From Paenibacillus curdlanolyticus YK9 (GTDB lineage: Bacteria; Bacillota; Bacilli; Paenibacillales; Paenibacillaceae), in assembly GCF_000179615.1 (NCBI RefSeq), contig NZ_AEDD01000004.1:124001-188000 (forward strand): a stretch of 64,000 nucleotides of DNA. The letters run 5' to 3'. The translations under genes were made by a program, and so were the position numbers. Shown here one piece after another: positions 1-64,000 of this stretch; the stretch's first letter is position 1, and the number at the start of each line of letters is the position of its first letter. The notes under the pieces were generated by a model. The model saw nothing but the letters and a program-made list of their open reading frames with translations, did no database searches and was not told the origin of the DNA.

Positions 1-1186
1 ATATAATGATCTGCCACGTAGGCGGCTCTACCATGCCGACGCGGAGGAACATAATGTACGGCGTGAAGAACGGAATGAACGAGGCAACCTTAATCAGCAT
101 GCTGTCTGGTGCATTCAGGCCGAAGATGCCGATATAGAATCCGCCTAACGATGTAAACATCAGCGGCATGACCGCTTGGCCAAGCTCCTCCGTCCGGCTG
201 ACGAGCGAGCCGACGCCCGCGTACAGCGTTGCGTAGAGGAAGAAGCCGATGAGGTAGAACAACAGCGCATAGATGTAGAGCGAGACCGGAATATCGCTCA
301 TATGAATGCCCATGTCGCTCAACGGATTTTCGTTATAAGGAAGCGACAGATTCACGGCAATGACAGCCACATAGAATAGGATCTGCGATAGTCCGACGAG
401 GAAAATACCGAGAATCTTGCCGAACATCTGCTTAAGCGGCGACACGCTTGTAATGAGCACTTCCATAACGCGCGAGCTCTTCTCCGCCGTTATTTCTGTC
501 GCGATTAGCTGGCCTGTCGTCATGATGGACATGAAGAGCAGGAATAAGATGATATAGACGACGCCATACATCGATGCGGGACGTTCTTCGCTTTCCTCTA
601 CGGTTGAAGCGCCATCCGCATTCACGTTGAGCTTCACGCTATCCACGACAGCTGGCGCGAACAAGGCTTGCTTCTGTGCATCATCCAGCCCTAGCCCTTG
701 CAAGGAAACCTCCATCTTAATGGCTTGCAGCGCGGTTTGAAGCGTTGACGCTTCGGAAGTGTTGTATTCATTTTCCGATTTAATGATCATTTGCGGGAAT
801 CCGCTTGGCTGATCCTCTTGGTTGAACGTAATGTATGCATCAAGCTCGCCAGCCGCGAGCTTGTCGACGAGCGCTTTCTCATTCGCTTCAGGCGAGCCTT
901 GGTCAGCCACTTTCACAAACTCGTAGCCTGGCTCATCCTGCTTCTTGAAGTACGTCTCTAACTGTTCGCCAATGGTAGCGATCGACACGCTGCTTGCTGC
1001 TGCTTGCTCCGTCGAACCGATATATCCAACCTTATCCGGCGTATTGGAGCTGAATTGGCTGATCAGGTACGGTAAATTCACAACAACACTAAGAATGATT
1101 GCAATAATAATGCTCGAAATGAGGAACGCTTTCGTTCTCACCTTATTCCGTATCGTAAACCCGACGACTGTCCAGAAATTACTCAT
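1..1186 (-). CDS. ABC-2 type (NatB-like) transporter permease, 3' end outside window
   Basis: Membrane subunit of an ABC exporter, reading off the left edge; about 395 codons are visible. The start at 1184-1186 overlaps the end of the upstream ATPase gene by 8 nt. The translation begins MSNFWTVVGFTIRNKVRTKA, followed by a first membrane helix, a long extracytoplasmic segment, then a block of helices containing ITAEKSSRVMEVLITSVSP. That last string is the hallmark of NatB/YhaP-type ABC-2 permeases (sodium efflux or drug export families). It is the last visible gene of the GntR-controlled operon. The substrate cannot be told from sequence; sodium or antibiotic export are the family precedents. 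Confidence 0.85.
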   Translation of the reverse strand, partial: MSNFWTVVGFTIRNKVRTKAFLISSIIIAIILSVVVNLPYLISQFSSNTPDKVGYIGSTEQAAASSVSIATIGEQLETYFKKQDEPGYEFVKVADQGSPEANEKALVDKLAAGELDAYITFNQEDQPSGFPQMIIKSENEYNTSEASTLQTALQAIKMEVSLQGLGLDDAQKQALFAPAVVDSVKLNVNADGASTVEESEERPASMYGVVYIILFLLFMSIMTTGQLIATEITAEKSSRVMEVLITSVSPLKQMFGKILGIFLVGLSQILFYVAVIAVNLSLPYNENPLSDMGIHMSDIPVSLYIYALLFYLIGFFLYATLYAGVGSLVSRTEELGQAVMPLMFTSLGGFYIGIFGLNAPDSMLIKVASFIPFFTPYIMFLRVGMVEPPTWQIII

Positions 1187-2087
1187 GGCGATCACCTACC
1201 GTCTTAATGAATATTTCGTTCAAGGTCGGCTCCATAATTTCGAACCGTTCGATATCCGACTGGCTGATGGCATGGTTCAAAATGCGCTTCGCCGCCGCCT
1301 CCGACGCAATCCCGATCTCCGTCACATTCTCATGCTGCTTCACGTAACGAACGCCTTCGATCGAGTCCAGCCCCACCACTTCCTTACTTGTCGCCAGCAT
1401 AACACGCTCTCGCGGATACTCCTTCTTAATGTCCTTCACGCTGCCCTGCACGATCGGATTGGACCGGTGCATGATCGTGATGTTGCGGCACAGCTCCTCG
1501 ACATGCTCCATCCGGTGCGTGGAGAACAGGATCGTTTTGCCGGAATCACGCAGCCCCTTCACCGCTGTCTTCAGCAGCTCTACATTAACGGGATCGAGGC
1601 CGCTGAACGCTTCATCGAGAATGAGAATTTGCGGATCGTGAATGACGGCCGCGATGAACTGGATTTTCTGCTGATTGCCTTTAGACAGCTCCTCGACTCG
1701 CTTGTCGTAATACTCCATCACTTCGAATTGCTCCAGCCACTTGCGCAAGCTGCCTTCTGCCGCCTTCTTGTTCATCCCCCGCAGTCTTGCGAGGTAGATG
1801 AGCTGATCGGACACCTTCACCTTCGGGTACAGTCCGCGCTCCTCTGGCAAATAGCCGAGGTTATGCAGCTGCTCCTTGCTATATGGCTGCCCGTTATATT
1901 GAATCGATCCTTCATCGGGATAAATAAGGCCGAGCACCATGCGCATCGTTGTCGTTTTGCCCGCACCGTTGGCGCCCAGCAGACCGTAAATCTCGCCTTC
2001 GCTTATATTGAAGCTCAACCGATTAACCGCCGTTTTCTCTCCGTACTGCTTATAAATTCTATCGATTACTAATGGATTCATGACCAT
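1179..2087 (-). CDS. ABC transporter ATP-binding protein (NatA-like)
   Basis: ATPase of 302 aa that would energise the NatB-like permease next to it. Walker A GANGAGKTT lies near residue 40, the signature LSKGNQQKIQ in the middle, and Walker B ILILDEAFSGLDP after it. The C-terminal 80 residues form the extension usual in NatA/DrrA-type ATPases. It overlaps the preceding ATPase gene by 10 nt and the permease by 8 nt, so the three are probably translationally coupled. The serine of the usual LSGGQ signature is kept, with KGN in place of GGQ, which is common in this subfamily. Confidence 0.9.
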   Translation of the reverse strand: MVMNPLVIDRIYKQYGEKTAVNRLSFNISEGEIYGLLGANGAGKTTTMRMVLGLIYPDEGSIQYNGQPYSKEQLHNLGYLPEERGLYPKVKVSDQLIYLARLRGMNKKAAEGSLRKWLEQFEVMEYYDKRVEELSKGNQQKIQFIAAVIHDPQILILDEAFSGLDPVNVELLKTAVKGLRDSGKTILFSTHRMEHVEELCRNITIMHRSNPIVQGSVKDIKKEYPRERVMLATSKEVVGLDSIEGVRYVKQHENVTEIGIASEAAAKRILNHAISQSDIERFEIMEPTLNEIFIKTVGDRHE

Positions 2088-2974
2088 GCTCCCCTTCGCA
2101 TCAATAATTCGAGAATATCGTCAAGCTGCAGCGACTGCCGTGAGGTTATCGTATGCCCTGCCTCTTGCAGCGCCTGCTCGGTTGCGGCGGATTGCTCGGT
2201 GACTATCCGGTAAATGCCACTGCCTGCTTCCGTGCATTCTACGATCCCTGGCACAGCCGCAAGCTGAGCTGCTGCTCCGCCCGTTTGTACGAATAGTACC
2301 TGCCATCGCTGGAATAGCTCATCCTTCTCATAGGTGCCCAGCACCTGACCTCTTGCCATGAAGACAATATAGTCGGCCAGCCGCTTTACTTCATCTACGA
2401 TATGCGAGGACATGACGATCGTCCGGTCTCCCGGCTCCATGTAGCGATGGAGCACCTTGATCATCGTCTTCCAAGCGATTGGATCAAGACCCGATGAGGG
2501 CTCGTCGAGCAGCAGCAGCTTCGGCTTATGCGCCATGACGAGCGCAAGCTCGAATTTGCGCCGCATGCCTTTTGACATTTTGCCGAGCTTAAGCGAATCG
2601 TCCACCTCGAACAGCTGCAGCATTTCGCGATAGAAATTGACATCCCATTGCGGATACCAGCGGCGTACGAACGCCACTTTCTCTGATCCTCGCATGCTGT
2701 CGTCCTCGCTATTCGATTGTTCCGCCAAGTAGCCCAGCTGCTGCTTCAAGACACGATCATCGCCTTCGCCAACCTTTTGCCCCAGCACTTGGATCTGTCC
2801 CGCAGTCGGCTTGATCAGATCTAGCAGCAATCGAAACGTAGTGCTTTTCCCCGAGCCGTTCGGTCCGACGATCGCCGTCACGAAGCCTTCCGCTATATTC
2901 AGGTCAATCGGTCCCAGTCGAAAATGCGTCTGATGCTGCTCCACGCCGCGCATCGTAATCGCTGTAGTCTCCAT
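2078..2974 (-). CDS. ABC transporter ATP-binding protein (YtrB-like)
   Basis: Second ATPase of the operon, 298 aa. Walker A GPNGSGKST, signature MSKGMRRKFELAL and Walker B LLLLDEPSSGLDP are all present; the SKGM signature is typical of YtrB/BcrA-like ATPases. I start it at the ATG at 2972-2974 because AAGGAG lies 8 nt upstream and the GntR gene stops 2 nt before it; a start six codons earlier would lie inside the regulator gene and lacks a site. Its partner is probably the ABC-2-like membrane protein at the head of the operon. YtrBCDEF-like transporters are induced by cell-wall antibiotics in Bacillus; that role here is inference. Confidence 0.88.
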   Translation of the reverse strand: METTAITMRGVEQHQTHFRLGPIDLNIAEGFVTAIVGPNGSGKSTTFRLLLDLIKPTAGQIQVLGQKVGEGDDRVLKQQLGYLAEQSNSEDDSMRGSEKVAFVRRWYPQWDVNFYREMLQLFEVDDSLKLGKMSKGMRRKFELALVMAHKPKLLLLDEPSSGLDPIAWKTMIKVLHRYMEPGDRTIVMSSHIVDEVKRLADYIVFMARGQVLGTYEKDELFQRWQVLFVQTGGAAAQLAAVPGIVECTEAGSGIYRIVTEQSAATEQALQEAGHTITSRQSLQLDDILELLMRRGAWS

Positions 2975-2976
2975 GC

Positions 2977-3369
2977 TTAGCTCTCCTTCCATCTGTCGTT
3001 CATCACTTGCTCGAAAATCCGTTCCATCTCGCTCCGCGCCAGCTGCACCCGCAAACCGGCATCGATTGCCGCCTCCATCGCTTCCACGACTGCTGCCGTA
3101 CGGTGGCGGTCACGCTCCTCTTCCTGCACGCTCGCAACGAAGGTGCCTGTACCTTGACGGGTTCGCAGCAGTCCCTCTGCCTCCAAATCCTGATACACGC
3201 GGCGTACCGTAATGACGCTGCACTTCAGCATTTGCGCCAGCTCGCGAATCGATGGCAGCAGCGTTCCATTCGCCAATTGCCCGCTTATAATCAAAGCCCG
3301 CAGCTGCACCTCAATTTGATGGTACATCGGTTCGGCACTATTCTCGTTTAAGTTAATCGGCAGCCACAC
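2977..3369 (-). CDS. GntR family (YtrA subfamily) transcriptional repressor
   Basis: Short GntR regulator of about 130 aa: an N-terminal winged helix (PMYHQIEVQLRALIISGQL, then LPSIRELAQMLKCSVITVRR) and only a small helical tail, which is the YtrA architecture. Two GTG codons can start it, at 3373-3375 and 3367-3369; I prefer the second because AGAAGG sits 7 nt ahead of it, whereas the first is almost fused to that site. It lies between the membrane protein gene and the YtrB-like ATPase gene. It should bind the inverted repeat at 4153-4178, which overlaps the operon promoter, and so repress its own operon. Confidence 0.88.
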   Translation of the reverse strand: MWLPINLNENSAEPMYHQIEVQLRALIISGQLANGTLLPSIRELAQMLKCSVITVRRVYQDLEAEGLLRTRQGTGTFVASVQEEERDRHRTAAVVEAMEAAIDAGLRVQLARSEMERIFEQVMNDRWKES

Positions 3370-3402
3370 AGCCACACCTTCTTCGTTGTAAAATAACTCG
3401 TT

Positions 3403-4125
3403 CTAGCGATTGTAAACTCTAACACTTAATCGCCTTACCGATCCCCAATAACTGACTGCACAGAGGATCGCCGCTAGCAGCAACGCACCTACCGTGTACC
3501 ACCAGTTGCCCGATTCCAGCGCTGTCAGTATTCTGATTGAGATCGATTCCTCATTGCTGTTCATCAATGTCGGTATCAGGAAGTAAATCACGACATACCC
3601 AAACGATGCGATCGTGTATAGCTTGCCGCTAAAACCTTGCTCCCAGAACGTATACGTAGCGCCAATGCCCATCGCGTAACCAAACCAGCACAAGCTGTAG
3701 CCGATATAATGCACGATCCCGACATGTTCCTGCAAGGTGGGCGAAATCGCATATTGCACTGCAAAATAAATGAACAATGCCGCTGATAAAATACCGAACA
3801 ATTGAATCTGGCGAGCCGCCACGATCTGCCGAACCGAGATCGGCAAGATGCGCCAATGCATGATTTTGTTCGTGAAGCTGTCTTCCCGCCAAGCCCTGAA
3901 TAGGGTACGATTCATCGGAAAACCGAGCACCGGCAAAATCGCAATTTGCAGGAAGTCTACTGCCCACCCGAAGGGAAAAGATTGGGAGGGATCGAACGCA
4001 TTCCGAAAGAATGGAAGCGTCATGGTTAACATATATCCGATGAACACCAATATGAAAAGCAAACCGATCCAATCCTTCTTCCACTCATGCTTCGCGATAT
4101 GCCAAGCACCCTGTAAGTCATTCAT
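3403..4125 (-). CDS. ABC-2-like integral membrane protein, first gene of GntR operon
   Basis: Membrane protein of 240 aa with about six hydrophobic segments, the first near residues 20-40 and the last just before the basic C-terminus. I do not recognise a specific family beyond ABC-2-like permease. Position decides the interpretation: it is the first gene after the operator-bearing promoter and precedes the GntR and YtrB-like genes, as YtrC/YtrD-type permeases do. The ATG at 4123-4125 is preceded by GGGAG at 8 nt. An in-frame start 26 codons upstream would run through the promoter and is rejected. Confidence 0.75.
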   Translation of the reverse strand: MNDLQGAWHIAKHEWKKDWIGLLFILVFIGYMLTMTLPFFRNAFDPSQSFPFGWAVDFLQIAILPVLGFPMNRTLFRAWREDSFTNKIMHWRILPISVRQIVAARQIQLFGILSAALFIYFAVQYAISPTLQEHVGIVHYIGYSLCWFGYAMGIGATYTFWEQGFSGKLYTIASFGYVVIYFLIPTLMNSNEESISIRILTALESGNWWYTVGALLLAAILCAVSYWGSVRRLSVRVYNR

Positions 4126-4152
4126 CTGATCGTCTCCCTGCCTTGATGTGCT

Positions 4153-4178
4153 TACTGTATATATCTTTATACACAGTA
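4153..4178 (-). promoter_or_regulatory. YtrA-type operator (inverted repeat)
   Basis: On the plus strand TACTGTATATA is followed by TCTT and then TATACACAGTA. The 11-nt arms match at 10 positions. The repeat covers the -10 box and start region of the promoter at 4175-4203, the expected place for repression by the GntR/YtrA protein of this operon. Confidence 0.8.
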
Positions 4179-4203
4179 TAATCACACCTCCCCCTATTGT
4201 CAA
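4175..4203 (-). promoter_or_regulatory. Sigma-A promoter of the GntR/ABC operon
   Basis: Reading the minus strand, TTGACA (4198-4203) and TATACT (4175-4180) are separated by 17 nt. The -35 box is perfect and the -10 box matches at five of six. The first gene starts about 45 nt downstream. Confidence 0.85.
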
Positions 4204-4227
4204 CCCTATCCATTCTAATCAATTGTT

Positions 4228-4278
4228 AAAATAAAAAATCCCCTTCCGGCGCACCTGCATGCGCTCCGAAAGAGGATT
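4228..4278 (-). terminator. Rho-independent terminator after the DUF420 gene
   Basis: On the minus strand an imperfect stem pairs AATCCTCTTTC and its neighbours with GGAAGGGGATT, followed by a T-rich tract (TTTTTTATTTT). It ends the ctaG/DUF420 unit just before the ABC operon promoter. Confidence 0.75.
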
Positions 4279-4286
4279 CCTATTCC

Positions 4287-4748
4287 TTAACCAAATATAG
4301 CATCCAGTACAGGCTTCGTATGGCCGCCTGGATACATGACGTACAACAGCACATACACCGCTACGCCCGTAATCGCTGTTACGAACCAAATGAGCGATGT
4401 GATCCGGCCCCATTTGCGATGCTTCGCGTACTTTTCCTTATATCCAAGCGTCAACGTCGAGATGCCGAAAACGGCTGCAACTGTTGCCAATGTAATATGG
4501 AAGATAAGGAATACAAAATAGTACGGCTTCAGGCTGTCCGGCCCGCCCCATTCCGTATTGCCGACGAAAATCGTACGGCTCACATATACGATGAAAAAGG
4601 CAGTGGCAGCGATCGCTGCCCACAGCATCACTTTCTTGTGCTGCTCCAGCTTGCGCACGATCGCTAACCGCCAGCCAATCGCGACGAGAATCGCGCTGAT
4701 AACGATAAACGATGTACTGATCGTCGGAAAAATATTGTATAGGGACAT
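4287..4748 (-). CDS. DUF420 membrane protein (YozB/CtaM-like)
   Basis: Membrane protein of 153 aa with four hydrophobic helices and a conserved-looking core (HITLATVAAVFGISTLTLG, then KYAKHRKWGR). This is the DUF420 family, whose Bacillus member next to ctaG is needed to make active cytochrome oxidase. ATG at 4746-4748 follows GAGGTGG with a 6-nt gap; an in-frame GTG five codons earlier would overlap that site. It directly follows ctaG, as in Bacillus, which supports an oxidase assembly role (inference from synteny). Confidence 0.85.
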   Translation of the reverse strand: MSLYNIFPTISTSFIVISAILVAIGWRLAIVRKLEQHKKVMLWAAIAATAFFIVYVSRTIFVGNTEWGGPDSLKPYYFVFLIFHITLATVAAVFGISTLTLGYKEKYAKHRKWGRITSLIWFVTAITGVAVYVLLYVMYPGGHTKPVLDAIFG

Positions 4749-4843
4749 GTTGTTCCACCTCACTCAATTATGTAACGCAACAGCCTTTCATGTAGCGATA
4801 TTCAGGCTGCCGCACAATGCTCGTTAGCCGGATAAACAGCAAA

Positions 4844-5752
4844 TCAGTTTGCTGGCTGCGTCTCTGCGTTCGGCACGTCTTGCTTATCATCGTCCGCATG
4901 CTCGCGTCTGTACCAATGGAAGAAGATATAGGCAAGAATAAAGCCGTACATCACTTCCTGCAGCAGCTTCATGATGATGCCGCCAGTCTGCTGATCCTCA
5001 AGCGGCGAAAGCAGATTGAAGAAAGCAGGTCCATTGTATTTCTCCAGCAGTACCGATGGGTCGCCTGACATGCAATATCCCATCGCCTTCACCCATACAG
5101 CAGGATCGCTATAAACCGCGTACAATGGCGAACCTGCGAATATAATGAGCGCACATGCTGGCGTCAGCAGCGCTCCGTTCGCGAACACGTAAGCCATTTT
5201 ACGAAGATCCGTTAGGCGGTTCCACTCTGGCACTGGACATGTGACATGGAACCACATCATGAAGGATGTAATCGTCAATACAACGTAGAACAGCCGATGG
5301 ACGGTATAGTGCGTCATGACGTAATCATGCACATCCGGGATGTGATAAATCGAGAACACCATATTAAACAACACAAGGCAAAGAATCGGGTGCATCAGGC
5401 TCCTAAACCGCTTCCAGATCGAAGCTTGAAACAGCAAACGCCACATATAAGAGGTTGAACCCAGCAGTACCAGCGGCGGGACAAGCAAATACGAGAACGA
5501 CATATTCAACATATGAAACGAAAACATCATGTGTCCTAACAGACTGAGCGGTCCGCCCTGCGACAAATAAAACAAAATAGCTCCTGTCAGAAACGACGTT
5601 TTCTGCCATGCGCTCGTCGACTGTTCAGCCGGCGCATGCTTGCGCCGATATGGCCCATCGACATAAAAATATAGAATGACAATCGCTGCCATCCCGAATG
5701 CGAACAATGGGCTCCATTGTTCTCTGAAGGTGAAATATTGCAAGCCAAGCAT
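4844..5752 (-). CDS. ctaG: Cytochrome c oxidase assembly factor CtaG (caa3 type)
   Basis: Membrane protein of 302 aa with about seven helices, beginning MLGLQYFTFREQWSPLFAFG as in Bacillus CtaG. The family helps assemble the copper-containing caa3 oxidase in the membrane. I use the ATG at 5750-5752, with GAGAGG 11 nt upstream; an in-frame GTG four codons earlier touches that site. It follows the ctaCDEF terminator and has its own extended -10 promoter, so it can be transcribed separately from the structural genes. Confidence 0.9.
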   Translation of the reverse strand: MLGLQYFTFREQWSPLFAFGMAAIVILYFYVDGPYRRKHAPAEQSTSAWQKTSFLTGAILFYLSQGGPLSLLGHMMFSFHMLNMSFSYLLVPPLVLLGSTSYMWRLLFQASIWKRFRSLMHPILCLVLFNMVFSIYHIPDVHDYVMTHYTVHRLFYVVLTITSFMMWFHVTCPVPEWNRLTDLRKMAYVFANGALLTPACALIIFAGSPLYAVYSDPAVWVKAMGYCMSGDPSVLLEKYNGPAFFNLLSPLEDQQTGGIIMKLLQEVMYGFILAYIFFHWYRREHADDDKQDVPNAETQPAN

Positions 5753-5810
5753 TGGATAAAACACCTCTCAATCGCTTATCTACAACGGCATCATACGCCG
5801 AGACAAGCCT

Positions 5811-5818
5811 AGTATAGC
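5811..5818 (-). promoter_or_regulatory. Extended -10 promoter of ctaG
   Basis: Minus strand reads TGCTATACT: TATACT at 5811-5816 with the TGn extension. No good -35 box is visible 17 nt upstream. It lies between the ctaF terminator and ctaG. Confidence 0.5.
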
Positions 5819-5899
5819 ATAAGCCTTTGCCATCTCCTACCCGGACATCCGTCCCATTGACGTGTTTCTGAGCCGTGTTCATTAATTTGTCATTGTCAC

Positions 5900-5934
5900 A
5901 AAAAAAAGAAGGGCCTGATTGCTCAGACCCTTCC
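5900..5934 (-). terminator. Rho-independent terminator of ctaCDEF
   Basis: On the minus strand GAAGGGTCTGA pairs with TCAGGCCCTTC around a 4-nt loop and is followed by eight T residues. It lies 10 nt past the ctaF stop codon. Confidence 0.9.
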
Positions 5935-5943
5935 TTGCGTTCA

Positions 5944-6264
5944 TTACCACCAAGCCCAATATTCAGCCATGATAACCATCGTAAATACAACAACTACTCC
6001 GGTTAAAATACCGATGATCGGGTATAGATGTCCGCGATCCTTCATATGCATCCAGAAACCCATCTGAACGAAAACTTGAAGTCCCGCCATCATAAGAAGA
6101 ATGAAGATAATGAACGAAGTGTTCACTTCACCAGCCATAACTGCTGCGAACGCGATAAGCGTTAGCAGCAGCGAGAAGATGTAAGCGACAATGTGCTTTT
6201 GGGGACCTTCGTGCTTATGGCGCTTCTTGGTCTCTTCCGTAGCGGAATGATTGCTTGCAGCCAT
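5944..6264 (-). CDS. ctaF: Cytochrome c oxidase subunit IV (caa3 type)
   Basis: Small membrane subunit of 106 aa with three helices (one includes VAYIFSLLLTLIAFAAVMAG, the second FIIFILLMMAGLQVFVQMGF) and a histidine- and lysine-rich N-terminus. This matches prokaryotic COX4/CtaF in length and layout. It is last in the ctaCDEF operon, 4 nt after ctaE, and is followed by a strong terminator. It stabilises the oxidase complex in the cytoplasmic membrane. Confidence 0.92.
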   Translation of the reverse strand: MAASNHSATEETKKRHKHEGPQKHIVAYIFSLLLTLIAFAAVMAGEVNTSFIIFILLMMAGLQVFVQMGFWMHMKDRGHLYPIIGILTGVVVVFTMVIMAEYWAWW

Positions 6265-6268
6265 TGAC

Positions 6269-6889
6269 TTAGCCCACCTTTCCCATCAAATAAACGACCG
6301 TGAAGATGAACACCCACACGACGTCGATAAAGTGCCAGTACATGCCGGCTACATAAAGCTTCGGAGCCGTAACGACGTTCAAGCCCTTTTTCATAACTTG
6401 ACCGATCAAGAGGCTGATCCAGATAACGCCGAATGCAACGTGGGCGCCGTGGAAGCCGACCAAGGTGTAGAACGAAGAGCTAAATGCGCTCGTCGTAAAG
6501 CCATGGCCTTCGTGAACGTACTCATAGAATTCATAAATCTCAAGACCTAGGAATCCTAATCCAAAGAGAACCGTAATCGCGAGCCATCCAAGCATAGCGT
6601 TTTTCTTGCCGCTATGCATCGCTTGGATTGCAAACACGCTTGTTAAGCTCGAAGTCAACAGGATGAAAGTCGCAATCGCGACAGTCGACAGGTTAAACAG
6701 CTCATTCGCTGTCGGGTTGCCTTCGCCTACTTTATCGCGAAGTGCCAAGAACGCGGAGAACAGCGTACCGAACAATACCGTCTCCCCGCCGAGGAACAAC
6801 CAGAAGCCGAGCACTTTATTGCGGCCTTCTAATGTTGCCTTCTCAGGCTCATGCGGTAATTGGCCGTCTACATGTGAATGTGCGCTCAT
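6269..6889 (-). CDS. ctaE: Cytochrome c oxidase subunit III
   Basis: Subunit III of 206 aa, five-helix Gram-positive type. Recognisable strings are GETVLFGTLFSAF, FHGAHVAFGVIW and YWHFIDVVWVFIF; the last is the signature end of heme-copper oxidase subunit III. The start overlaps the ctaD stop by 4 nt (ATGA), indicating coupled translation. No metal centre is held by this subunit; it supports proton uptake and stability of subunit I. Confidence 0.95.
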   Translation of the reverse strand: MSAHSHVDGQLPHEPEKATLEGRNKVLGFWLFLGGETVLFGTLFSAFLALRDKVGEGNPTANELFNLSTVAIATFILLTSSLTSVFAIQAMHSGKKNAMLGWLAITVLFGLGFLGLEIYEFYEYVHEGHGFTTSAFSSSFYTLVGFHGAHVAFGVIWISLLIGQVMKKGLNVVTAPKLYVAGMYWHFIDVVWVFIFTVVYLMGKVG

Positions 6890-8733
6890 GCTTTAACCCC
6901 CTTCTCTTGAATCTCGTCCGGCTCGATATGGAAGCCGTGATCATCCTTGAGCGAGCGGAGCAGCATACACAGGAACGTTAAGCCCAAACCAGCGCCGCCA
7001 ACTACATAGTTGTGGTACATGAAACCAAAGCCTGCGATGAACAAGCCGATGGACATAAACAGCGGAAGAATCGATGGCGATGGCATATGGATCGAGCCAA
7101 GCGGTTCTGCTGGCGTCATCTCTTTTTTGCCTTCCATTTTTTCTTTCCAGAATGCATCATAGCCACGTACAAGCGGCGTTTGAGCGAAGTTGTACTCTGG
7201 TGCTGGGGATGGAATCGTCCACTCTAGCGTACGGCCATCTTCCCACGGGTCTGCTGCAGCTTTCTTGCCGCTGATCGACGTAATCACGATGTTGATCAGG
7301 AAGAAGATTGTGCCGAAGCCCATCAGGAATGCGCCGATCGTACTAATCAAGTTCATCTCGTTGAAGCCCAAACCGTCCAGATACGTGTAGATCCGGCGCG
7401 GCATGCCGAGCAAACCGAGGAAGTGCTGAATCAAGAACGTCATGTGGAAGCCAATGAAGAACGTCCAGAACGTCAATTTGCCAAGCGTTTCGTTAAGCAT
7501 GCGACCGAACATCTTCGGCCACCAGTAGTGAAGACCGGAGAAGATACCCAGAATCAGACCGCCGACGATTACGTAGTGGAAATGCGCTACCACGAAGTAC
7601 GAGTCATGATACTGGAAGTCAGCAGGTGCTGCTGCGAGCATAACGCCCGTAACGCCACCCATAACGAACGTAGGGATAAAGCCGACTGCGAACAGGTTCG
7701 CTGTCGTGAATCGAATCGAGCCGCCCCACATCGTGAACAGCCAGTTGAATATTTTGATACCTGTTGGTACAGCGATAAGCATCGTAGCGATGGAGAACAA
7801 CGCATTCGCAACCGGGCCAAGGCCCGCTGTGAACATGTGATGCGCCCATACCATGAAGCCGAGGAAGCCGATCAGTACAGTCGCGAATACCATCGAGCTG
7901 TAACCGAACAGGCGTTTACGCGAGAACGTACTGATTACCTCGGAAATAACGCCGAACGCTGGCAGGATCAGAATGTATACCTCAGGGTGTCCGAATATCC
8001 AGAAGATATGCTCCCAGAGTACCGCGTTGCCCCCGTTGCTTACTTCAAAGAAATTAGCTTGGAACAATCGGTCAAACATCAGTGCGACGAGACCTACCGT
8101 CAGAGCAGGGAATGCGAACAGGATCAGTGCCGACGTAATGAAGATTGCCCATGTAAACATTGGCATCCGCATGAACGTCATGCCTGGTGCACGCATGTTA
8201 ATGATTGTTACCAAGAAGTTGATACCGCCGATCAGCGTACCGATACCGGCGATCTGTAGACCGATGACATAATAGTCGACGCCATAGTCTGGACTTGCCG
8301 TAGGTCCTGCTAACGGAACATAAGATGTCCAGCCTGCATCAGGAGCGCCGCCCGTGAACCAGCTCACATTCAGCAGCACGCCGCCGAAGAAGAAGGTCCA
8401 GAAGCCGAGCGAGTTCAGGAACGGGAATGCTACGTCGCGCGCGCCGATCTGAAGCGGAATAACCGCATTCATGAGCGCGAACAGCATAGGCATTGCCGCG
8501 AGGAAGATCATTGTCGTGCCGTGCATCGTGAGCAGCTCATTATATGTATCCGCGCTTACAAAATCATTCAGCGGCTTCCAAAGCTGAATCCGGATAAGAA
8601 TGGCCTCGAGTCCGCCGACGAGGAAGAATAATCCGCCGGCGAGCAAATAGAGAATACCGATTTTCTTGTGGTCAACCGTTGTTAGCCAGTCCATAAGGCC
8701 CCGGTAACGCTTGACCGAATGCGCATGTGCCAA
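6886..8733 (-). CDS. ctaD: Cytochrome c oxidase subunit I
   Basis: Catalytic subunit of 615 aa that reduces oxygen to water and pumps protons. Ligand regions are all present: HGTTMIFLAAMP (low-spin heme His), WIFGHPEVYILILPAFG (CuB His and cross-linked Tyr), the HH pair in WAHHMF, and HDSYFVVAHFHYV (heme ligands). Length fits caa3-type subunit I with its additional C-terminal helices. It lies between ctaC (31 nt gap) and ctaE (4-nt overlap). Confidence 0.97.
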   Translation of the reverse strand: MAHAHSVKRYRGLMDWLTTVDHKKIGILYLLAGGLFFLVGGLEAILIRIQLWKPLNDFVSADTYNELLTMHGTTMIFLAAMPMLFALMNAVIPLQIGARDVAFPFLNSLGFWTFFFGGVLLNVSWFTGGAPDAGWTSYVPLAGPTASPDYGVDYYVIGLQIAGIGTLIGGINFLVTIINMRAPGMTFMRMPMFTWAIFITSALILFAFPALTVGLVALMFDRLFQANFFEVSNGGNAVLWEHIFWIFGHPEVYILILPAFGVISEVISTFSRKRLFGYSSMVFATVLIGFLGFMVWAHHMFTAGLGPVANALFSIATMLIAVPTGIKIFNWLFTMWGGSIRFTTANLFAVGFIPTFVMGGVTGVMLAAAPADFQYHDSYFVVAHFHYVIVGGLILGIFSGLHYWWPKMFGRMLNETLGKLTFWTFFIGFHMTFLIQHFLGLLGMPRRIYTYLDGLGFNEMNLISTIGAFLMGFGTIFFLINIVITSISGKKAAADPWEDGRTLEWTIPSPAPEYNFAQTPLVRGYDAFWKEKMEGKKEMTPAEPLGSIHMPSPSILPLFMSIGLFIAGFGFMYHNYVVGGAGLGLTFLCMLLRSLKDDHGFHIEPDEIQEKGVKA

Positions 8734-8764
8734 GGTTAATGCCCCCCTTAAAGTCCCCCGATGA

Positions 8765-9835
8765 TTATTTCTCGTAGTCGATTTTCAATCCTGCTAAATA
8801 TTTTGCAATGCCGTCGAGCTCTTGCTCAGACAGATCAACTTTAGGCATCTGTGCACCGGGTTTAACCGCTTCCGGATCTTTGATCCAGCGTTTCAGGTTT
8901 TCTTCGGTCGTGCCTTCGTTCTCGTATTCCGCTTTATCCGTGTTGACGAGAATACCAGCGACCGTCAACCTGCTGCCGATATCCGTCAGGTTCGGGTACG
9001 ACAATCCGCCTTGATCGCCAACCGCATGGCAGGAGAGGCAGTTCTTAACGAGCGAATCTTTAATCGCTGGGTCGCTAGGGAGCGCTACTGGCGCTTTTTG
9101 GGCGGTTGTCCAACGTTCGAATGAAGCGCTATCCACTGCTTTTACTTTGAAGTCCATCAAGGCATGGGACGGTCCGCAAAGCTCTGCGCACTTCCCGAGA
9201 TACACGCCAGCCTTAGGCGCTTCAAAGTACATAATGTTCGTATTCGCCGTGCCGTCTGCATCAGCCGCGCCTGCATTCGTATCGATCTTGCCTGCGAGGG
9301 ATGGGATCCAGAATGCATGCGTTACGTCGCCGGATTTCGCTTTGATCGAAATCTTCTTGCCTGTAGGAATAACCAGCTCTTGCGCCGTATGAATGTCATA
9401 CTCCGGATAATAGAACTCCCACCAGAATTGGTGCGATGTTACTTCAACTTGTACGGCTTCTTTATCTTTGGTATAGTCCTTCGCCAAGCCAAATACCGAG
9501 TTAACTGTTGGAACACCAAGAATAACGAGCATGATCAAAGGAATTACTGTCCAGATAATCTCCAGCTTGTGATTACCCTCTACCTGTACCGGAATCTTGT
9601 TGTCTCCCGGACGTCTGCGGAAACGGACAATGACATACAAGGAAATCGCAAATACAACGATCACCACGATAATCATGATTGCGATCGCCAGTTTCATCAG
9701 ATTGAATTGCTCTTGCGCTACCGGCCCTTGCGGGTTCAGTGTCGAAAGGTCTGCTCGCCCGCATGCCGAAAGCAATAATACCATCCCGGCAAAGAGCGGC
9801 AGAAGGCGCTTTCCTACGTTCCACCGTTTCATCAT
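8765..9835 (-). CDS. ctaC: Cytochrome c oxidase subunit II with fused cytochrome c
   Basis: Lipoprotein subunit of 356 aa. An N-terminal signal ends in the lipobox LLSAC; two helices follow (residues about 45-70 and 88-110). The cupredoxin domain has the CuA motif CAELCGPSHALM with its upstream histidine in HAFWIPSLAG. A C-terminal cytochrome c domain carries the heme site CLSCH and a methionine in QMPKVD. This makes the enzyme a caa3 oxidase taking electrons from cytochrome c. It is first in the operon. Two adjacent ATG codons are possible starts. Confidence 0.96.
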   Translation of the reverse strand: MMKRWNVGKRLLPLFAGMVLLLSACGRADLSTLNPQGPVAQEQFNLMKLAIAIMIIVVIVVFAISLYVIVRFRRRPGDNKIPVQVEGNHKLEIIWTVIPLIMLVILGVPTVNSVFGLAKDYTKDKEAVQVEVTSHQFWWEFYYPEYDIHTAQELVIPTGKKISIKAKSGDVTHAFWIPSLAGKIDTNAGAADADGTANTNIMYFEAPKAGVYLGKCAELCGPSHALMDFKVKAVDSASFERWTTAQKAPVALPSDPAIKDSLVKNCLSCHAVGDQGGLSYPNLTDIGSRLTVAGILVNTDKAEYENEGTTEENLKRWIKDPEAVKPGAQMPKVDLSEQELDGIAKYLAGLKIDYEK

Positions 9836-9944
9836 TCATCAACCCCACTTTTTACGTTTTCGCAGTCGCTTTGATGGCGAGGAAAGGCTGCAAACTGCGT
9901 GTTCTAGAGATGTTTTACAACTTCTGCATTAAATCACTTTATTA

Positions 9945-9973
9945 AATATAAAGTTGAAGGTTGTTTTTGTCAA
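9945..9973 (-). promoter_or_regulatory. Sigma-A promoter of the ctaCDEF operon
   Basis: Minus strand TTGACA (9968-9973) and TATATT (9945-9950) with 17 nt between them. About 100 nt of leader precede ctaC; no clear operator or cre site was recognised. Confidence 0.75.
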
Positions 9974-10251
9974 TGTTTCCGAAAGAGTTCACAAATTGTT
10001 CTCAAAACCGTCAAAAACGTGATTGCAGCAGGCTTTTTGAGCCTTTTGTTAATCGTTATGCAAGCGTGTCCAATCGCCTCGCCGGCGCTCGTCCAGCTCG
10101 CTTGGAATGCCGGCCGCCCCCTCTTCCGGAAGTTCGCTTACATACATTGTGCACCTAATGGCTGGTCAATTATGTATCATCCCGAGCACGTATATTTACG
10201 CTTCCCCGACGAACCCTAATGGTACAGTCGGTACTGAGGGAGGTCCATCAT
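9974..10251. other. Intergenic DNA between divergent ctaC and lipoprotein gene
   Basis: Together with the ctaC promoter and leader this gap exceeds 400 nt. Apart from the promoter and the GGGAGG site of the plus-strand gene I see no gene, repeat or stable hairpin in it. Confidence 0.5.
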
Positions 10252-11061
10252 ATGCGTTACGATAACCGGATGCTGGCCCGCGGGCTTGTCCTGCTTTTAG
10301 GTCTTATGGTCGTATCCAGCGGCTGCGGCAAGTACAAGTATGAGCCGCACGGCTACAAATCCAATACGTATGGCACAAGCAGCGACAGCAAGTCATTAGT
10401 CATTCATGAGCACAATCGTCAGTTCGGCGCGCTATCGGCGAGTCCGACGCAGCATGACAATCAATTTTTTGAATACAGCTCGAAGCTATCCAGAGGCATC
10501 AGCCGAATGGACGGCATTTCATCCGCAATCGTCATGCTGACGGACCGCAATGCGTATGTCGCTATCGTCTTCAACCAGACAGGTATCCGTACCAAAACAG
10601 GCGGTCGCGCAAGGCGCGAGCAAGCCTTAGGCGCCAACGAAGGCGTGTACAATCATACGACCGGCAGCCCGTACTGGGATAATCGGCAGCTGGCTACCCC
10701 TTACGGCTCAGCGCTGACCGTCAACGATCACAATGAAATACCGGATGGCCTTAAGCAGTCCATTGCCTTGAAAATTCGCAAAATGGCGCCGCTCGTGCAG
10801 GAGGTGCACATCTCCGCCAACCGGCAGTTCGTTAATCGATTCCTCGACTATGCGAAGAAATCGTGGTTGAATGAATCGCTTACGCCATATTTGGACGATT
10901 TCAATACGCTTGTTGCGAATCAGTTTGCCGGCGGCAACAAGATGCCAGCCCGTATCGATAAGATCGATCCGACGACTCATGGCGCTGATCGAAACAACGG
11001 CACGAAGAACGGAATCAAAACAGAAGTGCGCAGCGGCGCAACAACCGGTCCGTCCCGATAA
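10252..11061 (+). CDS. YhcN/YlaJ family sporulation lipoprotein
   Basis: Predicted lipoprotein of 269 aa; signal LVLLLGLMVVSSGC gives the lipobox VSSGC. The mature part contains SRMDGISSAIVMLTDRNAYV and a later EVHISANRQFVNRFLDYAK, the pattern of the YhcN/YlaJ family found in spores and forespores of Bacillus. GGGAGG lies 8 nt before the ATG at 10252; an in-frame start 11 codons upstream has no site. The C-terminal 35 residues are rich in Asp, Asn and Thr and look disordered. Exact role in germination or the spore envelope is not established. Confidence 0.8.
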   Translation: MRYDNRMLARGLVLLLGLMVVSSGCGKYKYEPHGYKSNTYGTSSDSKSLVIHEHNRQFGALSASPTQHDNQFFEYSSKLSRGISRMDGISSAIVMLTDRNAYVAIVFNQTGIRTKTGGRARREQALGANEGVYNHTTGSPYWDNRQLATPYGSALTVNDHNEIPDGLKQSIALKIRKMAPLVQEVHISANRQFVNRFLDYAKKSWLNESLTPYLDDFNTLVANQFAGGNKMPARIDKIDPTTHGADRNNGTKNGIKTEVRSGATTGPSR

Positions 11062-11122
11062 TCGTCTGAAAATTTTTTCTACTATTATATATGCATATGA
11101 GAATGATCCTCAAAGAGCATGT

Positions 11123-11160
11123 AGAAAGGGCGCAGCCGAAATGATCTGCGCCTCTTTCTT
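11123..11160. terminator. Stem-loop between convergent genes, probable bidirectional terminator
   Basis: AGAAAGGGCGCAG pairs with CTGCGCCTCTTTCT around a 10-nt loop. The stem reaches into the stop codon of the minus-strand DUF421 gene. T-tracts are weak on both sides, so efficiency is uncertain. Confidence 0.55.
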
Positions 11161-11848
11161 ATGGTATTGAACGTTCTCCGGTCTGAATCGTAACATCGCC
11201 TGCGTCATCGACCTGCGCCAAATACACTTCCTCCAGCTTTACCCCCTTCTCGGACAACTGCTGATTCAGCCATTTGCGATCAAATCCGCTTCTGCGGAGC
11301 GCATCATCGATGACGATACCGTCCATGATGACGCTTTGCGGCTCCCGCTCGCGAGGCGTCTGCCAGCCAAGCGCTTGCGCGGTTAAAGGCTGAAGCTCTT
11401 TTTTGACCATGAAGGTAATATCGCCGTTCGATTCCATCACTGCGAACTCGACATCGGCAACCCGATGAATGCTCTTGCTCCGCATCTTCTCCATAAATTC
11501 ATCGAGCGTGATGCGCTCCTTGAACATGTTTTTCTCGATCAATGTCCCTTTTTCGATCAGAATCGTGCCTTTGCCATCCACAAAATCGCGAATGCGTTTG
11601 CTCTTCATCGTAACGAATTCCATCCCGACGGAAACCGCCACCCAGACGGACAATGCCAGTAATCCTAGATACCACTTACTATCGGTATCGAGCGATATGT
11701 ATGCGGCAATATTGCCAATCGAGATACCCGTGATGTATTCAAACAAGGACAGCTGTGAAATTTGGCGTTTGCCCAGCAGCTTCGTCATAACAAACAAGAT
11801 GAACACCGCTGACAACGTTCGTAACGCTACTTCCAGCCATGTAGGCAT
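11159..11848 (-). CDS. DUF421 membrane protein (YetF family)
   Basis: Protein of 229 aa with three N-terminal membrane helices and a cytoplasmic C-terminal domain of about 140 aa. The motif GKRQISQLSLFEYITGISIG in the first loop is diagnostic of DUF421/YetF proteins, which are frequent in spore formers. It ends in a conserved-looking alpha/beta region that the family uses for dimer or tetramer contacts. Its gene is the last of a minus-strand run after two acetyltransferases. Function unknown. Confidence 0.85.
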   Translation of the reverse strand: MPTWLEVALRTLSAVFILFVMTKLLGKRQISQLSLFEYITGISIGNIAAYISLDTDSKWYLGLLALSVWVAVSVGMEFVTMKSKRIRDFVDGKGTILIEKGTLIEKNMFKERITLDEFMEKMRSKSIHRVADVEFAVMESNGDITFMVKKELQPLTAQALGWQTPREREPQSVIMDGIVIDDALRRSGFDRKWLNQQLSEKGVKLEEVYLAQVDDAGDVTIQTGERSIP

Positions 11849-11918
11849 AGCAGCACTCCCCCTCTCGGGTAGGATGCCGCAGGTCGTGTTTATTTATTCC
11901 ATTGTCCCGTTATTTAGC

Positions 11919-12587
11919 CTACAAAGGAAGCAGCGCTACCGTTTCACGGCTCTCCAGCGATTGGACCATCGCTTCCCATGCAGAAGGTTTATTCGCCAAG
12001 ACTGCATAATAACGGCGCAAAAATGCTGCAGCCAATGCGGCATCGAGCGTATCTCGGCCATCATAAGGCAGGAAGCCCAGATCCAGCTCTTCGACGGCTT
12101 CGCCGTCATTTTGCCATGAAGGATGCACGTACGAAAGATCCAGCCGCTTATAGCCCATATGAGACAACACTTCTCTGCGAACATACGGATTCATCGTCAT
12201 CAAACCGCCGAAGGCATGCTCCTCCGCCCGATATGGATCATAAATTTCAGCGAACATACCGTCCAGCTTCTTGCCCGCCGCCGCTGCCAAGCGATCCAGA
12301 TCGCGCTGGCGCTCACGCCATAGAAACGCGCCAATGCCTAGCCCTGGCTCGCCAATAATCGTAAAATCCGTCATCGCAACATTAAAATCCTCATAATAAC
12401 GGTATTCGGTCGTTCCGACGACCTTGCCCTCATGCACCGCAACGAAAACGCGAATGCCCGGGTCCTCCAGCGGCTCCTTCCACAGCTCGAACGTCAACAC
12501 TTCCTCTCTCGGAAAGACGCGCTGCATCAATTGATGCATCTGGGAAAATAACGGATCTTCAATATTCGTAATGCGGATATACTCCAT
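11919..12587 (-). CDS. GNAT family N-acetyltransferase
   Basis: Protein of 222 aa. The N-terminal part has GNAT character: a hydrophobic strand RVFVAVHEGKVVGTTEYRYY, then FTIIGEPGLGIGAFLWRERQ in place of the usual acetyl-CoA loop. The classical Q/RxxGxG/A is not clear, so activity is inferred from fold resemblance only. It follows the GNAT/nitrilase pair on the same strand with a 34-nt gap and probably shares its transcript. Substrate unknown. Confidence 0.6.
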   Translation of the reverse strand: MEYIRITNIEDPLFSQMHQLMQRVFPREEVLTFELWKEPLEDPGIRVFVAVHEGKVVGTTEYRYYEDFNVAMTDFTIIGEPGLGIGAFLWRERQRDLDRLAAAAGKKLDGMFAEIYDPYRAEEHAFGGLMTMNPYVRREVLSHMGYKRLDLSYVHPSWQNDGEAVEELDLGFLPYDGRDTLDAALAAAFLRRYYAVLANKPSAWEAMVQSLESRETVALLPL

Positions 12588-12621
12588 CGCCGAAAAACAT
12601 CTCCTTCTATTATATAGTCGG

Positions 12622-13287
12622 TTAACGCAGGAACGGATTTTGCCATTCCATCAATGCGGCACAATTGCAGGATTCCTCATCATCCAAATAGTTGTGCGCG
12701 ACGCCGATCGGCGTTCGGCCCACCCGCAGCATAAAGCTGATGACGGGATCATTGAGCTCTCCGCGCACGACCGCGTCCAAATATTGCTCTGGCGTCATGT
12801 CAGCCGCTACCTGGCGATAGCCTGACAATCGTCCACCTCCCAGCAGTCTCGCCAGCCGATGGTGAACGACGACTTCATACATGGAAAACATAAGCCATTG
12901 CCCAAGCCGCAGCTTCCGATATTGGGGGCGAACGCACAGATCAACAACGTACAGCGTATCGCCAGCTGCGTTATGGTTGCGAATATAGCCGCCATCGGTC
13001 ATCTCTTCCCATGAGTGGTCAGGCGCTGATGGATCATACTGCACGATGAGGCCCGTCATCGAGCCAGCAAGCTTGCCGTCTATTTCGATACAAAGCGCTC
13101 CGTCCGCAAACAATCGAATATGGTTCGCCAGCTGCTCGCGGTTCCACCACAGCTCCGGCGGATAAGGCGGCGGAAAACATTCGGCTTGGATGGCGATCAG
13201 CTCATCAAAATCCTGCTCCGTATAGCTCCTGATCGTCGCTGGCACAGGCCTGCCTTCACTCATGACATACAGCGACTTCTGATACAT
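12622..13287 (-). CDS. GNAT acetyltransferase, partner of the adjacent nitrilase-family protein
   Basis: Protein of 221 aa with a GNAT core: strand TIRSYTEQDFDELIAIQAEC at the N-terminus, LYVVDLCVRPQYRKLRLGQWLM (beta-4 and acetyl-CoA loop) and LARLLGGGRLSGYRQVAADM. It resembles the N-terminal half of Bacillus YhcX, where an acetyltransferase and a carbon-nitrogen hydrolase are one chain of about 513 aa. Here the hydrolase is a separate gene ending 4 nt upstream, in the reverse order. The pair is almost certainly co-translated. Confidence 0.8.
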   Translation of the reverse strand: MYQKSLYVMSEGRPVPATIRSYTEQDFDELIAIQAECFPPPYPPELWWNREQLANHIRLFADGALCIEIDGKLAGSMTGLIVQYDPSAPDHSWEEMTDGGYIRNHNAAGDTLYVVDLCVRPQYRKLRLGQWLMFSMYEVVVHHRLARLLGGGRLSGYRQVAADMTPEQYLDAVVRGELNDPVISFMLRVGRTPIGVAHNYLDDEESCNCAALMEWQNPFLR

Positions 13288-13291
13288 TTGC

Positions 13292-14149
13292 TCACGTCCA
13301 ATCGGTGTATAAGTCTGTCCGGCGATCGCGCCAAGTCATAACCGAGCCTCGTTCACGAACTTCATACAGCAACGATAGATCAAGATCTGCCGTGACGATC
13401 ATATCGTTGTTAATTTCACCCTCCACCATAATGCCGCGCGGCGGGAACGGGATATCATTGGGCGTCAGCACTGCAGCTTGCCCATAGTTCAGCCGCATAA
13501 AATCGACGGTAGGCAGCGAGCCAACCGTCCCTGTCGTGACGATATACAGCTGATTTTCGATCGTACGGGCATGTGCGCAGTAACGAACACGGTAAAACCC
13601 TTGGCGATCATCGGTGCAGGATGGACAAAAGATGATGTCCGCGCCTTGAGCCCGCGCCATGCGGACGATTTCCGGAAATTCAATATCATAGCAGGTCAGC
13701 ATCGCAATGCGTCCTTTGGGCGTATCGAAAACAGCCAGCCCGTCGCCAGCCGCCATATTCCATTCCGTTACTTCCGTGGGGGTAATATGGAGCTTGGGCT
13801 GCACGCCAACCGTACCGTCCGGCGCGAATAAATGCGCAGCGTTGAGCAGCTTGTCGCCGCTGCGGATGACATGCGTGCCTCCGATTATATGCATGCCATA
13901 TTGCGCTGCCAGCCCCTGAAACAATGCAATATATTGATCTGTAAAATCAGGCAGCGACTCGATTCCTCGCGCTTTGCCGTTCTCATCTGGAATCGACATG
14001 AGCTGTGTCGTCAGAAACTCCGGGAACAGGACGTATTCGGAGCCGAATTCATCAGCAGTCCGAACATAGTGCTCCACCTGCGCGGCGAAGGCTTCAAAGG
14101 AATCTATCGTGTGCAAATGATACTGCACAGCGGATACTCTCAGCTTCAT
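13292..14149 (-). CDS. Carbon-nitrogen hydrolase (nitrilase superfamily)
   Basis: Hydrolase of 285 aa. The Glu-Lys-Cys triad is readable: Glu in LFPEFLTTQ, Lys in QPKLHITPTE and Cys in LTCYDIEFPE. The family hydrolyses amides or nitriles; length and neighbours point to the YhcX-like amidase branch. GGAGGG lies 9 nt before the ATG at 14147-14149; a longer in-frame form adds 54 residues that overlap the promoter region and is rejected. Next gene is the GNAT partner. Confidence 0.88.
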   Translation of the reverse strand: MKLRVSAVQYHLHTIDSFEAFAAQVEHYVRTADEFGSEYVLFPEFLTTQLMSIPDENGKARGIESLPDFTDQYIALFQGLAAQYGMHIIGGTHVIRSGDKLLNAAHLFAPDGTVGVQPKLHITPTEVTEWNMAAGDGLAVFDTPKGRIAMLTCYDIEFPEIVRMARAQGADIIFCPSCTDDRQGFYRVRYCAHARTIENQLYIVTTGTVGSLPTVDFMRLNYGQAAVLTPNDIPFPPRGIMVEGEINNDMIVTADLDLSLLYEVRERGSVMTWRDRRTDLYTDWT

Positions 14150-14302
14150 AAAGTCGGTCCCTCCAGCTACTAAAATGGTTCTCTTCTTATTGTGCAGCAA
14201 ATCATACCGATCAACAAGGATATTTACCTGAAATGTGGGACCTATTGGAAAAAGGGGTGTGGCATAATAGAGGAAGGGCTGCGGCCCGGAGGAGGCGGTT
14301 AT

Positions 14303-14857
14303 TTGGATCAAAAGAAAGAGAAGAACGATTACCGAGCAGTCATCATGCCGTCAGTATGGGAGGCCATGGCGAATGATGATTTGGCCACGATTCGCACTTG
14401 CTTCAACCCCCTGATTCAAGCTTACAAGCAGGTTAGCGCAAACCCGCAGCAGATTTTTGCGCTGTATAGCGAATTTAATAACGGACAGCAAGCGTTGTTC
14501 GCCGTCTGGACCTACCTGGCGCATGCCATACATGGAACAGACGAATTCCACTGGCGCACCCTGTACACGCAACACATGGCCGGGCGATACGGTGCGATGC
14601 AGCAAGCTTGCGTTTATATGCGTTTACCGGTATTAGGCGCCCTTCTGCATGAGCTGGCAGAAGCGACTCGGCCTGTCCTGCGTAATGAATCGGCTATTGC
14701 GATGAATGAGGCGAAGGCGCTGCTGGCGGGCGATCCCGCCTATTCGGCGACCATTACAGCGCTCGAACGCCGATTGCTCGGCGCGATGCCCGAGACTTAC
14801 GATCGAATCGCCGCGTTTATTCGAAGCGAGCCGGACGATTTCGTATCGATGATTTAA
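14303..14857 (+). CDS. Hypothetical helical protein
   Basis: Open frame coding 184 aa if it starts at the TTG at 14303, which has GGAGGAGG just upstream. A longer in-frame form from 14192 would include the ribosome site and a likely -10 box (CATAAT near 14265). The product is mostly alpha-helical, lacks signal peptide or membrane segments and includes AHAIHGTDEFHWRTLYTQHM. I do not recognise the family. It is divergent from the nitrilase gene and runs into the tandem hairpin array. Confidence 0.6.
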   Translation: MDQKKEKNDYRAVIMPSVWEAMANDDLATIRTCFNPLIQAYKQVSANPQQIFALYSEFNNGQQALFAVWTYLAHAIHGTDEFHWRTLYTQHMAGRYGAMQQACVYMRLPVLGALLHELAEATRPVLRNESAIAMNEAKALLAGDPAYSATITALERRLLGAMPETYDRIAAFIRSEPDDFVSMI

Positions 14858-14868
14858 TAAGACGGCCG

Positions 14869-15323
14869 CCGATAGGGCAGATTTTTGTGTCCTATTCGGC
14901 GCGATGGGCCGCTGGCTGCCGATAGGGAACATTTTTGTGCCCTATTCGGCGCGATGGGCCGCTGGCCTGCCGATAGGGAACATTTTTGTGCCCTATTCGA
15001 CGCGATAGGCCGCTGGCCTGCCGATGGGGAACATTTTTGTGCCCTATTCGACGCGATGGGCCGCTGGCTGCCGATAGGGAGCATTTTTGTGCCCTATTCG
15101 GCGCGATGGGCCGCTGGCTGCCGATAGGGAACATTTTTGTGCCCTATTCGGCGCGATGGGCCGCTGGCTGCCGATAGGGAACATTTTTGTGCCCTATTCG
15201 GCGCTAAGTGCCGCTGATCCGCTGATAGGGAACATTTTTGTGCCCTATTCGGCGCGATGTGCCGCTGGCGAGCCGATAGGGCACATTTTTGTGCCCTATT
15301 TGGCTGGGCTTACCGCTGGCTGG
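14869..15323. repeat. Nine tandem 50-51 bp hairpin repeats
   Basis: Units begin at 14869, 14919, 14970, 15021, 15071, 15121, 15171, 15222 and 15273. Each starts CCGATAGGG, continues with about AACATTTTTGTG and then CCCTATTCGG, and ends in a spacer near GCGCGATGGGCCGCTGGC. The two ends pair, so every unit is one hairpin with a T-rich loop; unit 9 is a near-perfect palindrome (CCGATAGGGCAC against GTGCCCTATTTGG). Spacers are as conserved as arms, so this is a satellite-like array. It fills the gap between convergent genes. Confidence 0.95.
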
Positions 15324-15347
15324 CTAGCGGCGCCCCTCCTATCTATT

Positions 15348-16835
15348 TTACTTGCCGCCGCGCTCGATCAGCGCCATCTTATGCTCCCAAACGTCGACGC
15401 TCAAATCAACCGGATACGACTGCGGATTCACCTTGCGCAGCACCTCCGGCCAAAACAATGCCAGTTGCTGCTGATGGTAGGCTCGTATCGCATCCAATAA
15501 TGGAAGCTCGAACGCCAGCTCGCCCTTCACAATGACAGGCTGCAGCAGCTGAACCGCCTCATAATCGTCTACCCATTTGTGACGGTACGGATGAATGGGA
15601 TCGAACAGCTTAATTCGCTCGCCATTGCGGATATGCGCCTCTTCATTCGGAAAAGCGAGATAGTCTGCTTCGGCTTTGCCCGTCTGCCGATTCACGATCC
15701 GATAGGCATCCTTTTTCCCCGGCGTAGATACCTTCTCCGGATTGTTGGACAGCTTAATGACAGGCTCAAGCTCCTCGCCTGCCGCTCGCTCATGTGCGAC
15801 CAGCTTATACACGCCCCCAAGCGACGGCTGATCCGCGGCCGTAATCAACTGCGTGCCGACGCCCCATATATCGATTCGCGCCCCTTGCGCCTTCAAGTTC
15901 ACGATGATCGACTCGTCCAAGTCGTTTGACGCCACAATCTTCACATCGAGAAAGCCTGCCGCGTCAAGCTGCTGCCTCGCTTCCTTGGACAAATAAGCCA
16001 AATCGCCGCTATCGATCCGAATCGCGCTCATCCGCTTCCCCCTGGCAGCAAGCCTGTGCGCGGTTTCAATCGCATGCGGCACGCCGCTTCCCAGCGTATC
16101 GTACGTATCGACGAGCAACGTCACATCGTCCGGCAGCGCGGCTGCGTAGCGGTCGAATGCCTCTTGCTCGCTTGCATGCGCCTGCACCCAAGCGTGAGCA
16201 TGCGTCCCCTTCGCCGGAATGCCGAATAGCATAGCCGCCCGCATGTTTGACGTCGCATCAAAGCCGGCGATAAATGCGGCGCGCGCTCCCCACACCGCCG
16301 CTTCTGCCTCCTGCGCTCGGCGCGTGCCGAATTCCAGCAGCACATCCTGCTCGGCCGCACGGCGGACACGCGCCGCCTTCGTCGCAATAAGCGTCTGGTA
16401 ATTCATGAAGTTCAGCAGTGCTGTCTCGATGAGCTGCGCCTCGAATACGCGCGCCTCCACGCGCACGAGCGGCTCGTTCGGAAATACGAGCGTCCCTTCC
16501 GGTACAGCAAGAATATCGCCGTTAAACCGAAATTGCCGCAGCTCCTGCAAAAAAGCCTCCTCGTATCGCTCCTCCTGCTCCCGAAGAAACATAATCTCGT
16601 GCTCGTGAAACCGCAGCGTTTGAATATAGTCGACGATCCGCTCCAATCCAGCGAACACGGCATAGCCATTTCCGAACGGGAGTTTGCGGAAATACGCCTC
16701 GAATACGGCAATCCGGTCGTGGGTGCCATTTTTCCAATGCGCGTACATCATATTGATCTGATACTTGTCTGTATGCAAAGCCAGATGCCCGTATTCGCGG
16801 CCGCCAGCCCCGTCAAAATGCGTTTGTGTCGTCAT
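15348..16835 (-). CDS. pncB: Nicotinate phosphoribosyltransferase
   Basis: Enzyme of 495 aa making nicotinate mononucleotide from nicotinate and PRPP (NAD salvage, cytosol). The start LALHTDKYQINMMYAHWKNG and the strings LLEFGTRRAQEAEAAVWGAR, GTHAHAWVQAH, VDTYDTLGSG and IDSGDLAYLSKEAR are characteristic; the histidine of GTHAHAW is the residue phosphorylated in the family. Full length. It is monocistronic and convergent to the unknown gene at 14303, with the repeat array between them. Confidence 0.95.
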   Translation of the reverse strand: MTTQTHFDGAGGREYGHLALHTDKYQINMMYAHWKNGTHDRIAVFEAYFRKLPFGNGYAVFAGLERIVDYIQTLRFHEHEIMFLREQEERYEEAFLQELRQFRFNGDILAVPEGTLVFPNEPLVRVEARVFEAQLIETALLNFMNYQTLIATKAARVRRAAEQDVLLEFGTRRAQEAEAAVWGARAAFIAGFDATSNMRAAMLFGIPAKGTHAHAWVQAHASEQEAFDRYAAALPDDVTLLVDTYDTLGSGVPHAIETAHRLAARGKRMSAIRIDSGDLAYLSKEARQQLDAAGFLDVKIVASNDLDESIIVNLKAQGARIDIWGVGTQLITAADQPSLGGVYKLVAHERAAGEELEPVIKLSNNPEKVSTPGKKDAYRIVNRQTGKAEADYLAFPNEEAHIRNGERIKLFDPIHPYRHKWVDDYEAVQLLQPVIVKGELAFELPLLDAIRAYHQQQLALFWPEVLRKVNPQSYPVDLSVDVWEHKMALIERGGK

Positions 16836-17057
16836 GCAAACCTGTCCCTTCCCCTAGCGTCCGTTGCGTGCCAATTCTTCTTCCGGCATAGCTTGTGTAA
16901 TTGCCAGCTTGGCAATGCCTCCGTTTGAAATAAACCGTTTAGCCACCACTGCCGGTAAGCATCCCCGCGCCTAGCACAAAGGATCACTTTCTAACGCAAA
17001 CAAACCATTCCCATTCACCGTACCCGATGCAACGATCCAGCGTGTCACCAGTCCCTC
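16836..17057. other. Intergenic DNA upstream of pncB
   Basis: Apart from a purine-rich ribosome site for pncB just upstream of its start I see nothing assignable here. A single TGCAA half-site lies at 17028-17032, before the palindrome element that begins at 17058. Confidence 0.4.
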
Positions 17058-17248
17058 TTGCAATTTGTGCAACGAAAAAACAACATTCGTCTAAAAATAC
17101 TCGGCTTTGTTGCATTTCGTGCAATGACAACTAGTCAACTTCGCCCGTTACGCCTTCAAACGGCAGCAGGCCCACTTACTCCTTGCACCAGTTGCAATGA
17201 CACCAACGACTGCAGGCAAAAACGTCGCTGCCATTGCATGAAATGCAA
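17058..17248. repeat. Four-palindrome TTGCA element, copy A
   Basis: Four 15-nt palindromes of form TTGCA-N5-TGCAA (the third has TTGCAA at its right end) start at 17058, 17110, 17183 and 17234, giving spacings of 52, 73 and 51 bp. DNA between them is not visibly repeated. The same four-part layout recurs at 41191-41382. Confidence 0.85.
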
Positions 17249-17323
17249 CGGCCAACTGTAACGTTTGCGCTTTGCCAGCTTGTGCTGTGCCTTATGCTTT
17301 GTGCCTTGTGCGCGTATGCCCAA

Positions 17324-17373
17324 TAAAAAGCAAAGGCCGCCCCCCAGCCTCAACGGCAGGGGGACAGCCTTTC
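17324..17373 (-). terminator. Rho-independent terminator of topB
   Basis: Minus strand AAAGGCTGTCCCCCTGCC pairs with GGCTGGGGGGCGGCCTTT around a 5-nt loop, followed by GCTTTTTATT. It lies about 17 nt after the topB stop codon. Confidence 0.85.
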
Positions 17374-17389
17374 GAACCTCCACAAACGA

Positions 17390-19609
17390 TTACTTGCTCG
17401 AATCGCCCTTGCCCTCGAGCGCCGCTTTCAGCGCGTCCGCAAGGCCGCCGGACAGCGTCACTTTATCGCTGAATTGCTCGACCATGCGCGATTGCTGATG
17501 CTTGTTTATGCGACCGCCGCGTCCTCCGCCACCGCCGCCTGCCTTGTCCTCCAGCATCTCGATGACGTTGCATTTGCGGCACTGCGCGTATTTGCCAGCT
17601 TTGCCCGTATGAATCTCCATCTTCTTGCGGCATTGCGGGCAACGCTTGTTCGACAACGCCGGCTCCGCCGAGCGGCGGTAGCCGCATTCCCGATCCTGAC
17701 AGACGAGCGATTTGCCCCGCTTGCCGTTGATTTCGATCATTGGTTTGCTGCATTCCGGGCACCTTGCATGCGACAGGTTATGCGGCTTATATTCCTTCGT
17801 CTCCTGCTTCACTTCGTTCACCCATGCGGACGCCTTCTGGCGAATGTCCGCCATGAACCGCTTCGCATCGCCCTGGCCCTTCGCAATCCGCTCCAGCTCG
17901 CGCTCCCAAGCTGCGGTCAGCTCCGGGCTGCGCAAATCATCGGCGACCAGCTCAATGAGCTGTTTGCCTTTGCCAGTGGGCACCAGTCGATTGCCCTGCC
18001 GGTCGATCGTCTGGGAAGAAAGCAGCTTCTCGATAATATCTGCGCGGGTCGCTGGCGTACCAAGCCCGTACTTCTCCATCTTCGTCAGCAGTCCCGCCTC
18101 ATTATAACGAGCCGGCGGCTGCGTCTGCTGCTCGCGGAATCGGCTCATCTTAACCGGCAGCTTCTGCCCTTTCGCCAGCGGAGGGAGCAGCTGCCCCGCA
18201 CCGCGCGAGCCGCCACCCGTGCCTGCAGCCGATCCATTAGACGAATCCTCATCAGCCCCGTCATCCTCGCCGCCTGAGAAATCGGCCGCCTGCACGCCGC
18301 CATAGGCTTCCTTCCAGCCTGCATCCTTCAGCACATTGCCGCGCGCGTAGAAGCGGTCATCTCCAACCCGCAGCACAACGCTCGTCTCATCATAGCGGCA
18401 CGGAGGCGCGAACAGCGCGAGGAAGCGGCGTACAATTAGCTCATGCAGCTTTCTCTCCTCCGGACTAAGCGCAGACAAATTCACATATTGCTCCGTCGGG
18501 ATAATCGCATGGTGATCGCTTACTTTGCTGTCGTCGACGATCCGCTTCGTCACGGGAAGCGGCGAACGCAGCAGCTTCCGCGCCAGCGGCGCATAAGGCC
18601 CGACCGCAACGCTCTCCAGCCGCCCCTTGAGCGTCGGCACCATATCCGAGGACAAATACCGCGAATCCGTCCGCGGATACGTCACCAGCTTATGCTGCTC
18701 ATAAAGCCGCTGCAGCACATTCGACGTCTGCTTCGCCGAGAAGCCGAGCCGCTTATTTGCGTCCCGCTGCAGCTCGGTCAAATCATACGCCTGCGGATGC
18801 AGCTCGCTTCGCTCCGTTGTGCGCAGCTGCTCTACGCTCGCCTGTTTGCCCGGGCCGCTCGTCCGCGCAATGATAGCTTCCGCCTCGGCGCGCTCCCACA
18901 GCCGGCCGTCATGTCCATCGCCGCTGCGCCATGCGGCTTGAAACTCGCCAAAATCAGCCGACACCGTCCAATACGGCTTCGGCTGAAAACCGTTGATTTC
19001 CCGCTCGCGGTCCATCATCATCGCCAAGGTCGGCGTCTGCACGCGCCCCGCCGACAGCTGCGCATTGTACTTGCTCGTCAACGCTCTCGTCACGTTCAGC
19101 CCGACGAGCCAGTCCGCCTCGGCGCGGCACACGGCGGACGCATACAGCCGATCATAGTCTCGCCCCGGCTTAAGCGAGGCGAAGCCGTCCTTGATCGCCT
19201 TGTCCGTCTGCGACGAAATCCATAGGCGCTTGAACGGCTTTTTCCAATGCGCCAGCTCCATAATCCAGCGCGCGACAAGCTCGCCTTCGCGCCCTGAGTC
19301 TGTCGCGATGATCAGCTCGCTGATATCGCTTCGTCGGCATAGCTGCAGCACCGCGCGGAATTGGCCGGCCGTTTCCTTGAGCGGCTTGAGCGTCATTTTG
19401 CCCGGCATGATCGGCAGATCCTCAAGGTTCCATGTCTTGTACTTCGGATCGTAATCCTCCGGCTCCGACAGTCCGACCAGATGGCCGAGCGCCCACGAGA
19501 CGACATATTTGGGCCCTTCAATATAGCTTTTATTTTTATTCGTACAGCCTAGCACACGCGCGATCTCTCTTGCGACGCTCGGCTTTTCCGCCAATACGAG
19601 CGATTTCAT
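17390..19609 (-). CDS. topB: DNA topoisomerase III
   Basis: Type IA topoisomerase of 739 aa. The N-terminal TOPRIM domain starts MKSLVLAEKPSVAREIARVLG with the acidic motif later in IIATDSGREGELVARW; the catalytic tyrosine is in LVTYPRTDSRYLS. Two C-terminal cysteine clusters (CPECSKPM with CQDRECGY; CPQCRKKM with CRKC) would bind zinc. A glycine-rich linker (AGTGGGSRGAG) and a GGGGGGRGGR stretch are visible. It decatenates or relaxes negatively supercoiled DNA. Confidence 0.95.
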   Translation of the reverse strand: MKSLVLAEKPSVAREIARVLGCTNKNKSYIEGPKYVVSWALGHLVGLSEPEDYDPKYKTWNLEDLPIMPGKMTLKPLKETAGQFRAVLQLCRRSDISELIIATDSGREGELVARWIMELAHWKKPFKRLWISSQTDKAIKDGFASLKPGRDYDRLYASAVCRAEADWLVGLNVTRALTSKYNAQLSAGRVQTPTLAMMMDREREINGFQPKPYWTVSADFGEFQAAWRSGDGHDGRLWERAEAEAIIARTSGPGKQASVEQLRTTERSELHPQAYDLTELQRDANKRLGFSAKQTSNVLQRLYEQHKLVTYPRTDSRYLSSDMVPTLKGRLESVAVGPYAPLARKLLRSPLPVTKRIVDDSKVSDHHAIIPTEQYVNLSALSPEERKLHELIVRRFLALFAPPCRYDETSVVLRVGDDRFYARGNVLKDAGWKEAYGGVQAADFSGGEDDGADEDSSNGSAAGTGGGSRGAGQLLPPLAKGQKLPVKMSRFREQQTQPPARYNEAGLLTKMEKYGLGTPATRADIIEKLLSSQTIDRQGNRLVPTGKGKQLIELVADDLRSPELTAAWERELERIAKGQGDAKRFMADIRQKASAWVNEVKQETKEYKPHNLSHARCPECSKPMIEINGKRGKSLVCQDRECGYRRSAEPALSNKRCPQCRKKMEIHTGKAGKYAQCRKCNVIEMLEDKAGGGGGGRGGRINKHQQSRMVEQFSDKVTLSGGLADALKAALEGKGDSSK

Positions 19610-19728
19610 CGGATGTTCTCCCCCTGCATGCTTGATCTCTCCATTATCGGCTATCGCATCAAATCATGTCAAAAGCCCATTCCCAGCATTTACAGCTTCA
19701 CAAGCTACCGCTATAGCACGTTTAATAG

Positions 19729-19744
19729 ATGTAAAGGCTTACAT
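19729..19744. promoter_or_regulatory. Small inverted repeat upstream of the LysM/M23 gene
   Basis: ATGTAA, four bases, TTACAT: a perfect 6-bp dyad about 48 nt before the start codon of the peptidase gene. Possible operator; no regulator can be named. Confidence 0.3.
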
Positions 19745-19791
19745 AGCATTTTATTCGGCTTATTCCAATTTCACTAAAGCGAGGGATCATC

Positions 19792-20637
19792 ATGCGAATG
19801 AAAAAATGGCGTACATACCTCCTCGGAACGGCTTTGCTCGGCCTTCTTGCGACTGCCGCTCCCATGGCTGCCTCAGCCGCTTCCTATACCGTTGGGCCAA
19901 GCGACTCGCTCTGGTCGATCTCCGTCAAGTTCGATACCACGATCGCGAAGCTCAAGCAGATAAACGGCCTGACGTCCGACATGCTGCTCACCGGACAAGT
20001 GCTTCAGGTGCCGCCGCCGTCCTACATGACCGCCTATAAAGCGGAGGCTGGCGACACGATGTGGATCATCGCGAACCGATTCAGCATTCCGCTGAATAAG
20101 CTGATGGCTGCGAACAAACAGCTTGCGGACCCGAACATCATCTGGCAGGGCCTCGACCTGAATGTGCCCAAGCGTCCCGCGGGCTTCCGAGATGGCTTCT
20201 TTCCACTAAAAAAGGGTACCTACTCGCCATACGGCAATACGTACGCGGATTCCCGCACATGGTCGTCCGACGGCGCCGCCGTCCGCTCGCATGAAGGCGT
20301 CGACATCATGGCGGCCGAAGGCACGCCGATCTACAGCACGCTCGGCGGCACCGTCGTGCAAGCCGGCTGGTCCGAGCTTGGCGGCTGGCGGCTGACGATT
20401 CGCGTCGACAGCAGCACCGAATTTTATTATGCGCACATGTCCCGCTATGCGGCTGGCATGGCCAAGGGCGCTGTCATCAGCAAAGGCCAGCTGATCGGCT
20501 ACGTCGGCAGCACCGGCTATGGCCCTGAGGGCACCAAAGGAAAGTTCGATCCGCATTTGCATTTTGGCATCTACAAAACAAGCCCTTACGCTCCTGTCGA
20601 CCCGTTCCTGTTCCTCAAATGGTGGGAGCTCGGCTAA
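19792..20637 (+). CDS. Secreted LysM and M23 (LytM) peptidoglycan endopeptidase
   Basis: Protein of 281 aa with a signal peptide (cleavage after AASAA near residue 30), two LysM modules (YTVGPSDSLWSISVKFDTT; YKAEAGDTMWIIANRFSIP) and a C-terminal M23 domain. Zinc-site strings are SHEGVDIMA and HLHFGIY, so the catalytic HxxxD and HxH ligands are present. It would bind and cut peptidoglycan cross-bridges outside the membrane. GAGGG lies 6 nt before the start. A strong terminator follows. Confidence 0.93.
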   Translation: MRMKKWRTYLLGTALLGLLATAAPMAASAASYTVGPSDSLWSISVKFDTTIAKLKQINGLTSDMLLTGQVLQVPPPSYMTAYKAEAGDTMWIIANRFSIPLNKLMAANKQLADPNIIWQGLDLNVPKRPAGFRDGFFPLKKGTYSPYGNTYADSRTWSSDGAAVRSHEGVDIMAAEGTPIYSTLGGTVVQAGWSELGGWRLTIRVDSSTEFYYAHMSRYAAGMAKGAVISKGQLIGYVGSTGYGPEGTKGKFDPHLHFGIYKTSPYAPVDPFLFLKWWELG

Positions 20638-20660
20638 GCCGGGCGCTCGCTCCAGCTCGA

Positions 20661-20701
20661 AGAAGCCCGCCATCGCACCGATGGCGGGCTTCTCTTTTTT
20701 T
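20661..20701 (+). terminator. Rho-independent terminator after the LysM/M23 gene
   Basis: AGAAGCCCGCCATC pairs perfectly with GATGGCGGGCTTCT around GCACC, followed by a run of seven T residues. Confidence 0.95.
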
Positions 20702-20805
20702 ACAATAAAATCTATACCCCTGACCCCCGCAATGAAGTATAATGTCGAACGGGACAACCTTACGTTCTCGTTACTTGATCTTATTCCAGAAGGAGCTTCT
20801 TTCCT

Positions 20806-22260
20806 ATGATTCAATCGATCAAATCCGCTTGGCTCGGCAACGCGCGCGCGGACGTGCTGTCCGGCATGACCGTCGCTCTGGCGCTCATCCCCGAAGCCAT
20901 TGCATTCTCCATTATCGCAGGCGTTAATCCGATGGTCGGGCTTTACGCCTCGTTCACGATCGCGATCGTCATCGCCTTCACTGGCGGCAGGTCAGGCATG
21001 ATATCCGCAGCTACCGGCGCGATGGCATTGCTCATGGTGACCCTCGTCAAAGACCACGGACTGGAGTATCTATTCGCTACGACGATTCTAACCGGCATCA
21101 TCCAGTTTACGCTCGGACTGCTGAAGTTCGGGCGGCTCGTCACGTTCATTCCCCAGCCCGTCATGACCGGCTTTGTGAATGCGCTCGCCATTCTCGTCTT
21201 CACCGCCCAGCTTGTGCACTTCACGGGCGCAGGATGGATGATGTACGCGTTGGTCGGCGCCGCGCTTGTGATCATTTACGGCATGCCGCGATTGACGACC
21301 ATCATTCCCTCTACGCTGGCTGCCATCATTATCATTACGATCATTGCCGTCGTATTCGGCATTGATGTGCGCACAGTCGGCGATATGGGCCACATCGTGA
21401 GCACGCTCCCTTCCTTCCATCTACCGGATGTCGCCATATCGTGGGACATGCTGAAGGTCATTTTCCCTTATGCCCTGTCGCTTGCCATCGTCGGCTTGAC
21501 CGAATCGCTGTTGACCGCCTCGGTGCTCGATGAAATGACGGGCACGACAAGCGACAAAAACCGCGAGGTGCGCGGACAAGGCATCGCCAACGTCGTCACC
21601 GGCTTCTTCGGCGGCATGGCAGGCTGTGCCATGATCGGCCAATCCGTCATTAACACCCGCTCGGGCGGACGCAAAAGGCTGTCAACGCTCGTCGCAGGCG
21701 TCTTCCTCATCGTGCTCATTATGGTATTCCGCGGCGTAGTCGAGCAGATTCCGATGGCTGCGCTTGTCGCCGTCATGTTCATGGTGTGCTTCGACACGTT
21801 CGACTGGCGCGCGCTGCGCAATCTGCACCGCGTCCCGCGTTCGGACGCGCTCGTTATGCTCATCACCGTCGGCGTCGTCGTTGCCACGCATGACTTGTCC
21901 AAAGGCGTGCTTGCGGGCGTCGTCATCAGCGCCGTCGTCTTCGCTTGGCGCGCGGCGCGCATTCGCGCTGAACGGTCCGTCAACCCGCAGACCGAAGCCG
22001 TTTCCTACGTCATTCAAGGTCCGCTCTTCTTCGGGACGACGATGGCGTTCGCCAGCTTGTTCCAATACGAGCGCGACACCGCGCCTGTTCGCGTCGACTT
22101 TGCCCGATCCCATGTGTGGGATCAATCCGCGGTTGAAGCGATTGGCAAAATGATCGCCAAATACAGCGAGCGCGGCATCGCGGTTGAAGTGTACGGCCTG
22201 AACGCCGAAAGCAAAGCGCTCGTCGAGCGCATCGGCCTCGGAGCGGCGGGCGGGCATTAG
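20806..22260 (+). CDS. SulP family anion transporter with STAS domain
   Basis: Transporter of 484 aa with 10-12 helices. The entry LSGMTVALALIPEAIAFSII and PQPVMTGFVNALAILV are SulP hallmarks. The C-terminal 90 residues form a STAS domain (VDFARSHVWDQSAVEAIGKM). SulP proteins move sulfate, bicarbonate or other anions across the cytoplasmic membrane; the short STAS and overall sequence are like YbaR/YvdB of Bacillus. Substrate not determinable. AGAAGGAG lies 10 nt before the ATG; TATAAT at 20738-20743 may be its -10 box. Confidence 0.9.
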   Translation: MIQSIKSAWLGNARADVLSGMTVALALIPEAIAFSIIAGVNPMVGLYASFTIAIVIAFTGGRSGMISAATGAMALLMVTLVKDHGLEYLFATTILTGIIQFTLGLLKFGRLVTFIPQPVMTGFVNALAILVFTAQLVHFTGAGWMMYALVGAALVIIYGMPRLTTIIPSTLAAIIIITIIAVVFGIDVRTVGDMGHIVSTLPSFHLPDVAISWDMLKVIFPYALSLAIVGLTESLLTASVLDEMTGTTSDKNREVRGQGIANVVTGFFGGMAGCAMIGQSVINTRSGGRKRLSTLVAGVFLIVLIMVFRGVVEQIPMAALVAVMFMVCFDTFDWRALRNLHRVPRSDALVMLITVGVVVATHDLSKGVLAGVVISAVVFAWRAARIRAERSVNPQTEAVSYVIQGPLFFGTTMAFASLFQYERDTAPVRVDFARSHVWDQSAVEAIGKMIAKYSERGIAVEVYGLNAESKALVERIGLGAAGGH

Positions 22261-22337
22261 CCTGCCTTCCCTCCCCGGGCCTGTCTTAAGCCGCACTGGC
22301 TAACGCGCTCGACGCACCAGGCATCGGCGCTTGGCAC

Positions 22338-22366
22338 TTGCATTTTTGCCTAACCTGATGTATACT
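22338..22366 (+). promoter_or_regulatory. Sigma-A promoter of the structured-RNA candidate
   Basis: TTGCAT (22338-22343), 17 nt, TATACT (22361-22366). It stands in the 475-nt gap between the SulP gene and the nitronate monooxygenase gene and would start RNA near 22373. Confidence 0.7.
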
Positions 22367-22372
22367 ACAATG

Positions 22373-22709
22373 TATTGTCTATATTTAACCCCGTAGGATT
22401 CCTCTTTAGAAACTATTTTTCCTGGCAAATAGCTTCTCGTTCATGCCCGTTTCCGACGCTCTGGCGAAGGTTGGTGGTTCACTCGCCTAACACCATTCGC
22501 TGATTCACACTGGCGCGGTCTTCGGAGCCGCAAGGACGAAAGAGAGGTAGGGCTTTCGTTGTTTTAGTTATAGCTTTGCTGAAGCATAGCGAAACAGGCA
22601 CGACTACATGTTTAACATCATAGAAACCGGGGAATCATTGCGCATCGTCTGCGCACCGGTTAAATATAGCTACACTAAACGGCACCCGAGAGGGTGCCGT
22701 TGTCCATTT
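22373..22709 (+). ncRNA. Candidate structured noncoding RNA, unassigned
   Basis: This segment has its own promoter and a terminator and holds no convincing reading frame. Visible pairings in order: CTATTT/AAATAG; a long-range TGCC-GTTTC/GAAAC-GGCA closing a region of about 160 nt; inside it CGAA/TTCG with GTTGG/CTAAC, a UUCG-capped GCGGTC/GAGCCGC hairpin, ACGAAAG/CTTTCGT and GCTT/AAGC; then AACCGG/CCGGTT enclosing GCGCA/TGCGC. I checked for S-box, T-box, TPP, FMN, preQ1, tmRNA, SRP and RNase P signatures and found none. A phrase near GGCGAAGGTTGGTGG faintly recalls 6S RNA, but the multi-branched fold does not. Confidence 0.5.
22672..22709 (+). terminator. Rho-independent terminator of the RNA candidate
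   Basis: ACGGCACCC pairs with GGGTGCCGT around GAGA, followed by TGTCCATTTT. It ends about 27 nt before the start codon of the next gene, so some read-through could serve that gene. Confidence 0.75.
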
Positions 22710-22735
22710 TAGGAAAACCAGGAGGTTCGATCACT

Positions 22736-23818
22736 ATGGAGACCGCATTAACGCGCATGCTTGACCTGCAATACCCGATTATTCAAGCCCCAATGGCAGG
22801 CGGACCTACAACGCCAGAGCTAATTGCGGCCGTTTCGAACGCTGGCGGATTAGGCAGCCTCGGTGCAGGCTACTTAACGCCCGATCAAACACGAGAAGCG
22901 ATTAAAGCGATTAAGCAGCTGACCGAACGGCCATTTTGCGTCAACTTATTCGTGCCTGAGCAGCCGAATGGATCAAGCAGCGCAATCGCTGAAATGAACG
23001 GCCGCCTTAATCGATATCGTGCGGAGCTCGGTATTGATCCGAATCCCCCGACTCCCGCGTCCATTGAAACATTCGAGGAACAAGTGCAAGTGCTGCTGGA
23101 TGAGCGCGTCCCGATCGTTAGCTTCACCTTCGGCATCCCTTCGCTGGACATCCTACATGCCATGCAGCAGCGCGGGGTCATCGTGATCGGCACAGCAACA
23201 ACCGTCGAGGAAGGCATGCAGCTGGAAGCGGCCGGCGTCGATGCAATCGTGGCACAGGGAAGCGAAGCAGGCGGACATCGAGGGACGTTTCTAACCCCTG
23301 CCAACGACGCGCTGATTGGTACGATGGCGCTCATTCCGCAAATGGTTGATCGGGTAACCGTGCCGGTTATCGCAGCGGGAGGCATTATGGATGGGCGCGG
23401 GCTTGTCGCAAGCCTCGCATTAGGAGCTTCTGCCGTGCAGATGGGAACTGCTTTTCTAGCGTGCCCCGAGAGCGGAGCCCATGCAGCGTACAAAAGCAAA
23501 ATCCTATCGTCCCGCGAGGATTCTACGGACATTACTTACGCCTTCTCGGGCAAAGCCGCCCGGGGCATCCGCAATCATTTCATGAACAGCATGCGCTCCT
23601 ATCCGGGAACCATTCCCGCTTATCCGGTACAGAACACGATGACAAGAGACATTCGCCAAGCAGCCGCCAAAGCGAATAACCCCGCCTACATGTCGCTCTG
23701 GGCAGGCCAAGGGACCCGGCTAGCGACAGAACGCGGCGCGGCCGATGTCGTGAAGCAAACGATCGAGCAGGCTTCCGCCCTGATCAGCAGCATGAAAAAA
23801 GCTATCCCCAAGCCTTAA
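22736..23818 (+). CDS. Nitronate monooxygenase (2-nitropropane dioxygenase family)
   Basis: FMN enzyme of 360 aa that oxidises alkyl nitronates, often a detoxifying activity. Family strings: YPIIQAPMAGGPTTPELIAA at the N-terminus, FTFGIPSLDILHAMQQRGVI, AQGSEAGGHRGTF (FMN phosphate site) and PVIAAGGIMDGRGLVASLALGA. The AGGAGG site 10 nt ahead of the ATG at 22736 sets the start; an in-frame ATG 14 codons upstream lies just after the terminator stem. Convergent with the TauD gene. Confidence 0.9.
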   Translation: METALTRMLDLQYPIIQAPMAGGPTTPELIAAVSNAGGLGSLGAGYLTPDQTREAIKAIKQLTERPFCVNLFVPEQPNGSSSAIAEMNGRLNRYRAELGIDPNPPTPASIETFEEQVQVLLDERVPIVSFTFGIPSLDILHAMQQRGVIVIGTATTVEEGMQLEAAGVDAIVAQGSEAGGHRGTFLTPANDALIGTMALIPQMVDRVTVPVIAAGGIMDGRGLVASLALGASAVQMGTAFLACPESGAHAAYKSKILSSREDSTDITYAFSGKAARGIRNHFMNSMRSYPGTIPAYPVQNTMTRDIRQAAAKANNPAYMSLWAGQGTRLATERGAADVVKQTIEQASALISSMKKAIPKP

Positions 23819-23836
23819 TGGCTCGGGGATAGCCTC
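23797..23836. terminator. Bidirectional terminator between convergent genes
   Basis: GCTATCCCCAAGCC pairs with GGCTCGGGGATAGC around a short loop containing the stop codon of the monooxygenase. The minus-strand direction has a run of six T residues; the plus-strand side is CT-rich. Confidence 0.8.
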
Positions 23837-23857
23837 TCTCTTGCTTACACCAACGCG

Positions 23858-24775
23858 TTATTGCTGCTGCTCGCTTGGCTCTGGCTTCAGCACTTTGCTG
23901 CTGCGGCCGTCTACGCCGATCGGCACATCGCCTGCAAGCGTTACGCGGCGTACAACGCGATGCTGTTGGCCGTAATCGTTCACCGCGTAGTGCTGCGTTG
24001 CGCGGTTATCCCAGATCGCAACGTCGCCTTCCGCCCAGCGCCAGCGCACCGTATTTTCCAAACGCGTTACGTGCTCCTGCAGGATGTGGAACAAGCGCTC
24101 GGAGTCCGGCGAACGGAAGCCGACGAACCTTTTCACGAAGTGGCCAAGGAGCAGATGACGCTCGCCTGTCTCCGGATGAACGCGTACGACTGGATGCTCC
24201 GTCTCGTACACCGTCGATTCGAAAATCGCTTTGCTTTTCTTCGCATCCTCTTCCGACACTTCCTTGCGGATCGCCGTTGCATAATCGTATGCATTGGTAT
24301 GAACCGCTCGCAGATTGTCGGCCAGATCGCGAAGCTCCTGCGGCAGATCCTCGTAAGCCGCTGCCGTATTCGCCCACACCGTGTCGCCGCCTGCGGCTGG
24401 AATGACAACACCACGTAAAATCGACGCTTTCGGGTAAGCGTCCACGAACGTTACGTCCGTGTGCCACGAGTTGGCGCGGCCGCCATGATAGGAGTTTAAT
24501 TCGAGGATGGAGCTGGAGCCTTCCTTAACCGGCACTGTCGGATGCGCATACAGCTCGCCTAACAGCTTGGCGAAGCGCTCCTGCTCTTCGTCGTCAAGAT
24601 GCTGTTGACCGCGGAAGAACAACACTTTATGCTGCAGCAGCGCTCGCTGAATCGCTTCGACATCTTCACGATCCAGGTCGCCTGACAACCGTAGACCTTT
24701 TACCTCTGCACCGATTCGTCCTGCTACCGGCACTACTTCCAATTGGACCTGTTGGTTCTGCGTCAATTCACTCAT
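23858..24775 (-). CDS. TauD/TfdA family Fe(II)/2-oxoglutarate dioxygenase (distal copy)
   Basis: Enzyme of 305 aa. The iron facial triad is visible as WHTDVTF (His and Asp) and the distal histidine of [12 protein letters not shown]; the arginine for 2-oxoglutarate follows in [10 protein letters not shown]. Related enzymes release sulfite from taurine or alkyl sulfate esters. It is third in a unit with a sulfonate-type binding protein and another TauD, 40 nt after the binding protein gene, so organosulfur oxidation is likely. The two TauD copies differ considerably, which suggests different substrates. Confidence 0.88.
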
Positions 24776-24815
24776 CTTGATTCCTCCTAATGGGTTGGTT
24801 TAGTGATGTTGCGAT

Positions 24816-25838
24816 TTATTTCAAAGCTTCCGTGACGAACGAATCGTTCACAGCGTCTTTGAATACAAAGGAATGCTTGATGTACTTGCTCTCCAAGAGA
24901 ATATCAACCGTCGCTTGCTGTGCGTCGAGCGCAGCTTGCGTATATGTCGACAGAATCGGCTCGCTGCGATCAAGAATTTGCTTGATGACAGCAGCTGGAA
25001 TCTTGGTTTGCTCTTCAAAAATTTTAGCCGCCTCATCCTTATGCGCGAGCTCATAATCCGAAGCCTGCTTATACACCTTCAGAAACTCGACGACGAGCTC
25101 AGGATGCTTCTTGGCAAAATCCGTTTGGGCAATGAGGGAGCCCGGCGAAAGCACTTCCGTTTCTACCGGAATCGCACGCGCAGCCCCTTTGTTCAGGTTG
25201 AGCGTCACGTAAGGGTCCCAAACGATCCAAGCATCGAGCTGGCCGCTCTCGAATGCCGCTTGCGCATCATCCGCTTGCAGATTGATCAGGTTCACGTCCG
25301 ACTGCTTCAAGCCGATGTCCTTCAGCACCTTGATCAAGTACACGTTGGCTACCGTGCCCTTCGCCAGCCCCACCTTCTTGCCTTTCAGATCCGCCAGCTT
25401 CTGGATCGAGGAATCCTTCGGCACGAGAATCGTGCTGTTCGATTTCCCTAACGAGTTAAGGCCGATCACTTGAAACGGCAGCTTATTGGACAATCCCGTG
25501 ATTGCCGCGCCATCGCCAAGGAACGATAGATCGACGCGTCCCGCTACAAGCGCTTCGAGCAGCGGCGGGCCGCTCGGGAATTTGCTCCATACGACTTCCG
25601 CATTCAGCTTTTTGAACGCTTCCTCATACAGCTTCTTCTCTCTTGCCACCGTCAGCGGATTAATGCCGCCGTTGATCGCAATGTTCACTTTAATCGTGTC
25701 GCCGCTAGGCGCATTCGCCGACGCGGTCGTCGAGCTGCTTTCTTTGCTTTTGTCCCCGCAGCCCGCCAGCACCGTTGCGACGAGCGATATGAGTAAGAGC
25801 GTAAATCCGGCTTTTTTCTTCCAGTTGATGTTGGCCAT
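24816..25838 (-). CDS. Sulfonate/taurine-type ABC transporter substrate-binding lipoprotein (SsuA-like)
   Basis: Lipoprotein of 340 aa with signal LLLISLVATVLAGCGDKS (lipobox LAGC). The body has the NrtA/SsuA/TauA pattern: INGGINPLTVAREKKLYEEA, GLAKGTVANVYLIKVLKDIG, then QLDAWIVWDPYVTL. It would capture sulfonates outside the membrane. GGGGG lies 8 nt before the ATG at 25836-25838. Unusually, no ATPase or permease gene accompanies it in this window, so it must use a transporter encoded elsewhere. It sits between two TauD genes. Confidence 0.9.
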   Translation of the reverse strand: MANINWKKKAGFTLLLISLVATVLAGCGDKSKESSSTTASANAPSGDTIKVNIAINGGINPLTVAREKKLYEEAFKKLNAEVVWSKFPSGPPLLEALVAGRVDLSFLGDGAAITGLSNKLPFQVIGLNSLGKSNSTILVPKDSSIQKLADLKGKKVGLAKGTVANVYLIKVLKDIGLKQSDVNLINLQADDAQAAFESGQLDAWIVWDPYVTLNLNKGAARAIPVETEVLSPGSLIAQTDFAKKHPELVVEFLKVYKQASDYELAHKDEAAKIFEEQTKIPAAVIKQILDRSEPILSTYTQAALDAQQATVDILLESKYIKHSFVFKDAVNDSFVTEALK

Positions 25839-25875
25839 TGCGAAAACCCCCTTTTTTATATAAAACGAAGATTGA

Positions 25876-26823
25876 TTAGTAAGGACGATCACCCACGATG
25901 GAGATGCGCTCCGCTACGCGGCGATGCGGGAAGTAGTCCGACACGGCGTAATGCTGCGTTGCGCGATTATCCCAGAATGCGATCGAGTTCTTCTCCCAAT
26001 GGAAGCGAACCTGATACTCCGGCGTTTTCGCTTGGTCGAACAGGTATTGCAGCAGCTCTTCGCTTTCCTGCGGCTCAAGTCCCACGATGCGAATCGTGAA
26101 CGCGCCATTGACGAACAGCGTTTTGCGTCCCGTCTCCGGGTGAATGCGCACGATTGGATGCTCAGCAGCCGGAAATTCAACCTGCTTCACTGCTAATTGC
26201 TCTGGCGAGAGCGCTCGCCCGAAACTCGGCGTAAAGTCGTGAATAGCCGTCAAGCCATCGATCCGCTCCTTCACAGCTTCTGGCAAGTTGTCATAAGCCG
26301 CCGCCATATCCGACCAGAGTGTATCGCCGCCGAATGGCGGAACCTCCGTCAAGCGAAGCACCGAACCGAGCGCCGGATTAAGTCGCCATGTCACGTCGGT
26401 ATGCCAGATGTTCTCCATGCCCGTCACCTTCTCGTCCTTCGCGAAGCGCGTCACTTCCTCTGCGCTGCCCTGCGGCAGGAACGGATGCTTCTCAAGCTCG
26501 CCCCACAGCTTCGCGAATGCCAGCTGCTGCTCGCTCGTAATGTCCTGATTGCGGAAGAACAACACTTTATACTCGAGGAACGCGCGGTGCAGCTCTTGTT
26601 TCAGCTCCGCTCCTACCGGCTGGCTTAGATCAACGCCTTCGATTTCTGCGCCGATGATCGGCCCAAGCGGTTTTACTGTGAACAGCGTGTACGGCTGTCC
26701 CGCTTCGCCTTCCACCCATTTCGTCAGGGTGCGTGCTCCGCTATGAAAGGCCCGTTTGGGCGAGTAGCTCCGAGAAAGATAATCGGTTGTTTGGGTTTGC
26801 GTCGTCTGTGTTTGATAGCTCAT
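25876..26823 (-). CDS. TauD/TfdA family Fe(II)/2-oxoglutarate dioxygenase (proximal copy)
   Basis: Enzyme of 315 aa with WHTDVTWRLN and [12 protein letters not shown] as iron ligands and RRVAERISIVGD at the C-terminus. A Gln/Thr-rich N-terminal extension of about 45 residues (TQTTQTQTTD) precedes the domain and is absent from the distal copy. First gene of the organosulfur unit. Its start lies about 205 nt after the predicted transcription start, behind a leader terminator. Confidence 0.88.
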   Translation of the reverse strand: MSYQTQTTQTQTTDYLSRSYSPKRAFHSGARTLTKWVEGEAGQPYTLFTVKPLGPIIGAEIEGVDLSQPVGAELKQELHRAFLEYKVLFFRNQDITSEQQLAFAKLWGELEKHPFLPQGSAEEVTRFAKDEKVTGMENIWHTDVTWRLNPALGSVLRLTEVPPFGGDTLWSDMAAAYDNLPEAVKERIDGLTAIHDFTPSFGRALSPEQLAVKQVEFPAAEHPIVRIHPETGRKTLFVNGAFTIRIVGLEPQESEELLQYLFDQAKTPEYQVRFHWEKNSIAFWDNRATQHYAVSDYFPHRRVAERISIVGDRPY

Positions 26824-26884
26824 TGGTCAACACTCCTCATGAATTAATTAACTTAACACACCTGTTTAGTCGGAATTAAAGGTT

Positions 26885-26951
26885 AAAAAAAAGATTTACG
26901 GCATTCAGCGCGCTGACAGTCCGTCGTCGGAACGCTGTTTATCGTAAATCT
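26885..26951 (-). terminator. Leader terminator (attenuator candidate) of the tauD-ssuA unit
   Basis: In the minus-strand leader AGATTTACG pairs perfectly with CGTAAATCT; inside, AGCG pairs with CGCT. Eight T residues follow. It lies between the promoter and the first gene, so expression needs read-through or an antiterminated fold. S-box and T-box signatures are absent. Confidence 0.75.
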
Positions 26952-27034
26952 CTGGTGATCCAGTCGATTTGAAATATTCGGTTACGCAAGCTTCGCATTG
27001 ACTCATTTCGTCGTGCCGTTGCTTGATGTGCTAC

Positions 27035-27064
27035 ATCGTACCAGCTGAGTCTACTACCTGTCAA
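27035..27064 (-). promoter_or_regulatory. Promoter of the tauD-ssuA-tauD unit
   Basis: Minus strand TTGACA (27059-27064), 18 nt, TACGAT (27035-27040). The predicted start near 27028 yields a leader of about 200 nt. Confidence 0.65.
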
Positions 27065-27112
27065 CCCTTATTTTCCAAATGATTTTCTCTACCAATTATA
27101 GTTGTGTATGAT

Positions 27113-27130
27113 TTGTGAAATTAATCACAA
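27113..27130 (+). promoter_or_regulatory. Rex/FNR-like operator 1
   Basis: TTGTGA, six A/T bases, TCACAA: a perfect 18-nt dyad. It is centred about 48 nt before the predicted transcription start of the NADH oxidase gene. The pattern fits both Rex (NADH-sensing) and CRP/FNR-family sites. Confidence 0.7.
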
Positions 27131-27134
27131 GCCC

Positions 27135-27163
27135 TTGTCAAACCTGCTCCAATTGCATATGAT
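27135..27163 (+). promoter_or_regulatory. Sigma-A promoter of the NADH oxidase gene
   Basis: TTGTCA (27135-27140), 17 nt, TATGAT (27158-27163). It is flanked upstream by operator 1 and downstream by operators 2 and 3. Confidence 0.65.
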
Positions 27164-27178
27164 AAGAGCAACAAGAGA

Positions 27179-27196
27179 TTGTGAATTAAATCACAT
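27179..27196 (+). promoter_or_regulatory. Rex/FNR-like operator 2
   Basis: TTGTGA-N6-TCACAT, one mismatch from a perfect dyad. It lies just after the predicted transcription start, the position of a repressor site. Confidence 0.65.
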
Positions 27197-27202
27197 AACA
27201 GA

Positions 27203-27220
27203 TTGTGAAAATAATCACAC
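27203..27220 (+). promoter_or_regulatory. Rex/FNR-like operator 3
   Basis: TTGTGA-N6-TCACAC, 24 bp after operator 2. It ends 35 nt before the start codon of the NADH oxidase. Confidence 0.6.
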
Positions 27221-27255
27221 CTTCTCGAACTCGACATTATCAGGAGGAATCCCCT

Positions 27256-28584
27256 ATGAAAATCGCTGTTATCGGATGCACACATGCAGGCACGGCTGCC
27301 GTAACCCAGATGGCTCAGCTTTACCCGGAAGCGCAAATTAGCGTCTATGAACGCAACGACAACGTATCGTTCCTATCGTGCGGCATCGCCCTTCATGTCG
27401 GAGGCGTCGTACAGGATGTCCAGAAGCTTTTCTACGCATCGCCTCAGCAGCTAACCGATTTGGGCGTACAGATGAACATGCGGCATGACGTGCTCGAGGT
27501 CAATGCCGATGCGCATATGATCCGCGTTCGGAATCTGGAGACGGGCATCACCAGAGTTGAAACGTACGATAAGCTGGTCGTGACGACTGGCTCGTGGCCG
27601 ATCATTCCCAAACTCGGTGGCATGGAACTCGACAACATTTTGTTATGCAAAAACTACGGGCATGCACAAACAATAATCGACAAAGCTCGACACGCAGAGC
27701 GCGTGACCGTTATCGGTGCTGGATACATCGGCATTGAGCTTGTGGAAGCATTCGAGGAGCTTGGCAAACAAGTCACGCTCATCGACAATATGGATCGCAT
27801 TCTGTTCAAATATCTCGACCGCACGTTCACCGACGGCATTGAAAACGAGCTGGAAGCCCGCCACATCAGGCTTCAGCTTGGTCAAACCGTCACTGGCTTT
27901 GAAGGCGAGAACGGCAAAGTCAACAAGGTCATCACGACCGCAGGCGAATATGAAACCGACCTCGTCGTACTCTGCATCGGCTTCCGCCCGAACACGGAGC
28001 TCCTTAAAGACCAAGTCGAGATGTTGTTGAATGGCGCGATTATTGTCGACGAATATATGCGAACGAGCCACCCGGATGTGCTAGCCGCAGGCGACAGCTG
28101 CGCAGTGATGTATAACCCGACACACAAGCATGCTTACATCCCGCTGGCGACGAATGCCGTACGGATGGGCACGCTCGTGGCGCGCAACCTGCTCAAGCCG
28201 ACCGTTCGCTATCTCGGTACGCAAGGCACATCGGGCATCAAAATTTATGACCTCAACATCGCTTCGACCGGCATGACCGAGCAAGCGGCAATTGATGCGG
28301 GCATGATTGTGAAAAATGTCACAATAGAAGAAAACTATCGTCCGGAGTTTATGCCAACCTATGAAAAAGCGCTGCTGAAGGTCGTCTATGAAGCCGATAC
28401 CGGCCGCATTGTAGGGGCGCAGGTCATGTCGAAGGCCGACCTTACGCAAGCCATCAATACGATGTCGGTATGCATTCAGAACGGCATGACGATGGATGAG
28501 CTCAGCTTCGTCGACTTCTTCTTCCAGCCGCATTACAACAAGCCTTGGAATCTGCTGAATCAGGCAGGTTTGCAGGCGATGTAG
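27256..28584 (+). CDS. nox: NADH oxidase (FAD-dependent, H2O-forming type)
   Basis: Flavoprotein of 442 aa. It begins MKIAVIGCTHAGTAAVTQM; the redox cysteine is in NVSFLSCGIALHVGG near residue 42, as in NADH oxidase/peroxidase and CoA-disulfide reductase. A second nucleotide motif VIGAGYIGIELVEAFEELG binds NADH, and VLAAGDSCAV binds FAD. Sequence is closest to lactic-acid-bacterial water-forming NADH oxidases by eye. AGGAGG lies 8 nt before the ATG. Three Rex/FNR-like operators upstream fit redox control. Confidence 0.9.
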   Translation: MKIAVIGCTHAGTAAVTQMAQLYPEAQISVYERNDNVSFLSCGIALHVGGVVQDVQKLFYASPQQLTDLGVQMNMRHDVLEVNADAHMIRVRNLETGITRVETYDKLVVTTGSWPIIPKLGGMELDNILLCKNYGHAQTIIDKARHAERVTVIGAGYIGIELVEAFEELGKQVTLIDNMDRILFKYLDRTFTDGIENELEARHIRLQLGQTVTGFEGENGKVNKVITTAGEYETDLVVLCIGFRPNTELLKDQVEMLLNGAIIVDEYMRTSHPDVLAAGDSCAVMYNPTHKHAYIPLATNAVRMGTLVARNLLKPTVRYLGTQGTSGIKIYDLNIASTGMTEQAAIDAGMIVKNVTIEENYRPEFMPTYEKALLKVVYEADTGRIVGAQVMSKADLTQAINTMSVCIQNGMTMDELSFVDFFFQPHYNKPWNLLNQAGLQAM

Positions 28585-28655
28585 GACCGGGACGGCATGC
28601 ATCTCCTTACGGCTGCTGACGCTCCTACAGGAGATCCCCCTCCCCTTCGGATAAC

Positions 28656-28709
28656 AAAAAAGCAGCACTGGAGCGAAGCATTTGGCTTCCGCTCCAGTGC
28701 TGCTTTTTT
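28656..28709. terminator. Strong bidirectional terminator between nox and 5'-nucleotidase genes
   Basis: AAAAAAGCAGCACTGGAGCG pairs perfectly with CGCTCCAGTGCTGCTTTTTT around a 14-nt loop that itself contains GAAGC/GCTTC. Both strands end in six T residues; the stem touches the stop codon of the minus-strand gene. Confidence 0.95.
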
Positions 28710-30439
28710 CAGTCGGGGAGCGTCCTCCCTCTCAGATCCATTACCCTTCCCTCCACCCTCGCTGTCACGCGACCAATTTTGCTCAAATATTCACTCAGCA
28801 CCTCATAGTCCAGCAGCTCCAGCTTATATCGCCGTCCGGCGTCGCTCGCCCGCTCCATCGCTGCGTAAAAATCTCCTCCGCCAGCCATGAATGTATTCGT
28901 TGCAACGACATACATCGCATCCGGCTTTATGGCCGAATAGGAGCCGTCCTCGCGGAGAAGCTGAACTTTCATCATCCGATGCCCCGCTTCTCTTATATGG
29001 GACACTGCGTCCACACGCTCCCCTTGCTTCGTCGAATCGTAATAGAATCGCATGCCCGCTACCTGCGGGAATCTCCCTTCTCGCTGCTCCACGCCGCTTA
29101 CGCCATTCTCAAGTGCGGCCATGATCTCTTCGCCTGTCATACGGATAGCCGTAATCTTATTGCCGAAGGGCATCACCGTCAACAAATCGCCAAGCGTAAT
29201 CGGTCCGCGGCGGATCGAAGCTCGGATGTTTCCGCTGTTTTGGATGGCTACATAGCCTTCGACATCTGGGGCGTGAACGATACTTTTTATCTTATCCAAC
29301 ATGCTGTCTGCAATCAGGTTTCCTAGATTCGTCTCCCGCGTTCGCACATGTGCATGCTCGCCGTCGAGCGTAACCTTCGTATAACCGACGACCGTCCTTT
29401 GGATCTGATTCAGCACCATCGCGAAAGCGCTCAGCTTGGCCGCCGCCTCCGCATCCTCGGCCCACATCGGCTTGCCGTCCGACTTCATTGCATCGAGCGC
29501 CAGCAGCCTTCCGCTCCATTGCGTAATCACCCCCGAGGCATTAAATTGGGCGTCCAGCTGCCCGAGATTTTTGCCATGCTCGCCTGCCTGCACGATAAGC
29601 GTAGGCTCACGATCCGCATGACGAACTGCTGGAGCGACCAGCCGCGAATGGGAGTGTCCGCCTACGATAATATCGATTCCCGGGACCGCATCCGCGAGCT
29701 TCTGATCCTCCGTCAACCCCTGATGAGTCAAGGCAATAATCTTGGTGACTCCCTTTGCTTGCAGCGACGAAACGGCAGCACGGGCAGACGCGACTGCTTC
29801 TTCGAACACAAGATGCTGTCCCGGGGAAGAGAGCGCTGACGCTTCAGCCGTTGTAAGCCCGAAAATGCCCACCGCCTCGCCACTAACCTCTCGGATGATC
29901 GAGGGATAGATTTGTCCAGCTTCCCCTCGCACGCCTGCTCGATCTGCAAACAAAGGGCCGAGATTCGGATCATCGCCGTACGTCACATTCGCGCTAACGA
30001 AAGGGAACGACGCTCCTCGAATAAACGACCGCAGCGTCGCCGTCCCCCGGTCGAATTCGTGGTTGCCGAACGTCATCGCATCATACTTAGCTGCATTCAT
30101 GAACCATAGATCAGCCAATCCTTCATACTGCGTAAAATACGGCGTCCCCGCGAACACATCGCCTGCATCGAGCAGCAGCGTATTCGGCGTCCGCAGCTGC
30201 TTTATCGCCGTCATGCGCCTGGCAACGAGGTCCAAATGCGCATGCGTATCGTTCGTGTGCAGGAGGCGGAGATGGAAGCCATCCTTTGCATTTCCTGCAG
30301 CCGGGGATGCTGCCTCCTCGGCTTTGACGGCGGCATGCATTATTGGTGTGGCCACCATTCCCGCAAGCAGCGGCACAGTAAGGCTCAACCGTATAAGCAG
30401 CTTAGTTATGCGGCGGCGATTTCCCGATTCAGCTTCCAA
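28709..30439 (-). CDS. Secreted 5'-nucleotidase / UDP-sugar hydrolase family protein
   Basis: Protein of 576 aa from a TTG start at 30437-30439 that has GGGGAG 6 nt upstream; a longer in-frame form adds 22 residues and would bury the signal peptide. A basic N-region and LLIRLSLTVPLLAGMV form the signal. The metallophosphatase domain has LLHTNDTHAHL, DAGDVFAGT, GNHEFD, LTHQG and GGHSHSR; the C-terminal nucleotidase domain contains VAIQNSGNIRASI. It would release phosphate from nucleotides outside the cell. No wall anchor is visible. Confidence 0.9.
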   Translation of the reverse strand: MEAESGNRRRITKLLIRLSLTVPLLAGMVATPIMHAAVKAEEAASPAAGNAKDGFHLRLLHTNDTHAHLDLVARRMTAIKQLRTPNTLLLDAGDVFAGTPYFTQYEGLADLWFMNAAKYDAMTFGNHEFDRGTATLRSFIRGASFPFVSANVTYGDDPNLGPLFADRAGVRGEAGQIYPSIIREVSGEAVGIFGLTTAEASALSSPGQHLVFEEAVASARAAVSSLQAKGVTKIIALTHQGLTEDQKLADAVPGIDIIVGGHSHSRLVAPAVRHADREPTLIVQAGEHGKNLGQLDAQFNASGVITQWSGRLLALDAMKSDGKPMWAEDAEAAAKLSAFAMVLNQIQRTVVGYTKVTLDGEHAHVRTRETNLGNLIADSMLDKIKSIVHAPDVEGYVAIQNSGNIRASIRRGPITLGDLLTVMPFGNKITAIRMTGEEIMAALENGVSGVEQREGRFPQVAGMRFYYDSTKQGERVDAVSHIREAGHRMMKVQLLREDGSYSAIKPDAMYVVATNTFMAGGGDFYAAMERASDAGRRYKLELLDYEVLSEYLSKIGRVTARVEGRVMDLRGRTLPD

Positions 30440-30503
30440 CTCATGCTCCCCTTCCGATCGCGTAATCCTTACAGTTTTCCCCAAAACCAAGGGCGCCATT
30501 AGC

Positions 30504-30552
30504 AAAAATAAAAGCAGACCATGAAGGAGCTAGCCTCCTAACGGTCTGCTTT
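30504..30552 (-). terminator. Rho-independent terminator of the esterase gene
   Basis: Minus strand AAAGCAGACC pairs with GGTCTGCTTT, with inner AGGAG/CTCCT pairing, followed by TATTTTTG. Confidence 0.85.
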
Positions 30553-30567
30553 CTTTACCTGCCACAA

Positions 30568-31470
30568 TTACTTCTTATCCATTCCGCCATAGAAGGTCAG
30601 GTAGCTAGCCATCTGTCCGCTCCAATAAGCGTCGTCATGCTTGCCGCCTGGGATAAGGTGGAACTCGTAGTGCTTTAATTTGCGGCCGCTCAAAATTTCG
30701 TTGAGCTTGCCCGTTGCAATCTTAAATTCGTCCAGATCGCCGCAGTCCAAGTAAACGCTCGTCTGGTTCAGCTTTGCGGTAGCCGCCAATCGAAGCGGAT
30801 CTTTGGCATTGCGATCGGCTTCGGTCGGATACATCCAGTCAAACAGCGGCTTCCACAGTTCGTCTTGGAAGACGGCCGGCGCGTGCCCGCCAACTTTGCT
30901 GAACAGCTGCGTGTTGCGGAAACCGATATGCAGCGCGGCATACCCGCCCATCGAGGTGCCGCCGATATAACGGCTATTGCGCGATTTATCGGACTTGAAA
31001 TGGCCATCGATATAACCGACGACGTCTTTCGTGACGTAATCCTCATAGCGCCCTTCGTACCATGCACCCGGATCCGTTGGATCGCCTAGCCATATTTTTT
31101 TCTCATCCGCTGAGTTCATGCCCCAACTGTTATCAATCTCTGGCGCAACGATGATCATCGGCTCGATCTTGCCAGCAGCGATCAGCGTATCCGCCTGCTC
31201 GGTAATATGAAGCGCTTGGAACCAATGGTCCTCATTCAGCTTATACGCATGGAGCACATACAGTACGGGGTACTTCTCCTTCGCTTCATAGTCAGGCGGC
31301 AGATAGACGTTCATCCGCATATTTTGGCCGAGCGCCTCGCTGTAGAACGAAACCTTCATCGTCGACGATGCCGAATGCTTCCCCTTTTCTTGCTTCGCCT
31401 CTGCGAATACGCTTTGCTGCAGGAGCAGGAACAACGACACGACAACAAAAAGCAGCTTTCTAACCTTCAT
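30568..31470 (-). CDS. Secreted esterase (esterase D / S-formylglutathione hydrolase-like alpha/beta hydrolase)
   Basis: Protein of 300 aa with signal peptide KLLFVVVSLFLLLQQSVFA. The alpha/beta hydrolase core has YPVLYVLHAYKLNEDHW, nucleophile serine in GGTSMGGYAALHIG, an aspartate in LDCGDLDEFK and the histidine in PGGKHDDAYW. Resembles putative esterases of the Fes/EstD group acting on small esters or polysaccharide acyl groups. GGAGGG lies 7 nt before the ATG at 31468-31470. Monocistronic. Confidence 0.85.
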   Translation of the reverse strand: MKVRKLLFVVVSLFLLLQQSVFAEAKQEKGKHSASSTMKVSFYSEALGQNMRMNVYLPPDYEAKEKYPVLYVLHAYKLNEDHWFQALHITEQADTLIAAGKIEPMIIVAPEIDNSWGMNSADEKKIWLGDPTDPGAWYEGRYEDYVTKDVVGYIDGHFKSDKSRNSRYIGGTSMGGYAALHIGFRNTQLFSKVGGHAPAVFQDELWKPLFDWMYPTEADRNAKDPLRLAATAKLNQTSVYLDCGDLDEFKIATGKLNEILSGRKLKHYEFHLIPGGKHDDAYWSGQMASYLTFYGGMDKK

Positions 31471-31586
31471 CTTCAATCCCTCCAATGGATAGGTGCTTTC
31501 AACACGTTCAGCTTATCGCAATGGAGGGGCCTGCTTTAATGGCGAATCGGCAGCGAGTTCCTGCAAATCTACAATTTCATCAACGA

Positions 31587-32678
31587 TTAAATCGGCATTT
31601 CACCGACATATTCGGATTGCGGACGATAAATTCTATTGTTTTGGGACTGTTCAAGAATATGAGCGGTCCATCCTACTAAGCGGCTGGAAGTGAATGTTGG
31701 CGTAAACAAAGTTGATGGCATTTCGACCGATCGTAATACTGCCGCTGCAAAAAATTCTACATTCGTATACAATCGTCTTCCTGGTTTGTACTCCTCCAGT
31801 ATCTTTATCGCAAGCTCTTCTACATAAACGGCCAAATCCAGCCACGGGTCTTCCGAAGCAAGTCTGCCGGTTACCGTTTTCAGCGCTTCCGCTCTAGGAT
31901 CTCTGGTCTTATAAATACGATGACCAAAGCCCATTAAACGATTTCCCTTCTCAAGATGCTCCCTCATCCATTGTTCAGCATTTTCCTTTGAACCAATTCC
32001 ATTAAGCATGGTCATGACTTCAGAAGGCGCTCCGCCGTGAAGCGGCCCTTTCATCGCTCCAATTGCAGCACAAATCGCTGAAACGATATCGCTTTGCGTT
32101 GAGACAACGACTCTTGAAGAGAATGTCGAAGCATTCATGCCATGCTCCATAGTTAATATAGCGTAGGCATTCATTGCCGCCACATGCGCTTTCTGAGGGA
32201 TTTCGCCTTTGAGCATATATAAATAATTCGCAACATGATTCAAATCAGGATGAGGCTCTACAAATTCCACCCCCTCGTTCCTGCGGTTAAGGTTTGCTAT
32301 TATGGTTGGGGCCATTGCCGTTATTCGGATTGCGTCATCTACTGTCGGAGGCCATGCCGTGAAAGTATGGCTCATGCTCGAAATCACCGTTCGTAATGCA
32401 CTCATCACATCCAACTGTAACGGAAGACTCTCCAATACTTTTTTCTCCTCTACTCCAAGCACCCGATATTTTTTGAATTTCGTTATAAACGCCTCATATT
32501 CGTTGGCGCTCGGAAATTTTCCGTACCAAAGCAAATATGCTACTTCTTCAAAGGAGTTGTATACAGCCAAATCCTTCGCCCAATGCCCTCTATAGATCAA
32601 CATCCCCTGCTGCCCATCCACTAAGCTAATTGCGGTCTCTGCAGCCACAACGCCTTCTAATCCAGGAAACTGAACCAT
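31587..32678 (-). CDS. Citrate synthase
   Basis: Enzyme of 363 aa condensing acetyl-CoA and oxaloacetate. Signature strings: LYRGHWAKDL-like start (IYRGHWAKDL), MNASTFSSRVVVST, GPLHGGAPSEVM (catalytic His), MGFGHRIYKTRDPRA and the aspartate region in TPTFTSSRLVGWTAH. Length matches the short CitA/MmgD branch as well as housekeeping citrate synthase, so the pathway role is open. GGAGGTG lies 5 nt before the ATG at 32676-32678. The gene is visibly more AT-rich than its neighbours and its upstream region is very AT-rich. Confidence 0.92.
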   Translation of the reverse strand: MVQFPGLEGVVAAETAISLVDGQQGMLIYRGHWAKDLAVYNSFEEVAYLLWYGKFPSANEYEAFITKFKKYRVLGVEEKKVLESLPLQLDVMSALRTVISSMSHTFTAWPPTVDDAIRITAMAPTIIANLNRRNEGVEFVEPHPDLNHVANYLYMLKGEIPQKAHVAAMNAYAILTMEHGMNASTFSSRVVVSTQSDIVSAICAAIGAMKGPLHGGAPSEVMTMLNGIGSKENAEQWMREHLEKGNRLMGFGHRIYKTRDPRAEALKTVTGRLASEDPWLDLAVYVEELAIKILEEYKPGRRLYTNVEFFAAAVLRSVEMPSTLFTPTFTSSRLVGWTAHILEQSQNNRIYRPQSEYVGEMPI

Positions 32679-32895
32679 GTCAACACCTCCGCCTCTCAAT
32701 GTATATATATCCAAAATCATACACATATGTATCAACGATAACCAATAGAATATAATTGTTACACCTATTGATTAATGTGATAGCCGATATCGATCGTTAG
32801 AAACATAAAAAACATTTATCGATGCGATAATATTATTTATGGTATATGTGTTTATTTTCTAAAATGTAATATTTTAATAGATGTGAAATTGAAAT

Positions 32896-32925
32896 AGGCC
32901 GCCGAACTCATGCTCGGCAGCCTAC
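32896..32925 (-). terminator. Weak terminator after clpP
   Basis: Minus strand AGGCTGCCGA pairs with TCGGCGGCCT around a short loop; the following tract (ATTTCAATTT) is only moderately T-rich. Confidence 0.5.
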
Positions 32926-32941
32926 CTGATCTTCTATCATT

Positions 32942-33526
32942 TCAATTTTTCTTAATAATCTGATCAATAATCCCGTACTGAAGCGCTTCTTCAGCCGACA
33001 TATACGTATCGCGGTCCATATCCTGCTCGACGCGTTCCAGCGGCTGCCCCGTCCGCTCCACCGTAATCCGGTTCAGCTTCTCCCGTATGCCGATAATCCG
33101 CTTCGCGGTAATGGCAATGTCGCTCGCCTGACCTTGCGCGCCGCCATGCGGCTGATGGATCATCACTTCGCTGTTTGGCAGCGCGTACCGTTTTCCTTTG
33201 GTGCCCGACAGCAGCAAAATCGCTGCAAACGACGCTGCCATCCCTGCGCAGATCGTCTGCACATCCGGCTTAATGTAGTGCATCGTATCCAAAATCGCGA
33301 ACCCCGCCGACGTCGATCCGCCCGGGCTGTTGATATAGAAATGAATGTCCTTGTCTGGGTCCTCCGCCGCCAAGAACAACAGCTGCGCGGTGATCACGTT
33401 AGCGACCTGATCGTCAATCGCTGAGCCCAAGAACACAATTCGGTCCTTCAGCAACCGAGAATAAATATCGTACGAGCGCTCTCCGCGATTCGTCTGCTCG
33501 ACTACATAAGGAACGATAGAAGACAT
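32942..33526 (-). CDS. clpP: ATP-dependent Clp protease proteolytic subunit
   Basis: Serine peptidase of 194 aa that forms the 14-mer chamber. Catalytic Ser99 is in [12 protein letters not shown], His124 in [12 protein letters not shown] and Asp173 in [30 protein letters not shown] precedes them. All key residues are intact. The phenylalanine right after the nucleophile, where M or S-type residues are common, suggests a ClpP paralogue rather than the main housekeeping copy. No clpX or clpC lies nearby. Confidence 0.93.
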
Positions 33527-33556
33527 AGAATCCCCTCACTTTTGCTCAAAATTAGG

Positions 33557-34453
33557 TTACGAAGCCATTCGCATGTCCGCGCTGCTCCAGCCTTCAATCG
33601 CCCAACCGCTTGCAGCATAAACGGTTCCGCCCGCCACATGGAACTCGCCCATTCCGCAAATCGCTTGCGCAGCGCCGTAGACGTCAAGCGCAGCATACAA
33701 GCTGCTTTCAACAGCAGCTCCTGCTCCTGTTTCCACTTGCGAAGCGCCCGCTTCCGCGCGAACGGGCGGCGCCAGTCGAATGCCCTGCACAGCCGGCAAT
33801 ACATCCTGCGATTCCCCTGCATTAAGCAGGAGCAGCAGCCCATGTATGTTTCGGCTGCGGAACGCATCCAAGTAGGCATAGACGAGCTGCTCGTCAACCT
33901 CGCGCCTGCCGGCGAGTTTGCTTGCCGCCCTACGCTTAAGCAAATTCGCTCTGGCCCGGTGAAGGCCGGCTTTGGCTGCGCCCTCTGTTATATCGAGCAG
34001 CGCCGCCGTCTCGGCAGCAGTGAACTGCAAAGCGGACATGAGCAGCATAATCGTTCGCTGGAGGGGCGTCAGCTCCGCGACGATTCGCTCCATTGCATCA
34101 AGAAGCGCACTGGCCTGAGGCGCTGAAAGCTCCTCCGCCCTTATTCGTTCGATAAGCTGACCAGTCAGCTCCTGGCATGCGATGCTTTTTCGGCGGCAGC
34201 GATCCGTCCAGGCATTCGCGGCAATCCGGTACAGGTACGAGCTGGACACAGTGCTGCCATTCCCTGACGCACGCTGTTCAAGCAGTGTCCAAACCTTCAT
34301 CCACGTGATCTGCGCCAGATCCTCGGCATCCCACGACGAACCTGCCAGCTTGCGGCAAAACCGCTTGAGCTGTTGATGATGTTTCGCATAGAGCGACGCC
34401 ATCCAATCCTGCCCTTCTCCTATCCTTGCCGCATGCCGAACGTCTCCGCTCAT
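33557..34453 (-). CDS. ECF sigma factor with long C-terminal extension
   Basis: Protein of 298 aa. Region 2 reads SSWDAEDLAQITWMKVWTLL and YLYRIAANAWTDRCRRK; region 4 reads LTPLQRTIMLLMSALQFTAAETAALLDITEGAAKAGLHRAR. Normal ECF factors end here; this one continues for about 120 residues (DEQLVYAYLDAFRSRNIHGL) that look like the SnoaL-type tail of ECF41/ECF56 groups. No anti-sigma gene is adjacent, consistent with self-regulation by the tail. AGGAGGTG lies 4 nt before the ATG at 34451-34453. Confidence 0.88.
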   Translation of the reverse strand: MSGDVRHAARIGEGQDWMASLYAKHHQQLKRFCRKLAGSSWDAEDLAQITWMKVWTLLEQRASGNGSTVSSSYLYRIAANAWTDRCRRKSIACQELTGQLIERIRAEELSAPQASALLDAMERIVAELTPLQRTIMLLMSALQFTAAETAALLDITEGAAKAGLHRARANLLKRRAASKLAGRREVDEQLVYAYLDAFRSRNIHGLLLLLNAGESQDVLPAVQGIRLAPPVRAEAGASQVETGAGAAVESSLYAALDVYGAAQAICGMGEFHVAGGTVYAASGWAIEGWSSADMRMAS

Positions 34454-34532
34454 GCTGCACCTCCTGCTTGCTTGATGTTTCTCTCCCACCTGTATAACGA
34501 AATTTAAGGTGCGAAAAGATACGGCCTTACCT

Positions 34533-34560
34533 TACTTTTATGAGAAATTACGTTATAATA
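34533..34560 (+). promoter_or_regulatory. Promoter of the VOC gene
   Basis: TTACTT (34533-34538), 16 nt, TATAAT (34555-34560). Just downstream AGTGAAAC occurs twice (34570-34577 and 34590-34597), 20 bp apart, a possible regulator site. Confidence 0.55.
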
Positions 34561-34614
34561 AATTCATTCAGTGAAACTAAGTTCTGTATAGTGAAACAAA
34601 GGAGGCGTTTTGAT

Positions 34615-34998
34615 ATGCCATACCATTACTTTGGCCTTGATCATGTTCAGCTGGCAGCTCCTGAGGGGGGCGAAGATCAAGCTCGCCATTTTTTCCATAC
34701 CGTCCTGGGATGGACAGAGGTGCCAAAGCCAGAGCCGTTACAAAAGCGCGGCGGCGTCTGGTTTCAATGCGGCGCGCATCAAGTCCACATCGGCATTCAG
34801 CAGTCATTCGTCCCCGCGACCAAGGCACACCCTGCCTTCCATGTCCAAAATCTTGCACAATTGCGAAGTCACCTGCTTCAGCATCATATTCCAATTATAG
34901 ATGATGAAGCACGGGCTGACGAAGGCGTTATTCGATTTTATGTCAATGACCCGTTCGGCAATCGGCTGGAGTTTCTAGAGTGGACGACTGTTGGGTGA
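34615..34998 (+). CDS. VOC superfamily (glyoxalase-like) protein
   Basis: Protein of 127 aa with two beta-alpha-beta-beta-beta halves: GLDHVQLAAPEGGEDQARHF with FHTVLGW, then VIRFYVNDPFGNRLEFLEW. Histidine in LDHVQ and glutamate in LEFLE are possible metal ligands. Such proteins include glyoxalases, dioxygenases and antibiotic-binding proteins; the substrate is not evident. GGAGG lies 9 nt before the ATG. Divergent from the ECF sigma gene. Confidence 0.85.
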   Translation: MPYHYFGLDHVQLAAPEGGEDQARHFFHTVLGWTEVPKPEPLQKRGGVWFQCGAHQVHIGIQQSFVPATKAHPAFHVQNLAQLRSHLLQHHIPIIDDEARADEGVIRFYVNDPFGNRLEFLEWTTVG

Positions 34999-35005
34999 TC
35001 CCGGT

Positions 35006-35187
35006 CAGCCCCAATAGGGTAGAGAAACCTTCCCTATTGCCTGCCTACTCGCCCCTTCCCCGCTTTAGCGTACCTTTTTCTGCCCTATTGGCCCACCGTC
35101 CGCGGTTCAGCCCCAATAGCGCAGATTAACCTTCTCTATTGCCTGCTCGCCCACCGCTGTCCCGCTTTAGCGTACCTTTTTCTGCCC
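35006..35187. repeat. AATAGGG hairpin-family repeats, two 102-bp periods
   Basis: CAGCCCCAATAG occurs at 35006 and 35108 and CCCGCTTTAGCGTACC at 35059 and 35161, both pairs 102 bp apart. CCAATAGGG-type starts are followed by inverted copies (TTTTTCTGCCCTATTGG), so stem-loops form. The reverse complement core, near AATAGGGCAGAAAAAGGT, is clearly related to the 14.9 kb array (AATAGGGCACAAAAATGT). A further CCCCGCTTTAGCGCAC piece lies near 35420. Confidence 0.8.
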
Positions 35188-35370
35188 TAACGGACCGAGG
35201 AGCCGTTATTTGCTCGAAATCAGCTCTACAATCAATGTAACGGACCCAGCGGCCGCTATTTGGTGTAAATGCGCCACAAAACTATACTATTCCGTGGAAT
35301 AGCGGCGCTCAGGTCCGTTACAATTTCGAAAGCCCGCAAATTCGCCATATAGCGGCTATACGGTCCGTTA
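35188..35370. repeat. Dyad TAACGGACC element, copy 1
   Basis: Motif units of about 24 bp (TAACGGACC, then GCCGCTATTT) lie direct at 35188 and 35238 and inverted with ends at 35320 and 35370. Start-to-start spacings are 50, 59 and 50 bp, so the whole is symmetric about 35279. The same design occurs at 53547-53730. Confidence 0.9.
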
Positions 35371-35540
35371 GCGTTCCATTAGCAGCGCGAATCCCCCCTT
35401 ATGCCTATTCCCCCGCCGCTTCCCCGCTTTAGCGCACATCCCCCGCTCTATTCGCTCAATGTCAAAGGTTCAGCCCTCCCGTCTCTCCATCTCCAGCCGA
35501 GTGACAATATTTCTGTCTCCGACTCTGCGCCCAAACCTGC

Positions 35541-35546
35541 TATAAT
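35541..35546 (+). promoter_or_regulatory. Extended -10 box of the queF promoter
   Basis: TGCTATAAT, a perfect -10 hexamer with TGn extension. No clear -35 box is seen. It places the transcription start about 60 nt upstream of the riboswitch. Confidence 0.6.
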
Positions 35547-35611
35547 AGATACCGCGTGTCGAATTGGCACGAAATCCGAGCCCTCCATCCATCGAGCTGG
35601 CAGCGGCAAGG

Positions 35612-35657
35612 TAGAGGTTCGCAAACTTCCCTCTCTAAAAAACTAAGCATAAAGGAG
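35612..35657 (+). promoter_or_regulatory. preQ1-I riboswitch
   Basis: AGAGG (35613-35617), loop TTCGCAAAC, CCTCT (35630-35634), A-rich tail AAAAAA and CTAAG, which is the preQ1-I consensus. The ribosome site AAAGGAG (35651-35657) follows at once, so control is probably translational. The ligand preQ1 is the product of the QueF enzyme encoded next. Confidence 0.93.
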
Positions 35658-35666
35658 AATGACATT

Positions 35667-36164
35667 ATGGCAGGAAGACAACATGAGGAATTGGGCGATC
35701 TAACGCTCCTCGGCAACCAAGGAACCAAATACCCGTTCGAATACGCGCCAGGCGTACTGGAGACGTTCGACAACAAGCATCCGTATCGCGATTATATGGT
35801 CAAATTCAACTGTCCAGAGTTCACAAGCCTATGCCCGATCACGGGCCAGCCGGACTTCGCGACGATCTATATCAGCTACATTCCCGATATCAAAATGGTA
35901 GAGAGCAAGTCGCTCAAGCTGTACCTGTTCAGCTTCCGCAACCATGGCGATTTTCACGAGGATTGCATGAATATCATCATGAACGATCTCATCGCCCTCA
36001 TGGACCCTCGCTACATCGAGGTGTGGGGCAAATTCACGCCACGCGGCGGCATCTCGATCGACCCGTACTGCAACTACGGCAAGCCGGGCACCAAATACGA
36101 GCAAGTGGCAGAGCAGCGCTTGTTCCAGCATGATATGTACCCGGAGAAAGTCGATAATCGTTAA
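35667..36164 (+). CDS. queF: NADPH-dependent 7-cyano-7-deazaguanine (preQ0) reductase
   Basis: Enzyme of 165 aa, unimodular YkvM-type QueF, reducing preQ0 to preQ1 for queuosine in tRNA. The catalytic cysteine is in [16 protein letters not shown], followed by [20 protein letters not shown], the QueF motif. Start set by AAAGGAG 9 nt ahead of the ATG and by the riboswitch. The queCDE genes are not in the window, so queF stands alone here. A terminator follows. Confidence 0.97.
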
Positions 36165-36173
36165 CGCTTAATG

Positions 36174-36270
36174 ACGAATACAGGTTTTACAAACAACAAA
36201 CCCAGTACCTTGTCGGTACTGGGTTTGTTGTTTGCTGTAAAAAGGAAAATAGAGTTGAACGTCATTGCTT
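36174..36270 (+). repeat. Direct repeat R1 flanking the IPT/TIG gene, contains queF terminator
   Basis: Roughly 97 nt running from ACGAATAC through the stem CCCAGTACC/GGTACTGGG to GAGTTGAACGTC. A clearly homologous copy, R2, lies at 38918-39014 on the far side of the IPT/TIG gene. Confidence 0.85.
36190..36233 (+). terminator. Rho-independent terminator of queF
   Basis: AAACAACAAACCCAGTACC pairs with GGTACTGGGTTTGTTGTTT around a 5-nt loop. Confidence 0.85.
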
Positions 36271-36408
36271 CATACTGCCAAAACTACTCCAGCTTTCAAA
36301 ATGTGAAAGACATGCCCGACTTTCGTCTTTTTGGAATTGCTCTAATTTTACTGGGATTTTTATCCGATAAAATGTTGTTGTGAACTATATTTAGAGGAGA
36401 GAATTGAG

Positions 36409-38865
36409 TTGAGAAGTTTAATAAAAAACAGAGGCTTAAATAAGATTTTACTTAGTTTCCTGAGCGTATTGGTAGTTTTAAGTGTAATTACATGTATTCC
36501 GCGAGTAAATGCTGCAGTTAATCCAACAGTAACGTCGTTGTCTCCAAATAACAGCATTTTAGCCGGCGGAATACCCGTTTATGTCAACGGTAGTAATTTT
36601 ACTTCCGGATCCAAAGTTTATTTCGGATCGGTTCAGTCAACAAGCGTAACTTACGAATCAAATACCAGACTCACAGCAACTGTTCCACCGGGTACCGCAC
36701 TTGGATCCGTGGACATTACGGTTGTTAAGACGGATGGGACACAAGGCACGCTGGTCAATGGCTTTTCCTATGTGACTCCGCCGCCACCACCTCCTCCCGT
36801 TGTAACATCGTTGTCTTCGAATAGCGATAATCTTACAGGCGGAAAATCCATTTATGTCAACGGCAGTAATTTCGCTTCCGGATCCAAAGTTTTCTTTGGT
36901 GCCAATGAAGCGACCAATGTATCTTTTGTCTCCAACGCCAGGCTCCAGGTAACCGTACCTGCCAGCGGATCGGCGGGGACAGTTGATGTTACCGTTCGTA
37001 AACCCGATGGAACTTCAGGAACCCTTCCTAATGGCTTCACCTATGCTGTTCCGGTTCCGGCGCCTCCCGTTGTAACATCGTTGTCTCCGAACAGCGATAG
37101 CCTTACAGGCGGAAAAGTCATTTATGTCAACGGTAGTAATTTCACTTCCGGATCTAAAGTTTTCTTTGGCGCCAATGAAGCAACGAATGTATCTTTTGAA
37201 TCCAACATCAGGCTCCAGGCAACCGTACCTCCCAGCGGATCGGCGGGGACAGTTGATGTTACCGTTCGTAAACCCGATGGAACTTCAGGAACCCTTCCTA
37301 ATGGCTTCACCTATATTGTTCCGGTACCAGTACCTCCCGTTGTAACGTCGGTGAATGAGAATAACTGTATTTTAACTGGCGGAAAAGCCGTTTATGTCAA
37401 CGGTAGTAACTTCACTTCCGGATCAAGAGTTTTCTTTGGCCCCAATGAAGCGACCAATGTGTCTTTTGAATCCAACATCAGGCTTCAGGCAACCGTACCT
37501 GCCGGAGTATCGCTAGGCGCAGTTGATGTTACCGTTCGTAAACCCGATGGAACAACAGGAACGCTTCCCAATGGCTTCACCTATATTGCTCCACCACCGC
37601 CACCTTCTCCCGTTGTAACGTCGGTGAGTGAGAATAACGGTTATTTAACTGGTGGAACATCCGTTTATGTCAACGGTAGTAATTTCACTTCCGGATCAAG
37701 AGTTTTCTTTGGCCCCAATGAAGCGACCAATGTGTCTTTGGAATCCAGCACCAAGCTTCAGGCAACCGTACCTGCTAGCGGATCGGCGGGCGCAGTCAAC
37801 GTAACCGTCATAAGTGCTAGCGGAACGCAAGGGCTGCTCGCGAATGGCTATACGTATAAGTTGTATCCAACCCCTGTCATTGATCAGGTAACTCCGAATA
37901 GCGGACTAGTGACGGGCGGAGAAACGATTACGATTCAAGGCAGCAACTTCTTCATCGGATTAAAAGTGTACTTCGGTACGACAGAAGCTGTTGTTAGCAG
38001 CATTACGAGTACACAACTGAACGTCGTCTCGCCAGCAAGCAGTACGATTGGCCCTGTCGATCTTAAAATTGTAAACACCGATGGAACACAAGGAAGTAAG
38101 TCCAATGGCTACACTTATCTCGCGTTGCCATCACCTGTTATCAGTCAGGTAACTCCGAATAACGGTCTAACAGCTGGCGGCGAGCATGTCTTTATTAGGG
38201 GCAGCAACTTCCAAAATGGTGTAAAAGTATTCTTCGGCGCCAATGAAGCCTCGATTGTTACTTATTATGCCGACGGTTATTTAGAGGTTGTAGCTCCTGC
38301 AACGTTAACTGCTGGCGCGGTTGATGTCCAACTGACGAATCCTGATAATCAATCTGCAACACTGCCGGCTGCCTATACTTACAACAGCTCGCCTGATCCT
38401 AACGAAAGAATAGATACGCTTAATGATGTGGGAGAAGTAATCATTACTGGCATTACTTATCCTTCCATGACGGATGCCCGCGTAAATTATGGTGCCGGTG
38501 AAAAGTGGCGCGTCACCAGCGGGGCTACAACGACCATTCAAGGAACCGTATATGATAATGGTGGAAACCCTCTTGCAAACGAGAAGCTAAGCTTCCTATT
38601 CCTTGGCCATGTTGGTCCGCTTACAGTGAAACAAGTGGAGTTTGTTACCGATGCTAATGGGCATTTCAGCTTTCAAATAATTATTCCACCTGCAGTAGGT
38701 GAAAATTGGTATGACCTTCCACTGTCTACCCATTATTTTGACATCGTCGATATTTTGTTCTTTGAAGGAACCTACTCCTCATCGAGCCTTTCTACTTCGA
38801 GACAAGTAGACAATACTAGCGACAGCACTATTTATCACCTTGATCATTCGTATTACCACGGTTAA
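36409..38865 (+). CDS. Secreted protein with seven IPT/TIG repeats
   Basis: Exported protein of 818 aa from a TTG start with AGAGGAGA 8 nt upstream. Signal KILLSFLSVLVVLSVITC and cleavage near VNA-A at residue 36. Seven immunoglobulin-like IPT/TIG domains of 87-91 aa start near residues 37, 130, 220, 310, 401, 489 and 576, each with a GG..VYVNGSNF-like strand and an NGFTY end; proline-rich linkers (TPPPPPPP) join the first ones. Residues from about 663 form a different C-terminal domain (TTIQGTVYDNGGNPLANEKL) like a carboxypeptidase-regulatory fold. No LPXTG or membrane anchor. Likely surface or matrix adhesin. Base composition is lower in GC than neighbours. Confidence 0.85.
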   Translation: MRSLIKNRGLNKILLSFLSVLVVLSVITCIPRVNAAVNPTVTSLSPNNSILAGGIPVYVNGSNFTSGSKVYFGSVQSTSVTYESNTRLTATVPPGTALGSVDITVVKTDGTQGTLVNGFSYVTPPPPPPPVVTSLSSNSDNLTGGKSIYVNGSNFASGSKVFFGANEATNVSFVSNARLQVTVPASGSAGTVDVTVRKPDGTSGTLPNGFTYAVPVPAPPVVTSLSPNSDSLTGGKVIYVNGSNFTSGSKVFFGANEATNVSFESNIRLQATVPPSGSAGTVDVTVRKPDGTSGTLPNGFTYIVPVPVPPVVTSVNENNCILTGGKAVYVNGSNFTSGSRVFFGPNEATNVSFESNIRLQATVPAGVSLGAVDVTVRKPDGTTGTLPNGFTYIAPPPPPSPVVTSVSENNGYLTGGTSVYVNGSNFTSGSRVFFGPNEATNVSLESSTKLQATVPASGSAGAVNVTVISASGTQGLLANGYTYKLYPTPVIDQVTPNSGLVTGGETITIQGSNFFIGLKVYFGTTEAVVSSITSTQLNVVSPASSTIGPVDLKIVNTDGTQGSKSNGYTYLALPSPVISQVTPNNGLTAGGEHVFIRGSNFQNGVKVFFGANEASIVTYYADGYLEVVAPATLTAGAVDVQLTNPDNQSATLPAAYTYNSSPDPNERIDTLNDVGEVIITGITYPSMTDARVNYGAGEKWRVTSGATTTIQGTVYDNGGNPLANEKLSFLFLGHVGPLTVKQVEFVTDANGHFSFQIIIPPAVGENWYDLPLSTHYFDIVDILFFEGTYSSSSLSTSRQVDNTSDSTIYHLDHSYYHG
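36797..37612 (+). repeat. Near-identical 270-bp tandem repeats inside the IPT/TIG gene
   Basis: The phrase CCCGTTGTAAC recurs at 36796, 37066, 37336 and 37609, a period of 270-273 bp. Long blocks of repeats 2 and 3 are identical or almost so at DNA level, indicating recent duplication or gene conversion; repeats 1, 6 and 7 are more diverged. Confidence 0.85.
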
Positions 38866-38917
38866 TTGAGATAATCGACATGCCATAAACTGCGACCCTC
38901 TTACGAGGATCCTGCAA

Positions 38918-39014
38918 ACGAATACCGTACAGTAAACAACAGCCCCAGTACCACATCGGTACTGGGGCTGTTGTTTACTGTACAAATGTAAGAACGAGTT
39001 GAACGTCGTACTTG
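38918..39014 (+). repeat. Direct repeat R2 flanking the IPT/TIG gene
   Basis: Second copy of R1: ACGAATACC, stem CAGCCCCAGTACC/GGTACTGGGGCTG, then GAGTTGAACGTC. Stem changes are compensatory relative to R1 (CAGCCCC/GGGGCTG against CAAACCC/GGGTTTG), so both hairpins stay paired. Confidence 0.85.
38931..38984 (+). terminator. Rho-independent terminator of the IPT/TIG gene
   Basis: AGTAAACAACAGCCCCAGTA pairs with TACTGGGGCTGTTGTTTACT, an extended stem of over 20 bp with a short loop; the downstream tract is not T-rich, so efficiency may rest on the stem. Confidence 0.75.
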
Positions 39015-39110
39015 TAAATGAGCCAACTGGGAACCTATCATCATTTGTGCGATAATGGGAGAACTAGCTTGAGGCAGCCGGTTGAGCCGCTTCTAGGAGG
39101 AGCCAAGACG

Positions 39111-40136
39111 ATGAAATGGATGAACAAACGACTATTTCGCTGGGCGATCGCCATCATAGCCTTATATGCGATCTTGTTTTTGATGCCGATGCCCTACTAC
39201 TTATATCAGCCTGGCACGGTGGAGCCGCTGTCCGCTGCGGTAAGCGTAGCCGATGGCAAGAAGGACAGCAAAGGCAGCTTCAACCTCACGACCGTGCTGT
39301 CCGTACGAGCTAACAACGTCGCGATGGTCATCTACGGCTTGTTCGCCAAGGATACGGAGCTTCGCAAAGCTTCCGACGTGAAGGGCAATCTTAGCGATGC
39401 GGAGTACATGCGGGTGCTCGATCATATGTGGTCCTCCTCCCAGCGAACTTCCGTCGCCGCGGCGATGAAGGAGGCTGGCTTGCCCGTAACGCCGACCGTT
39501 ACCGGCCAGTTTCTGCGGATGCTTCAGCCAGGTTCCAAGGCCAAGGGCGTGCTGGAGGTCGGAGATGTGCTGCTCAAGGTGGATGAGCGCACCGTGAAGG
39601 AGCTTCCGGAGGTTATTCACTATTTGGGCAGCAGCAAAAAGGTCGGAGACACCGTAACGCTCACCTACCTGCGCGATGGCGAGCAGCATACCGGACAAGT
39701 GAAGCTGATCGGGATCGACGGAGCGAATCAGCCCGGCCTGGGAGCCGTGTTCGAGCCCGAGTATGCCGTATCTTCCACCCGTAACGTCACATTTGCCGAG
39801 TCGGAGATCGGCGGGCCGTCCGCTGGACTTATGTTTTCGCTGGAAATTCTCGACCAACTGCTGCCGGAGGATTTGACGCATGGCCTCAAAGTAGCCGGAA
39901 CCGGCACGATTGACCTTAACGGAAAAGTAGGGCAAATCGGGGGCATGCGGGATAAGATCGTCGCCGCGCATAAGGCGGGCGTCGAGCTGTTCTTCTGTCC
40001 GAAGGACACGGACACATCAAGCACGAACGCACAGGATGCAATCGATGAAGCGAAGAAACGCGGCTACAACCTCCGCATCGTGCCTGTCGCGACGCTTCAG
40101 GAAGCCGTCGATTACTTGCACAACTGGAAAGCCTAG
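39111..40136 (+). CDS. PDZ and Lon-like serine protease (SepM/YlbL family)
   Basis: Membrane-anchored protein of 341 aa: one N-terminal helix (WAIAIIALYAILFLMPMPYY), a PDZ domain (KAKGVLEVGDVLLKVDERTV) and a C-terminal S16 domain with nucleophile serine in EIGGPSAGLMFSLEIL and the lysine region GGMRDKIVAAHKAGVELFF. The family trims exported peptides outside the membrane (SepM matures a competence pheromone in streptococci). AGGAGG lies 10 nt before the ATG at 39111. AraC regulator gene follows after 12 nt. Confidence 0.9.
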   Translation: MKWMNKRLFRWAIAIIALYAILFLMPMPYYLYQPGTVEPLSAAVSVADGKKDSKGSFNLTTVLSVRANNVAMVIYGLFAKDTELRKASDVKGNLSDAEYMRVLDHMWSSSQRTSVAAAMKEAGLPVTPTVTGQFLRMLQPGSKAKGVLEVGDVLLKVDERTVKELPEVIHYLGSSKKVGDTVTLTYLRDGEQHTGQVKLIGIDGANQPGLGAVFEPEYAVSSTRNVTFAESEIGGPSAGLMFSLEILDQLLPEDLTHGLKVAGTGTIDLNGKVGQIGGMRDKIVAAHKAGVELFFCPKDTDTSSTNAQDAIDEAKKRGYNLRIVPVATLQEAVDYLHNWKA

Positions 40137-40148
40137 GGGGAAAACGCA

Positions 40149-41042
40149 ATGCCGCAGCCGTCTGGCGATACGAGGCACGAGCATGATTTTATGAAGCTGG
40201 CGATTAATCCATCCCCTAGCGGAAGCGAGCTCGCCGTGCTGTTCAGCGGGGAAGGACGTCCGCATCCGCTGCATACGATCGGGCCCGCTATTCACGATTA
40301 CGTGCTCGTCCACACCGTGCTCGCCGGACGCGGCGTCTATGAAGTGCGCGGGCATGCCTACCCTTGCCGGGCGGGCGACTCGTTCATCATCTTCCCCGGC
40401 GAGCTGTTCTCCTACCAAGCCGACGAGCATGAGCCTTGGCATTACGTCTGGGTCAGCTTCGTCGGGCCCGCTAGCAGGCAGCTGCTAGCGAACGTCGGCG
40501 TAACGCCGGATTGCCCGATCGTCTCGGGCAGCAGCCTCCCCGACATCCGCATGCTCTACCGTTCCTTGCAGGACAGCCTGTCTCCCGCAGGAGACGCGCC
40601 GCTCGCCGATCTCGAATCGGCAGGCTGGCTTCGCCTGCTGCTCGGCAGCTTTGGCCGCGCGAACGGAGCCGGACGGCTGGCGAAGCCGGACGATACGACC
40701 GCCATCGATCGCCAGATCGAGCAAGCGATTCGGTTCATGTCGCTCCACTATACGCAGCAGGTATCAATTGACCAGCTGTCCCGAACGCTTGGCTATCATC
40801 GCACGCACCTAAGCCGCATGTTCAAGCGAACGACGGGCCTGTCGCCTAAGCAATATTTGATGACGATCCGGCTCGAACGCGCCCAAACGCTGCTCGCCAG
40901 CACAGCGATGCCGATCGACCAAGTCGCCTCGGCGGTCGGGTTCAACGACCCGCTGTATTTTTCCAAGAAGTTCAAAAGCGCTACTGGCTTCGCGCCTTCG
41001 GATTATCGGAAGACGGCGCTTAGCGTGAAGCACGAGGAATAA
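40149..41042 (+). CDS. AraC family transcriptional regulator with cupin sensor
   Basis: Regulator of 297 aa. The N-terminal cupin-like part (YVLVHTVLAGRGVYEVRGHA, then GDSFIIFPGELFSYQADE) would bind a small ligand, often a sugar. The C-terminal pair of helix-turn-helix motifs is clear: IDQLSRTLGYHRTHLSRMFK and IDQVASAVGFNDPLYFSKKF. GGGGG lies 8 nt before the ATG. It is co-directional with the protease gene, but no sugar gene is adjacent, so targets are unknown. Confidence 0.88.
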   Translation: MPQPSGDTRHEHDFMKLAINPSPSGSELAVLFSGEGRPHPLHTIGPAIHDYVLVHTVLAGRGVYEVRGHAYPCRAGDSFIIFPGELFSYQADEHEPWHYVWVSFVGPASRQLLANVGVTPDCPIVSGSSLPDIRMLYRSLQDSLSPAGDAPLADLESAGWLRLLLGSFGRANGAGRLAKPDDTTAIDRQIEQAIRFMSLHYTQQVSIDQLSRTLGYHRTHLSRMFKRTTGLSPKQYLMTIRLERAQTLLASTAMPIDQVASAVGFNDPLYFSKKFKSATGFAPSDYRKTALSVKHEE

Positions 41043-41046
41043 TACG

Positions 41047-41092
41047 AAGGGGTGTCCCAAAGCCTTGACGGCTGAGGGGCATCCCCTATTTT
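41047..41092 (+). terminator. Rho-independent terminator after the AraC gene
   Basis: AGGGGTGTCCC pairs with GGGGCATCCCCT, with inner AGCC/GGCT, followed by ATTTTTG. Confidence 0.8.
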
Positions 41093-41190
41093 TGCGCTGC
41101 AATGGTTGGCGTTATGTTTGTGTACGGACATTGCTGCAGCGTATGTGTGTCGTATTTAAGGTAACGTTGGTGCGCACAACCGGCTGCTCA

Positions 41191-41382
41191 TTGCAGTTCA
41201 TACAATCGAATCAAATGCGCGCGCAGCAGTTAGACGGTGTCATTGCAAATCGTGCAACGGGACAAGGCTGCTTTCTATGTTTTGGGCACAACGCGCCTCT
41301 TCCCGACCTATCTCGTTGTATGAACTGCAATGGGAGTCTCTGGAGCAAGCCATCTCCCCCTTTCCCAATGTACAAAGTGCAA
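41191..41382. repeat. Four-palindrome TTGCA element, copy B
   Basis: Related 15-nt palindromes start at 41191 (TTGCAGTTCATACAA), 41243 (TTGCAAATCGTGCAA), 41316 (TTGTATGAACTGCAA) and 41368 (ATGTACAAAGTGCAA). Spacings are 52, 73 and 52 bp, the same as in copy A. The unit lies between convergent genes. Apart from it, the 560-nt gap from 41043 holds only the terminators. Confidence 0.8.
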
Positions 41383-41450
41383 CGGCACGGCAATAAGCTA
41401 AGTAGCTACCTTGAAACCTACAAAATGCCACAACCCCTTCTTCCATTGAA

Positions 41451-41495
41451 AAACCAAAACAAGCCCACAGCTCCAACCCCTACTGGGGCGGGCTG
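41451..41495 (-). terminator. Probable terminator of the sulfur-salvage operon
   Basis: Minus strand AGCCC pairs with GGGCT around CCCC/GGGG inner pairing, then TTGTTTTGGTTTTTC. It is about 110 nt past the glutaredoxin stop; there is a bulge, so it is a moderate candidate. Confidence 0.45.
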
Positions 41496-41605
41496 CAGGC
41501 CTGCTCAGTTCTATATTGATCTTAGATCTATCTCTATCTCGGTCTCTCCAGCTCCGCCTCGCTTAATGCTCTCTATCCGTTACCTCTTTCTTCTTACTAC
41601 AAATG

Positions 41606-41872
41606 TTACCCTACCTTCACCGCGCCCACCAATGTCTGCAAATGCTCAAGGTCCAAATCCGTCCAAGCCTCGAATTTGCCTGCGCCGCCTACCTCGACGA
41701 CCGGCACGTACCGGATGCCGTATTTGACCTCCAGCACGTCGCGCAGCGCATCGTTGTTATCGACGCTAACGTTCTCGTACGCGATGTTGTTCGCCTCCAG
41801 CAGCGACTTTACTTGCGCGCAATGGTGACAGCCTGTTTTGCTCCACAAAACTACTTTTTGATTCGATGACAT
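41606..41872 (-). CDS. ytnI: Glutaredoxin-like protein (YtnI/CmoI type)
   Basis: Thioredoxin-fold protein of 88 aa with redox motif GCHHC in LWSKTGCHHCAQVKSLLEAN and cis-proline in IRYVPVVEVGG. GGGAGGA lies 8 nt before the ATG at 41870-41872; the frame stays open upstream but runs inside the monooxygenase gene and is not used. It is the last gene of the sulfur-salvage operon, 28 nt after the YtnJ-like gene. In Bacillus subtilis the same partner pair is ytnI-ytnJ. It probably reduces a sulfenate or disulfide product. Confidence 0.85.
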   Translation of the reverse strand: MSSNQKVVLWSKTGCHHCAQVKSLLEANNIAYENVSVDNNDALRDVLEVKYGIRYVPVVEVGGAGKFEAWTDLDLEHLQTLVGAVKVG

Positions 41873-41900
41873 CTCAAAATTCCTCCCGCTATTCAAATGG

Positions 41901-43253
41901 TTAAGCGTTGACAGGCTCCGCGCCGTTCCCCGCTTCACGCGCTTGCGTGTAGCGGTTTGCAGGCTCCGGCAAGCCAAGATTGCCCCGCAGCGTCGTCGAC
42001 TCGTACTCGGTGCGGAACAAGCCGCGCGCCTGAAGAATCGGAACGACGAGGCTCGTAAAATCACCCAACCCCGCCGGCGTGCCCGGCATGATAATAAATC
42101 CGTCCGCCCCGCCGCCCTCGAACCATTGCTGGATGCGATCCGCAACCTGCTCCGGCGTTCCGAGAAACGCCGTTCGAGGCGTTGTCGCCTGCAAGGCGAC
42201 CTGGCGCAGCGTCAGCCCTTGCTCCTTCGCATTGCGCTTGATCAGGTCCGTACCGCTGCGAAAGCTGTTGCTGCCGAAATCGCCAAGCTCAGGGAATGGC
42301 TCATCCAGCGGATACTGCGAGAAATCATGATGCTCGAAGAAGCGTCCGAGATAATCGAGCGCGTTCTCAATCGAGACCAGGCTCGCCACCTCCTGATACT
42401 TGGCTTCCGCTGCTTCCTCCGTCTCCGCCACGATGACCGTGATGCCCGGCAGGATGAGAATCTCATCTGCGGAGCGGCCATAAGCAACCGCTCGATCCTT
42501 CACATCGGTATAAAACTGTTGCGCCTGCTCCAGCGTATCGGAATGCGTGAACACGGCATCTGCGGAGCGCGCCGCCAGATTCTTCCCATCCTCAGACGAT
42601 CCCGCTTGGAATACGACCGGCTGCCCCTGCGGGGATCGGCCGATGTTAAGCGGACCTTGCACAGAGAAAGCTGGCCCCACGTGATCCAGCCGATGCAGCT
42701 TCTCCGGATCGAAGAACACGCCCGATTCCTTATCGCGCACGAACGCGTCCGCTTCCCAGGAGTCCCATAGCCCGCGCGCAACCTCCAAATATTCAGCCGC
42801 AATCTTATACCGCTCCGGGTGGGACGGATGCTGCGCTTTGCTGAAGTTGCGGGCAGAGCCCTCAAGCGGAGAAGTTACCAAATTCCAGCCGCCGCGACCG
42901 CGCGTAATGTGATCGAGCGACAGCAGCTGGCGCGCCACCGTGAACGGCTCGCTATACGACGTGGATACCGTACCGACGAAGCCGATGCGGGATGTCACAG
43001 CCCCAAGAGCGGACAAAATCGTCAGCGGCTCGAACCGATTCAAGAAATGCGGGAGCGATTTCTCCGTAATGTACAAACCGTCCGCAATAAATACAAAATC
43101 AAACTTGGCAGCCTCTGCATCCCATGCCTGCTGCTTGTAGAAGTCGATATTCACGCTGGCATCCGCCACCGCATCGGGATGGCGCCATGCCGACATGTTG
43201 CCCGGCACACCATGGATAATGGTGCCTAGCCGCAGCTGTTTCCGTTTGCCCAT
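41901..43253 (-). CDS. ytnJ: Flavin-dependent monooxygenase, NtaA/SnaA/DszA family (YtnJ/CmoJ-like)
   Basis: LLM-class enzyme of 450 aa using reduced FMN. Family strings: [60 protein letters not shown] and [20 protein letters not shown]. In Bacillus CmoJ oxidises N-acetyl-S-alkyl-cysteines so that the thioether can be cleaved; the surrounding acetyltransferase, deacetylase and glutaredoxin genes support the same role here. Its start shares one base with the stop of the acetyltransferase gene. Confidence 0.88.
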
Positions 43254-43825
43254 TATAACGCCTCCTGTCTGATGCTCGACTCGCCGCCGCCGAAGAGCAG
43301 CGCGCTCTTCGGCAAGTACAGCCGATAGCTTTTCACCAGATGCTCGCCGTTGTTGAACTCCTTGTCATAGGCCCGCTCAAAGCCAAGGCGCTCATAAAGC
43401 TTAACCGCCGAAGCCATCATATCCGACGTGTGCAAATGCAGCACATTGTAGCCTCGCGCCAGCGAGCGAGCCGCCGTTTCCTTGAGCAGCGCCGTCGCTA
43501 TGCCGCGGCCTCTCGCCTTCGGCAAGACCGATACATATCGAATGATCGGGCCGAAAATCGCAAGCTCGGCGCGGCCATACGCACTCTCCGAACCGTCGAA
43601 CACCTGCGCGGCACCGACGATTTCGCCATCCCACAACGCAACCAATCGATCGCTCGGGCCATCGCCCTCGACGGAAGCCGAGATTGCGGCGCGATACGGC
43701 TCCCACATCGACTCTGGAATAAATGGCGCATACTGCTCGTATGCCCCCAGCATGACCTGACGCACGATATCACTCTCGCTGCTCGCTGCGTCCCGAACGA
43801 TAATCCCGTTAGGCTGGCTCATCAT
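43253..43825 (-). CDS. ytmI: GNAT acetyltransferase (YtmI-like) of the sulfur operon
   Basis: Acetyltransferase of about 190 aa. The acetyl-CoA loop reads [20 protein letters not shown] (R-G-R-G-I-A) and the C-terminal pattern is [25 protein letters not shown], both standard GNAT. Two adjacent ATG codons (43825 and 43822) follow GAGAGGAG; the second has better spacing. It overlaps the oxidase gene upstream by about 15 nt. By analogy with YtmI it would acetylate S-alkyl-cysteines before oxidation. Confidence 0.82.
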
Positions 43826-44984
43826 AATCGCTCCTCTCAACTCCAAATCTCGATATCTTGAATGGCTCCAGATCGTACGACGAAGATCCCGTCAACGCCA
43901 GATTAGCCAACACCTCTCCGACCGCGCTTGCGAATTTAAAGCCATGCCCGGAAAAGCCTCCTGCCAGCAGCACGTTGCGATAGGCAGGATGCCGATCGAT
44001 AATAAATCCGTCATCTGGCGTCAGCTCATATTTGCATACGGCTCCGCGCAGCAGTCTTCCAGCAGCCGAAGGCAAATGGGCTGTTAAGACTCGCCGCAGG
44101 TCGCCCTCATCCTCACGCAGGCTGCCGAACGGCGCCAACGGTTTGCCCGGCTTCCAGTCGGCGCCGCCATCATGGCGACCCAGCTTCACGCCTGACCCGT
44201 CGATGCTCGGGAAGCCATAGTATCCGCCATCGCGAGTGCCTATCGTAAATCCGGGAAAATGCCCGGCATCGAAGCGGCGGTCCGAAGCGAGCGGCTGGAA
44301 CCAGCCGACAGTCTTGCGGACGGCACGAATCGGCAGCGCGATGAATGGCGCGAAGGTGCTGAACCACGCCCCCGCGCTCACAATAACGCGATCGGCATGG
44401 AACCTCCCTTTGGTCGTCCGAACCGTAACACTGCCGCCCGGCGCCGCCTCGATGCCGATCGCTTCCGCTCCCGTTACCAGCTCTGCACCAGCTTGCAATG
44501 CAGCATGCCGATAAGCTGCTACGCAGCGCTCGCTGCGCAAATACCCGGCATTCGGCTCATACATCCCCTCGAACCATGCGGGCAGCGTCCAGCCCGGCCA
44601 GCGATAGCGGATCTCTTCCGCAGTCAACTTCTCGGCAGCAATGCCGTGCCGTACCGCGTCATCGATCCGTCCGCCGTATCGATAGACGTCCGGATCCGCC
44701 ACGTTCAGCACGCCGGATCGATACAGCAGCTGCTCGCCGGATTGCTCCTCCAGCTCACGCCAAAGCGCATCCGCGCGCAGCGCCAGCTTGATATACGCTT
44801 CGCCGCCGCTATACGCATGCCGGATCAGGCGAGGCTCGCCATGATGGCTGCCTTCCGTATGCGGCGGATCGAAGCGATCGATTAGCAGCGTTCGCGCGCC
44901 GCGGGATGCCAGATGGTAGCCCGCGCTCATGCCCATCGAGCCGGTGCCAACGACGATCACATCATAAGCGGCGCCCGCGCTCAT
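43809..44984 (-). CDS. FAD-dependent amine oxidase, monomeric sarcosine oxidase / N-methyltryptophan oxidase family
   Basis: Flavoprotein of 391 aa. FAD-binding start YDVIVVGTGSMGMSAGYHLA, then DRFDPPHTEGSHHGEPRLIR (typical of SoxA/SolA) and near the C-terminus AVCKYELTPDDGFIIDRHP, whose cysteine aligns by eye with the covalent FAD attachment site; GGFSGHGFKFASAVGEVLA closes the domain. Such enzymes demethylate secondary N-methyl amino acids, making formaldehyde and peroxide. Its place inside a sulfur operon is unusual; it overlaps both neighbours. Substrate unknown. Confidence 0.88.
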   Translation of the reverse strand: MSAGAAYDVIVVGTGSMGMSAGYHLASRGARTLLIDRFDPPHTEGSHHGEPRLIRHAYSGGEAYIKLALRADALWRELEEQSGEQLLYRSGVLNVADPDVYRYGGRIDDAVRHGIAAEKLTAEEIRYRWPGWTLPAWFEGMYEPNAGYLRSERCVAAYRHAALQAGAELVTGAEAIGIEAAPGGSVTVRTTKGRFHADRVIVSAGAWFSTFAPFIALPIRAVRKTVGWFQPLASDRRFDAGHFPGFTIGTRDGGYYGFPSIDGSGVKLGRHDGGADWKPGKPLAPFGSLREDEGDLRRVLTAHLPSAAGRLLRGAVCKYELTPDDGFIIDRHPAYRNVLLAGGFSGHGFKFASAVGEVLANLALTGSSSYDLEPFKISRFGVERSDYDEPA

Positions 44985-46183
44985 ACTGACACGCCGTCCG
45001 CTGCGGCTGCCGCTTGGCTCTCGCCGTCTGCATGCAGCTGCTGCAGCGCTGACGCTGCCAGCTCTGCCAAATAGGTCGCGGTCGGCAGCAGCGCCGACTC
45101 ATCCACGTCGAACGCCGGATGATGCCACTCCTGCGGCCCCGATGTCCCGACGAAGACGAATACCCCCGGCACATGCCGCTGGTAGAAAGCAAAATCTTCA
45201 CCCGCAAGCGATGGCTTCGGCGCGACAGCCGTCAAGCCGGCGCGCTCTGCAACCGAACGTGCAAGCGACGCAAACTCTGCATCGTTGCGGACAGCTGGCG
45301 GCCCTAGAATCCAGCGCACGCTTGCTTTGGCCCCAAGGGCGGCAGCGACGCCATGCACGACCTCCTGCAGCCGCTCTTTCACCCGCACGCGCACCTCTTC
45401 CTCGTACGTGCGCAGCGTGCCGTCGAAGATGGCTTTGTCAGGAATGACGTTCCACGACGTGCCCGTATTGAGCCGCGTCACGCTAATGACCGCGCTGTCG
45501 AGCGGGCTAACGTTGCGGCTGACGATGGTTTGCAGCGCCGTAATGATATGCGCGGAGGCTATAACCGGATCGATGCCCGCTTCCGGTACGGCAGCATGGG
45601 TGCCCAAGCCCGTTACTTCGACGAGGAAGCCATCCGCCGCCGCCATCAGCGGGCCCTCCTTAATGCCGACCGTGCCGACCGGCAGGTCCGGCTTGTTATG
45701 GAGGCCGAATATCGCCTGCACATCGTTCAGCGCGCCGCTCTCGATCACTTGCCTTGCGCCCGTGGCCTTCTCCTCAGCCGGCTGGAAAATGATCCGAACC
45801 GCGCCCGGAAGCGAAGCCTCCCGCTCCTTTAGCAGCAGCGCCGCGCCGATCGCCGATACGGTGTGAAAATCATGCCCGCAAGCGTGCATCTTGCCATCGA
45901 CCGTCGAAGCGTACGGCAGACCCGTCGCCTCCTGGATCGGCAGCGCATCAATATCGGCGCGCAGCGCCACGATCGGCCCGCCGTTCGCACCGCCAATCTC
46001 GGCGATGAGCCCCGTCTGCAAGCCATACTCGCCAATGCGAATGCCCGCTGCTTCAAGCTGGCTGCGAATGTAAGCCGTCGTCTCGAATTCCTCGTTCGAC
46101 AGCTCGGGATGCTGATGCAGATGACGCCGGCTCTCGATTAATTGCTGCTCTAGTTCCAAATGCTTCGACTGCTGCGCTGTCAT
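44981..46183 (-). CDS. ytnL: M20 family amidohydrolase / deacetylase (YtnL/SndA-like)
   Basis: Metallopeptidase-type amidohydrolase of 400 aa. Metal-site strings are KMHACGHDFHTVSAIGA (Cys and His ligands), FQPAEEKATGARQVIESG (paired Glu), GLHNKPDLPVGTVG and SLAGEDFAFYQ; HHPAFDVDE carries the last histidine region. In this operon it would deacetylate N-acetyl-cysteine derivatives to free cysteine. It overlaps the genes on each side by 4 nt, so translation is coupled. Confidence 0.88.
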   Translation of the reverse strand: MTAQQSKHLELEQQLIESRRHLHQHPELSNEEFETTAYIRSQLEAAGIRIGEYGLQTGLIAEIGGANGGPIVALRADIDALPIQEATGLPYASTVDGKMHACGHDFHTVSAIGAALLLKEREASLPGAVRIIFQPAEEKATGARQVIESGALNDVQAIFGLHNKPDLPVGTVGIKEGPLMAAADGFLVEVTGLGTHAAVPEAGIDPVIASAHIITALQTIVSRNVSPLDSAVISVTRLNTGTSWNVIPDKAIFDGTLRTYEEEVRVRVKERLQEVVHGVAAALGAKASVRWILGPPAVRNDAEFASLARSVAERAGLTAVAPKPSLAGEDFAFYQRHVPGVFVFVGTSGPQEWHHPAFDVDESALLPTATYLAELAASALQQLHADGESQAAAAADGVSV

Positions 46184-47205
46184 TCGGCCGCCACCTCCGT
46201 GAACGCTTCACTTAGCAGCTCGAACGACCGCAGCCTTTTGCCAAAATCGCGTACCGCCGTCGTGACGACGAACTCCTCCACGCCAAACCGCTCCTTCGCC
46301 TCAAGCAGCTGCCGGCGCACGGATTCCTTCGTCCCGCGAATGATTTCCGCCGGCTTCTCCTCGACCGTGAACTTCTCATTCGTCTGGCGCCCGAATTCCT
46401 CCGCCTGCTCCAGCGTGCCGACCGTCAGCGTGCGCCCGCTCGCCAAGTGAAGCTTGACGATCTTGTACTCGCCAGCCAATACGTTCGCCTCTTCCTCCGT
46501 ATCCGCAACGATAAGCGACAACGCCAAAATCGGCTCCGGCGCCTTGCCCCCCGACCGATCAAAGCTCGCCCGATACGTATCGAGCGCTTCCTTCGCCACC
46601 GCTTCATCGCTGTTGATGAACAGGGAGAAAACGTAAGGGTAAGCCAAGTCAGCCGCGATCTGCGCACTGGCTACGCTAGCTCCCAGCAAATACAGCTCTG
46701 CCGGGTTCGCAACGGACGGCGCGGCACGAAGACCTGCCAGCGGATGATCCGCTTCGAGCGCATTGTTCAGAAACTTTGCCAGCTCCTTCACCTTGTCGCC
46801 AAGGTCGCGAGGGCCGGAGTCCCCGCCGCCCGACTGCTGGAGCGCGCGCGTTGAACGCGGCAGTCCGCCCGGTGCGCGGCCGATGCCCAGATCGACGCGG
46901 CCTGGCGCAAGCGAAGCGAGCACGTTAAAATTTTCCGCTACTTTATAAGGGCTATAGTGCTGCAGCATAACGCCGCCTGATCCGATGCGAATCGTCGACG
47001 TGCGCGCCAGCAAATAGGAAATTAACACCTCAGGGGACGAGCCCGCGACTTGATTGGAATCATGATGCTCCGATACCCAAAACCGCGTGTAACCAAGCTT
47101 CTCGGCATATTGCGCCAGCTCCACTGTACGCTGCAGCGCCTCCACCCCTGTCTCTCCTTCGTAGATTGGACTTTGGTCAAGAATACTTAATCGAACAGTC
47201 GTCAT
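46180..47205 (-). CDS. ytmO: Luciferase-like flavin monooxygenase (YtmO/CmoO-like)
   Basis: LLM-class enzyme of 341 aa of the single-component bioluminescence subgroup: LSILDQSPIYEGETGVEALQ at the start, GYTRFWVSEHHDSNQVAGSS, SGGVMLQHYSPYKVAENFNV and GRVDLGIGRAPGG. YtmO has the same length and position after tcyN in Bacillus. Start at the ATG at 47203-47205 with GGAG 8 nt upstream. It likely oxidises a sulfur intermediate, but its reaction is not defined from sequence. Confidence 0.85.
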   Translation of the reverse strand: MTTVRLSILDQSPIYEGETGVEALQRTVELAQYAEKLGYTRFWVSEHHDSNQVAGSSPEVLISYLLARTSTIRIGSGGVMLQHYSPYKVAENFNVLASLAPGRVDLGIGRAPGGLPRSTRALQQSGGGDSGPRDLGDKVKELAKFLNNALEADHPLAGLRAAPSVANPAELYLLGASVASAQIAADLAYPYVFSLFINSDEAVAKEALDTYRASFDRSGGKAPEPILALSLIVADTEEEANVLAGEYKIVKLHLASGRTLTVGTLEQAEEFGRQTNEKFTVEEKPAEIIRGTKESVRRQLLEAKERFGVEEFVVTTAVRDFGKRLRSFELLSEAFTEVAAE

Positions 47206-47233
47206 CGCTGTCGCTCCTTTCATTGTCTTGCAA

Positions 47234-47986
47234 TTAAATGGAATAGCTCCACTCCTGCGAATACCGCTTCAGAAATTGGCGGGTCCGCTCTTCCTTCGGC
47301 GATCCGAACAGCTCCTCCGGCTTGCCCTCCTCGACAACGACGCCGCCATCCATGAACACAACGTGGTTCGCAACATCGCGGGCGAAGCCCATCTCATGCG
47401 TGACGACGATCATCGTAATGCCTTCCTTCGCGATGCGGCGGATGACTTCGAGCACCTCGCCCACCAGCTCGGGATCAAGCGCTGATGTCGGCTCGTCGAA
47501 CAGCAGCACCTCGGGATTGAGCGCCAACGCGCGCGCGATGCCGACCCGCTGCTGCTGACCACCCGATAGACTGCTCGGATAAGCATCCAGCTTGCTGGCG
47601 AGCCCTACCTTCTCTAGCACTTCGAGACTAATGCGGCGCGCCTCGTCCTTCGGCAGCTTGCGTACGATGACAAGCCCCTCCATCACGTTCTCTAGCACCG
47701 TCTTATGCTTAAACAAGTTATAGTTCTGAAACACCATCGCCGTTCGCAGGCGCAAGGCGTGAATATCCTTTTTCGTCGCTTTCTTCGCATCGAGCTGATA
47801 TTCGCCAATGGCGATCTGCCCCTCCGCCGGGCGCTCGAGATAGTTGATGCAGCGCAGCAGCGTCGTCTTGCCAGAGCCGCTCGGGCCGAGAATGGCAACA
47901 ACCTCGCCCTTCTCTACCGTCAGATCGATTCCTCGGAGCACCTCTTGTTTGCCGAACGATTTGCGTATCGCGGATAATCGAATCAT
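47234..47986 (-). CDS. tcyN: Amino-acid ABC transporter ATP-binding protein (TcyN-like)
   Basis: Polar amino-acid importer ATPase of 250 aa. Walker [17 protein letters not shown], signature [18 protein letters not shown], Walker [21 protein letters not shown] and H-loop [13 protein letters not shown] are intact. The start overlaps the permease gene by 4 nt. With the two permeases and the binding protein it forms a complete importer for cystine or S-substituted cysteines (by analogy with TcyJKLMN). Confidence 0.92.
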
Positions 47987-48693
47987 GCTACGCCTCCTCT
48001 GTTATAAAGTGAAATCCGCTTCTCCAGCACGCTCGTCGATTTCTCGATAAGCAGCGTAAGCGCCCAATAAATAATCGCCGCGGCGATGAATGCCTCAAAA
48101 TACTTCCAGTTCGTCATCGCCACGATGTTCGCTTGCCCGAACACCTCGATGACCGGCACGGTAAACGCCACCGTCGAGCCATGCAGCATGCCGATCAAAG
48201 CGTTCGACAGGTTCGGCAAGCTAACAGCCAGCGCCTGCGGAAATACAATGCGGCGGATCGCCTGCGTACGCGTCATGCCTACGGACAGCGCTGCTTCGAG
48301 CTGCCCCCGGTCAACCGCCAGCATGCCGGAGCGGACAATCTCGGACATGTATGCGCCCGCCGTAATCGAGAAGGCAATAAGAACAAAGACGAGAATCGGG
48401 ATTTGCACCGATGTGAACGACCATCCGAAGGAAGCCGATAGCCAATCAATAAGCTTGGGAAGTCCAAAATAGATCAGGAACAAATGCATCAGCATCGGCG
48501 TTCCTCGGATGAATTTGACGTAGAACGACGCGATCGGATGCAGCACCGGCACGCGATAGACGCGCAGAAGCGCGGTTACCGCTCCGATAAGAAAGCCCAA
48601 GAGCACCGAAACGACGGTAATAAGCAGCGTCGTCGGAAGCGCGGATAACAGCTTCCAGAACGCTTCTGCAATAAACGCGGGATCAAGCGTCAT
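47983..48693 (-). CDS. tcyM: Amino-acid ABC transporter permease (TcyM-like)
   Basis: HisM/GlnP-family permease of 236 aa with about five helices. [20 protein letters not shown] and the EAA loop [24 protein letters not shown] are diagnostic. Overlaps the second permease gene upstream by 4 nt and the ATPase gene downstream by 4 nt. Confidence 0.92.
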
Positions 48694-49607
48694 CTTCCTT
48701 CACCGCCCTCTGATAATGGGATGCGCTCGTTCCGCAGCCGATCTGATTTTCCGAGCGGAATGCCGTATTCATCCAAGCTTGGAGCTGCGCCAGCCAGCGC
48801 AGGGCCTTCCTCGCCAATTGGCTGCCGATAGCCCGGAAACCGCTGAACGAGTCCGCCCGCGGAATCCCACCATCGAGACAAGAAGGCCGGCTTGGACGGC
48901 TCGCCCCAGCTGTTCGATTGCCGCGCCTCATGGCGCAGCAGCCGCCGCTCCGCGAGCTTGAACAAGCTTTCGAGCACCATGCTCACCGCGAAGTAGATCG
49001 CCGACAGAGCAATGTATACCTCGATAAAATGCTGCGTTGCCTGCCCGAGCGTCTGCGACTTGCCCGTCATCTCCATGACGCCGAGCGAGAAGGCAAGCGA
49101 CGTATCTTTTAAGTTCGCGATCACAAGATTGGCAACGACCGGCATCGAGACAGCCACAGCCTGCGGCAGCACAATGCGAAGAAACGACTGATAGCCCGTC
49201 ATGCCGATCGCAAGCGCCGCCTCCGTCTGCCCGCGATCGACAGCCCCAACGCCTGCGCGGATCGTCTCCGAAATAAACGCCCCTGTATGCAAGCCATAGG
49301 TCAGAATAACGAATACGAGCACAGGAAGCTTGGAGACGTCGACTCCAACGCCCTTAAGCAGCTCCGGCAAGCCGTAATAGATCAGAAACAGCTGAATCAG
49401 AATCGGCGTTCCTCGGAAAAAGGAGACGTAGACCCGCGACACCGTCCGCAATATCGGAACGTTATACATGCGAGGCAGCGCGATGAGAAAGCCGACGAGG
49501 AAGCCGAGCAGCATGGAGGCCGCCACGATAAACAACGTAATCTCCAAGTAGCCAAGCAGCTTCGGAATGAATTGCCACAAATAATGAATGTCGAACCTTC
49601 TGCCCAT
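48690..49607 (-). CDS. tcyL: Amino-acid ABC transporter permease (TcyL-like) with C-terminal extension
   Basis: HisM-family permease of 305 aa; VYVSFFRGTPILIQLFLIYY and the EAA loop QTEAALAIGMTGYQSFLRIV match the partner permease. The permease core ends near residue 220; about 80 further residues rich in Gly, Pro, Arg and Trp follow (LSRWWDSAGGLVQRFPGYRQ). Members of this family are normally around 235 aa, so the tail is additional and probably cytoplasmic. I see no known domain in it and no frameshift. Confidence 0.9.
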   Translation of the reverse strand: MGRRFDIHYLWQFIPKLLGYLEITLFIVAASMLLGFLVGFLIALPRMYNVPILRTVSRVYVSFFRGTPILIQLFLIYYGLPELLKGVGVDVSKLPVLVFVILTYGLHTGAFISETIRAGVGAVDRGQTEAALAIGMTGYQSFLRIVLPQAVAVSMPVVANLVIANLKDTSLAFSLGVMEMTGKSQTLGQATQHFIEVYIALSAIYFAVSMVLESLFKLAERRLLRHEARQSNSWGEPSKPAFLSRWWDSAGGLVQRFPGYRQPIGEEGPALAGAAPSLDEYGIPLGKSDRLRNERIPLSEGGEGR

Positions 49608-49650
49608 CGCGCTTCCCTTCTTTCCTCGTTAACCTTGTTAACGTATGCGT

Positions 49651-50505
49651 CTATTTGCTCTCAGCCAGTCCTTTGGTGTAATCCGCGCCCAGCCATTGCA
49701 GGCTCAGCTTCGACAGTGTACCGTCCGCCTTTACTTCACGAATCGCTTCGTCCAATTGATCCGCCAGCTCTTGGCTGTCTTTGCGGAGCACGAACAATAC
49801 GTCGGATTGAATGAGCGGCTCGCCTACCGTTTTGAGCGCTTCCTTGCCATCTGCGTCCGTATAGAACCGCAGGGCGAAGTCCGTTGATAGCGTCGCATCA
49901 ATCCGGCCGCTTTCGATTTGCTGCACGAGATCGTTCGAGCCGTTGCTGCTGAATATCAAATCATAGGCATCTTTATGTTCTTCCTTATACTTCTTTAGGA
50001 AGTAAGCCTGATTGCTCGTTGGGCTCACTTGGATTTTCTTGCCCTTCAGATCCTCGATCGATTTCACATCGTTGTTCTTAGCACTGACCGCTACCTTCGA
50101 GAGGAAGATGCTATAAGGTTCTTTGTTGAACAGGAACTTCGCTTCCCGCTCCGGATTTTTTTCCATTTGATGCGCGATGACATCAATCTTGTTCGTCTCG
50201 AGGCTGAGCAGCAGATTCGAGAAGTCCATCGTCTTGAATTCGAACTCGTAGCCATCCAGCCGTTTATCCAGTTCACGGACAAGCTCGACATCGAAGCCCG
50301 TCAGCTTGCCATTTTCATCAATGAAGCAGACGCCAGGGAACTGCGTCCCTGTACCGATAATAATTTTTTTCACTTCCTTCGCCCCGCCCGCATCAGCAGA
50401 TGCGCTTGCTTCGCCTGACGCTGGCTTGCTCTCCGAGCCGCAAGCGGTAAAGATAAGCGTAAATACGAGTAGTGCTGCGATTACTAGTGAATGTTTCCGT
50501 TTCAT
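49651..50505 (-). CDS. Amino-acid ABC transporter substrate-binding lipoprotein (TcyJ/TcyK-like)
   Basis: Lipoprotein of 284 aa: signal LVIAALLVFTLIFTACGSES with lipobox FTAC. The SBP type 3 body has ENGKLTGFDVELVRELDKRL and DLKGKKIQVSPTSNQAYFLK. GGAGGGG lies 6 nt before the ATG at 50503-50505. Bacillus has two such genes in the operon (tcyJ, tcyK); only one is present here. It is the first transporter gene after the LysR regulator. Confidence 0.9.
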   Translation of the reverse strand: MKRKHSLVIAALLVFTLIFTACGSESKPASGEASASADAGGAKEVKKIIIGTGTQFPGVCFIDENGKLTGFDVELVRELDKRLDGYEFEFKTMDFSNLLLSLETNKIDVIAHQMEKNPEREAKFLFNKEPYSIFLSKVAVSAKNNDVKSIEDLKGKKIQVSPTSNQAYFLKKYKEEHKDAYDLIFSSNGSNDLVQQIESGRIDATLSTDFALRFYTDADGKEALKTVGEPLIQSDVLFVLRKDSQELADQLDEAIREVKADGTLSKLSLQWLGADYTKGLAESK

Positions 50506-50630
50506 TGTGAACCCCTCCGTCGTGGATATGACCACATGTCTATGACTTAATTCATACAATTCACACTGTTTAAGTATGATTTATATTTGCAGTGTACCAT
50601 CGCCCATTGCCTCGTGGTTATCGATCGCTT
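50506..50630 (-). promoter_or_regulatory. Gap between the LysR gene and the transporter operon, probable LysR target
   Basis: AT-rich 125-nt gap. The minus strand holds TTGTATGAATTAAGT and CATACTTAAACAGTGTG, with CATAC near one end and GTATG near the other (about 20 nt apart), a dyad of the T-N11-A kind that LysR proteins use. Exact promoter boxes are not clear. Confidence 0.4.
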
Positions 50631-51533
50631 CTATACATGGATTGATTGTTTCGATAAGGAGCTCCCGCGCCCGATATCAAGCAGCTGTCTGGCCAGCTCC
50701 ACGCTTTCGCCTTTGCGCGTAAGCACGCAGGTGCGAAGCGTCAGAATACCGAGCGAGCGGATCGCAACCGGCACGAGCTTCCCGGCCTCCACCTCCGAGC
50801 GTACGCTCAGCTCCGGCAGAAACCCGATGCCGAGCCCAGAAGCGATAAGCTTTTTGGCCGTCTCCATATTGTCGATCTCATACGCGATAACCGGGGGGCG
50901 CTCTAACGAATCGAACAGGCGGTGAATTTTCATCCAATCGAGTGAGCCGCATTCGAAAAAGATAAACGGCTCAAGCGCCGCTTCCTCCATCGTCACCTCC
51001 TGCTGCTTCGCGAAAGGATGACCCGGCTCAACGAATAACCGGATACGGTCTTCGTAGAACAGGTTCGAATCCATCAGCGGATGCGTCGTGCCGCGGACCA
51101 AGCCGATATCAAGCTCGCGATTTTCCAAATGCTGAATGATCGCATCGGTCGATGCCGTAATCAGCTTCACATGCAGCTCGGGGTAAGCCTGCTTAAGCTG
51201 GGGAAGCACGCCTGGAAGCAAATAATTGGCCGCCGTCACCGTACAGCCGATCCGAAGCTCCCGAACATCGGCTGTCTTGCGCTGATGCAGATGCTGCTTG
51301 CCTTTTTTGTACGATTGCATAATTTGCTGGGCGAATGGGAGAAACTGCTTGCCCTGCTCTGTTAACGAAAACTGCTTGCCTTCCCGATCGAACAGCTTCG
51401 CATCCAGCTCCCGTTCCAACGATTGGATGCGCGCCGTCACCGAGGGCTGGGATAGGAACAGTGCATCCGCCGCCTTGTTGAAGCTATTGAAATGAATGAC
51501 ATAGACGAATGCCTCAATGTTTTCAATATTCAT
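50631..51533 (-). CDS. ytlI: LysR family regulator (YtlI/CysL-like) of the sulfur operon
   Basis: Regulator of 300 aa: N-terminal winged helix-turn-helix (IEAFVYVIHFNSFNKAADAL, FLSQPSVTARIQSLERELDA) and a two-lobed effector domain (ELRIGCTVTAANYLLPGVLP). YtlI activates the ytmI operon in Bacillus; here the gene is co-directional with and just upstream of the transporter genes rather than divergent. Its transcript has a leader with an intrinsic terminator, so its own synthesis is probably attenuated. Confidence 0.85.
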   Translation of the reverse strand: MNIENIEAFVYVIHFNSFNKAADALFLSQPSVTARIQSLERELDAKLFDREGKQFSLTEQGKQFLPFAQQIMQSYKKGKQHLHQRKTADVRELRIGCTVTAANYLLPGVLPQLKQAYPELHVKLITASTDAIIQHLENRELDIGLVRGTTHPLMDSNLFYEDRIRLFVEPGHPFAKQQEVTMEEAALEPFIFFECGSLDWMKIHRLFDSLERPPVIAYEIDNMETAKKLIASGLGIGFLPELSVRSEVEAGKLVPVAIRSLGILTLRTCVLTRKGESVELARQLLDIGRGSSLSKQSIHV

Positions 51534-51580
51534 TGCGATCCCCTCTCCTTGTACAAACTCATTTTCTACCTTTTGGCTAT

Positions 51581-51624
51581 AAAAAAAAGCACGACAAAGT
51601 CCGCTTGCGCAGAGTTGTCGGCTT
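51581..51624 (-). terminator. Leader terminator (attenuator candidate) of the LysR gene
   Basis: In the minus-strand leader CGACAA pairs with TTGTCG, extended by imperfect ACTCTGC/GCGGACT pairing, followed by eight T residues. Upstream leader DNA forms CCGG-ATAA-CCGG. It lies after the promoter at 51699-51726 and before the ribosome site, so the gene needs read-through. Confidence 0.7.
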
Positions 51625-51698
51625 CCGGTTATCCGGTCAGTCGGATTATAGGCTCGAGATTAATTCATACCTTTTCGCTTGGAATACTAGGTAATTAG

Positions 51699-51726
51699 AT
51701 TATACATCTTTCTTTTCGAATGTCTA
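51699..51726 (-). promoter_or_regulatory. Sigma-A promoter of the LysR gene
   Basis: Minus strand TAGACA (51721-51726), 16 nt, TATAAT (51699-51704). Immediately upstream ATTCCTTT and AAAGGAAT form an inverted repeat (51726-51751) that could bind a regulator such as CymR. Confidence 0.7.
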
Positions 51727-51799
51727 TTCCTTTTTTCTGACCGAAAGGAATTAGGCGGATTTTGTCGAAACTAAGTAGGTACCAACGAATACGAAATTC

Positions 51800-53449
51800 A
51801 TGCTCGAGCAGGTGATATCGATTATTTATGCTTCTGTAACAAGGCGCAAATATAAGCTGACGCTTCCTATGCTGCTGTCCGCGCTGACAGCATTGGCCGT
51901 ACTGCTGACGCTTGTCGTTACCTTGACAGCCTCTTATCATTCCCAGCGACAATCGCTGTACGATACGACGCTGCAACTCAATAATACCAGCGCAACCCGA
52001 ATGAGCTTGACGATGGATTCACTGTTCCAATCCATGCATGCCAGCTTGCAAACAGCGTCCGCCTTCTTGCGCGACAACCCTTCGCTATCCGAAGCCGGGG
52101 TGCTGGACCATCTGGAATATTCGCGCAAGACGAGCAGCTATTTCAACTCGATCTTCTGGGTGAATAACAAAGGCATCGTGAAGAGCATCTCGCCCCCTGC
52201 CATCGCGCTTAAGGGAAAGAAGCTGACGACTCAAGCCTCGCAAGAGGCGCTCGCCGCTAAAGCGCCTTACGTCTCCACGCCGTATATTAGCGCGACTGGA
52301 CGATTGATCGTCTTAATTACCGAGCCGGTGTTCGACAAGCAAGGCAGCTACCAGGGCTATATTGGCGGAACGATTTATTTGCATGAGAAAAATATTTTGA
52401 GCACGATCTTCGGCAGCAACCTGATCGACAGCGCCGGCTCCTATTTCTATGTCGTCGACACGACAGGCAAGCTGGTCTTCCATCCCGACCCGGATCTCCT
52501 TGGCGATGACGTATCAGCGAACGACGTCGTCCGCAAGCTGATGAAGGGCTTTAACGGCGAAGAAAAGGTCATCAATACGCAAGGTGAAACCTTTCTCGCC
52601 GGCTTCTCCAACGTAACGAGCAACGGGTGGGGCATCGTCGTGCAATCGCCTGTCGAAACGATCTATGAACAGTTGAACCGGCAAATTCGTTCGACTGCCA
52701 TCTATATGGGATTGCCGTTTCTGATTATTATGCTGCTTGCGATGTTCATAGCCCGCAGGCTCGCAATGCCGTTCGCGGCCTTGGCGGATTATATTGGACA
52801 CGCTGCTGACGGGCAATCCTTCTCCCCGCCCATCAAGCGAAACCATTGGAACCGCGAAGCCTTTGTGCTGACCCAGACCGTACTCGGCGCTGTCGAATCG
52901 ATGCGCAAGCAATCTGAGGAACTGACCCACGCGGCATTGGTCGATCCGCTGACAGGGCTGCTCAACCGGAGAGCGTTGGAAGAAGAGATGAGCAAGCGAG
53001 CAGAGAATGAAGAGCCGTTCAGCCTCGTCGTGCTCGACATCGATCGATTCAAATGCGTCAATGATACGCTGGGCCATCAGGTCGGAGACGAGGTTTTGAA
53101 GAGCTTGGCGGACGTGCTTAATCATTCCGTGCGCGCCCATGATATGTGCTGCCGCTTCGGCGGCGAAGAGTTTGTCATCCTGCTGCCGGGCAGCGGCGTC
53201 GAGGAAGCATTCCACCTTGCCGAACGCATTCGCTTAACCATCGAGAAGACGGCTACGCCAGCAAATCGGGTCATTACCGTTTCGCTTGGCATCGCCGCGT
53301 ATCCGCAGCATGCTGCCGACACGAACACGTTGTTTAAGCTGGCGGATGAAGCGCTCTATGCTGCGAAAGAGGCTGGCCGCAACCGGACGATGCTTGCCGG
53401 CCAGGCATCGTCGAGCGATTTGCAATCGAAGCTGCCGTTCAGCAGATGA
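51800..53449 (+). CDS. Membrane diguanylate cyclase with dCache sensor
   Basis: Protein of 549 aa making cyclic di-GMP from GTP. Helix 1 (MLLSALTALAVLLTLVVTLT), an extracytoplasmic dCache-like domain (residues about 55-300, with VYFYVVDTTGK-like core SYFYVVDTTGKLVFHPDPDL), helix 2 (AIYMGLPFLIIMLLAMFIAR), then a GGDEF domain. The catalytic motif is GGEEF in CRFGGEEFVILLPG and an inhibitory I-site RxxD (RAHD) lies five residues before it, so product inhibition is expected. No ribosome site is obvious at this start. Ligand unknown. Confidence 0.9.
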   Translation: MLEQVISIIYASVTRRKYKLTLPMLLSALTALAVLLTLVVTLTASYHSQRQSLYDTTLQLNNTSATRMSLTMDSLFQSMHASLQTASAFLRDNPSLSEAGVLDHLEYSRKTSSYFNSIFWVNNKGIVKSISPPAIALKGKKLTTQASQEALAAKAPYVSTPYISATGRLIVLITEPVFDKQGSYQGYIGGTIYLHEKNILSTIFGSNLIDSAGSYFYVVDTTGKLVFHPDPDLLGDDVSANDVVRKLMKGFNGEEKVINTQGETFLAGFSNVTSNGWGIVVQSPVETIYEQLNRQIRSTAIYMGLPFLIIMLLAMFIARRLAMPFAALADYIGHAADGQSFSPPIKRNHWNREAFVLTQTVLGAVESMRKQSEELTHAALVDPLTGLLNRRALEEEMSKRAENEEPFSLVVLDIDRFKCVNDTLGHQVGDEVLKSLADVLNHSVRAHDMCCRFGGEEFVILLPGSGVEEAFHLAERIRLTIEKTATPANRVITVSLGIAAYPQHAADTNTLFKLADEALYAAKEAGRNRTMLAGQASSSDLQSKLPFSR

Positions 53450-53470
53450 TGGACATGAGCTTATGAACAA

Positions 53471-53520
53471 ATGGAAGAGGGTGTCCCCAAAGCGTAAGCT
53501 TGGGGGACACCCTCTTCCAT
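53471..53520 (+). terminator. Terminator after the diguanylate cyclase gene
   Basis: ATGGAAGAGGGTGTCCCC pairs perfectly with GGGGACACCCTCTTCCAT, an 18-bp stem; the T-tract is poor. Confidence 0.7.
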
Positions 53521-53546
53521 TTGTAAAAACCGTCTGTTCGAGATTT

Positions 53547-53730
53547 TAACGGACCGAGCAGCCGCTATTTGATCATAATCCGGCACATCTGTGTTCTTAC
53601 GGACCGAGCAGCCGCTATTGGGCCAATATCGCCCTCACTAGGCAGCAAAATGACTAAATAACGGCTGTGGGGTCCGTTACGTTTTGCCGCAGGCACTTTT
53701 AGAGGGTGATAGCGGCTGTGGAGTCCGTTA
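53547..53730. repeat. Dyad TAACGGACC element, copy 2
   Basis: Direct motif units at 53547 and 53597 (second begins TTACGGACC) and inverted units ending at 53679 and 53730 (ACGGCTGTGGGGTCCGTTA; AGCGGCTGTGGAGTCCGTTA). Spacings 50, 59 and 51 bp match copy 1 at 35188-35370. Confidence 0.9.
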
Positions 53731-53738
53731 GAATTTTC

Positions 53739-53767
53739 TTGTATAACCTTTCCATACGATCTATAAT
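53739..53767 (+). promoter_or_regulatory. Sigma-A promoter of the TetR cassette
   Basis: TTGTAT (53739-53744), 17 nt, TATAAT (53762-53767). The -10 box overlaps the operator dyads. Confidence 0.8.
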
Positions 53768-53803
53768 AATGACCGCAGTCATAATTTGACTCAGGTCATT
53801 ATT
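53765..53803 (+). promoter_or_regulatory. TetR-family operators
   Basis: AATAATGACC (53765-53774) and GGTCATTATT (53794-53803) form a large inverted repeat. Within it ATGACCGCAGTCAT and TGACTCAGGTCA are two smaller dyads sharing TGAC/GTCA half-sites. Their position over the start region fits autorepression by the TetR protein encoded next. Confidence 0.75.
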
Positions 53804-53828
53804 ATTAGGAAAGCGAGGAACCCACCTC

Positions 53829-54434
53829 ATGCTAAGAGCATCTCGCAAACAAGCGCTTAAGGACCAGATTTACGAAGAAGCGCTCAACTTGTTTAGGATC
53901 AAAGGCTTCAATCAGGTGACGGTAGAAGAAATTACGCAAGCTTGCGGCATTGCCAAAGGCACCTTTTATAACTATTTCCCCCGCAAGGAATCGATTCTGC
54001 TGTACTTAAGCGAGCTGCAAATGGCAGCAGCGGGCGAACAACTGACAGCAAGCCGCTCAAGCGAAGATCCAAAGACGGCCTTGCTCGGCTTATTCGATGT
54101 CCTGATGAGCCGATATACGAGCGACCGCGAGCTTGTCCGGATCATGATGATGGAGATGATTCGCTCAGAGCCGGCGATGGCCGAGGAGCTCCGCGTTATG
54201 GATCGGTTTCAAGGCATGATCGCGCAGCAGCTGGAAGCTGCCCGCACGGGAGGAAAGCTCCTCTCTTCACTGGATTGCGCGAACGCTGCCGCCGTCATCT
54301 CAGGCGTCTACTTCCAAACGTTGATGGCATGGGCATCTTCGACTCATGACGCCTTCGATATGCGGAAACGGTTCAAAGACCGATTCGAATTAGTTTGGCA
54401 TGGCATTCATCCCACAGAACAGCAAGGAGGTTAA
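53829..54434 (+). CDS. TetR/AcrR family transcriptional regulator
   Basis: Regulator of 201 aa. The N-terminal helix-turn-helix reads QIYEEALNLFRIKGFNQVTV and EITQACGIAKGTFYNYFPRK, the canonical TetR pattern; the C-terminal helical ligand-binding part is unassigned. It heads a three-gene plus-strand cassette with a DUF3995 protein and an FAD monooxygenase, and its promoter carries matching dyads, so it likely represses the cassette until an aromatic or toxic compound binds. Confidence 0.9.
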   Translation: MLRASRKQALKDQIYEEALNLFRIKGFNQVTVEEITQACGIAKGTFYNYFPRKESILLYLSELQMAAAGEQLTASRSSEDPKTALLGLFDVLMSRYTSDRELVRIMMMEMIRSEPAMAEELRVMDRFQGMIAQQLEAARTGGKLLSSLDCANAAAVISGVYFQTLMAWASSTHDAFDMRKRFKDRFELVWHGIHPTEQQGG

Positions 54435-54440
54435 TCGCTC

Positions 54441-54866
54441 ATGCTTACGATCATTCTCCTGCTCGCAACTTTCATTCTCGCACTGCTCGGCATCATTCAT
54501 CTATATTGGGCGTTCGGAGGATCATGGGGAGGCCGTGTTGCCGTCCCATCGACAACTGCGGGCAGCCCGACCTTCCGCCCCGGCCGACTTGCGACCATCG
54601 TGGTTGCGGCGGCGCTCTTCGCAGCAGCTGAATTGTTGGCTATGCAGGCCGATCTACTCCCGCAACGATTCGACGAAACATGGACGATCTGGGGCTGCCG
54701 CATGTGCGCGATCGTCTTCGGCGTGCGCACGATCGGGGATTTCCGTTATGTCGGCTTGTTCCGATCCGTTCGAGGAACGGCATTCGCCAAGTATGACGCT
54801 CGCCTCTTCACTCCTTTATGCTTCCTGCTTTGTCTTGCCTATATAGCGGCGTTGATCGCTTCTTAG
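54441..54866 (+). CDS. DUF3995 integral membrane protein
   Basis: Membrane protein of 141 aa with four helices. FILALLGIIHLYWAFGGSWG at the N-terminus and RTIGDFRYVGLF in the last loop are the recognisable DUF3995 features. It starts 7 nt after the TetR stop codon and ends 15 nt before the monooxygenase gene. Function of the family is unknown. Confidence 0.8.
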   Translation: MLTIILLLATFILALLGIIHLYWAFGGSWGGRVAVPSTTAGSPTFRPGRLATIVVAAALFAAAELLAMQADLLPQRFDETWTIWGCRMCAIVFGVRTIGDFRYVGLFRSVRGTAFAKYDARLFTPLCFLLCLAYIAALIAS

Positions 54867-54881
54867 AAGGAGGAATACGCG

Positions 54882-56087
54882 ATGAACGAACATCCGCCAG
54901 ATCCGTCCGCCGTCCGAACCATCGGCACAATCACGCGTTCGAAGCATGGCAACAACGGCCAGCACGCTCCCCTGCTCATTGCTGGGGGCGGCATCGCTGG
55001 GCTGACATCCGCAATTGCGCTGCAGCAAGCCGGCTTCGATGCCGTAGTCTATGAGCGTTCCGAAGAGGTCCAGACCGCGGGTACCGGCATTATTCTGGCG
55101 CCCAATGCGATGCGCGCGCTGGAGACGATCGGTCTCGCCGATGACATTCGCCGAGCAGGCTACCGCTGCGTAGAAGGTCTCGCTATTACGAATGAGAAGG
55201 GTCATGTCCTGACGAAGCATACGTCAACGCTGCATGAGCCGCTCCTTGCCATTCATCGTGCCGAGCTGCATAGGCTGCTGCTAGGCGCCATGCAGCCAGG
55301 AACGTATCGCCCTGGTCATGGGCTCGTCTCATTCGAGCAGCGGCATGACGGCGCAGCGATCACGTTCGAGAACGGGCAACAAACAGAGGGAAGCGGACTG
55401 ATCAGCGCAGAAGGATTAAACTCGCTTGTTCGCAGCCAGTTGCTTCCGAGCACCCGCTTGCGTTACGCAGGCTATACTTGCTGGCGAGGAACTGCTCCGC
55501 TTCAGCCGCAGGCCATGTGCACGGAATCATGGGGTACCGGCACTCGCTTCGGCATCGTGCCGCTGCCAGAAGGGGCGACTTATTGGTACGCGCTGATCAA
55601 CGCGCCAGCACGCGAAGCTGAGCTTGCTCAGTTGACGCGCAGCGAGATCGCAGCGCGATTCCGCCGCTATCATGAGCCAGTCGCCACCTTAATCGAATCG
55701 ACGCCAAAAGATGCGATCATTCATCGCGACATCGTCGATTTCGCGCCGCTTCCGCGGTTCGCGTACGATCGCGTGCTCCTGATCGGCGATGCGGCACACG
55801 CCATGACGCCGAATCTTGGGCAAGGCGCCTGCCAGGCGATCGAGGACGCCATCTGCCTAGCCGATTGCATGAAGCGCCTCGAATTCGCTGAGCCCGCCGA
55901 AGCGTTTCGCACCTTCGAAGTGCTCCGCAAAGACCGCACCGCATCGATCGTGAATCGTTCCCAAGCGGTAGGCCGGATTGCACAGCTGGGCAACCCGCTG
56001 CTATGCCGATTGCGCGATGCCGCCCTGCGGTTAACGCCTGCCAGCGCCACGCGCAAGCAGCTGCAGTTTTTGTACGATCCGCGTTAG
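54882..56087 (+). CDS. FAD-dependent aromatic-type monooxygenase
   Basis: Flavoprotein monooxygenase of 401 aa (PHBH fold). FAD motif LLIAGGGIAGLTSAIALQQA follows a polar N-terminal extension of about 28 residues; the second FAD motif is VLLIGDAAHAMTPNLGQGAC. Relatives hydroxylate aromatic compounds, urate or tetracyclines with NAD(P)H. AGGAGG lies 8 nt before the ATG. As the third gene of the TetR cassette it is the likely detoxifying or catabolic enzyme; the substrate cannot be read. Confidence 0.88.
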   Translation: MNEHPPDPSAVRTIGTITRSKHGNNGQHAPLLIAGGGIAGLTSAIALQQAGFDAVVYERSEEVQTAGTGIILAPNAMRALETIGLADDIRRAGYRCVEGLAITNEKGHVLTKHTSTLHEPLLAIHRAELHRLLLGAMQPGTYRPGHGLVSFEQRHDGAAITFENGQQTEGSGLISAEGLNSLVRSQLLPSTRLRYAGYTCWRGTAPLQPQAMCTESWGTGTRFGIVPLPEGATYWYALINAPAREAELAQLTRSEIAARFRRYHEPVATLIESTPKDAIIHRDIVDFAPLPRFAYDRVLLIGDAAHAMTPNLGQGACQAIEDAICLADCMKRLEFAEPAEAFRTFEVLRKDRTASIVNRSQAVGRIAQLGNPLLCRLRDAALRLTPASATRKQLQFLYDPR

Positions 56088-56127
56088 CAGCAGCATGCGC
56101 CACATCTCTCTCTTTACGAGCAACTCA

Positions 56128-56171
56128 AAGACGCTCAGCTGCGGCCGATTCGGTCCGCTGCTGAGCGTCTT
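56128..56171. terminator. Bidirectional terminator between monooxygenase and potD
   Basis: AAGACGCTCAGC pairs perfectly with GCTGAGCGTCTT around a GC-rich loop that can itself pair. T-tracts are short on both sides. Confidence 0.65.
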
Positions 56172-56237
56172 GTGCTGCACTCTGCATATGCGCGCTTTAT
56201 CGCTTCATCGCTTCCTTGCTCGCATACCATCATGCCA

Positions 56238-57311
56238 TTACTTCCGATGCATCTTAAACTCCAGGAACAGCTCGTTGTAATGCGCAAGCATCCGCTTGCC
56301 AAGGTTGCGGTAAACCTCCAGCTTCTCCGTTAACTCGGGCGACGGATAAAACCGCTCATCTCCGGCGATCTCCTCTGGCAGCAGCGCAAGCGCATCCTTA
56401 TTCGGCGTCGAATAGCCCACGTATTCCGCATTGCGCGCCGCATGCTCAGGATCGAGCATGAAGTTCATGAAGGCGTACGCACCCTCGATATTGCGTGCCG
56501 TCTTCGGAATGACCATATTATCGAACCACAGGTTCGAGCCTTCCTCCGGCACGACGTAGTCAAGCTTATCGTTCTCGTCCATAATTTCCGAGGCATCGCC
56601 TGACCACACTACGCCGACAGCCGCTTCCTCGTTGGCGATCAGCATCTTGATCTCGTCGCCGACGATCGCTTTCACATTCGGGGTCAGCGTCTGCAGCTTG
56701 CGTTTGGCCTCCTGCAAGTGATCCTCGTTCGTGTCGTTCAATGAGAAATGCAGGCTGTTCAGCCCGAAGCCCATGACCTCGCGAGCCCCATCCACCAGCA
56801 GAATCTGGTTGCGCAGCCGCGGGTCCCACAAATCGTTCCAGCTTGTGATCTGCCAGCCATCTAGCAAATCCGGGTTGTAAATAATGCCGACCGTTCCCCA
56901 GAAGTACGGAATCGAATAGGCGTTGCCGGGATCGAATGACAGGTCGAGAAACCGCGAGTCGATATGTTTCAGGTTAGGCAGCTTGCTGTGGTCGATCGGG
57001 AGCAGCAGCCCTTCCTCTTTCATTTTGCTAATCGCATATTCCGAAGGGACGCTCACGTCAAACGTTGTGCCGCCCTGCTCGATCTTCGTCATCATCGCTT
57101 CGTTGGAATCGAACGTCTGGTAGATGACCTTCAGGCCACTCTCCTTCTCAAATTCCGCAATCAAGTCCGGATCGATATAATCGCCCCAGTTATAAATCGT
57201 CAGCGTATTGCTGCCGCCATAGCCCTCCGAGGAATTCAGTGCATGCACGCCGTACATCAATCCGAAGGCGACGACGAATACGACGACGAACATTCTTGCC
57301 AGCTGCTTCAT
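56238..57311 (-). CDS. potD: Spermidine/putrescine ABC transporter substrate-binding protein
   Basis: Exported polyamine-binding protein of 357 aa; N-terminal hydrophobic segment RMFVVVFVVAFGLMYGVHAL is a signal or anchor without a lipobox cysteine. Family strings: LTIYNWGDYIDPDLIAEFEK, FDVSVPSEYAISKMKEEGLL, YSIPYFWGTVGIIYNPDLL and VWSGDASEIMDEN. Last gene of potABCD, overlapping potC by 4 nt. Confidence 0.93.
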   Translation of the reverse strand: MKQLARMFVVVFVVAFGLMYGVHALNSSEGYGGSNTLTIYNWGDYIDPDLIAEFEKESGLKVIYQTFDSNEAMMTKIEQGGTTFDVSVPSEYAISKMKEEGLLLPIDHSKLPNLKHIDSRFLDLSFDPGNAYSIPYFWGTVGIIYNPDLLDGWQITSWNDLWDPRLRNQILLVDGAREVMGFGLNSLHFSLNDTNEDHLQEAKRKLQTLTPNVKAIVGDEIKMLIANEEAAVGVVWSGDASEIMDENDKLDYVVPEEGSNLWFDNMVIPKTARNIEGAYAFMNFMLDPEHAARNAEYVGYSTPNKDALALLPEEIAGDERFYPSPELTEKLEVYRNLGKRMLAHYNELFLEFKMHRK

Positions 57312-58135
57312 CGCTGCACCTCCGTTCCCGGCGGCCGGTTGCCCCGCTTATTAATGAAGTAGTATCCGATGACCAGCACAATCGTGAATAAGAAAATAAG
57401 CGTGGACAGCGCATTGATCGACAACGAGATGCCCTGTCTCGCACGCGAGTAGATCTCCACGGCCAGCGTCGAGTACCCATTGCCCGTCACGAAGAACGTT
57501 ACCGCAAAGTCATCGAGCGAATACGTTAGCGCCATGAAAAATCCCGCGAAGATGCCCGGCCGAATATACGGCAGCACGACCTTCGTCAGCACGTCGAGAC
57601 GGCTTGCCCCGAGATCCCGCGCCGCATCGATCCATGTCGGACTCATCTCCTCCAGCTTCGGCAGCACCATAATGACGACGATCGGCACGCTGAACGCCAG
57701 ATGCGCAAGCAGCACCGACACGAAGCCCAGCTTAATGCCGATCATCGTGAACAAAATGAGGAACGAGGCCCCGATGATCACATCCGGGCTGACGATCAGC
57801 ACGTTGTTCAACGCAAGCAGCGCGTTCCGATGCCGATGCCTACGCACCTGCTGGATCGCTAGCGCGCCGAACACGCCTAGAATCGTCGACAACGCCGAAG
57901 ACAGCAGCGCAATGACGAGCGTATTCAATACGATAATGAACAGCCGCGTATCCGCGAACACTTCCTTGTACCACTCCAGCGTGAAGCCTTGGAAATCATG
58001 CATCGACCCGCCGCTATTGAACGAATACAGCATTAAGTAGAAGATCGGCGCGTACAGGATAGCAAACACGACGATCAGATACACGTTCGATCCTCTCCAT
58101 CGGCTTCCTTCGCGAGCTTGCATTGCTTTCGCCAT
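57308..58135 (-). CDS. potC: Spermidine/putrescine ABC transporter permease
   Basis: Permease of 275 aa with six helices. FQGFTLEWYKEVFADTRLFI, typical of PotC, follows helix 1, and the EAA loop is [20 protein letters not shown]. Its start shares one base with the potB stop codon. Confidence 0.93.
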   Translation of the reverse strand: MAKAMQAREGSRWRGSNVYLIVVFAILYAPIFYLMLYSFNSGGSMHDFQGFTLEWYKEVFADTRLFIIVLNTLVIALLSSALSTILGVFGALAIQQVRRHRHRNALLALNNVLIVSPDVIIGASFLILFTMIGIKLGFVSVLLAHLAFSVPIVVIMVLPKLEEMSPTWIDAARDLGASRLDVLTKVVLPYIRPGIFAGFFMALTYSLDDFAVTFFVTGNGYSTLAVEIYSRARQGISLSINALSTLIFLFTIVLVIGYYFINKRGNRPPGTEVQR

Positions 58136-58944
58136 TACCCCTGCACCTCCCGCTTCTTCCGGTTACCGGTCAGCACCATAATCAACGCCATGACGACGAC
58201 GAGGAACACCGCGATCGTCGCGCCCATTCCCCAATCCTGCGTAACGAGAAAATGCTGCTCAATCGCCGTTCCAAGCGTAATGACACGATTGCCTGCGATA
58301 AGCCTCGTAATCATGAACAGCGACAGCGCCGGAATGAATACCGCTTGGCAGCCCGCTTTCACCCCGCTGATCGTAAGCGGGAAGATGACGCGCCGGAACG
58401 TCGTCCACGACGAGGCGCCGAGATCGCGCGCGGCGTCGATGAGCGACGGATTCATTTTTTCCAACGCATTGAACACAGGCAGGATCATGAACGGGATAAA
58501 AATATATACCGATACGAACACGAAGCTGAAGTCGGTGAACAAAATTTGCTGCTTGCCGATGCCGACCGTCTCCAGCACCGCATTCACAAAGCCATACGTG
58601 CCGAAGATGCCGAGGAAGGCGTAGGTTTTGAGCAGCAGATTGATCCAGCTTGGCAAAATAATAAGCAGCAGCCACAGCTGCTTATGCTTGGTGCGCGTCA
58701 ACAGATACGCCGCCGGATAGGCCACCAGCAGCGAAAACGCTGTAATGAGAAACGCGTACCAGAAAGAGCTGAGCGTCATGCGCAAGTAGACGGGCGTGAA
58801 GAAATGCGCATAGTTTGAGAACGTGAACTTCCCTTCAATATCGAACAGCGAATAATAAACCACGAGCGCGATAGGCGCGACGACGAACAGCACGATCCAC
58901 GCAGTGTAAGGAATGAGGTACCAGTTGCGCGACTTATCGGACAT
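58135..58944 (-). CDS. potB: Spermidine/putrescine ABC transporter permease
   Basis: Permease of 269 aa with six helices; [20 protein letters not shown] begins helix 1 and the EAA loop is [21 protein letters not shown] start it at the ATG at 58942-58944 (GACGAGG upstream), overlapping potA by 11 nt; a frame extending further lies wholly inside potA and is rejected. Confidence 0.93.
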
Positions 58945-60052
58945 GCGCAGCCTCGTCCGACTCGGCATAGGCCTCCAGCCTCCGGTCGAACTCCTCCTCG
59001 GTTTCGTTGAACCGCATAACATGAATCGCCTCCGGGTCAAAATCAAGCCCGATCCACTCGCCGACCGTCGCCTTCTTGGTCGAGTGGACTAGCCATTCAT
59101 TATCCGCCTCATCGTATGCGATTATCTCGTAATGGACGCCGCGGAACAGCTGCGTGTCTACCCGCACCTTCAGCTTGCCTTGATCCGGCGCCGTCATCTC
59201 CAAATCCTCCGGCCGGATGACGACCTCAATCGGCTCATTCGGATGGAAGCCGCCGTCGACGCACTCGAACGTTTGCCCCGCGAACTCGACGACATAATCC
59301 TCCCGCATCCGTCCCGGCACGATGTTCGACTCTCCGATGAAATCCGCGACGAACCGATTGATCGGCTCATCGTAAATATCGATTGGCGAGCCGCTCTGCT
59401 GAATCGTCCCTTGGTTAAGCACGAAGATCTCGTCCGACATCGCGAGCGCTTCCTCCTGATCATGCGTGACAAAAATAAACGTAATGCCCAGCCGGCGCTG
59501 CAGCTCGCGCAGCTCGTATTGCATCTCGGTGCGCAGCTTAAGGTCCAGCGCAGATAACGGCTCATCGAGCAGGAGAATTTCCGGCTCGTTCACGATTGCC
59601 CGGGCGATTGCCACGCGCTGCCGCTGGCCGCCCGACATCTCCGTAATCTCGCGATGCTCATAGCCCGCGAGATTGACAAACCGCAGCGCTTCGCGCACCT
59701 TGGCGTCGATAGCGTCATTTTTAAGCTTTTTGATCCGCAGGCCGAATGCCACATTCTCGAACACGTTGAGATGCGGGAACAGCGCGTAGTCCTGGAATAC
59801 CGTATTCACCTGGCGGCGGTTTGCAGGCACCTCATTAATCCGCTTGCCATTAAAATAAATAACGCCCTCCGAAGGCTCCATGAAGCCCGCGATTAGGCGC
59901 AGTACCGTCGTTTTGCCGCAGCCGGACGGGCCCAGCAGCGTATAGAACTTGCCTCGTTCAATTTCGAAGCTCACATCGCTTAGAACGGGCGAGCCATTAT
60001 CGTAACGCTTCGTGACACGCTCGAAGCGGATGATCGAATTCGTATCGCTCAC
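58934..60052 (-). CDS. potA: Spermidine/putrescine ABC transporter ATP-binding protein
   Basis: ATPase of 372 aa. Walker [20 protein letters not shown], signature [19 protein letters not shown], Walker [21 protein letters not shown]-loop [14 protein letters not shown]; the C-terminal TOBE-type region ([10 protein letters not shown] and beyond) is PotA-like. First gene of the operon, with its own promoter. Confidence 0.95.
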
Positions 60053-60126
60053 AATTCATTTCCCCTCTACTATGTAACGACTAGAATAAATAGCGTTGTC
60101 AGTTCCTGTCGAAACCTTCGCCCTTC

Positions 60127-60154
60127 ATTATATAGCATGGGAAAGAATGTGCAA
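60127..60154 (-). promoter_or_regulatory. Sigma-A promoter of potABCD
   Basis: Minus strand TTGCAC (60149-60154), 16 nt, TATAAT (60127-60132). The start codon of potA is about 70 nt downstream. Confidence 0.7.
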
Positions 60155-60309
60155 CCGTATAACCTTTCCCCGCTATTCCGCCTCGTCGCACCTTAAGAAT
60201 TGATAAAGGTTGAAGTTCACCCCTAATTTCGACAGCATGCGACAGCTTTGGGTTGGTATGATAGGCGTACATACAGAGATAGAAGCAACAGGGCTAAGGG
60301 GGAGTTCAT

Positions 60310-60600
60310 GTGCTGCAAGCACGAAACGTATTTATGCTCATCATCAGCATCGTCTCAGGGGTACTCATTTACAAGCTGGCATGGGCTTTTCTATTCACCC
60401 TGCCCTCGCGCGGCGCCGGCTGGTACGCCTCTGGCGATACCGAGCTTAGCTCCCTATATGGCTTGCTGCTCACGGGAGGCTTGATTGGCTATATCTATCT
60501 GGTTGCCAAGTTCAAAACCAAAGGCTCTGCCTCGACGATCATCAGCTTATCGACGTTTATGGCCGCGTTCTTCAGCTCGTTCGTCATTAGCCAGATTTAG
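60310..60600 (+). CDS. Small hypothetical membrane protein
   Basis: Protein of 96 aa with three hydrophobic helices (FMLIISIVSGVLIYKLAWAF, LYGLLLTGGLIGYIYLVA and a C-terminal one). GTG start with GGGGGAG 5 nt upstream; an ATG overlapping it by one base is in another frame that breaks soon. I do not recognise a family. It stands alone between potA and a minus-strand gene and is followed by a terminator. Confidence 0.6.
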   Translation: MLQARNVFMLIISIVSGVLIYKLAWAFLFTLPSRGAGWYASGDTELSSLYGLLLTGGLIGYIYLVAKFKTKGSASTIISLSTFMAAFFSSFVISQI

Positions 60601-60644
60601 CGTGACCTTGGTTCGCATATAACAAAATAAGCTGCAAAAGCTAA

Positions 60645-60677
60645 AAAACCTTGACCGGCTGAGCCGAGCAAGGTTTT
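60645..60677. terminator. Terminator after the small membrane protein gene
   Basis: AAAACCTTG pairs with CAAGGTTTT, with inner CGGCT/AGCCG pairing, followed by CTTCATTT; usable from both sides. Confidence 0.75.
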
Positions 60678-60702
60678 CTTCATTTATTGAATCATAAGCC
60701 TG

Positions 60703-61227
60703 CTAACGCCCGAACACAAGATACCCGCCGTCATATGTTTGCGTTTTGGATCGGAACGGTCCGATCCGAAGCACCATTTTGCCCATCAGCCGCGCCCCCC
60801 CGATCTCGCTGCCGTTCCTATACCCTCTCAGACTCGTGCTGGGCAACGTAAACTCATCCGTGGAACCGTAGGTGGATTGCACCGATAGGACGACCGAATC
60901 TCCTCGGCCTCGCCGCATGGAAGTTATCGCGTAGCGGTTATTGAATCGGGTAACATCGCCGAGCTCCCGTTTGTATTCGAACCTCGTGTACTGGCTGTCT
61001 TCTACCCACGACAGCAGCTGGGATAGATCGATGTCCTGCCAATTCCGATCCTTCTTGCGATGCAGCAGCCTCGGCACGACAATCCCTGCCACCACCCATA
61101 AGAGCGCCCCTATCCAGCCCTGTCCCGTGAGTAAAGCCGTGATCGGCATGAGGACGAAGAAGAAAACGATATACGCAGCGCCTATTCCCGGGCCACCGTT
61201 CCGATTGTTGAAGAAGCGACTGAGCAT
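60703..61227 (-). CDS. Hypothetical membrane protein
   Basis: Protein of 174 aa: two N-terminal helices (IGAAYIVFFFVLMPITALLT; GWIGALLWVVAGIVVPRLLH), a basic segment, then a soluble beta-rich domain (SVQSTYGSTDEFTLPSTSLR). GGAGG lies 8 nt before the ATG at 61225-61227. No family recognised. Convergent with the small membrane gene. Confidence 0.65.
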   Translation of the reverse strand: MLSRFFNNRNGGPGIGAAYIVFFFVLMPITALLTGQGWIGALLWVVAGIVVPRLLHRKKDRNWQDIDLSQLLSWVEDSQYTRFEYKRELGDVTRFNNRYAITSMRRGRGDSVVLSVQSTYGSTDEFTLPSTSLRGYRNGSEIGGARLMGKMVLRIGPFRSKTQTYDGGYLVFGR

Positions 61228-61287
61228 GGTGCGAACCTCCAGCTGAATAATTATAATTATATAATCGCTGCCTATCTTAAGATAATA

Positions 61288-61327
61288 AAAAAGACACTGT
61301 CCAAAATCAATTGAACGGTGTCTCTTT
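61288..61327 (-). terminator. Terminator of the acyltransferase gene
   Basis: Minus strand AAAAGAGACACCG pairs with CAGTGTCTTTT around an AT-rich loop; TTTTTTATT follows. Confidence 0.75.
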
Positions 61328-61355
61328 TCCACCTTATACAGCTGATGAACATAGA

Positions 61356-62387
61356 CTATTTTTTTACGATTAAAAGGCCTGAAACATATCTGCTTACATT
61401 ATTCGATAACTTATACAAATAAACCGATATCACTAAGATCACAATACAAGTGAAAATAAACAGGCAATACGATTCTGAAGTAGTCAGCGTCGCACCATTA
61501 AACCTTACTAACAATTGGTCAATGATGACATGATGCGCAAGAAAAATCGGGTATGAAAGTTTGCTAATAAGAATAAAAGGAGCTTTTATTTTATCAATTG
61601 TAATATACTGTCCAATATAAACTAACACTACAAATACGGCAATGCCCGTACTTGTTATGATATACATAGGGTTAATGCTAACCCCTTTGAATAACATAAG
61701 TGCAATCACACCTATCGCACCAATAACATAAAATATATTTACCTTCTTGATGTATTGAATGAAATACATACCTAACAAAAACTCGGGTATTCTTGTAAGG
61801 AAATTTCGATCTACAGGCATTTCAAAGCTGTAATTCGCTACAAGTACAAAATAAAGGCCAAAAACGCCAATCAACAGCAATTTAGGATACTTCGTCATTA
61901 AGAATCTTAATATCGGGAAACACACGTAAAGCATGATTATGCATCCCAAAAACCATTCACCAAGTATATAGAAATTAGGAGTCCGATATAATAAGTAGCC
62001 ATCAAAACCTAAAACCGTTAAAATAAACGTCCACTTGGGCACCGAATGATTAATTGAAAGATTGACATAAAATAAAAACAAAAATGCGATTGCATACGCT
62101 ATCCAAAACATGGGATATAGTGCTATCAATCTCTTCTTAAAGAAATTCATAATCGAAAAATTATTCTTATAAGAATGTATCAGGGCGGCCCCTGAAATCA
62201 TAAAAAATAAGGATACCCCGATATGCCCAAGATTACCGTTTGGGATAAGACGCATAGAAATTTCTTTGCCTATAATTCCGTGTCCCCCTAAGGAAACATT
62301 AAAATGAAAAACAACAATGAATATCATCGATATTGCTCTAACAAAATCTAAATAAAATATACGGTCTGGTTTATGATTAGTTGAAAT
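61356..62387 (-). CDS. Acyltransferase family 3 membrane protein, possible ATT start
   Basis: Membrane acyltransferase (OafA/NodX family) with about ten helices. From the first normal start (ATG at 62325-62327) it has 323 aa, but the family's N-terminal motif is encoded just upstream in the same frame: HKPDRIFYLDFVRAIS then MIFIVVFHFN with the catalytic histidine. No ATG, GTG or TTG precedes it; an ATT at 62385-62387 follows GGGGGAG by 5 nt, so I extend to there (343 aa). It likely O-acylates exported glycans. Strongly AT-rich compared with neighbours, suggesting transfer. Confidence 0.8.
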   Translation of the reverse strand: MSTNHKPDRIFYLDFVRAISMIFIVVFHFNVSLGGHGIIGKEISMRLIPNGNLGHIGVSLFFMISGAALIHSYKNNFSIMNFFKKRLIALYPMFWIAYAIAFLFLFYVNLSINHSVPKWTFILTVLGFDGYLLYRTPNFYILGEWFLGCIIMLYVCFPILRFLMTKYPKLLLIGVFGLYFVLVANYSFEMPVDRNFLTRIPEFLLGMYFIQYIKKVNIFYVIGAIGVIALMLFKGVSINPMYIITSTGIAVFVVLVYIGQYITIDKIKAPFILISKLSYPIFLAHHVIIDQLLVRFNGATLTTSESYCLFIFTCIVILVISVYLYKLSNNVSRYVSGLLIVKK

Positions 62388-62456
62388 ATGAACTCCCCCT
62401 ACACTTCGACAAACACTTCCGTCATTGTAACTGAAAAAAACCTATTTTTCTACTAT

Positions 62457-63011
62457 TTAAGGCCGAAGAACCGTAATGTAGATCGGTGGAACCTGGTCAG
62501 CCAACCAGATCGAATGATTGCCTCGATAGAACCTGATTCCATCCTGCCATGCCTTCTGTGCATCAACGGCTAACAACGCGGGCTCGGAATCCTTGCGCTT
62601 GCCAACCGTTATTGCTGTTTCTTGATCTACCGCAAGATGGACGTACTGTCTACCCATCGGCTTCAGGCCCGCAGCCAGAATCGTCTCCAGCAGATGTCTC
62701 GCCGTTCCATGATAGACGACAGCAGGCGGACGCTCGATGTTTTTAATAATTTTAGCCGGAACCGAATGGCCATACAAGGCACGAATCTTCCCGTCTGCCA
62801 GCTCATGCCGCTTCTTCTCGGATTGGTCGATCATCGTCGCCAGATCCGCTTCGCTTATCGATGTCCATTGCGCTTGATGGCGCAGGCTATGCAGCAGCTG
62901 CTCCACGGCAACCCAGCCCTCTGCGTCCAGCTCGAGCTCGAATTCCCATGGTGCGTGCCGCAGAGCGTAGGAGACTTCTTTGCTTAGTTGGGGGTAGTTG
63001 AGTGAATTCAT
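62457..63011 (-). CDS. kptA: RNA 2'-phosphotransferase (Tpt1/KptA family)
   Basis: Enzyme of 184 aa. N-terminal winged part SKEVSYALRHAPWEFELELD and EGWVAVEQLL, then ALYGHSVPAKI, VVYHGTARHLLETILAAGLK and YVHLAVDQETAITVGKR: the Arg-His-Arg-Arg active-site set of Tpt1 is represented by LRH, YGHS, HGT and VGKR regions. In yeast it removes 2'-phosphate from spliced tRNA using NAD; the bacterial substrate is not known, as bacteria lack that splicing route. The ribosome site is weak. Confidence 0.92.
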   Translation of the reverse strand: MNSLNYPQLSKEVSYALRHAPWEFELELDAEGWVAVEQLLHSLRHQAQWTSISEADLATMIDQSEKKRHELADGKIRALYGHSVPAKIIKNIERPPAVVYHGTARHLLETILAAGLKPMGRQYVHLAVDQETAITVGKRKDSEPALLAVDAQKAWQDGIRFYRGNHSIWLADQVPPIYITVLRP

Positions 63012-63250
63012 TTTGTTCCCACATCTCCTGATTAATCTTGTCCGGACGAAAATCTTCTACTCTAACTATCATATCATCATATAGGCCGTATGCGCGAAGG
63101 CATTCGAAGCCCATATTCAAATAAAGAAAAACCTTGAGGATTGCCATCCCCAATTAAAATAATCTCTAATCCCGTTCCACACATCTTCGGTAACAAAATA
63201 ACTTTCCACTGCAGAAAGAACTTCACCGGTTAAAAATGTTTGTATTTTCT
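63012..63250 (-). pseudogene. Possible broken gene upstream of kptA
   Basis: Minus-strand DNA translates to protein-like pieces in different frames: TGEVLSAVESYFVTEDVW with NGIRDYFNWGW, then MGFECLRAYGLYDDM with VRVEDFRPDKINQEMW nearer kptA. Stops and frame changes separate them. It could be a decayed immunity gene of the toxin locus next to it. Evidence is only coding-like composition. Confidence 0.3.
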
Positions 63251-63410
63251 AAATACGTTATCTGACCATAATGCTCCTATTCAGATGTAACGTCAAAGGT
63301 TACTTAGACTATAAAATTCAAGCATTTATATGAGAGGGGATATCATACGGAAGTGATAAGAATTAAGCTTTTTTGAAACTCGCCGCCCTATTAATTCGGC
63401 ACTTGGTTAG
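63251..63410. other. AT-rich intergenic DNA
   Basis: No gene, repeat or stable hairpin is visible between the putative remnant and the terminator at 63411-63447. Confidence 0.4.
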
Positions 63411-63447
63411 GGAAAAGAAAGACCTCGAGGATTTTAGCCCCAAGGTC
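63411..63447 (-). terminator. Terminator of the Hint-toxin pseudogene
   Basis: Minus strand GACCTTGGGG pairs with CCTCGAGGTC (one bulge on each side) around CTAAAAT, then TTTCTTTT. Confidence 0.75.
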
Positions 63448-63470
63448 AATATTAAATATGCTACAAAATA

Positions 63471-64000
63471 CTACAATTTATCTTTAAGTACCTTCAAATA
63501 TTCCTTATAAGCATCTTGTATTTTCTCCCTGCATATGCTTTCCCACAACTCTTTTAGTCTTTTTTCCTCTTTTTCGTCAATGTTAGGCGGTAACATGTCA
63601 CCTCCAAATCCTATCCATGCTTCGGAGTCGGGAACAACGCCAAACTCCCCAGAATAAGCCAATTCATGAGGAGCATATGTGTAACTGACATTTGGACATT
63701 ACACTCCGTATTATGCACCCAAATCCCAGTATCCGTTACATAATACGTATGGAAGTCAGCAACCGCAAAGTTATAAACTGTAACAGGCTCATCCAGTTTA
63801 ACGGACTTAACTTTATCAATCGTCAGGTTGCTTCCATCAGCCTTTTGAAGTTTATCGCCCACTTGAAGTTCATCTGCGAAGACCCACCCTTTACCTTGCA
63901 CCCAAAACGGATGGTTATCGGTCGTCTCAATGACTTGCTCTCCAACATGCAATTTAAGTTATTCTCATCCTTGGCGAGAACCCTATCTCCAACCTCAATG
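63471..64000 (-). pseudogene. Polymorphic toxin with pretoxin Hint domain, frameshifted and running off the window
   Basis: Three pieces of one protein lie in different frames. The edge piece reads IEVGDRVLAKDENN, the start of a Hint fold. The next (to about 63690) reads VGEQVIETTDNHPFWVQGKG then VADFHTYYVTDTGIWVHNTE, the Hint end with its HN splice-like motif. The last (63471-63662 and slightly upstream) reads APHELAYSGEFGVVPDSEAW, then an acidic/basic helix ending KEYLKVLKDKL. About 25 Hint residues seem missing at the first junction. The C-terminal toxin domain is not recognised. Probably a decayed secreted toxin. Confidence 0.75.

What the first reader, a model, noticed from the sequence alone, without database searches (positions are those of the whole stretch)
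35188..53730. Two copies of a 183-184 bp dyad element built from four TAACGGACC motifs
At 35188-35370 and 53547-53730 two direct and two inverted copies of a roughly 24-bp motif lie at spacings 50/59/50 and 50/59/51 bp. The motif begins TAACGGACC and ends GCCGCTATTT. DNA between motifs differs, so the layout is what is conserved, not a simple duplication. Both copies sit in noncoding DNA near promoters (queF, TetR cassette). A protein binding four sites, a transcribed cruciform or a non-autonomous mobile element are all possible.
Basis: seen in the sequence. Interest (0 to 1): 0.72.

Follow-up and report, generated by a model that had tools for sequence, protein, structure and literature searches.

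The report
Four-site DNA-wrapping repeat of Paenibacillus
Paenibacillus chromosomes carry many copies of a rigid 183-letter noncoding element with four protein-binding-like sites and a ten-letter rhythm of the kind seen in DNA coiled around protein, and its function and protein partner are unknown.

Summary
The two window elements belong to a family whose inner-dyad pattern matches in 100 of 392 sampled genomes of the order, at about 50 places in this genome and about 140 in the richest. Four copies of a 24-bp motif lie ++-- at 50/59/50; the central 59 holds in 44 of 44 four-site clusters here. Spacer sequence is near random between copies, yet A/T content oscillates every ~10.15 bp. Mirror positions show no base-pair covariation. 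No target-site duplication of 3 bp or more stands out. Eighteen elements, both window ones included, have a counterpart at the same place in a close relative; 48 of 52 measurable inter-motif distances are unchanged while flanks carry many indels. Best reading: double-stranded DNA with four sites for an unknown sequence-specific protein that wraps ~180 bp in nucleosome-like fashion, kept by selection on geometry, rarely between divergent genes. IS3- and IS110-family insertion sequences use the motif as a landing site; one carries the motif's 8-mer in its noncoding region. The cruciform reading is rejected, current mobility is not supported, and the binding protein was not identified.

The parts
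35188..35370 (.). element 1, 183 bp, 50/59/50, dyad centre at 35279; upstream of the preQ1 riboswitch and queF
   Evidence: same place in relative G002
35188..35211 (+). motif 1 of element 1
35238..35261 (+). motif 2 of element 1
35297..35320 (-). motif 3 of element 1
35347..35370 (-). motif 4 of element 1
53547..53730 (.). element 2, 184 bp, 50/59/51 (one base longer in the last spacer than its counterpart in G002)
53547..53570 (+). motif 1 of element 2
53597..53620 (+). motif 2 of element 2
53656..53679 (-). motif 3 of element 2
53707..53730 (-). motif 4 of element 2
35212..35346 (.). the three spacers of element 1 (35212-35237, 35262-35296, 35321-35346; motifs 2 and 3 lie between them): free in sequence, A/T-phased about every 10 bp in the family

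Best explanation
A double-stranded DNA nucleoprotein element. Shown: four copies of a bipartite motif (TAACGGAC-N6-G-N-C-S-Y-TATT) in fixed geometry about a dyad, with A/T-rich positions about every 10.15 bp in between and little constraint on the rest; the geometry is kept at the same loci between two species while neighbouring noncoding DNA collects indels. Inferred: a sequence-specific, multimeric DNA-binding protein (a dimer or tetramer arranged about the dyad) grips the four sites, whose starts lie 41 and 91 bp from the dyad (4.0 and 9.0 turns at 10.15 bp per turn, so on one face), and wraps or bends about 180 bp of DNA around itself in a nucleosome-like way. Inferred further: the job is chromosomal (architecture, supercoil absorption or insulation) rather than control of one promoter, because copies sit beside unrelated genes, are rare between divergent genes and common between convergent ones. 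Insertion sequences exploit the motif as a landing pad.
For: Geometry: 37 of 44 four-site clusters here exactly 50/59/50, the central 59 in 44 of 44. In named loci of other species 78 of 112 clusters are clean ++--; 66 of the 78 are exact and 72 of 78 have the central 59 (those loci were chosen by one 50-bp motif pair, so only the 59 and the other 50 are independent). In 264 kb of own sequence the only motif site beyond three elements is one of 10 bits. Phasing: mean per-element spacer power at 10.15 bp 0.083 v 0.011 shuffled (10.2 bp: 0.079 v 0.012); one profile per genome (28 labels), period 10.15, bootstrap 10.10-10.15 within 8.5-13 bp; spacer identity between own copies median 41%. Selection: 18 syntenic pairs with G002, 48 of 52 measurable intervals of equal length, against 261 indel events in 4,274 aligned flank bases; motif core 96% identical, other motif positions 73%, spacers 61-78%, A/T-phase spacer positions keep their class in 88% against 73-77% for other spacer positions (14 of 21 pairs used). 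Context: 31 convergent, 44 tandem, 5 divergent of 80. No family is enriched among 95 neighbouring proteins (at most 3 of 95).
Against: No protein was identified and no binding data exist. Presence is patchy: 292 of 392 genomes of the order lack the pattern, odd for a core chromosomal function unless motifs drift or the system is dispensable. On spacers alone a 12-bp period is almost as strong (0.077 per element, 0.237 on the mean profile); it vanishes when all columns are used (0.010 v 0.204 at 10.15), so I read it as an alias of the spacer layout. The A/T profile has one off-phase peak (position 47) and only weak ones inside the motifs near 11-13 and 61-63. In tandem gene pairs there is no lean to the upstream gene's end (24 of 44 nearer). 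Flank indels are over-counted where flanks no longer align (identity 0.74), and equal net length cannot reveal compensating indels. An isolated 19-bit motif exists in G002. Phased A/T runs could reflect intrinsic curvature alone. Tandem arrays and copy numbers from none to over 100 suggest some spreading history.
Confidence: 0.6

Rival explanations
1. A strong DNA gyrase site: gyrase wraps ~130 bp and acts where positive supercoils gather, as between convergent genes; the repeats would be a Paenibacillus counterpart of gyrase-binding BIME-2.
For: Convergent-gene bias; symmetric phased A/T pattern; E. coli gyrase sites have phased GC and BIME-2 elements are bound by gyrase (PMC6379681, passages read); gyrases of three species show 10-11 bp GC periodicity within 120 bp of cleavage sites (PMC12324340, passages read), a range that includes 10.15.
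Against: The E. coli gyrase motif has a 10.75-bp period and a central ~36 bp without it over 130 bp; here spacer power at 10.75 bp equals shuffled (0.011 v 0.012), the rhythm runs through the centre and spans 183 bp, and an 8-bp core occurs four times. Gyrase is near universal (recalled) but the element is patchy.
Confidence: 0.12
2. A non-autonomous mobile element (MITE): motifs 1-2 and 3-4 are the two transposase-binding ends of a lost transposon, and 50/59/50 is what transposition needs.
For: Inverted ends, copy number from none to well over 100, tandem arrays, patchy distribution, differing motif position 8 between genomes, two direct sites per end as in some transposons (recalled). The ends TA...TA would hide a 2-bp TA duplication of the mariner/IS630 kind (recalled).
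Against: No clear longer target-site duplication (102 elements; small excesses of 4 v 0.9 at 3 bp and 2 v 0.3 at 4 bp); no copy with a gene inside was noticed in the loci read; 3 of 3 own and 3 of 3 G002 elements in ~225 kb are shared; among 37 own copies only one pair exceeds 80% in spacers, a tandem one; Y1 transposase absent from this genome; 0 in viral contigs for the two-motif pattern, no match of one element each in plasmids and phages.
Confidence: 0.15
3. A transcribed structured RNA or a cruciform in which motif 1 pairs with 4 and 2 with 3.
For: Single strands fold well because of the inverted motifs (z -7.0 and -4.7).
Against: No covariation: 61.9% v 61.7% paired after shuffling, covariation score reached by 95 of 500 shuffles; RNAalifold covariation term 0; over all mirrored columns of 37 own copies pairing is slightly below what column composition predicts (0.54 v 0.57); no Rfam match at either element at gathering threshold and none for element 1 up to E=1.
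Confidence: 0.04
4. A recombination, replication or plasmid-type site (attachment, partition or terminator-like) bound by a dedicated protein, with wrapping serving a synapse rather than chromatin.
For: Fixed multi-site geometry resembles recombinase or partition sites (recalled).
Against: Dozens of copies per chromosome, symmetric, beside unrelated genes, no enriched neighbour gene.
Confidence: 0.09

Closest known systems
REP / BIME repeats of Gammaproteobacteria
   Same: High-copy extragenic inverted-repeat elements, used as landing sites by IS3- and IS110-family insertion sequences (PMC1525189, passages read); REPs too are scarce between divergent genes (recalled).
   Different: REPs are 20-40 bp palindromes with a GTAG-type tag and a RAYT transposase (PMC2817692 passages; PMC3733652 start of abstract in listing). 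Here four 24-bp sites in rigid 183-bp geometry, free spacers with 10-bp phasing, no Y1 transposase in the genome.
DNA gyrase binding motif (E. coli)
   Same: Long, symmetric, phased A/T-G/C pattern read as wrapping (PMC6379681, passages).
   Different: 10.75-bp period in the arms, separate central part, 130 bp, degenerate; here about 10.15 bp, through the centre, 183 bp, with four strict cores.
Nucleosome-positioning DNA (recalled)
   Same: About 10-bp A/T v G/C oscillation around a dyad with little other sequence conservation.
   Different: Bacterial, with four sequence-specific motifs; no histone was looked for.
bcr1-type repeats of the Bacillus cereus group (recalled; listing only)
   Same: High-copy noncoding repeat restricted to one Firmicute lineage.
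   Different: Recalled as a structured mobile repeat; here no clear duplication and no covarying structure.

Membership tests
REP / BIME (RAYT-associated) | Cognate Y1 (RAYT) transposase in the genome | tested here: not met
   PF01797: 0 matches in own genome and in 5 of 5 same-genus genomes searched; 6 of 40 genomes searched have one
REP / BIME (RAYT-associated) | Short palindrome kept by stem pairing | tested here: not met
   Mirror pairs between motifs do not covary. Inside each motif a column facing an invariant C varies, position 17 being G 74%, C 22%
REP / BIME (RAYT-associated) | High-copy, extragenic | tested here: met
   (9 of 101 overlap an ORF of 110 aa or more called by a simple rule; 12 of 101 unclassified at locus edges)
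MITE | Terminal inverted repeats | tested here: met
   TAACGGAC ... GTCCGTTA
MITE | Target-site duplication | tested here: inconclusive
   No clear duplication of 3 bp or more in 102 elements (3 bp 4 v 0.9 and 4 bp 2 v 0.3 above shuffled means); a TA duplication is hidden by the TA...TA ends
MITE | Insertional polymorphism between relatives | tested here: not met
   3 of 3 shared in ~225 kb at 86% identity; not tested genome-wide or between strains
MITE | Cognate autonomous transposon | tested here: inconclusive
   None noticed in loci read; not an exhaustive search
Structured RNA | Covarying helices | tested here: not met
DNA gyrase strong site | ~10.75-bp phased arms around a separate cleavage centre (E. 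coli) | tested here: not met
   10.15 bp, bootstrap 10.10-10.15; no power at 10.75; A/T peak at the centre. Only the E. coli motif was used as yardstick
DNA gyrase strong site | Gyrase binding or cleavage in vivo | not testable with these tools
   needs an experiment
Target of IS110/IS1111 RNA-guided insertion | IS copies at one fixed position of the target | tested here: met
   4 of 4 'IS B' copies at GGTCCGTT|G (one end of the IS examined)
Target of IS110/IS1111 RNA-guided insertion | Matching guide in the IS noncoding RNA | tested here: inconclusive
   GGTCCGTT at L083:1243 in the region downstream of the transposase; chance for an 8-mer on either strand of ~290 bases about 1% (my arithmetic); that it is a guide is inferred

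The most novel reading that the evidence does not exclude
A bacterial counterpart of a nucleosome-positioning element: a dispersed 183-bp sequence selected for geometry and 10.15-bp phasing, on which an unknown Paenibacillales chromatin protein assembles through four specific contacts and wraps about 18 helical turns, marking or insulating intergenic sites across the chromosome.
Probability: 0.35. Interest if true: 0.88.

Novelty: new variant of a known kind. Interest (0 to 1): 0.7.

Why it matters
If right, it gives a tractable handle on sequence-addressed DNA wrapping in bacteria: dozens of natural sites per genome, congeners without detected copies as controls, and a geometry (50/59/50, about 10.15 bp) that predicts which changes should break it. 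It also adds a lineage far from the REP-bearing Proteobacteria (recalled) in which IS3- and IS110-family insertion sequences settle in a dispersed repeat.

Tried and rejected
RAYT/REP: rejected for this genome, no Y1 transposase. RNA or cruciform: rejected. MITE: no clear duplications, stable positions, not fully excluded. Autonomous transposon carrying the four sites as ends: the two-element locus L074 was checked; between its elements lie LysR-type and dapA-like genes (named by eye, no family search), no transposase seen. Extra-chromosomal origin: viral contigs 0 for the two-motif pattern; element 1 had no match in plasmids, element 2 none in phages; each element was tried in one collection only. 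Partner gene by neighbourhood: nothing enriched. Orthologous element at the queF locus in the other congeners: absent in G001, G003, G004, G005, whose upstream genes also differ, so no wider synteny test. Gyrase literature: one five-term search found 0 papers, a second found five.

Not in print, as far as searched: (PMC library only) listed no paper that, from title and abstract start, describes the element. One search found 0. One search (octamers) listed 20 of 1,065 papers, which look like primer or oligo matches from titles and were not read. Terms for Paenibacillus repeats listed general papers, seen as listings. PMC3733652 and PMC2817692 hold the word Paenibacillus 0 times.

Corrections kept in view: one search contained one pair offset by a base (L068/L238), one guessed pair (L085/L255), and a few doubtful pairings; one search repeats the count on 18 of those 21 pairs. 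One search prints 49 of 54; two intervals involve a motif that is unrecognisable in G002 (L238 motif 1, L246 motif 4), and I leave them out, giving 48 of 52. In one search element 2 is compared without allowing for its extra base. One search merges two genomes under one five-letter label (JAQZS). One search used a wrong motif length and was replaced.
Full report
Check of the observation. Both elements are present at the stated coordinates with the stated spacings. The window yields exactly eight hits to the 24-bp motif at up to 3 mismatches, all in the two elements, against zero in shuffles. The genome (G000, 5.45 Mb, 39 contigs) gives 76+64 hits to a looser motif pattern and 1+4 to the reversed control. 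In the own-genome loci fetched, the motif forms 55 clusters; 44 are four-site ++--, 37 of these exactly 50/59/50, the other 7 differing in a single outer interval, and the central 59 holds in 44 of 44; one three-site cluster has 58. A 6-base inner pair, searched with 11 allowed lengths, occurs 62 times against 7 for the reversed control; of the places listed (the list was cut) nearly all have one length, apart from three matches without the motif that I judge by eye to be chance and one real copy a base shorter.

Distribution. With the inner dyad pattern, 100 of 392 genomes of the order match, up to 138 forward and 144 reverse places in one genome, with reversed controls of 0-2. Genomes with one or two matches may be chance (G178 looks so by eye), and genomes without a match may hold drifted motifs. 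Presence is patchy within genera. In the wider class 15 of 398 match: ten from the same family, own included; one outlier outside the order (G438, 12+12, five listed inner dyads one or two bases shorter and with a CTTAG variant of the motif's right half; whether it has four sites was not checked); and four that look like unrelated sequence by eye. In named loci of other species, 78 of 112 clusters are clean four-site; 66 of the 78 are exactly 50/59/50 and 72 of 78 have the 59.

Anatomy. The motif is TAACGGAC, six variable bases, G, variable, C, S, Y, TATT; conservation stops about two bases outside the outer motifs. Spacers between own copies are near random (median identity 41% after choosing the better orientation). 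Over 102 elements (37 own, 65 named), however, A/T content peaks at positions 1, 20, 30, 40, 51, 70, 81 and 91, the last being the dyad; there is one off-phase peak at 47, and the turns near 11-13 and 61-63, inside motifs, are weak. Using spacers only, the best period of the mean profile is 10.1 bp, and per-element power at 10.15 bp is 0.083 against 0.011 shuffled. A 12-bp period is almost as strong on spacers alone (0.077) but drops to 0.010 against 0.204 when all columns are used, so I take it for an alias; 10.75 bp has none. With one profile per genome the period is 10.15 bp, bootstrap 10.10-10.15 within 8.5-13 bp, and the same without the own genome. The motif starts lie 41 and 91 bp from the dyad, 4.0 and 9.0 turns at that period; this arithmetic is mine.

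Not RNA, not cruciform. On 52 distinct elements, aligned with gaps caused by one of them only, the nested pairing 1-4 and 2-3 has 61.9% standard pairs against 61.7% after shuffling, and the covariation score is reached by 95 of 500 shuffles. RNAalifold finds 14 pairs, 12 of them in columns at least 90% unchanged, with a covariation term of 0. In the own copies mirrored positions pair 0.54 of the time against 0.57 expected. Rfam has no match at the elements (both, element 1 only at the lax threshold). Good single-strand folding energies follow from the inverted motifs.

Selection on geometry. G002 is the closest relative among the five congeners held (queF region 96% identical; its contig lengths equal those of Paenibacillus sp. 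MMS18-CY102, so I take it to be that strain). Both window elements lie at the same place there. Over a ~225-kb stretch with 86% identity, three elements in each genome correspond, and none was gained or lost. In 18 syntenic pairs, 48 of 52 measurable inter-motif distances are identical and four differ by one base; two more distances involve a motif unrecognisable in G002 and are left out. The adjoining 183-bp flanks show 261 indel events in 4,274 aligned bases; poor flank alignment inflates that figure, and some flanks include coding sequence, but the contrast is large. In 14 of 21 pairs usable without gaps, motif-core columns are 96% identical, other motif columns 73%, spacers 61-78%, and A/T-phase spacer columns keep their A/T class in 88% against 73-77% for other spacer columns. 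Length and phasing are thus conserved while sequence drifts.

Context. Of 80 elements with a gene on each side, 31 lie between convergent, 44 between tandem and 5 between divergent genes (genes called by a simple ORF rule). Nine more overlap an ORF and 12 were too near a locus edge, 101 in all; the two window elements were left out of that count. In tandem pairs 24 of 44 are nearer the upstream gene's end, no lean. No protein family recurs among 95 neighbours beyond 3 of 95. This speaks for a general chromosomal role and against control of one pathway.

Insertion sequences use the motif. An IS3-family element ('IS A', rve domain) has four copies; three lie inside a motif with a 3-bp duplication and the fourth 44 bp from an intact element, without one. 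An IS110-family element ('IS B') has four copies, all at the TAACGG edge of a motif at GGTCCGTT|G (only this end of the IS was examined). A second IS110-family element ('IS C') abuts a motif in the three copies seen, not searched genome-wide. The noncoding region downstream of the IS B transposase contains GGTCCGTT. IS1111/IS110 elements are guided by a noncoding RNA with short target matches, downstream of tnp in IS1111 types (PMC11187229, passages), so this 8-mer is a candidate guide. The same two IS families, among five, target REPs in other bacteria (PMC1525189, passages).

Mechanism. The data fit double-stranded DNA gripped at four specific sites by a multimeric protein and wrapped between them. 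E. coli gyrase shows phased GC of period 10.75 bp flanking a separate centre (PMC6379681, passages), which the elements do not show, though a preprint gives 10-11 bp for three gyrases (PMC12324340, passages); gyrase stays a rival rather than the answer. A period below 10.5 bp is what left-handed, nucleosome-like wrapping gives (recalled, not tested). Which protein does it is unknown; gene-content comparison across carriers could not be run.

Verdict. The finding is a real, widespread, apparently undescribed (searches named in Tried and rejected) interspersed element. It behaves like REP/BIME repeats in copy number, position and IS targeting, but fails two of their tested defining features. I file it as a new variant of the interspersed-repeat kind, with a bolder reading, a bacterial nucleosome-positioning element, that the evidence does not exclude.

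Noticed in passing
window 35608-35652 (+): preQ1 riboswitch (RF00522, 54 bits) just upstream of queF; separate from element 1.
   Followed up: no
window 22484-22572 (-): BsrC small RNA match (RF01410, 76.7 bits).
   Followed up: no
window 53467-53524 and 38927-38983: 58-bp self-inverted repeats, 93% complementary; the first is of terminator type (GGGTGTCCCC...GGGGACACCC), and similar stretches lie near elements in L002, L006, L069 and L086, so a second dispersed hairpin family may exist.
   Followed up: no
window 34999-35087 and 35099-35189: An 84% identical ~90-bp direct repeat just left of element 1; no such stretch aligns in G002.
   Followed up: partly
L083:1154-1445 and L271-L274: IS110-family 'IS B': 4 of 4 copies inserted at the same edge of the motif, with the motif 8-mer GGTCCGTT in its downstream noncoding region, a candidate guide.
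   Followed up: partly
L123, L171, L150, L156, L183, L195, L135; own C27:156128 and 156432: Tandem arrays of whole elements with units of about 244-470 bp; in L195 and L149 extra single motifs sit about 82 bp upstream.
   Followed up: no
G438 (outside the order): Isolated carrier in the class, 12+12 pattern matches; five listed inner dyads are one or two bases shorter and have CTTAG in place of the TAT half of the motif; may be transfer or a deep relative.
   Followed up: no
window 14864-15320 and 36409-38865: A tandem repeat of about 50-bp period, and a TTG-start 818-aa ORF with internal repeats that look like IPT/TIG domains by eye.
   Followed up: no
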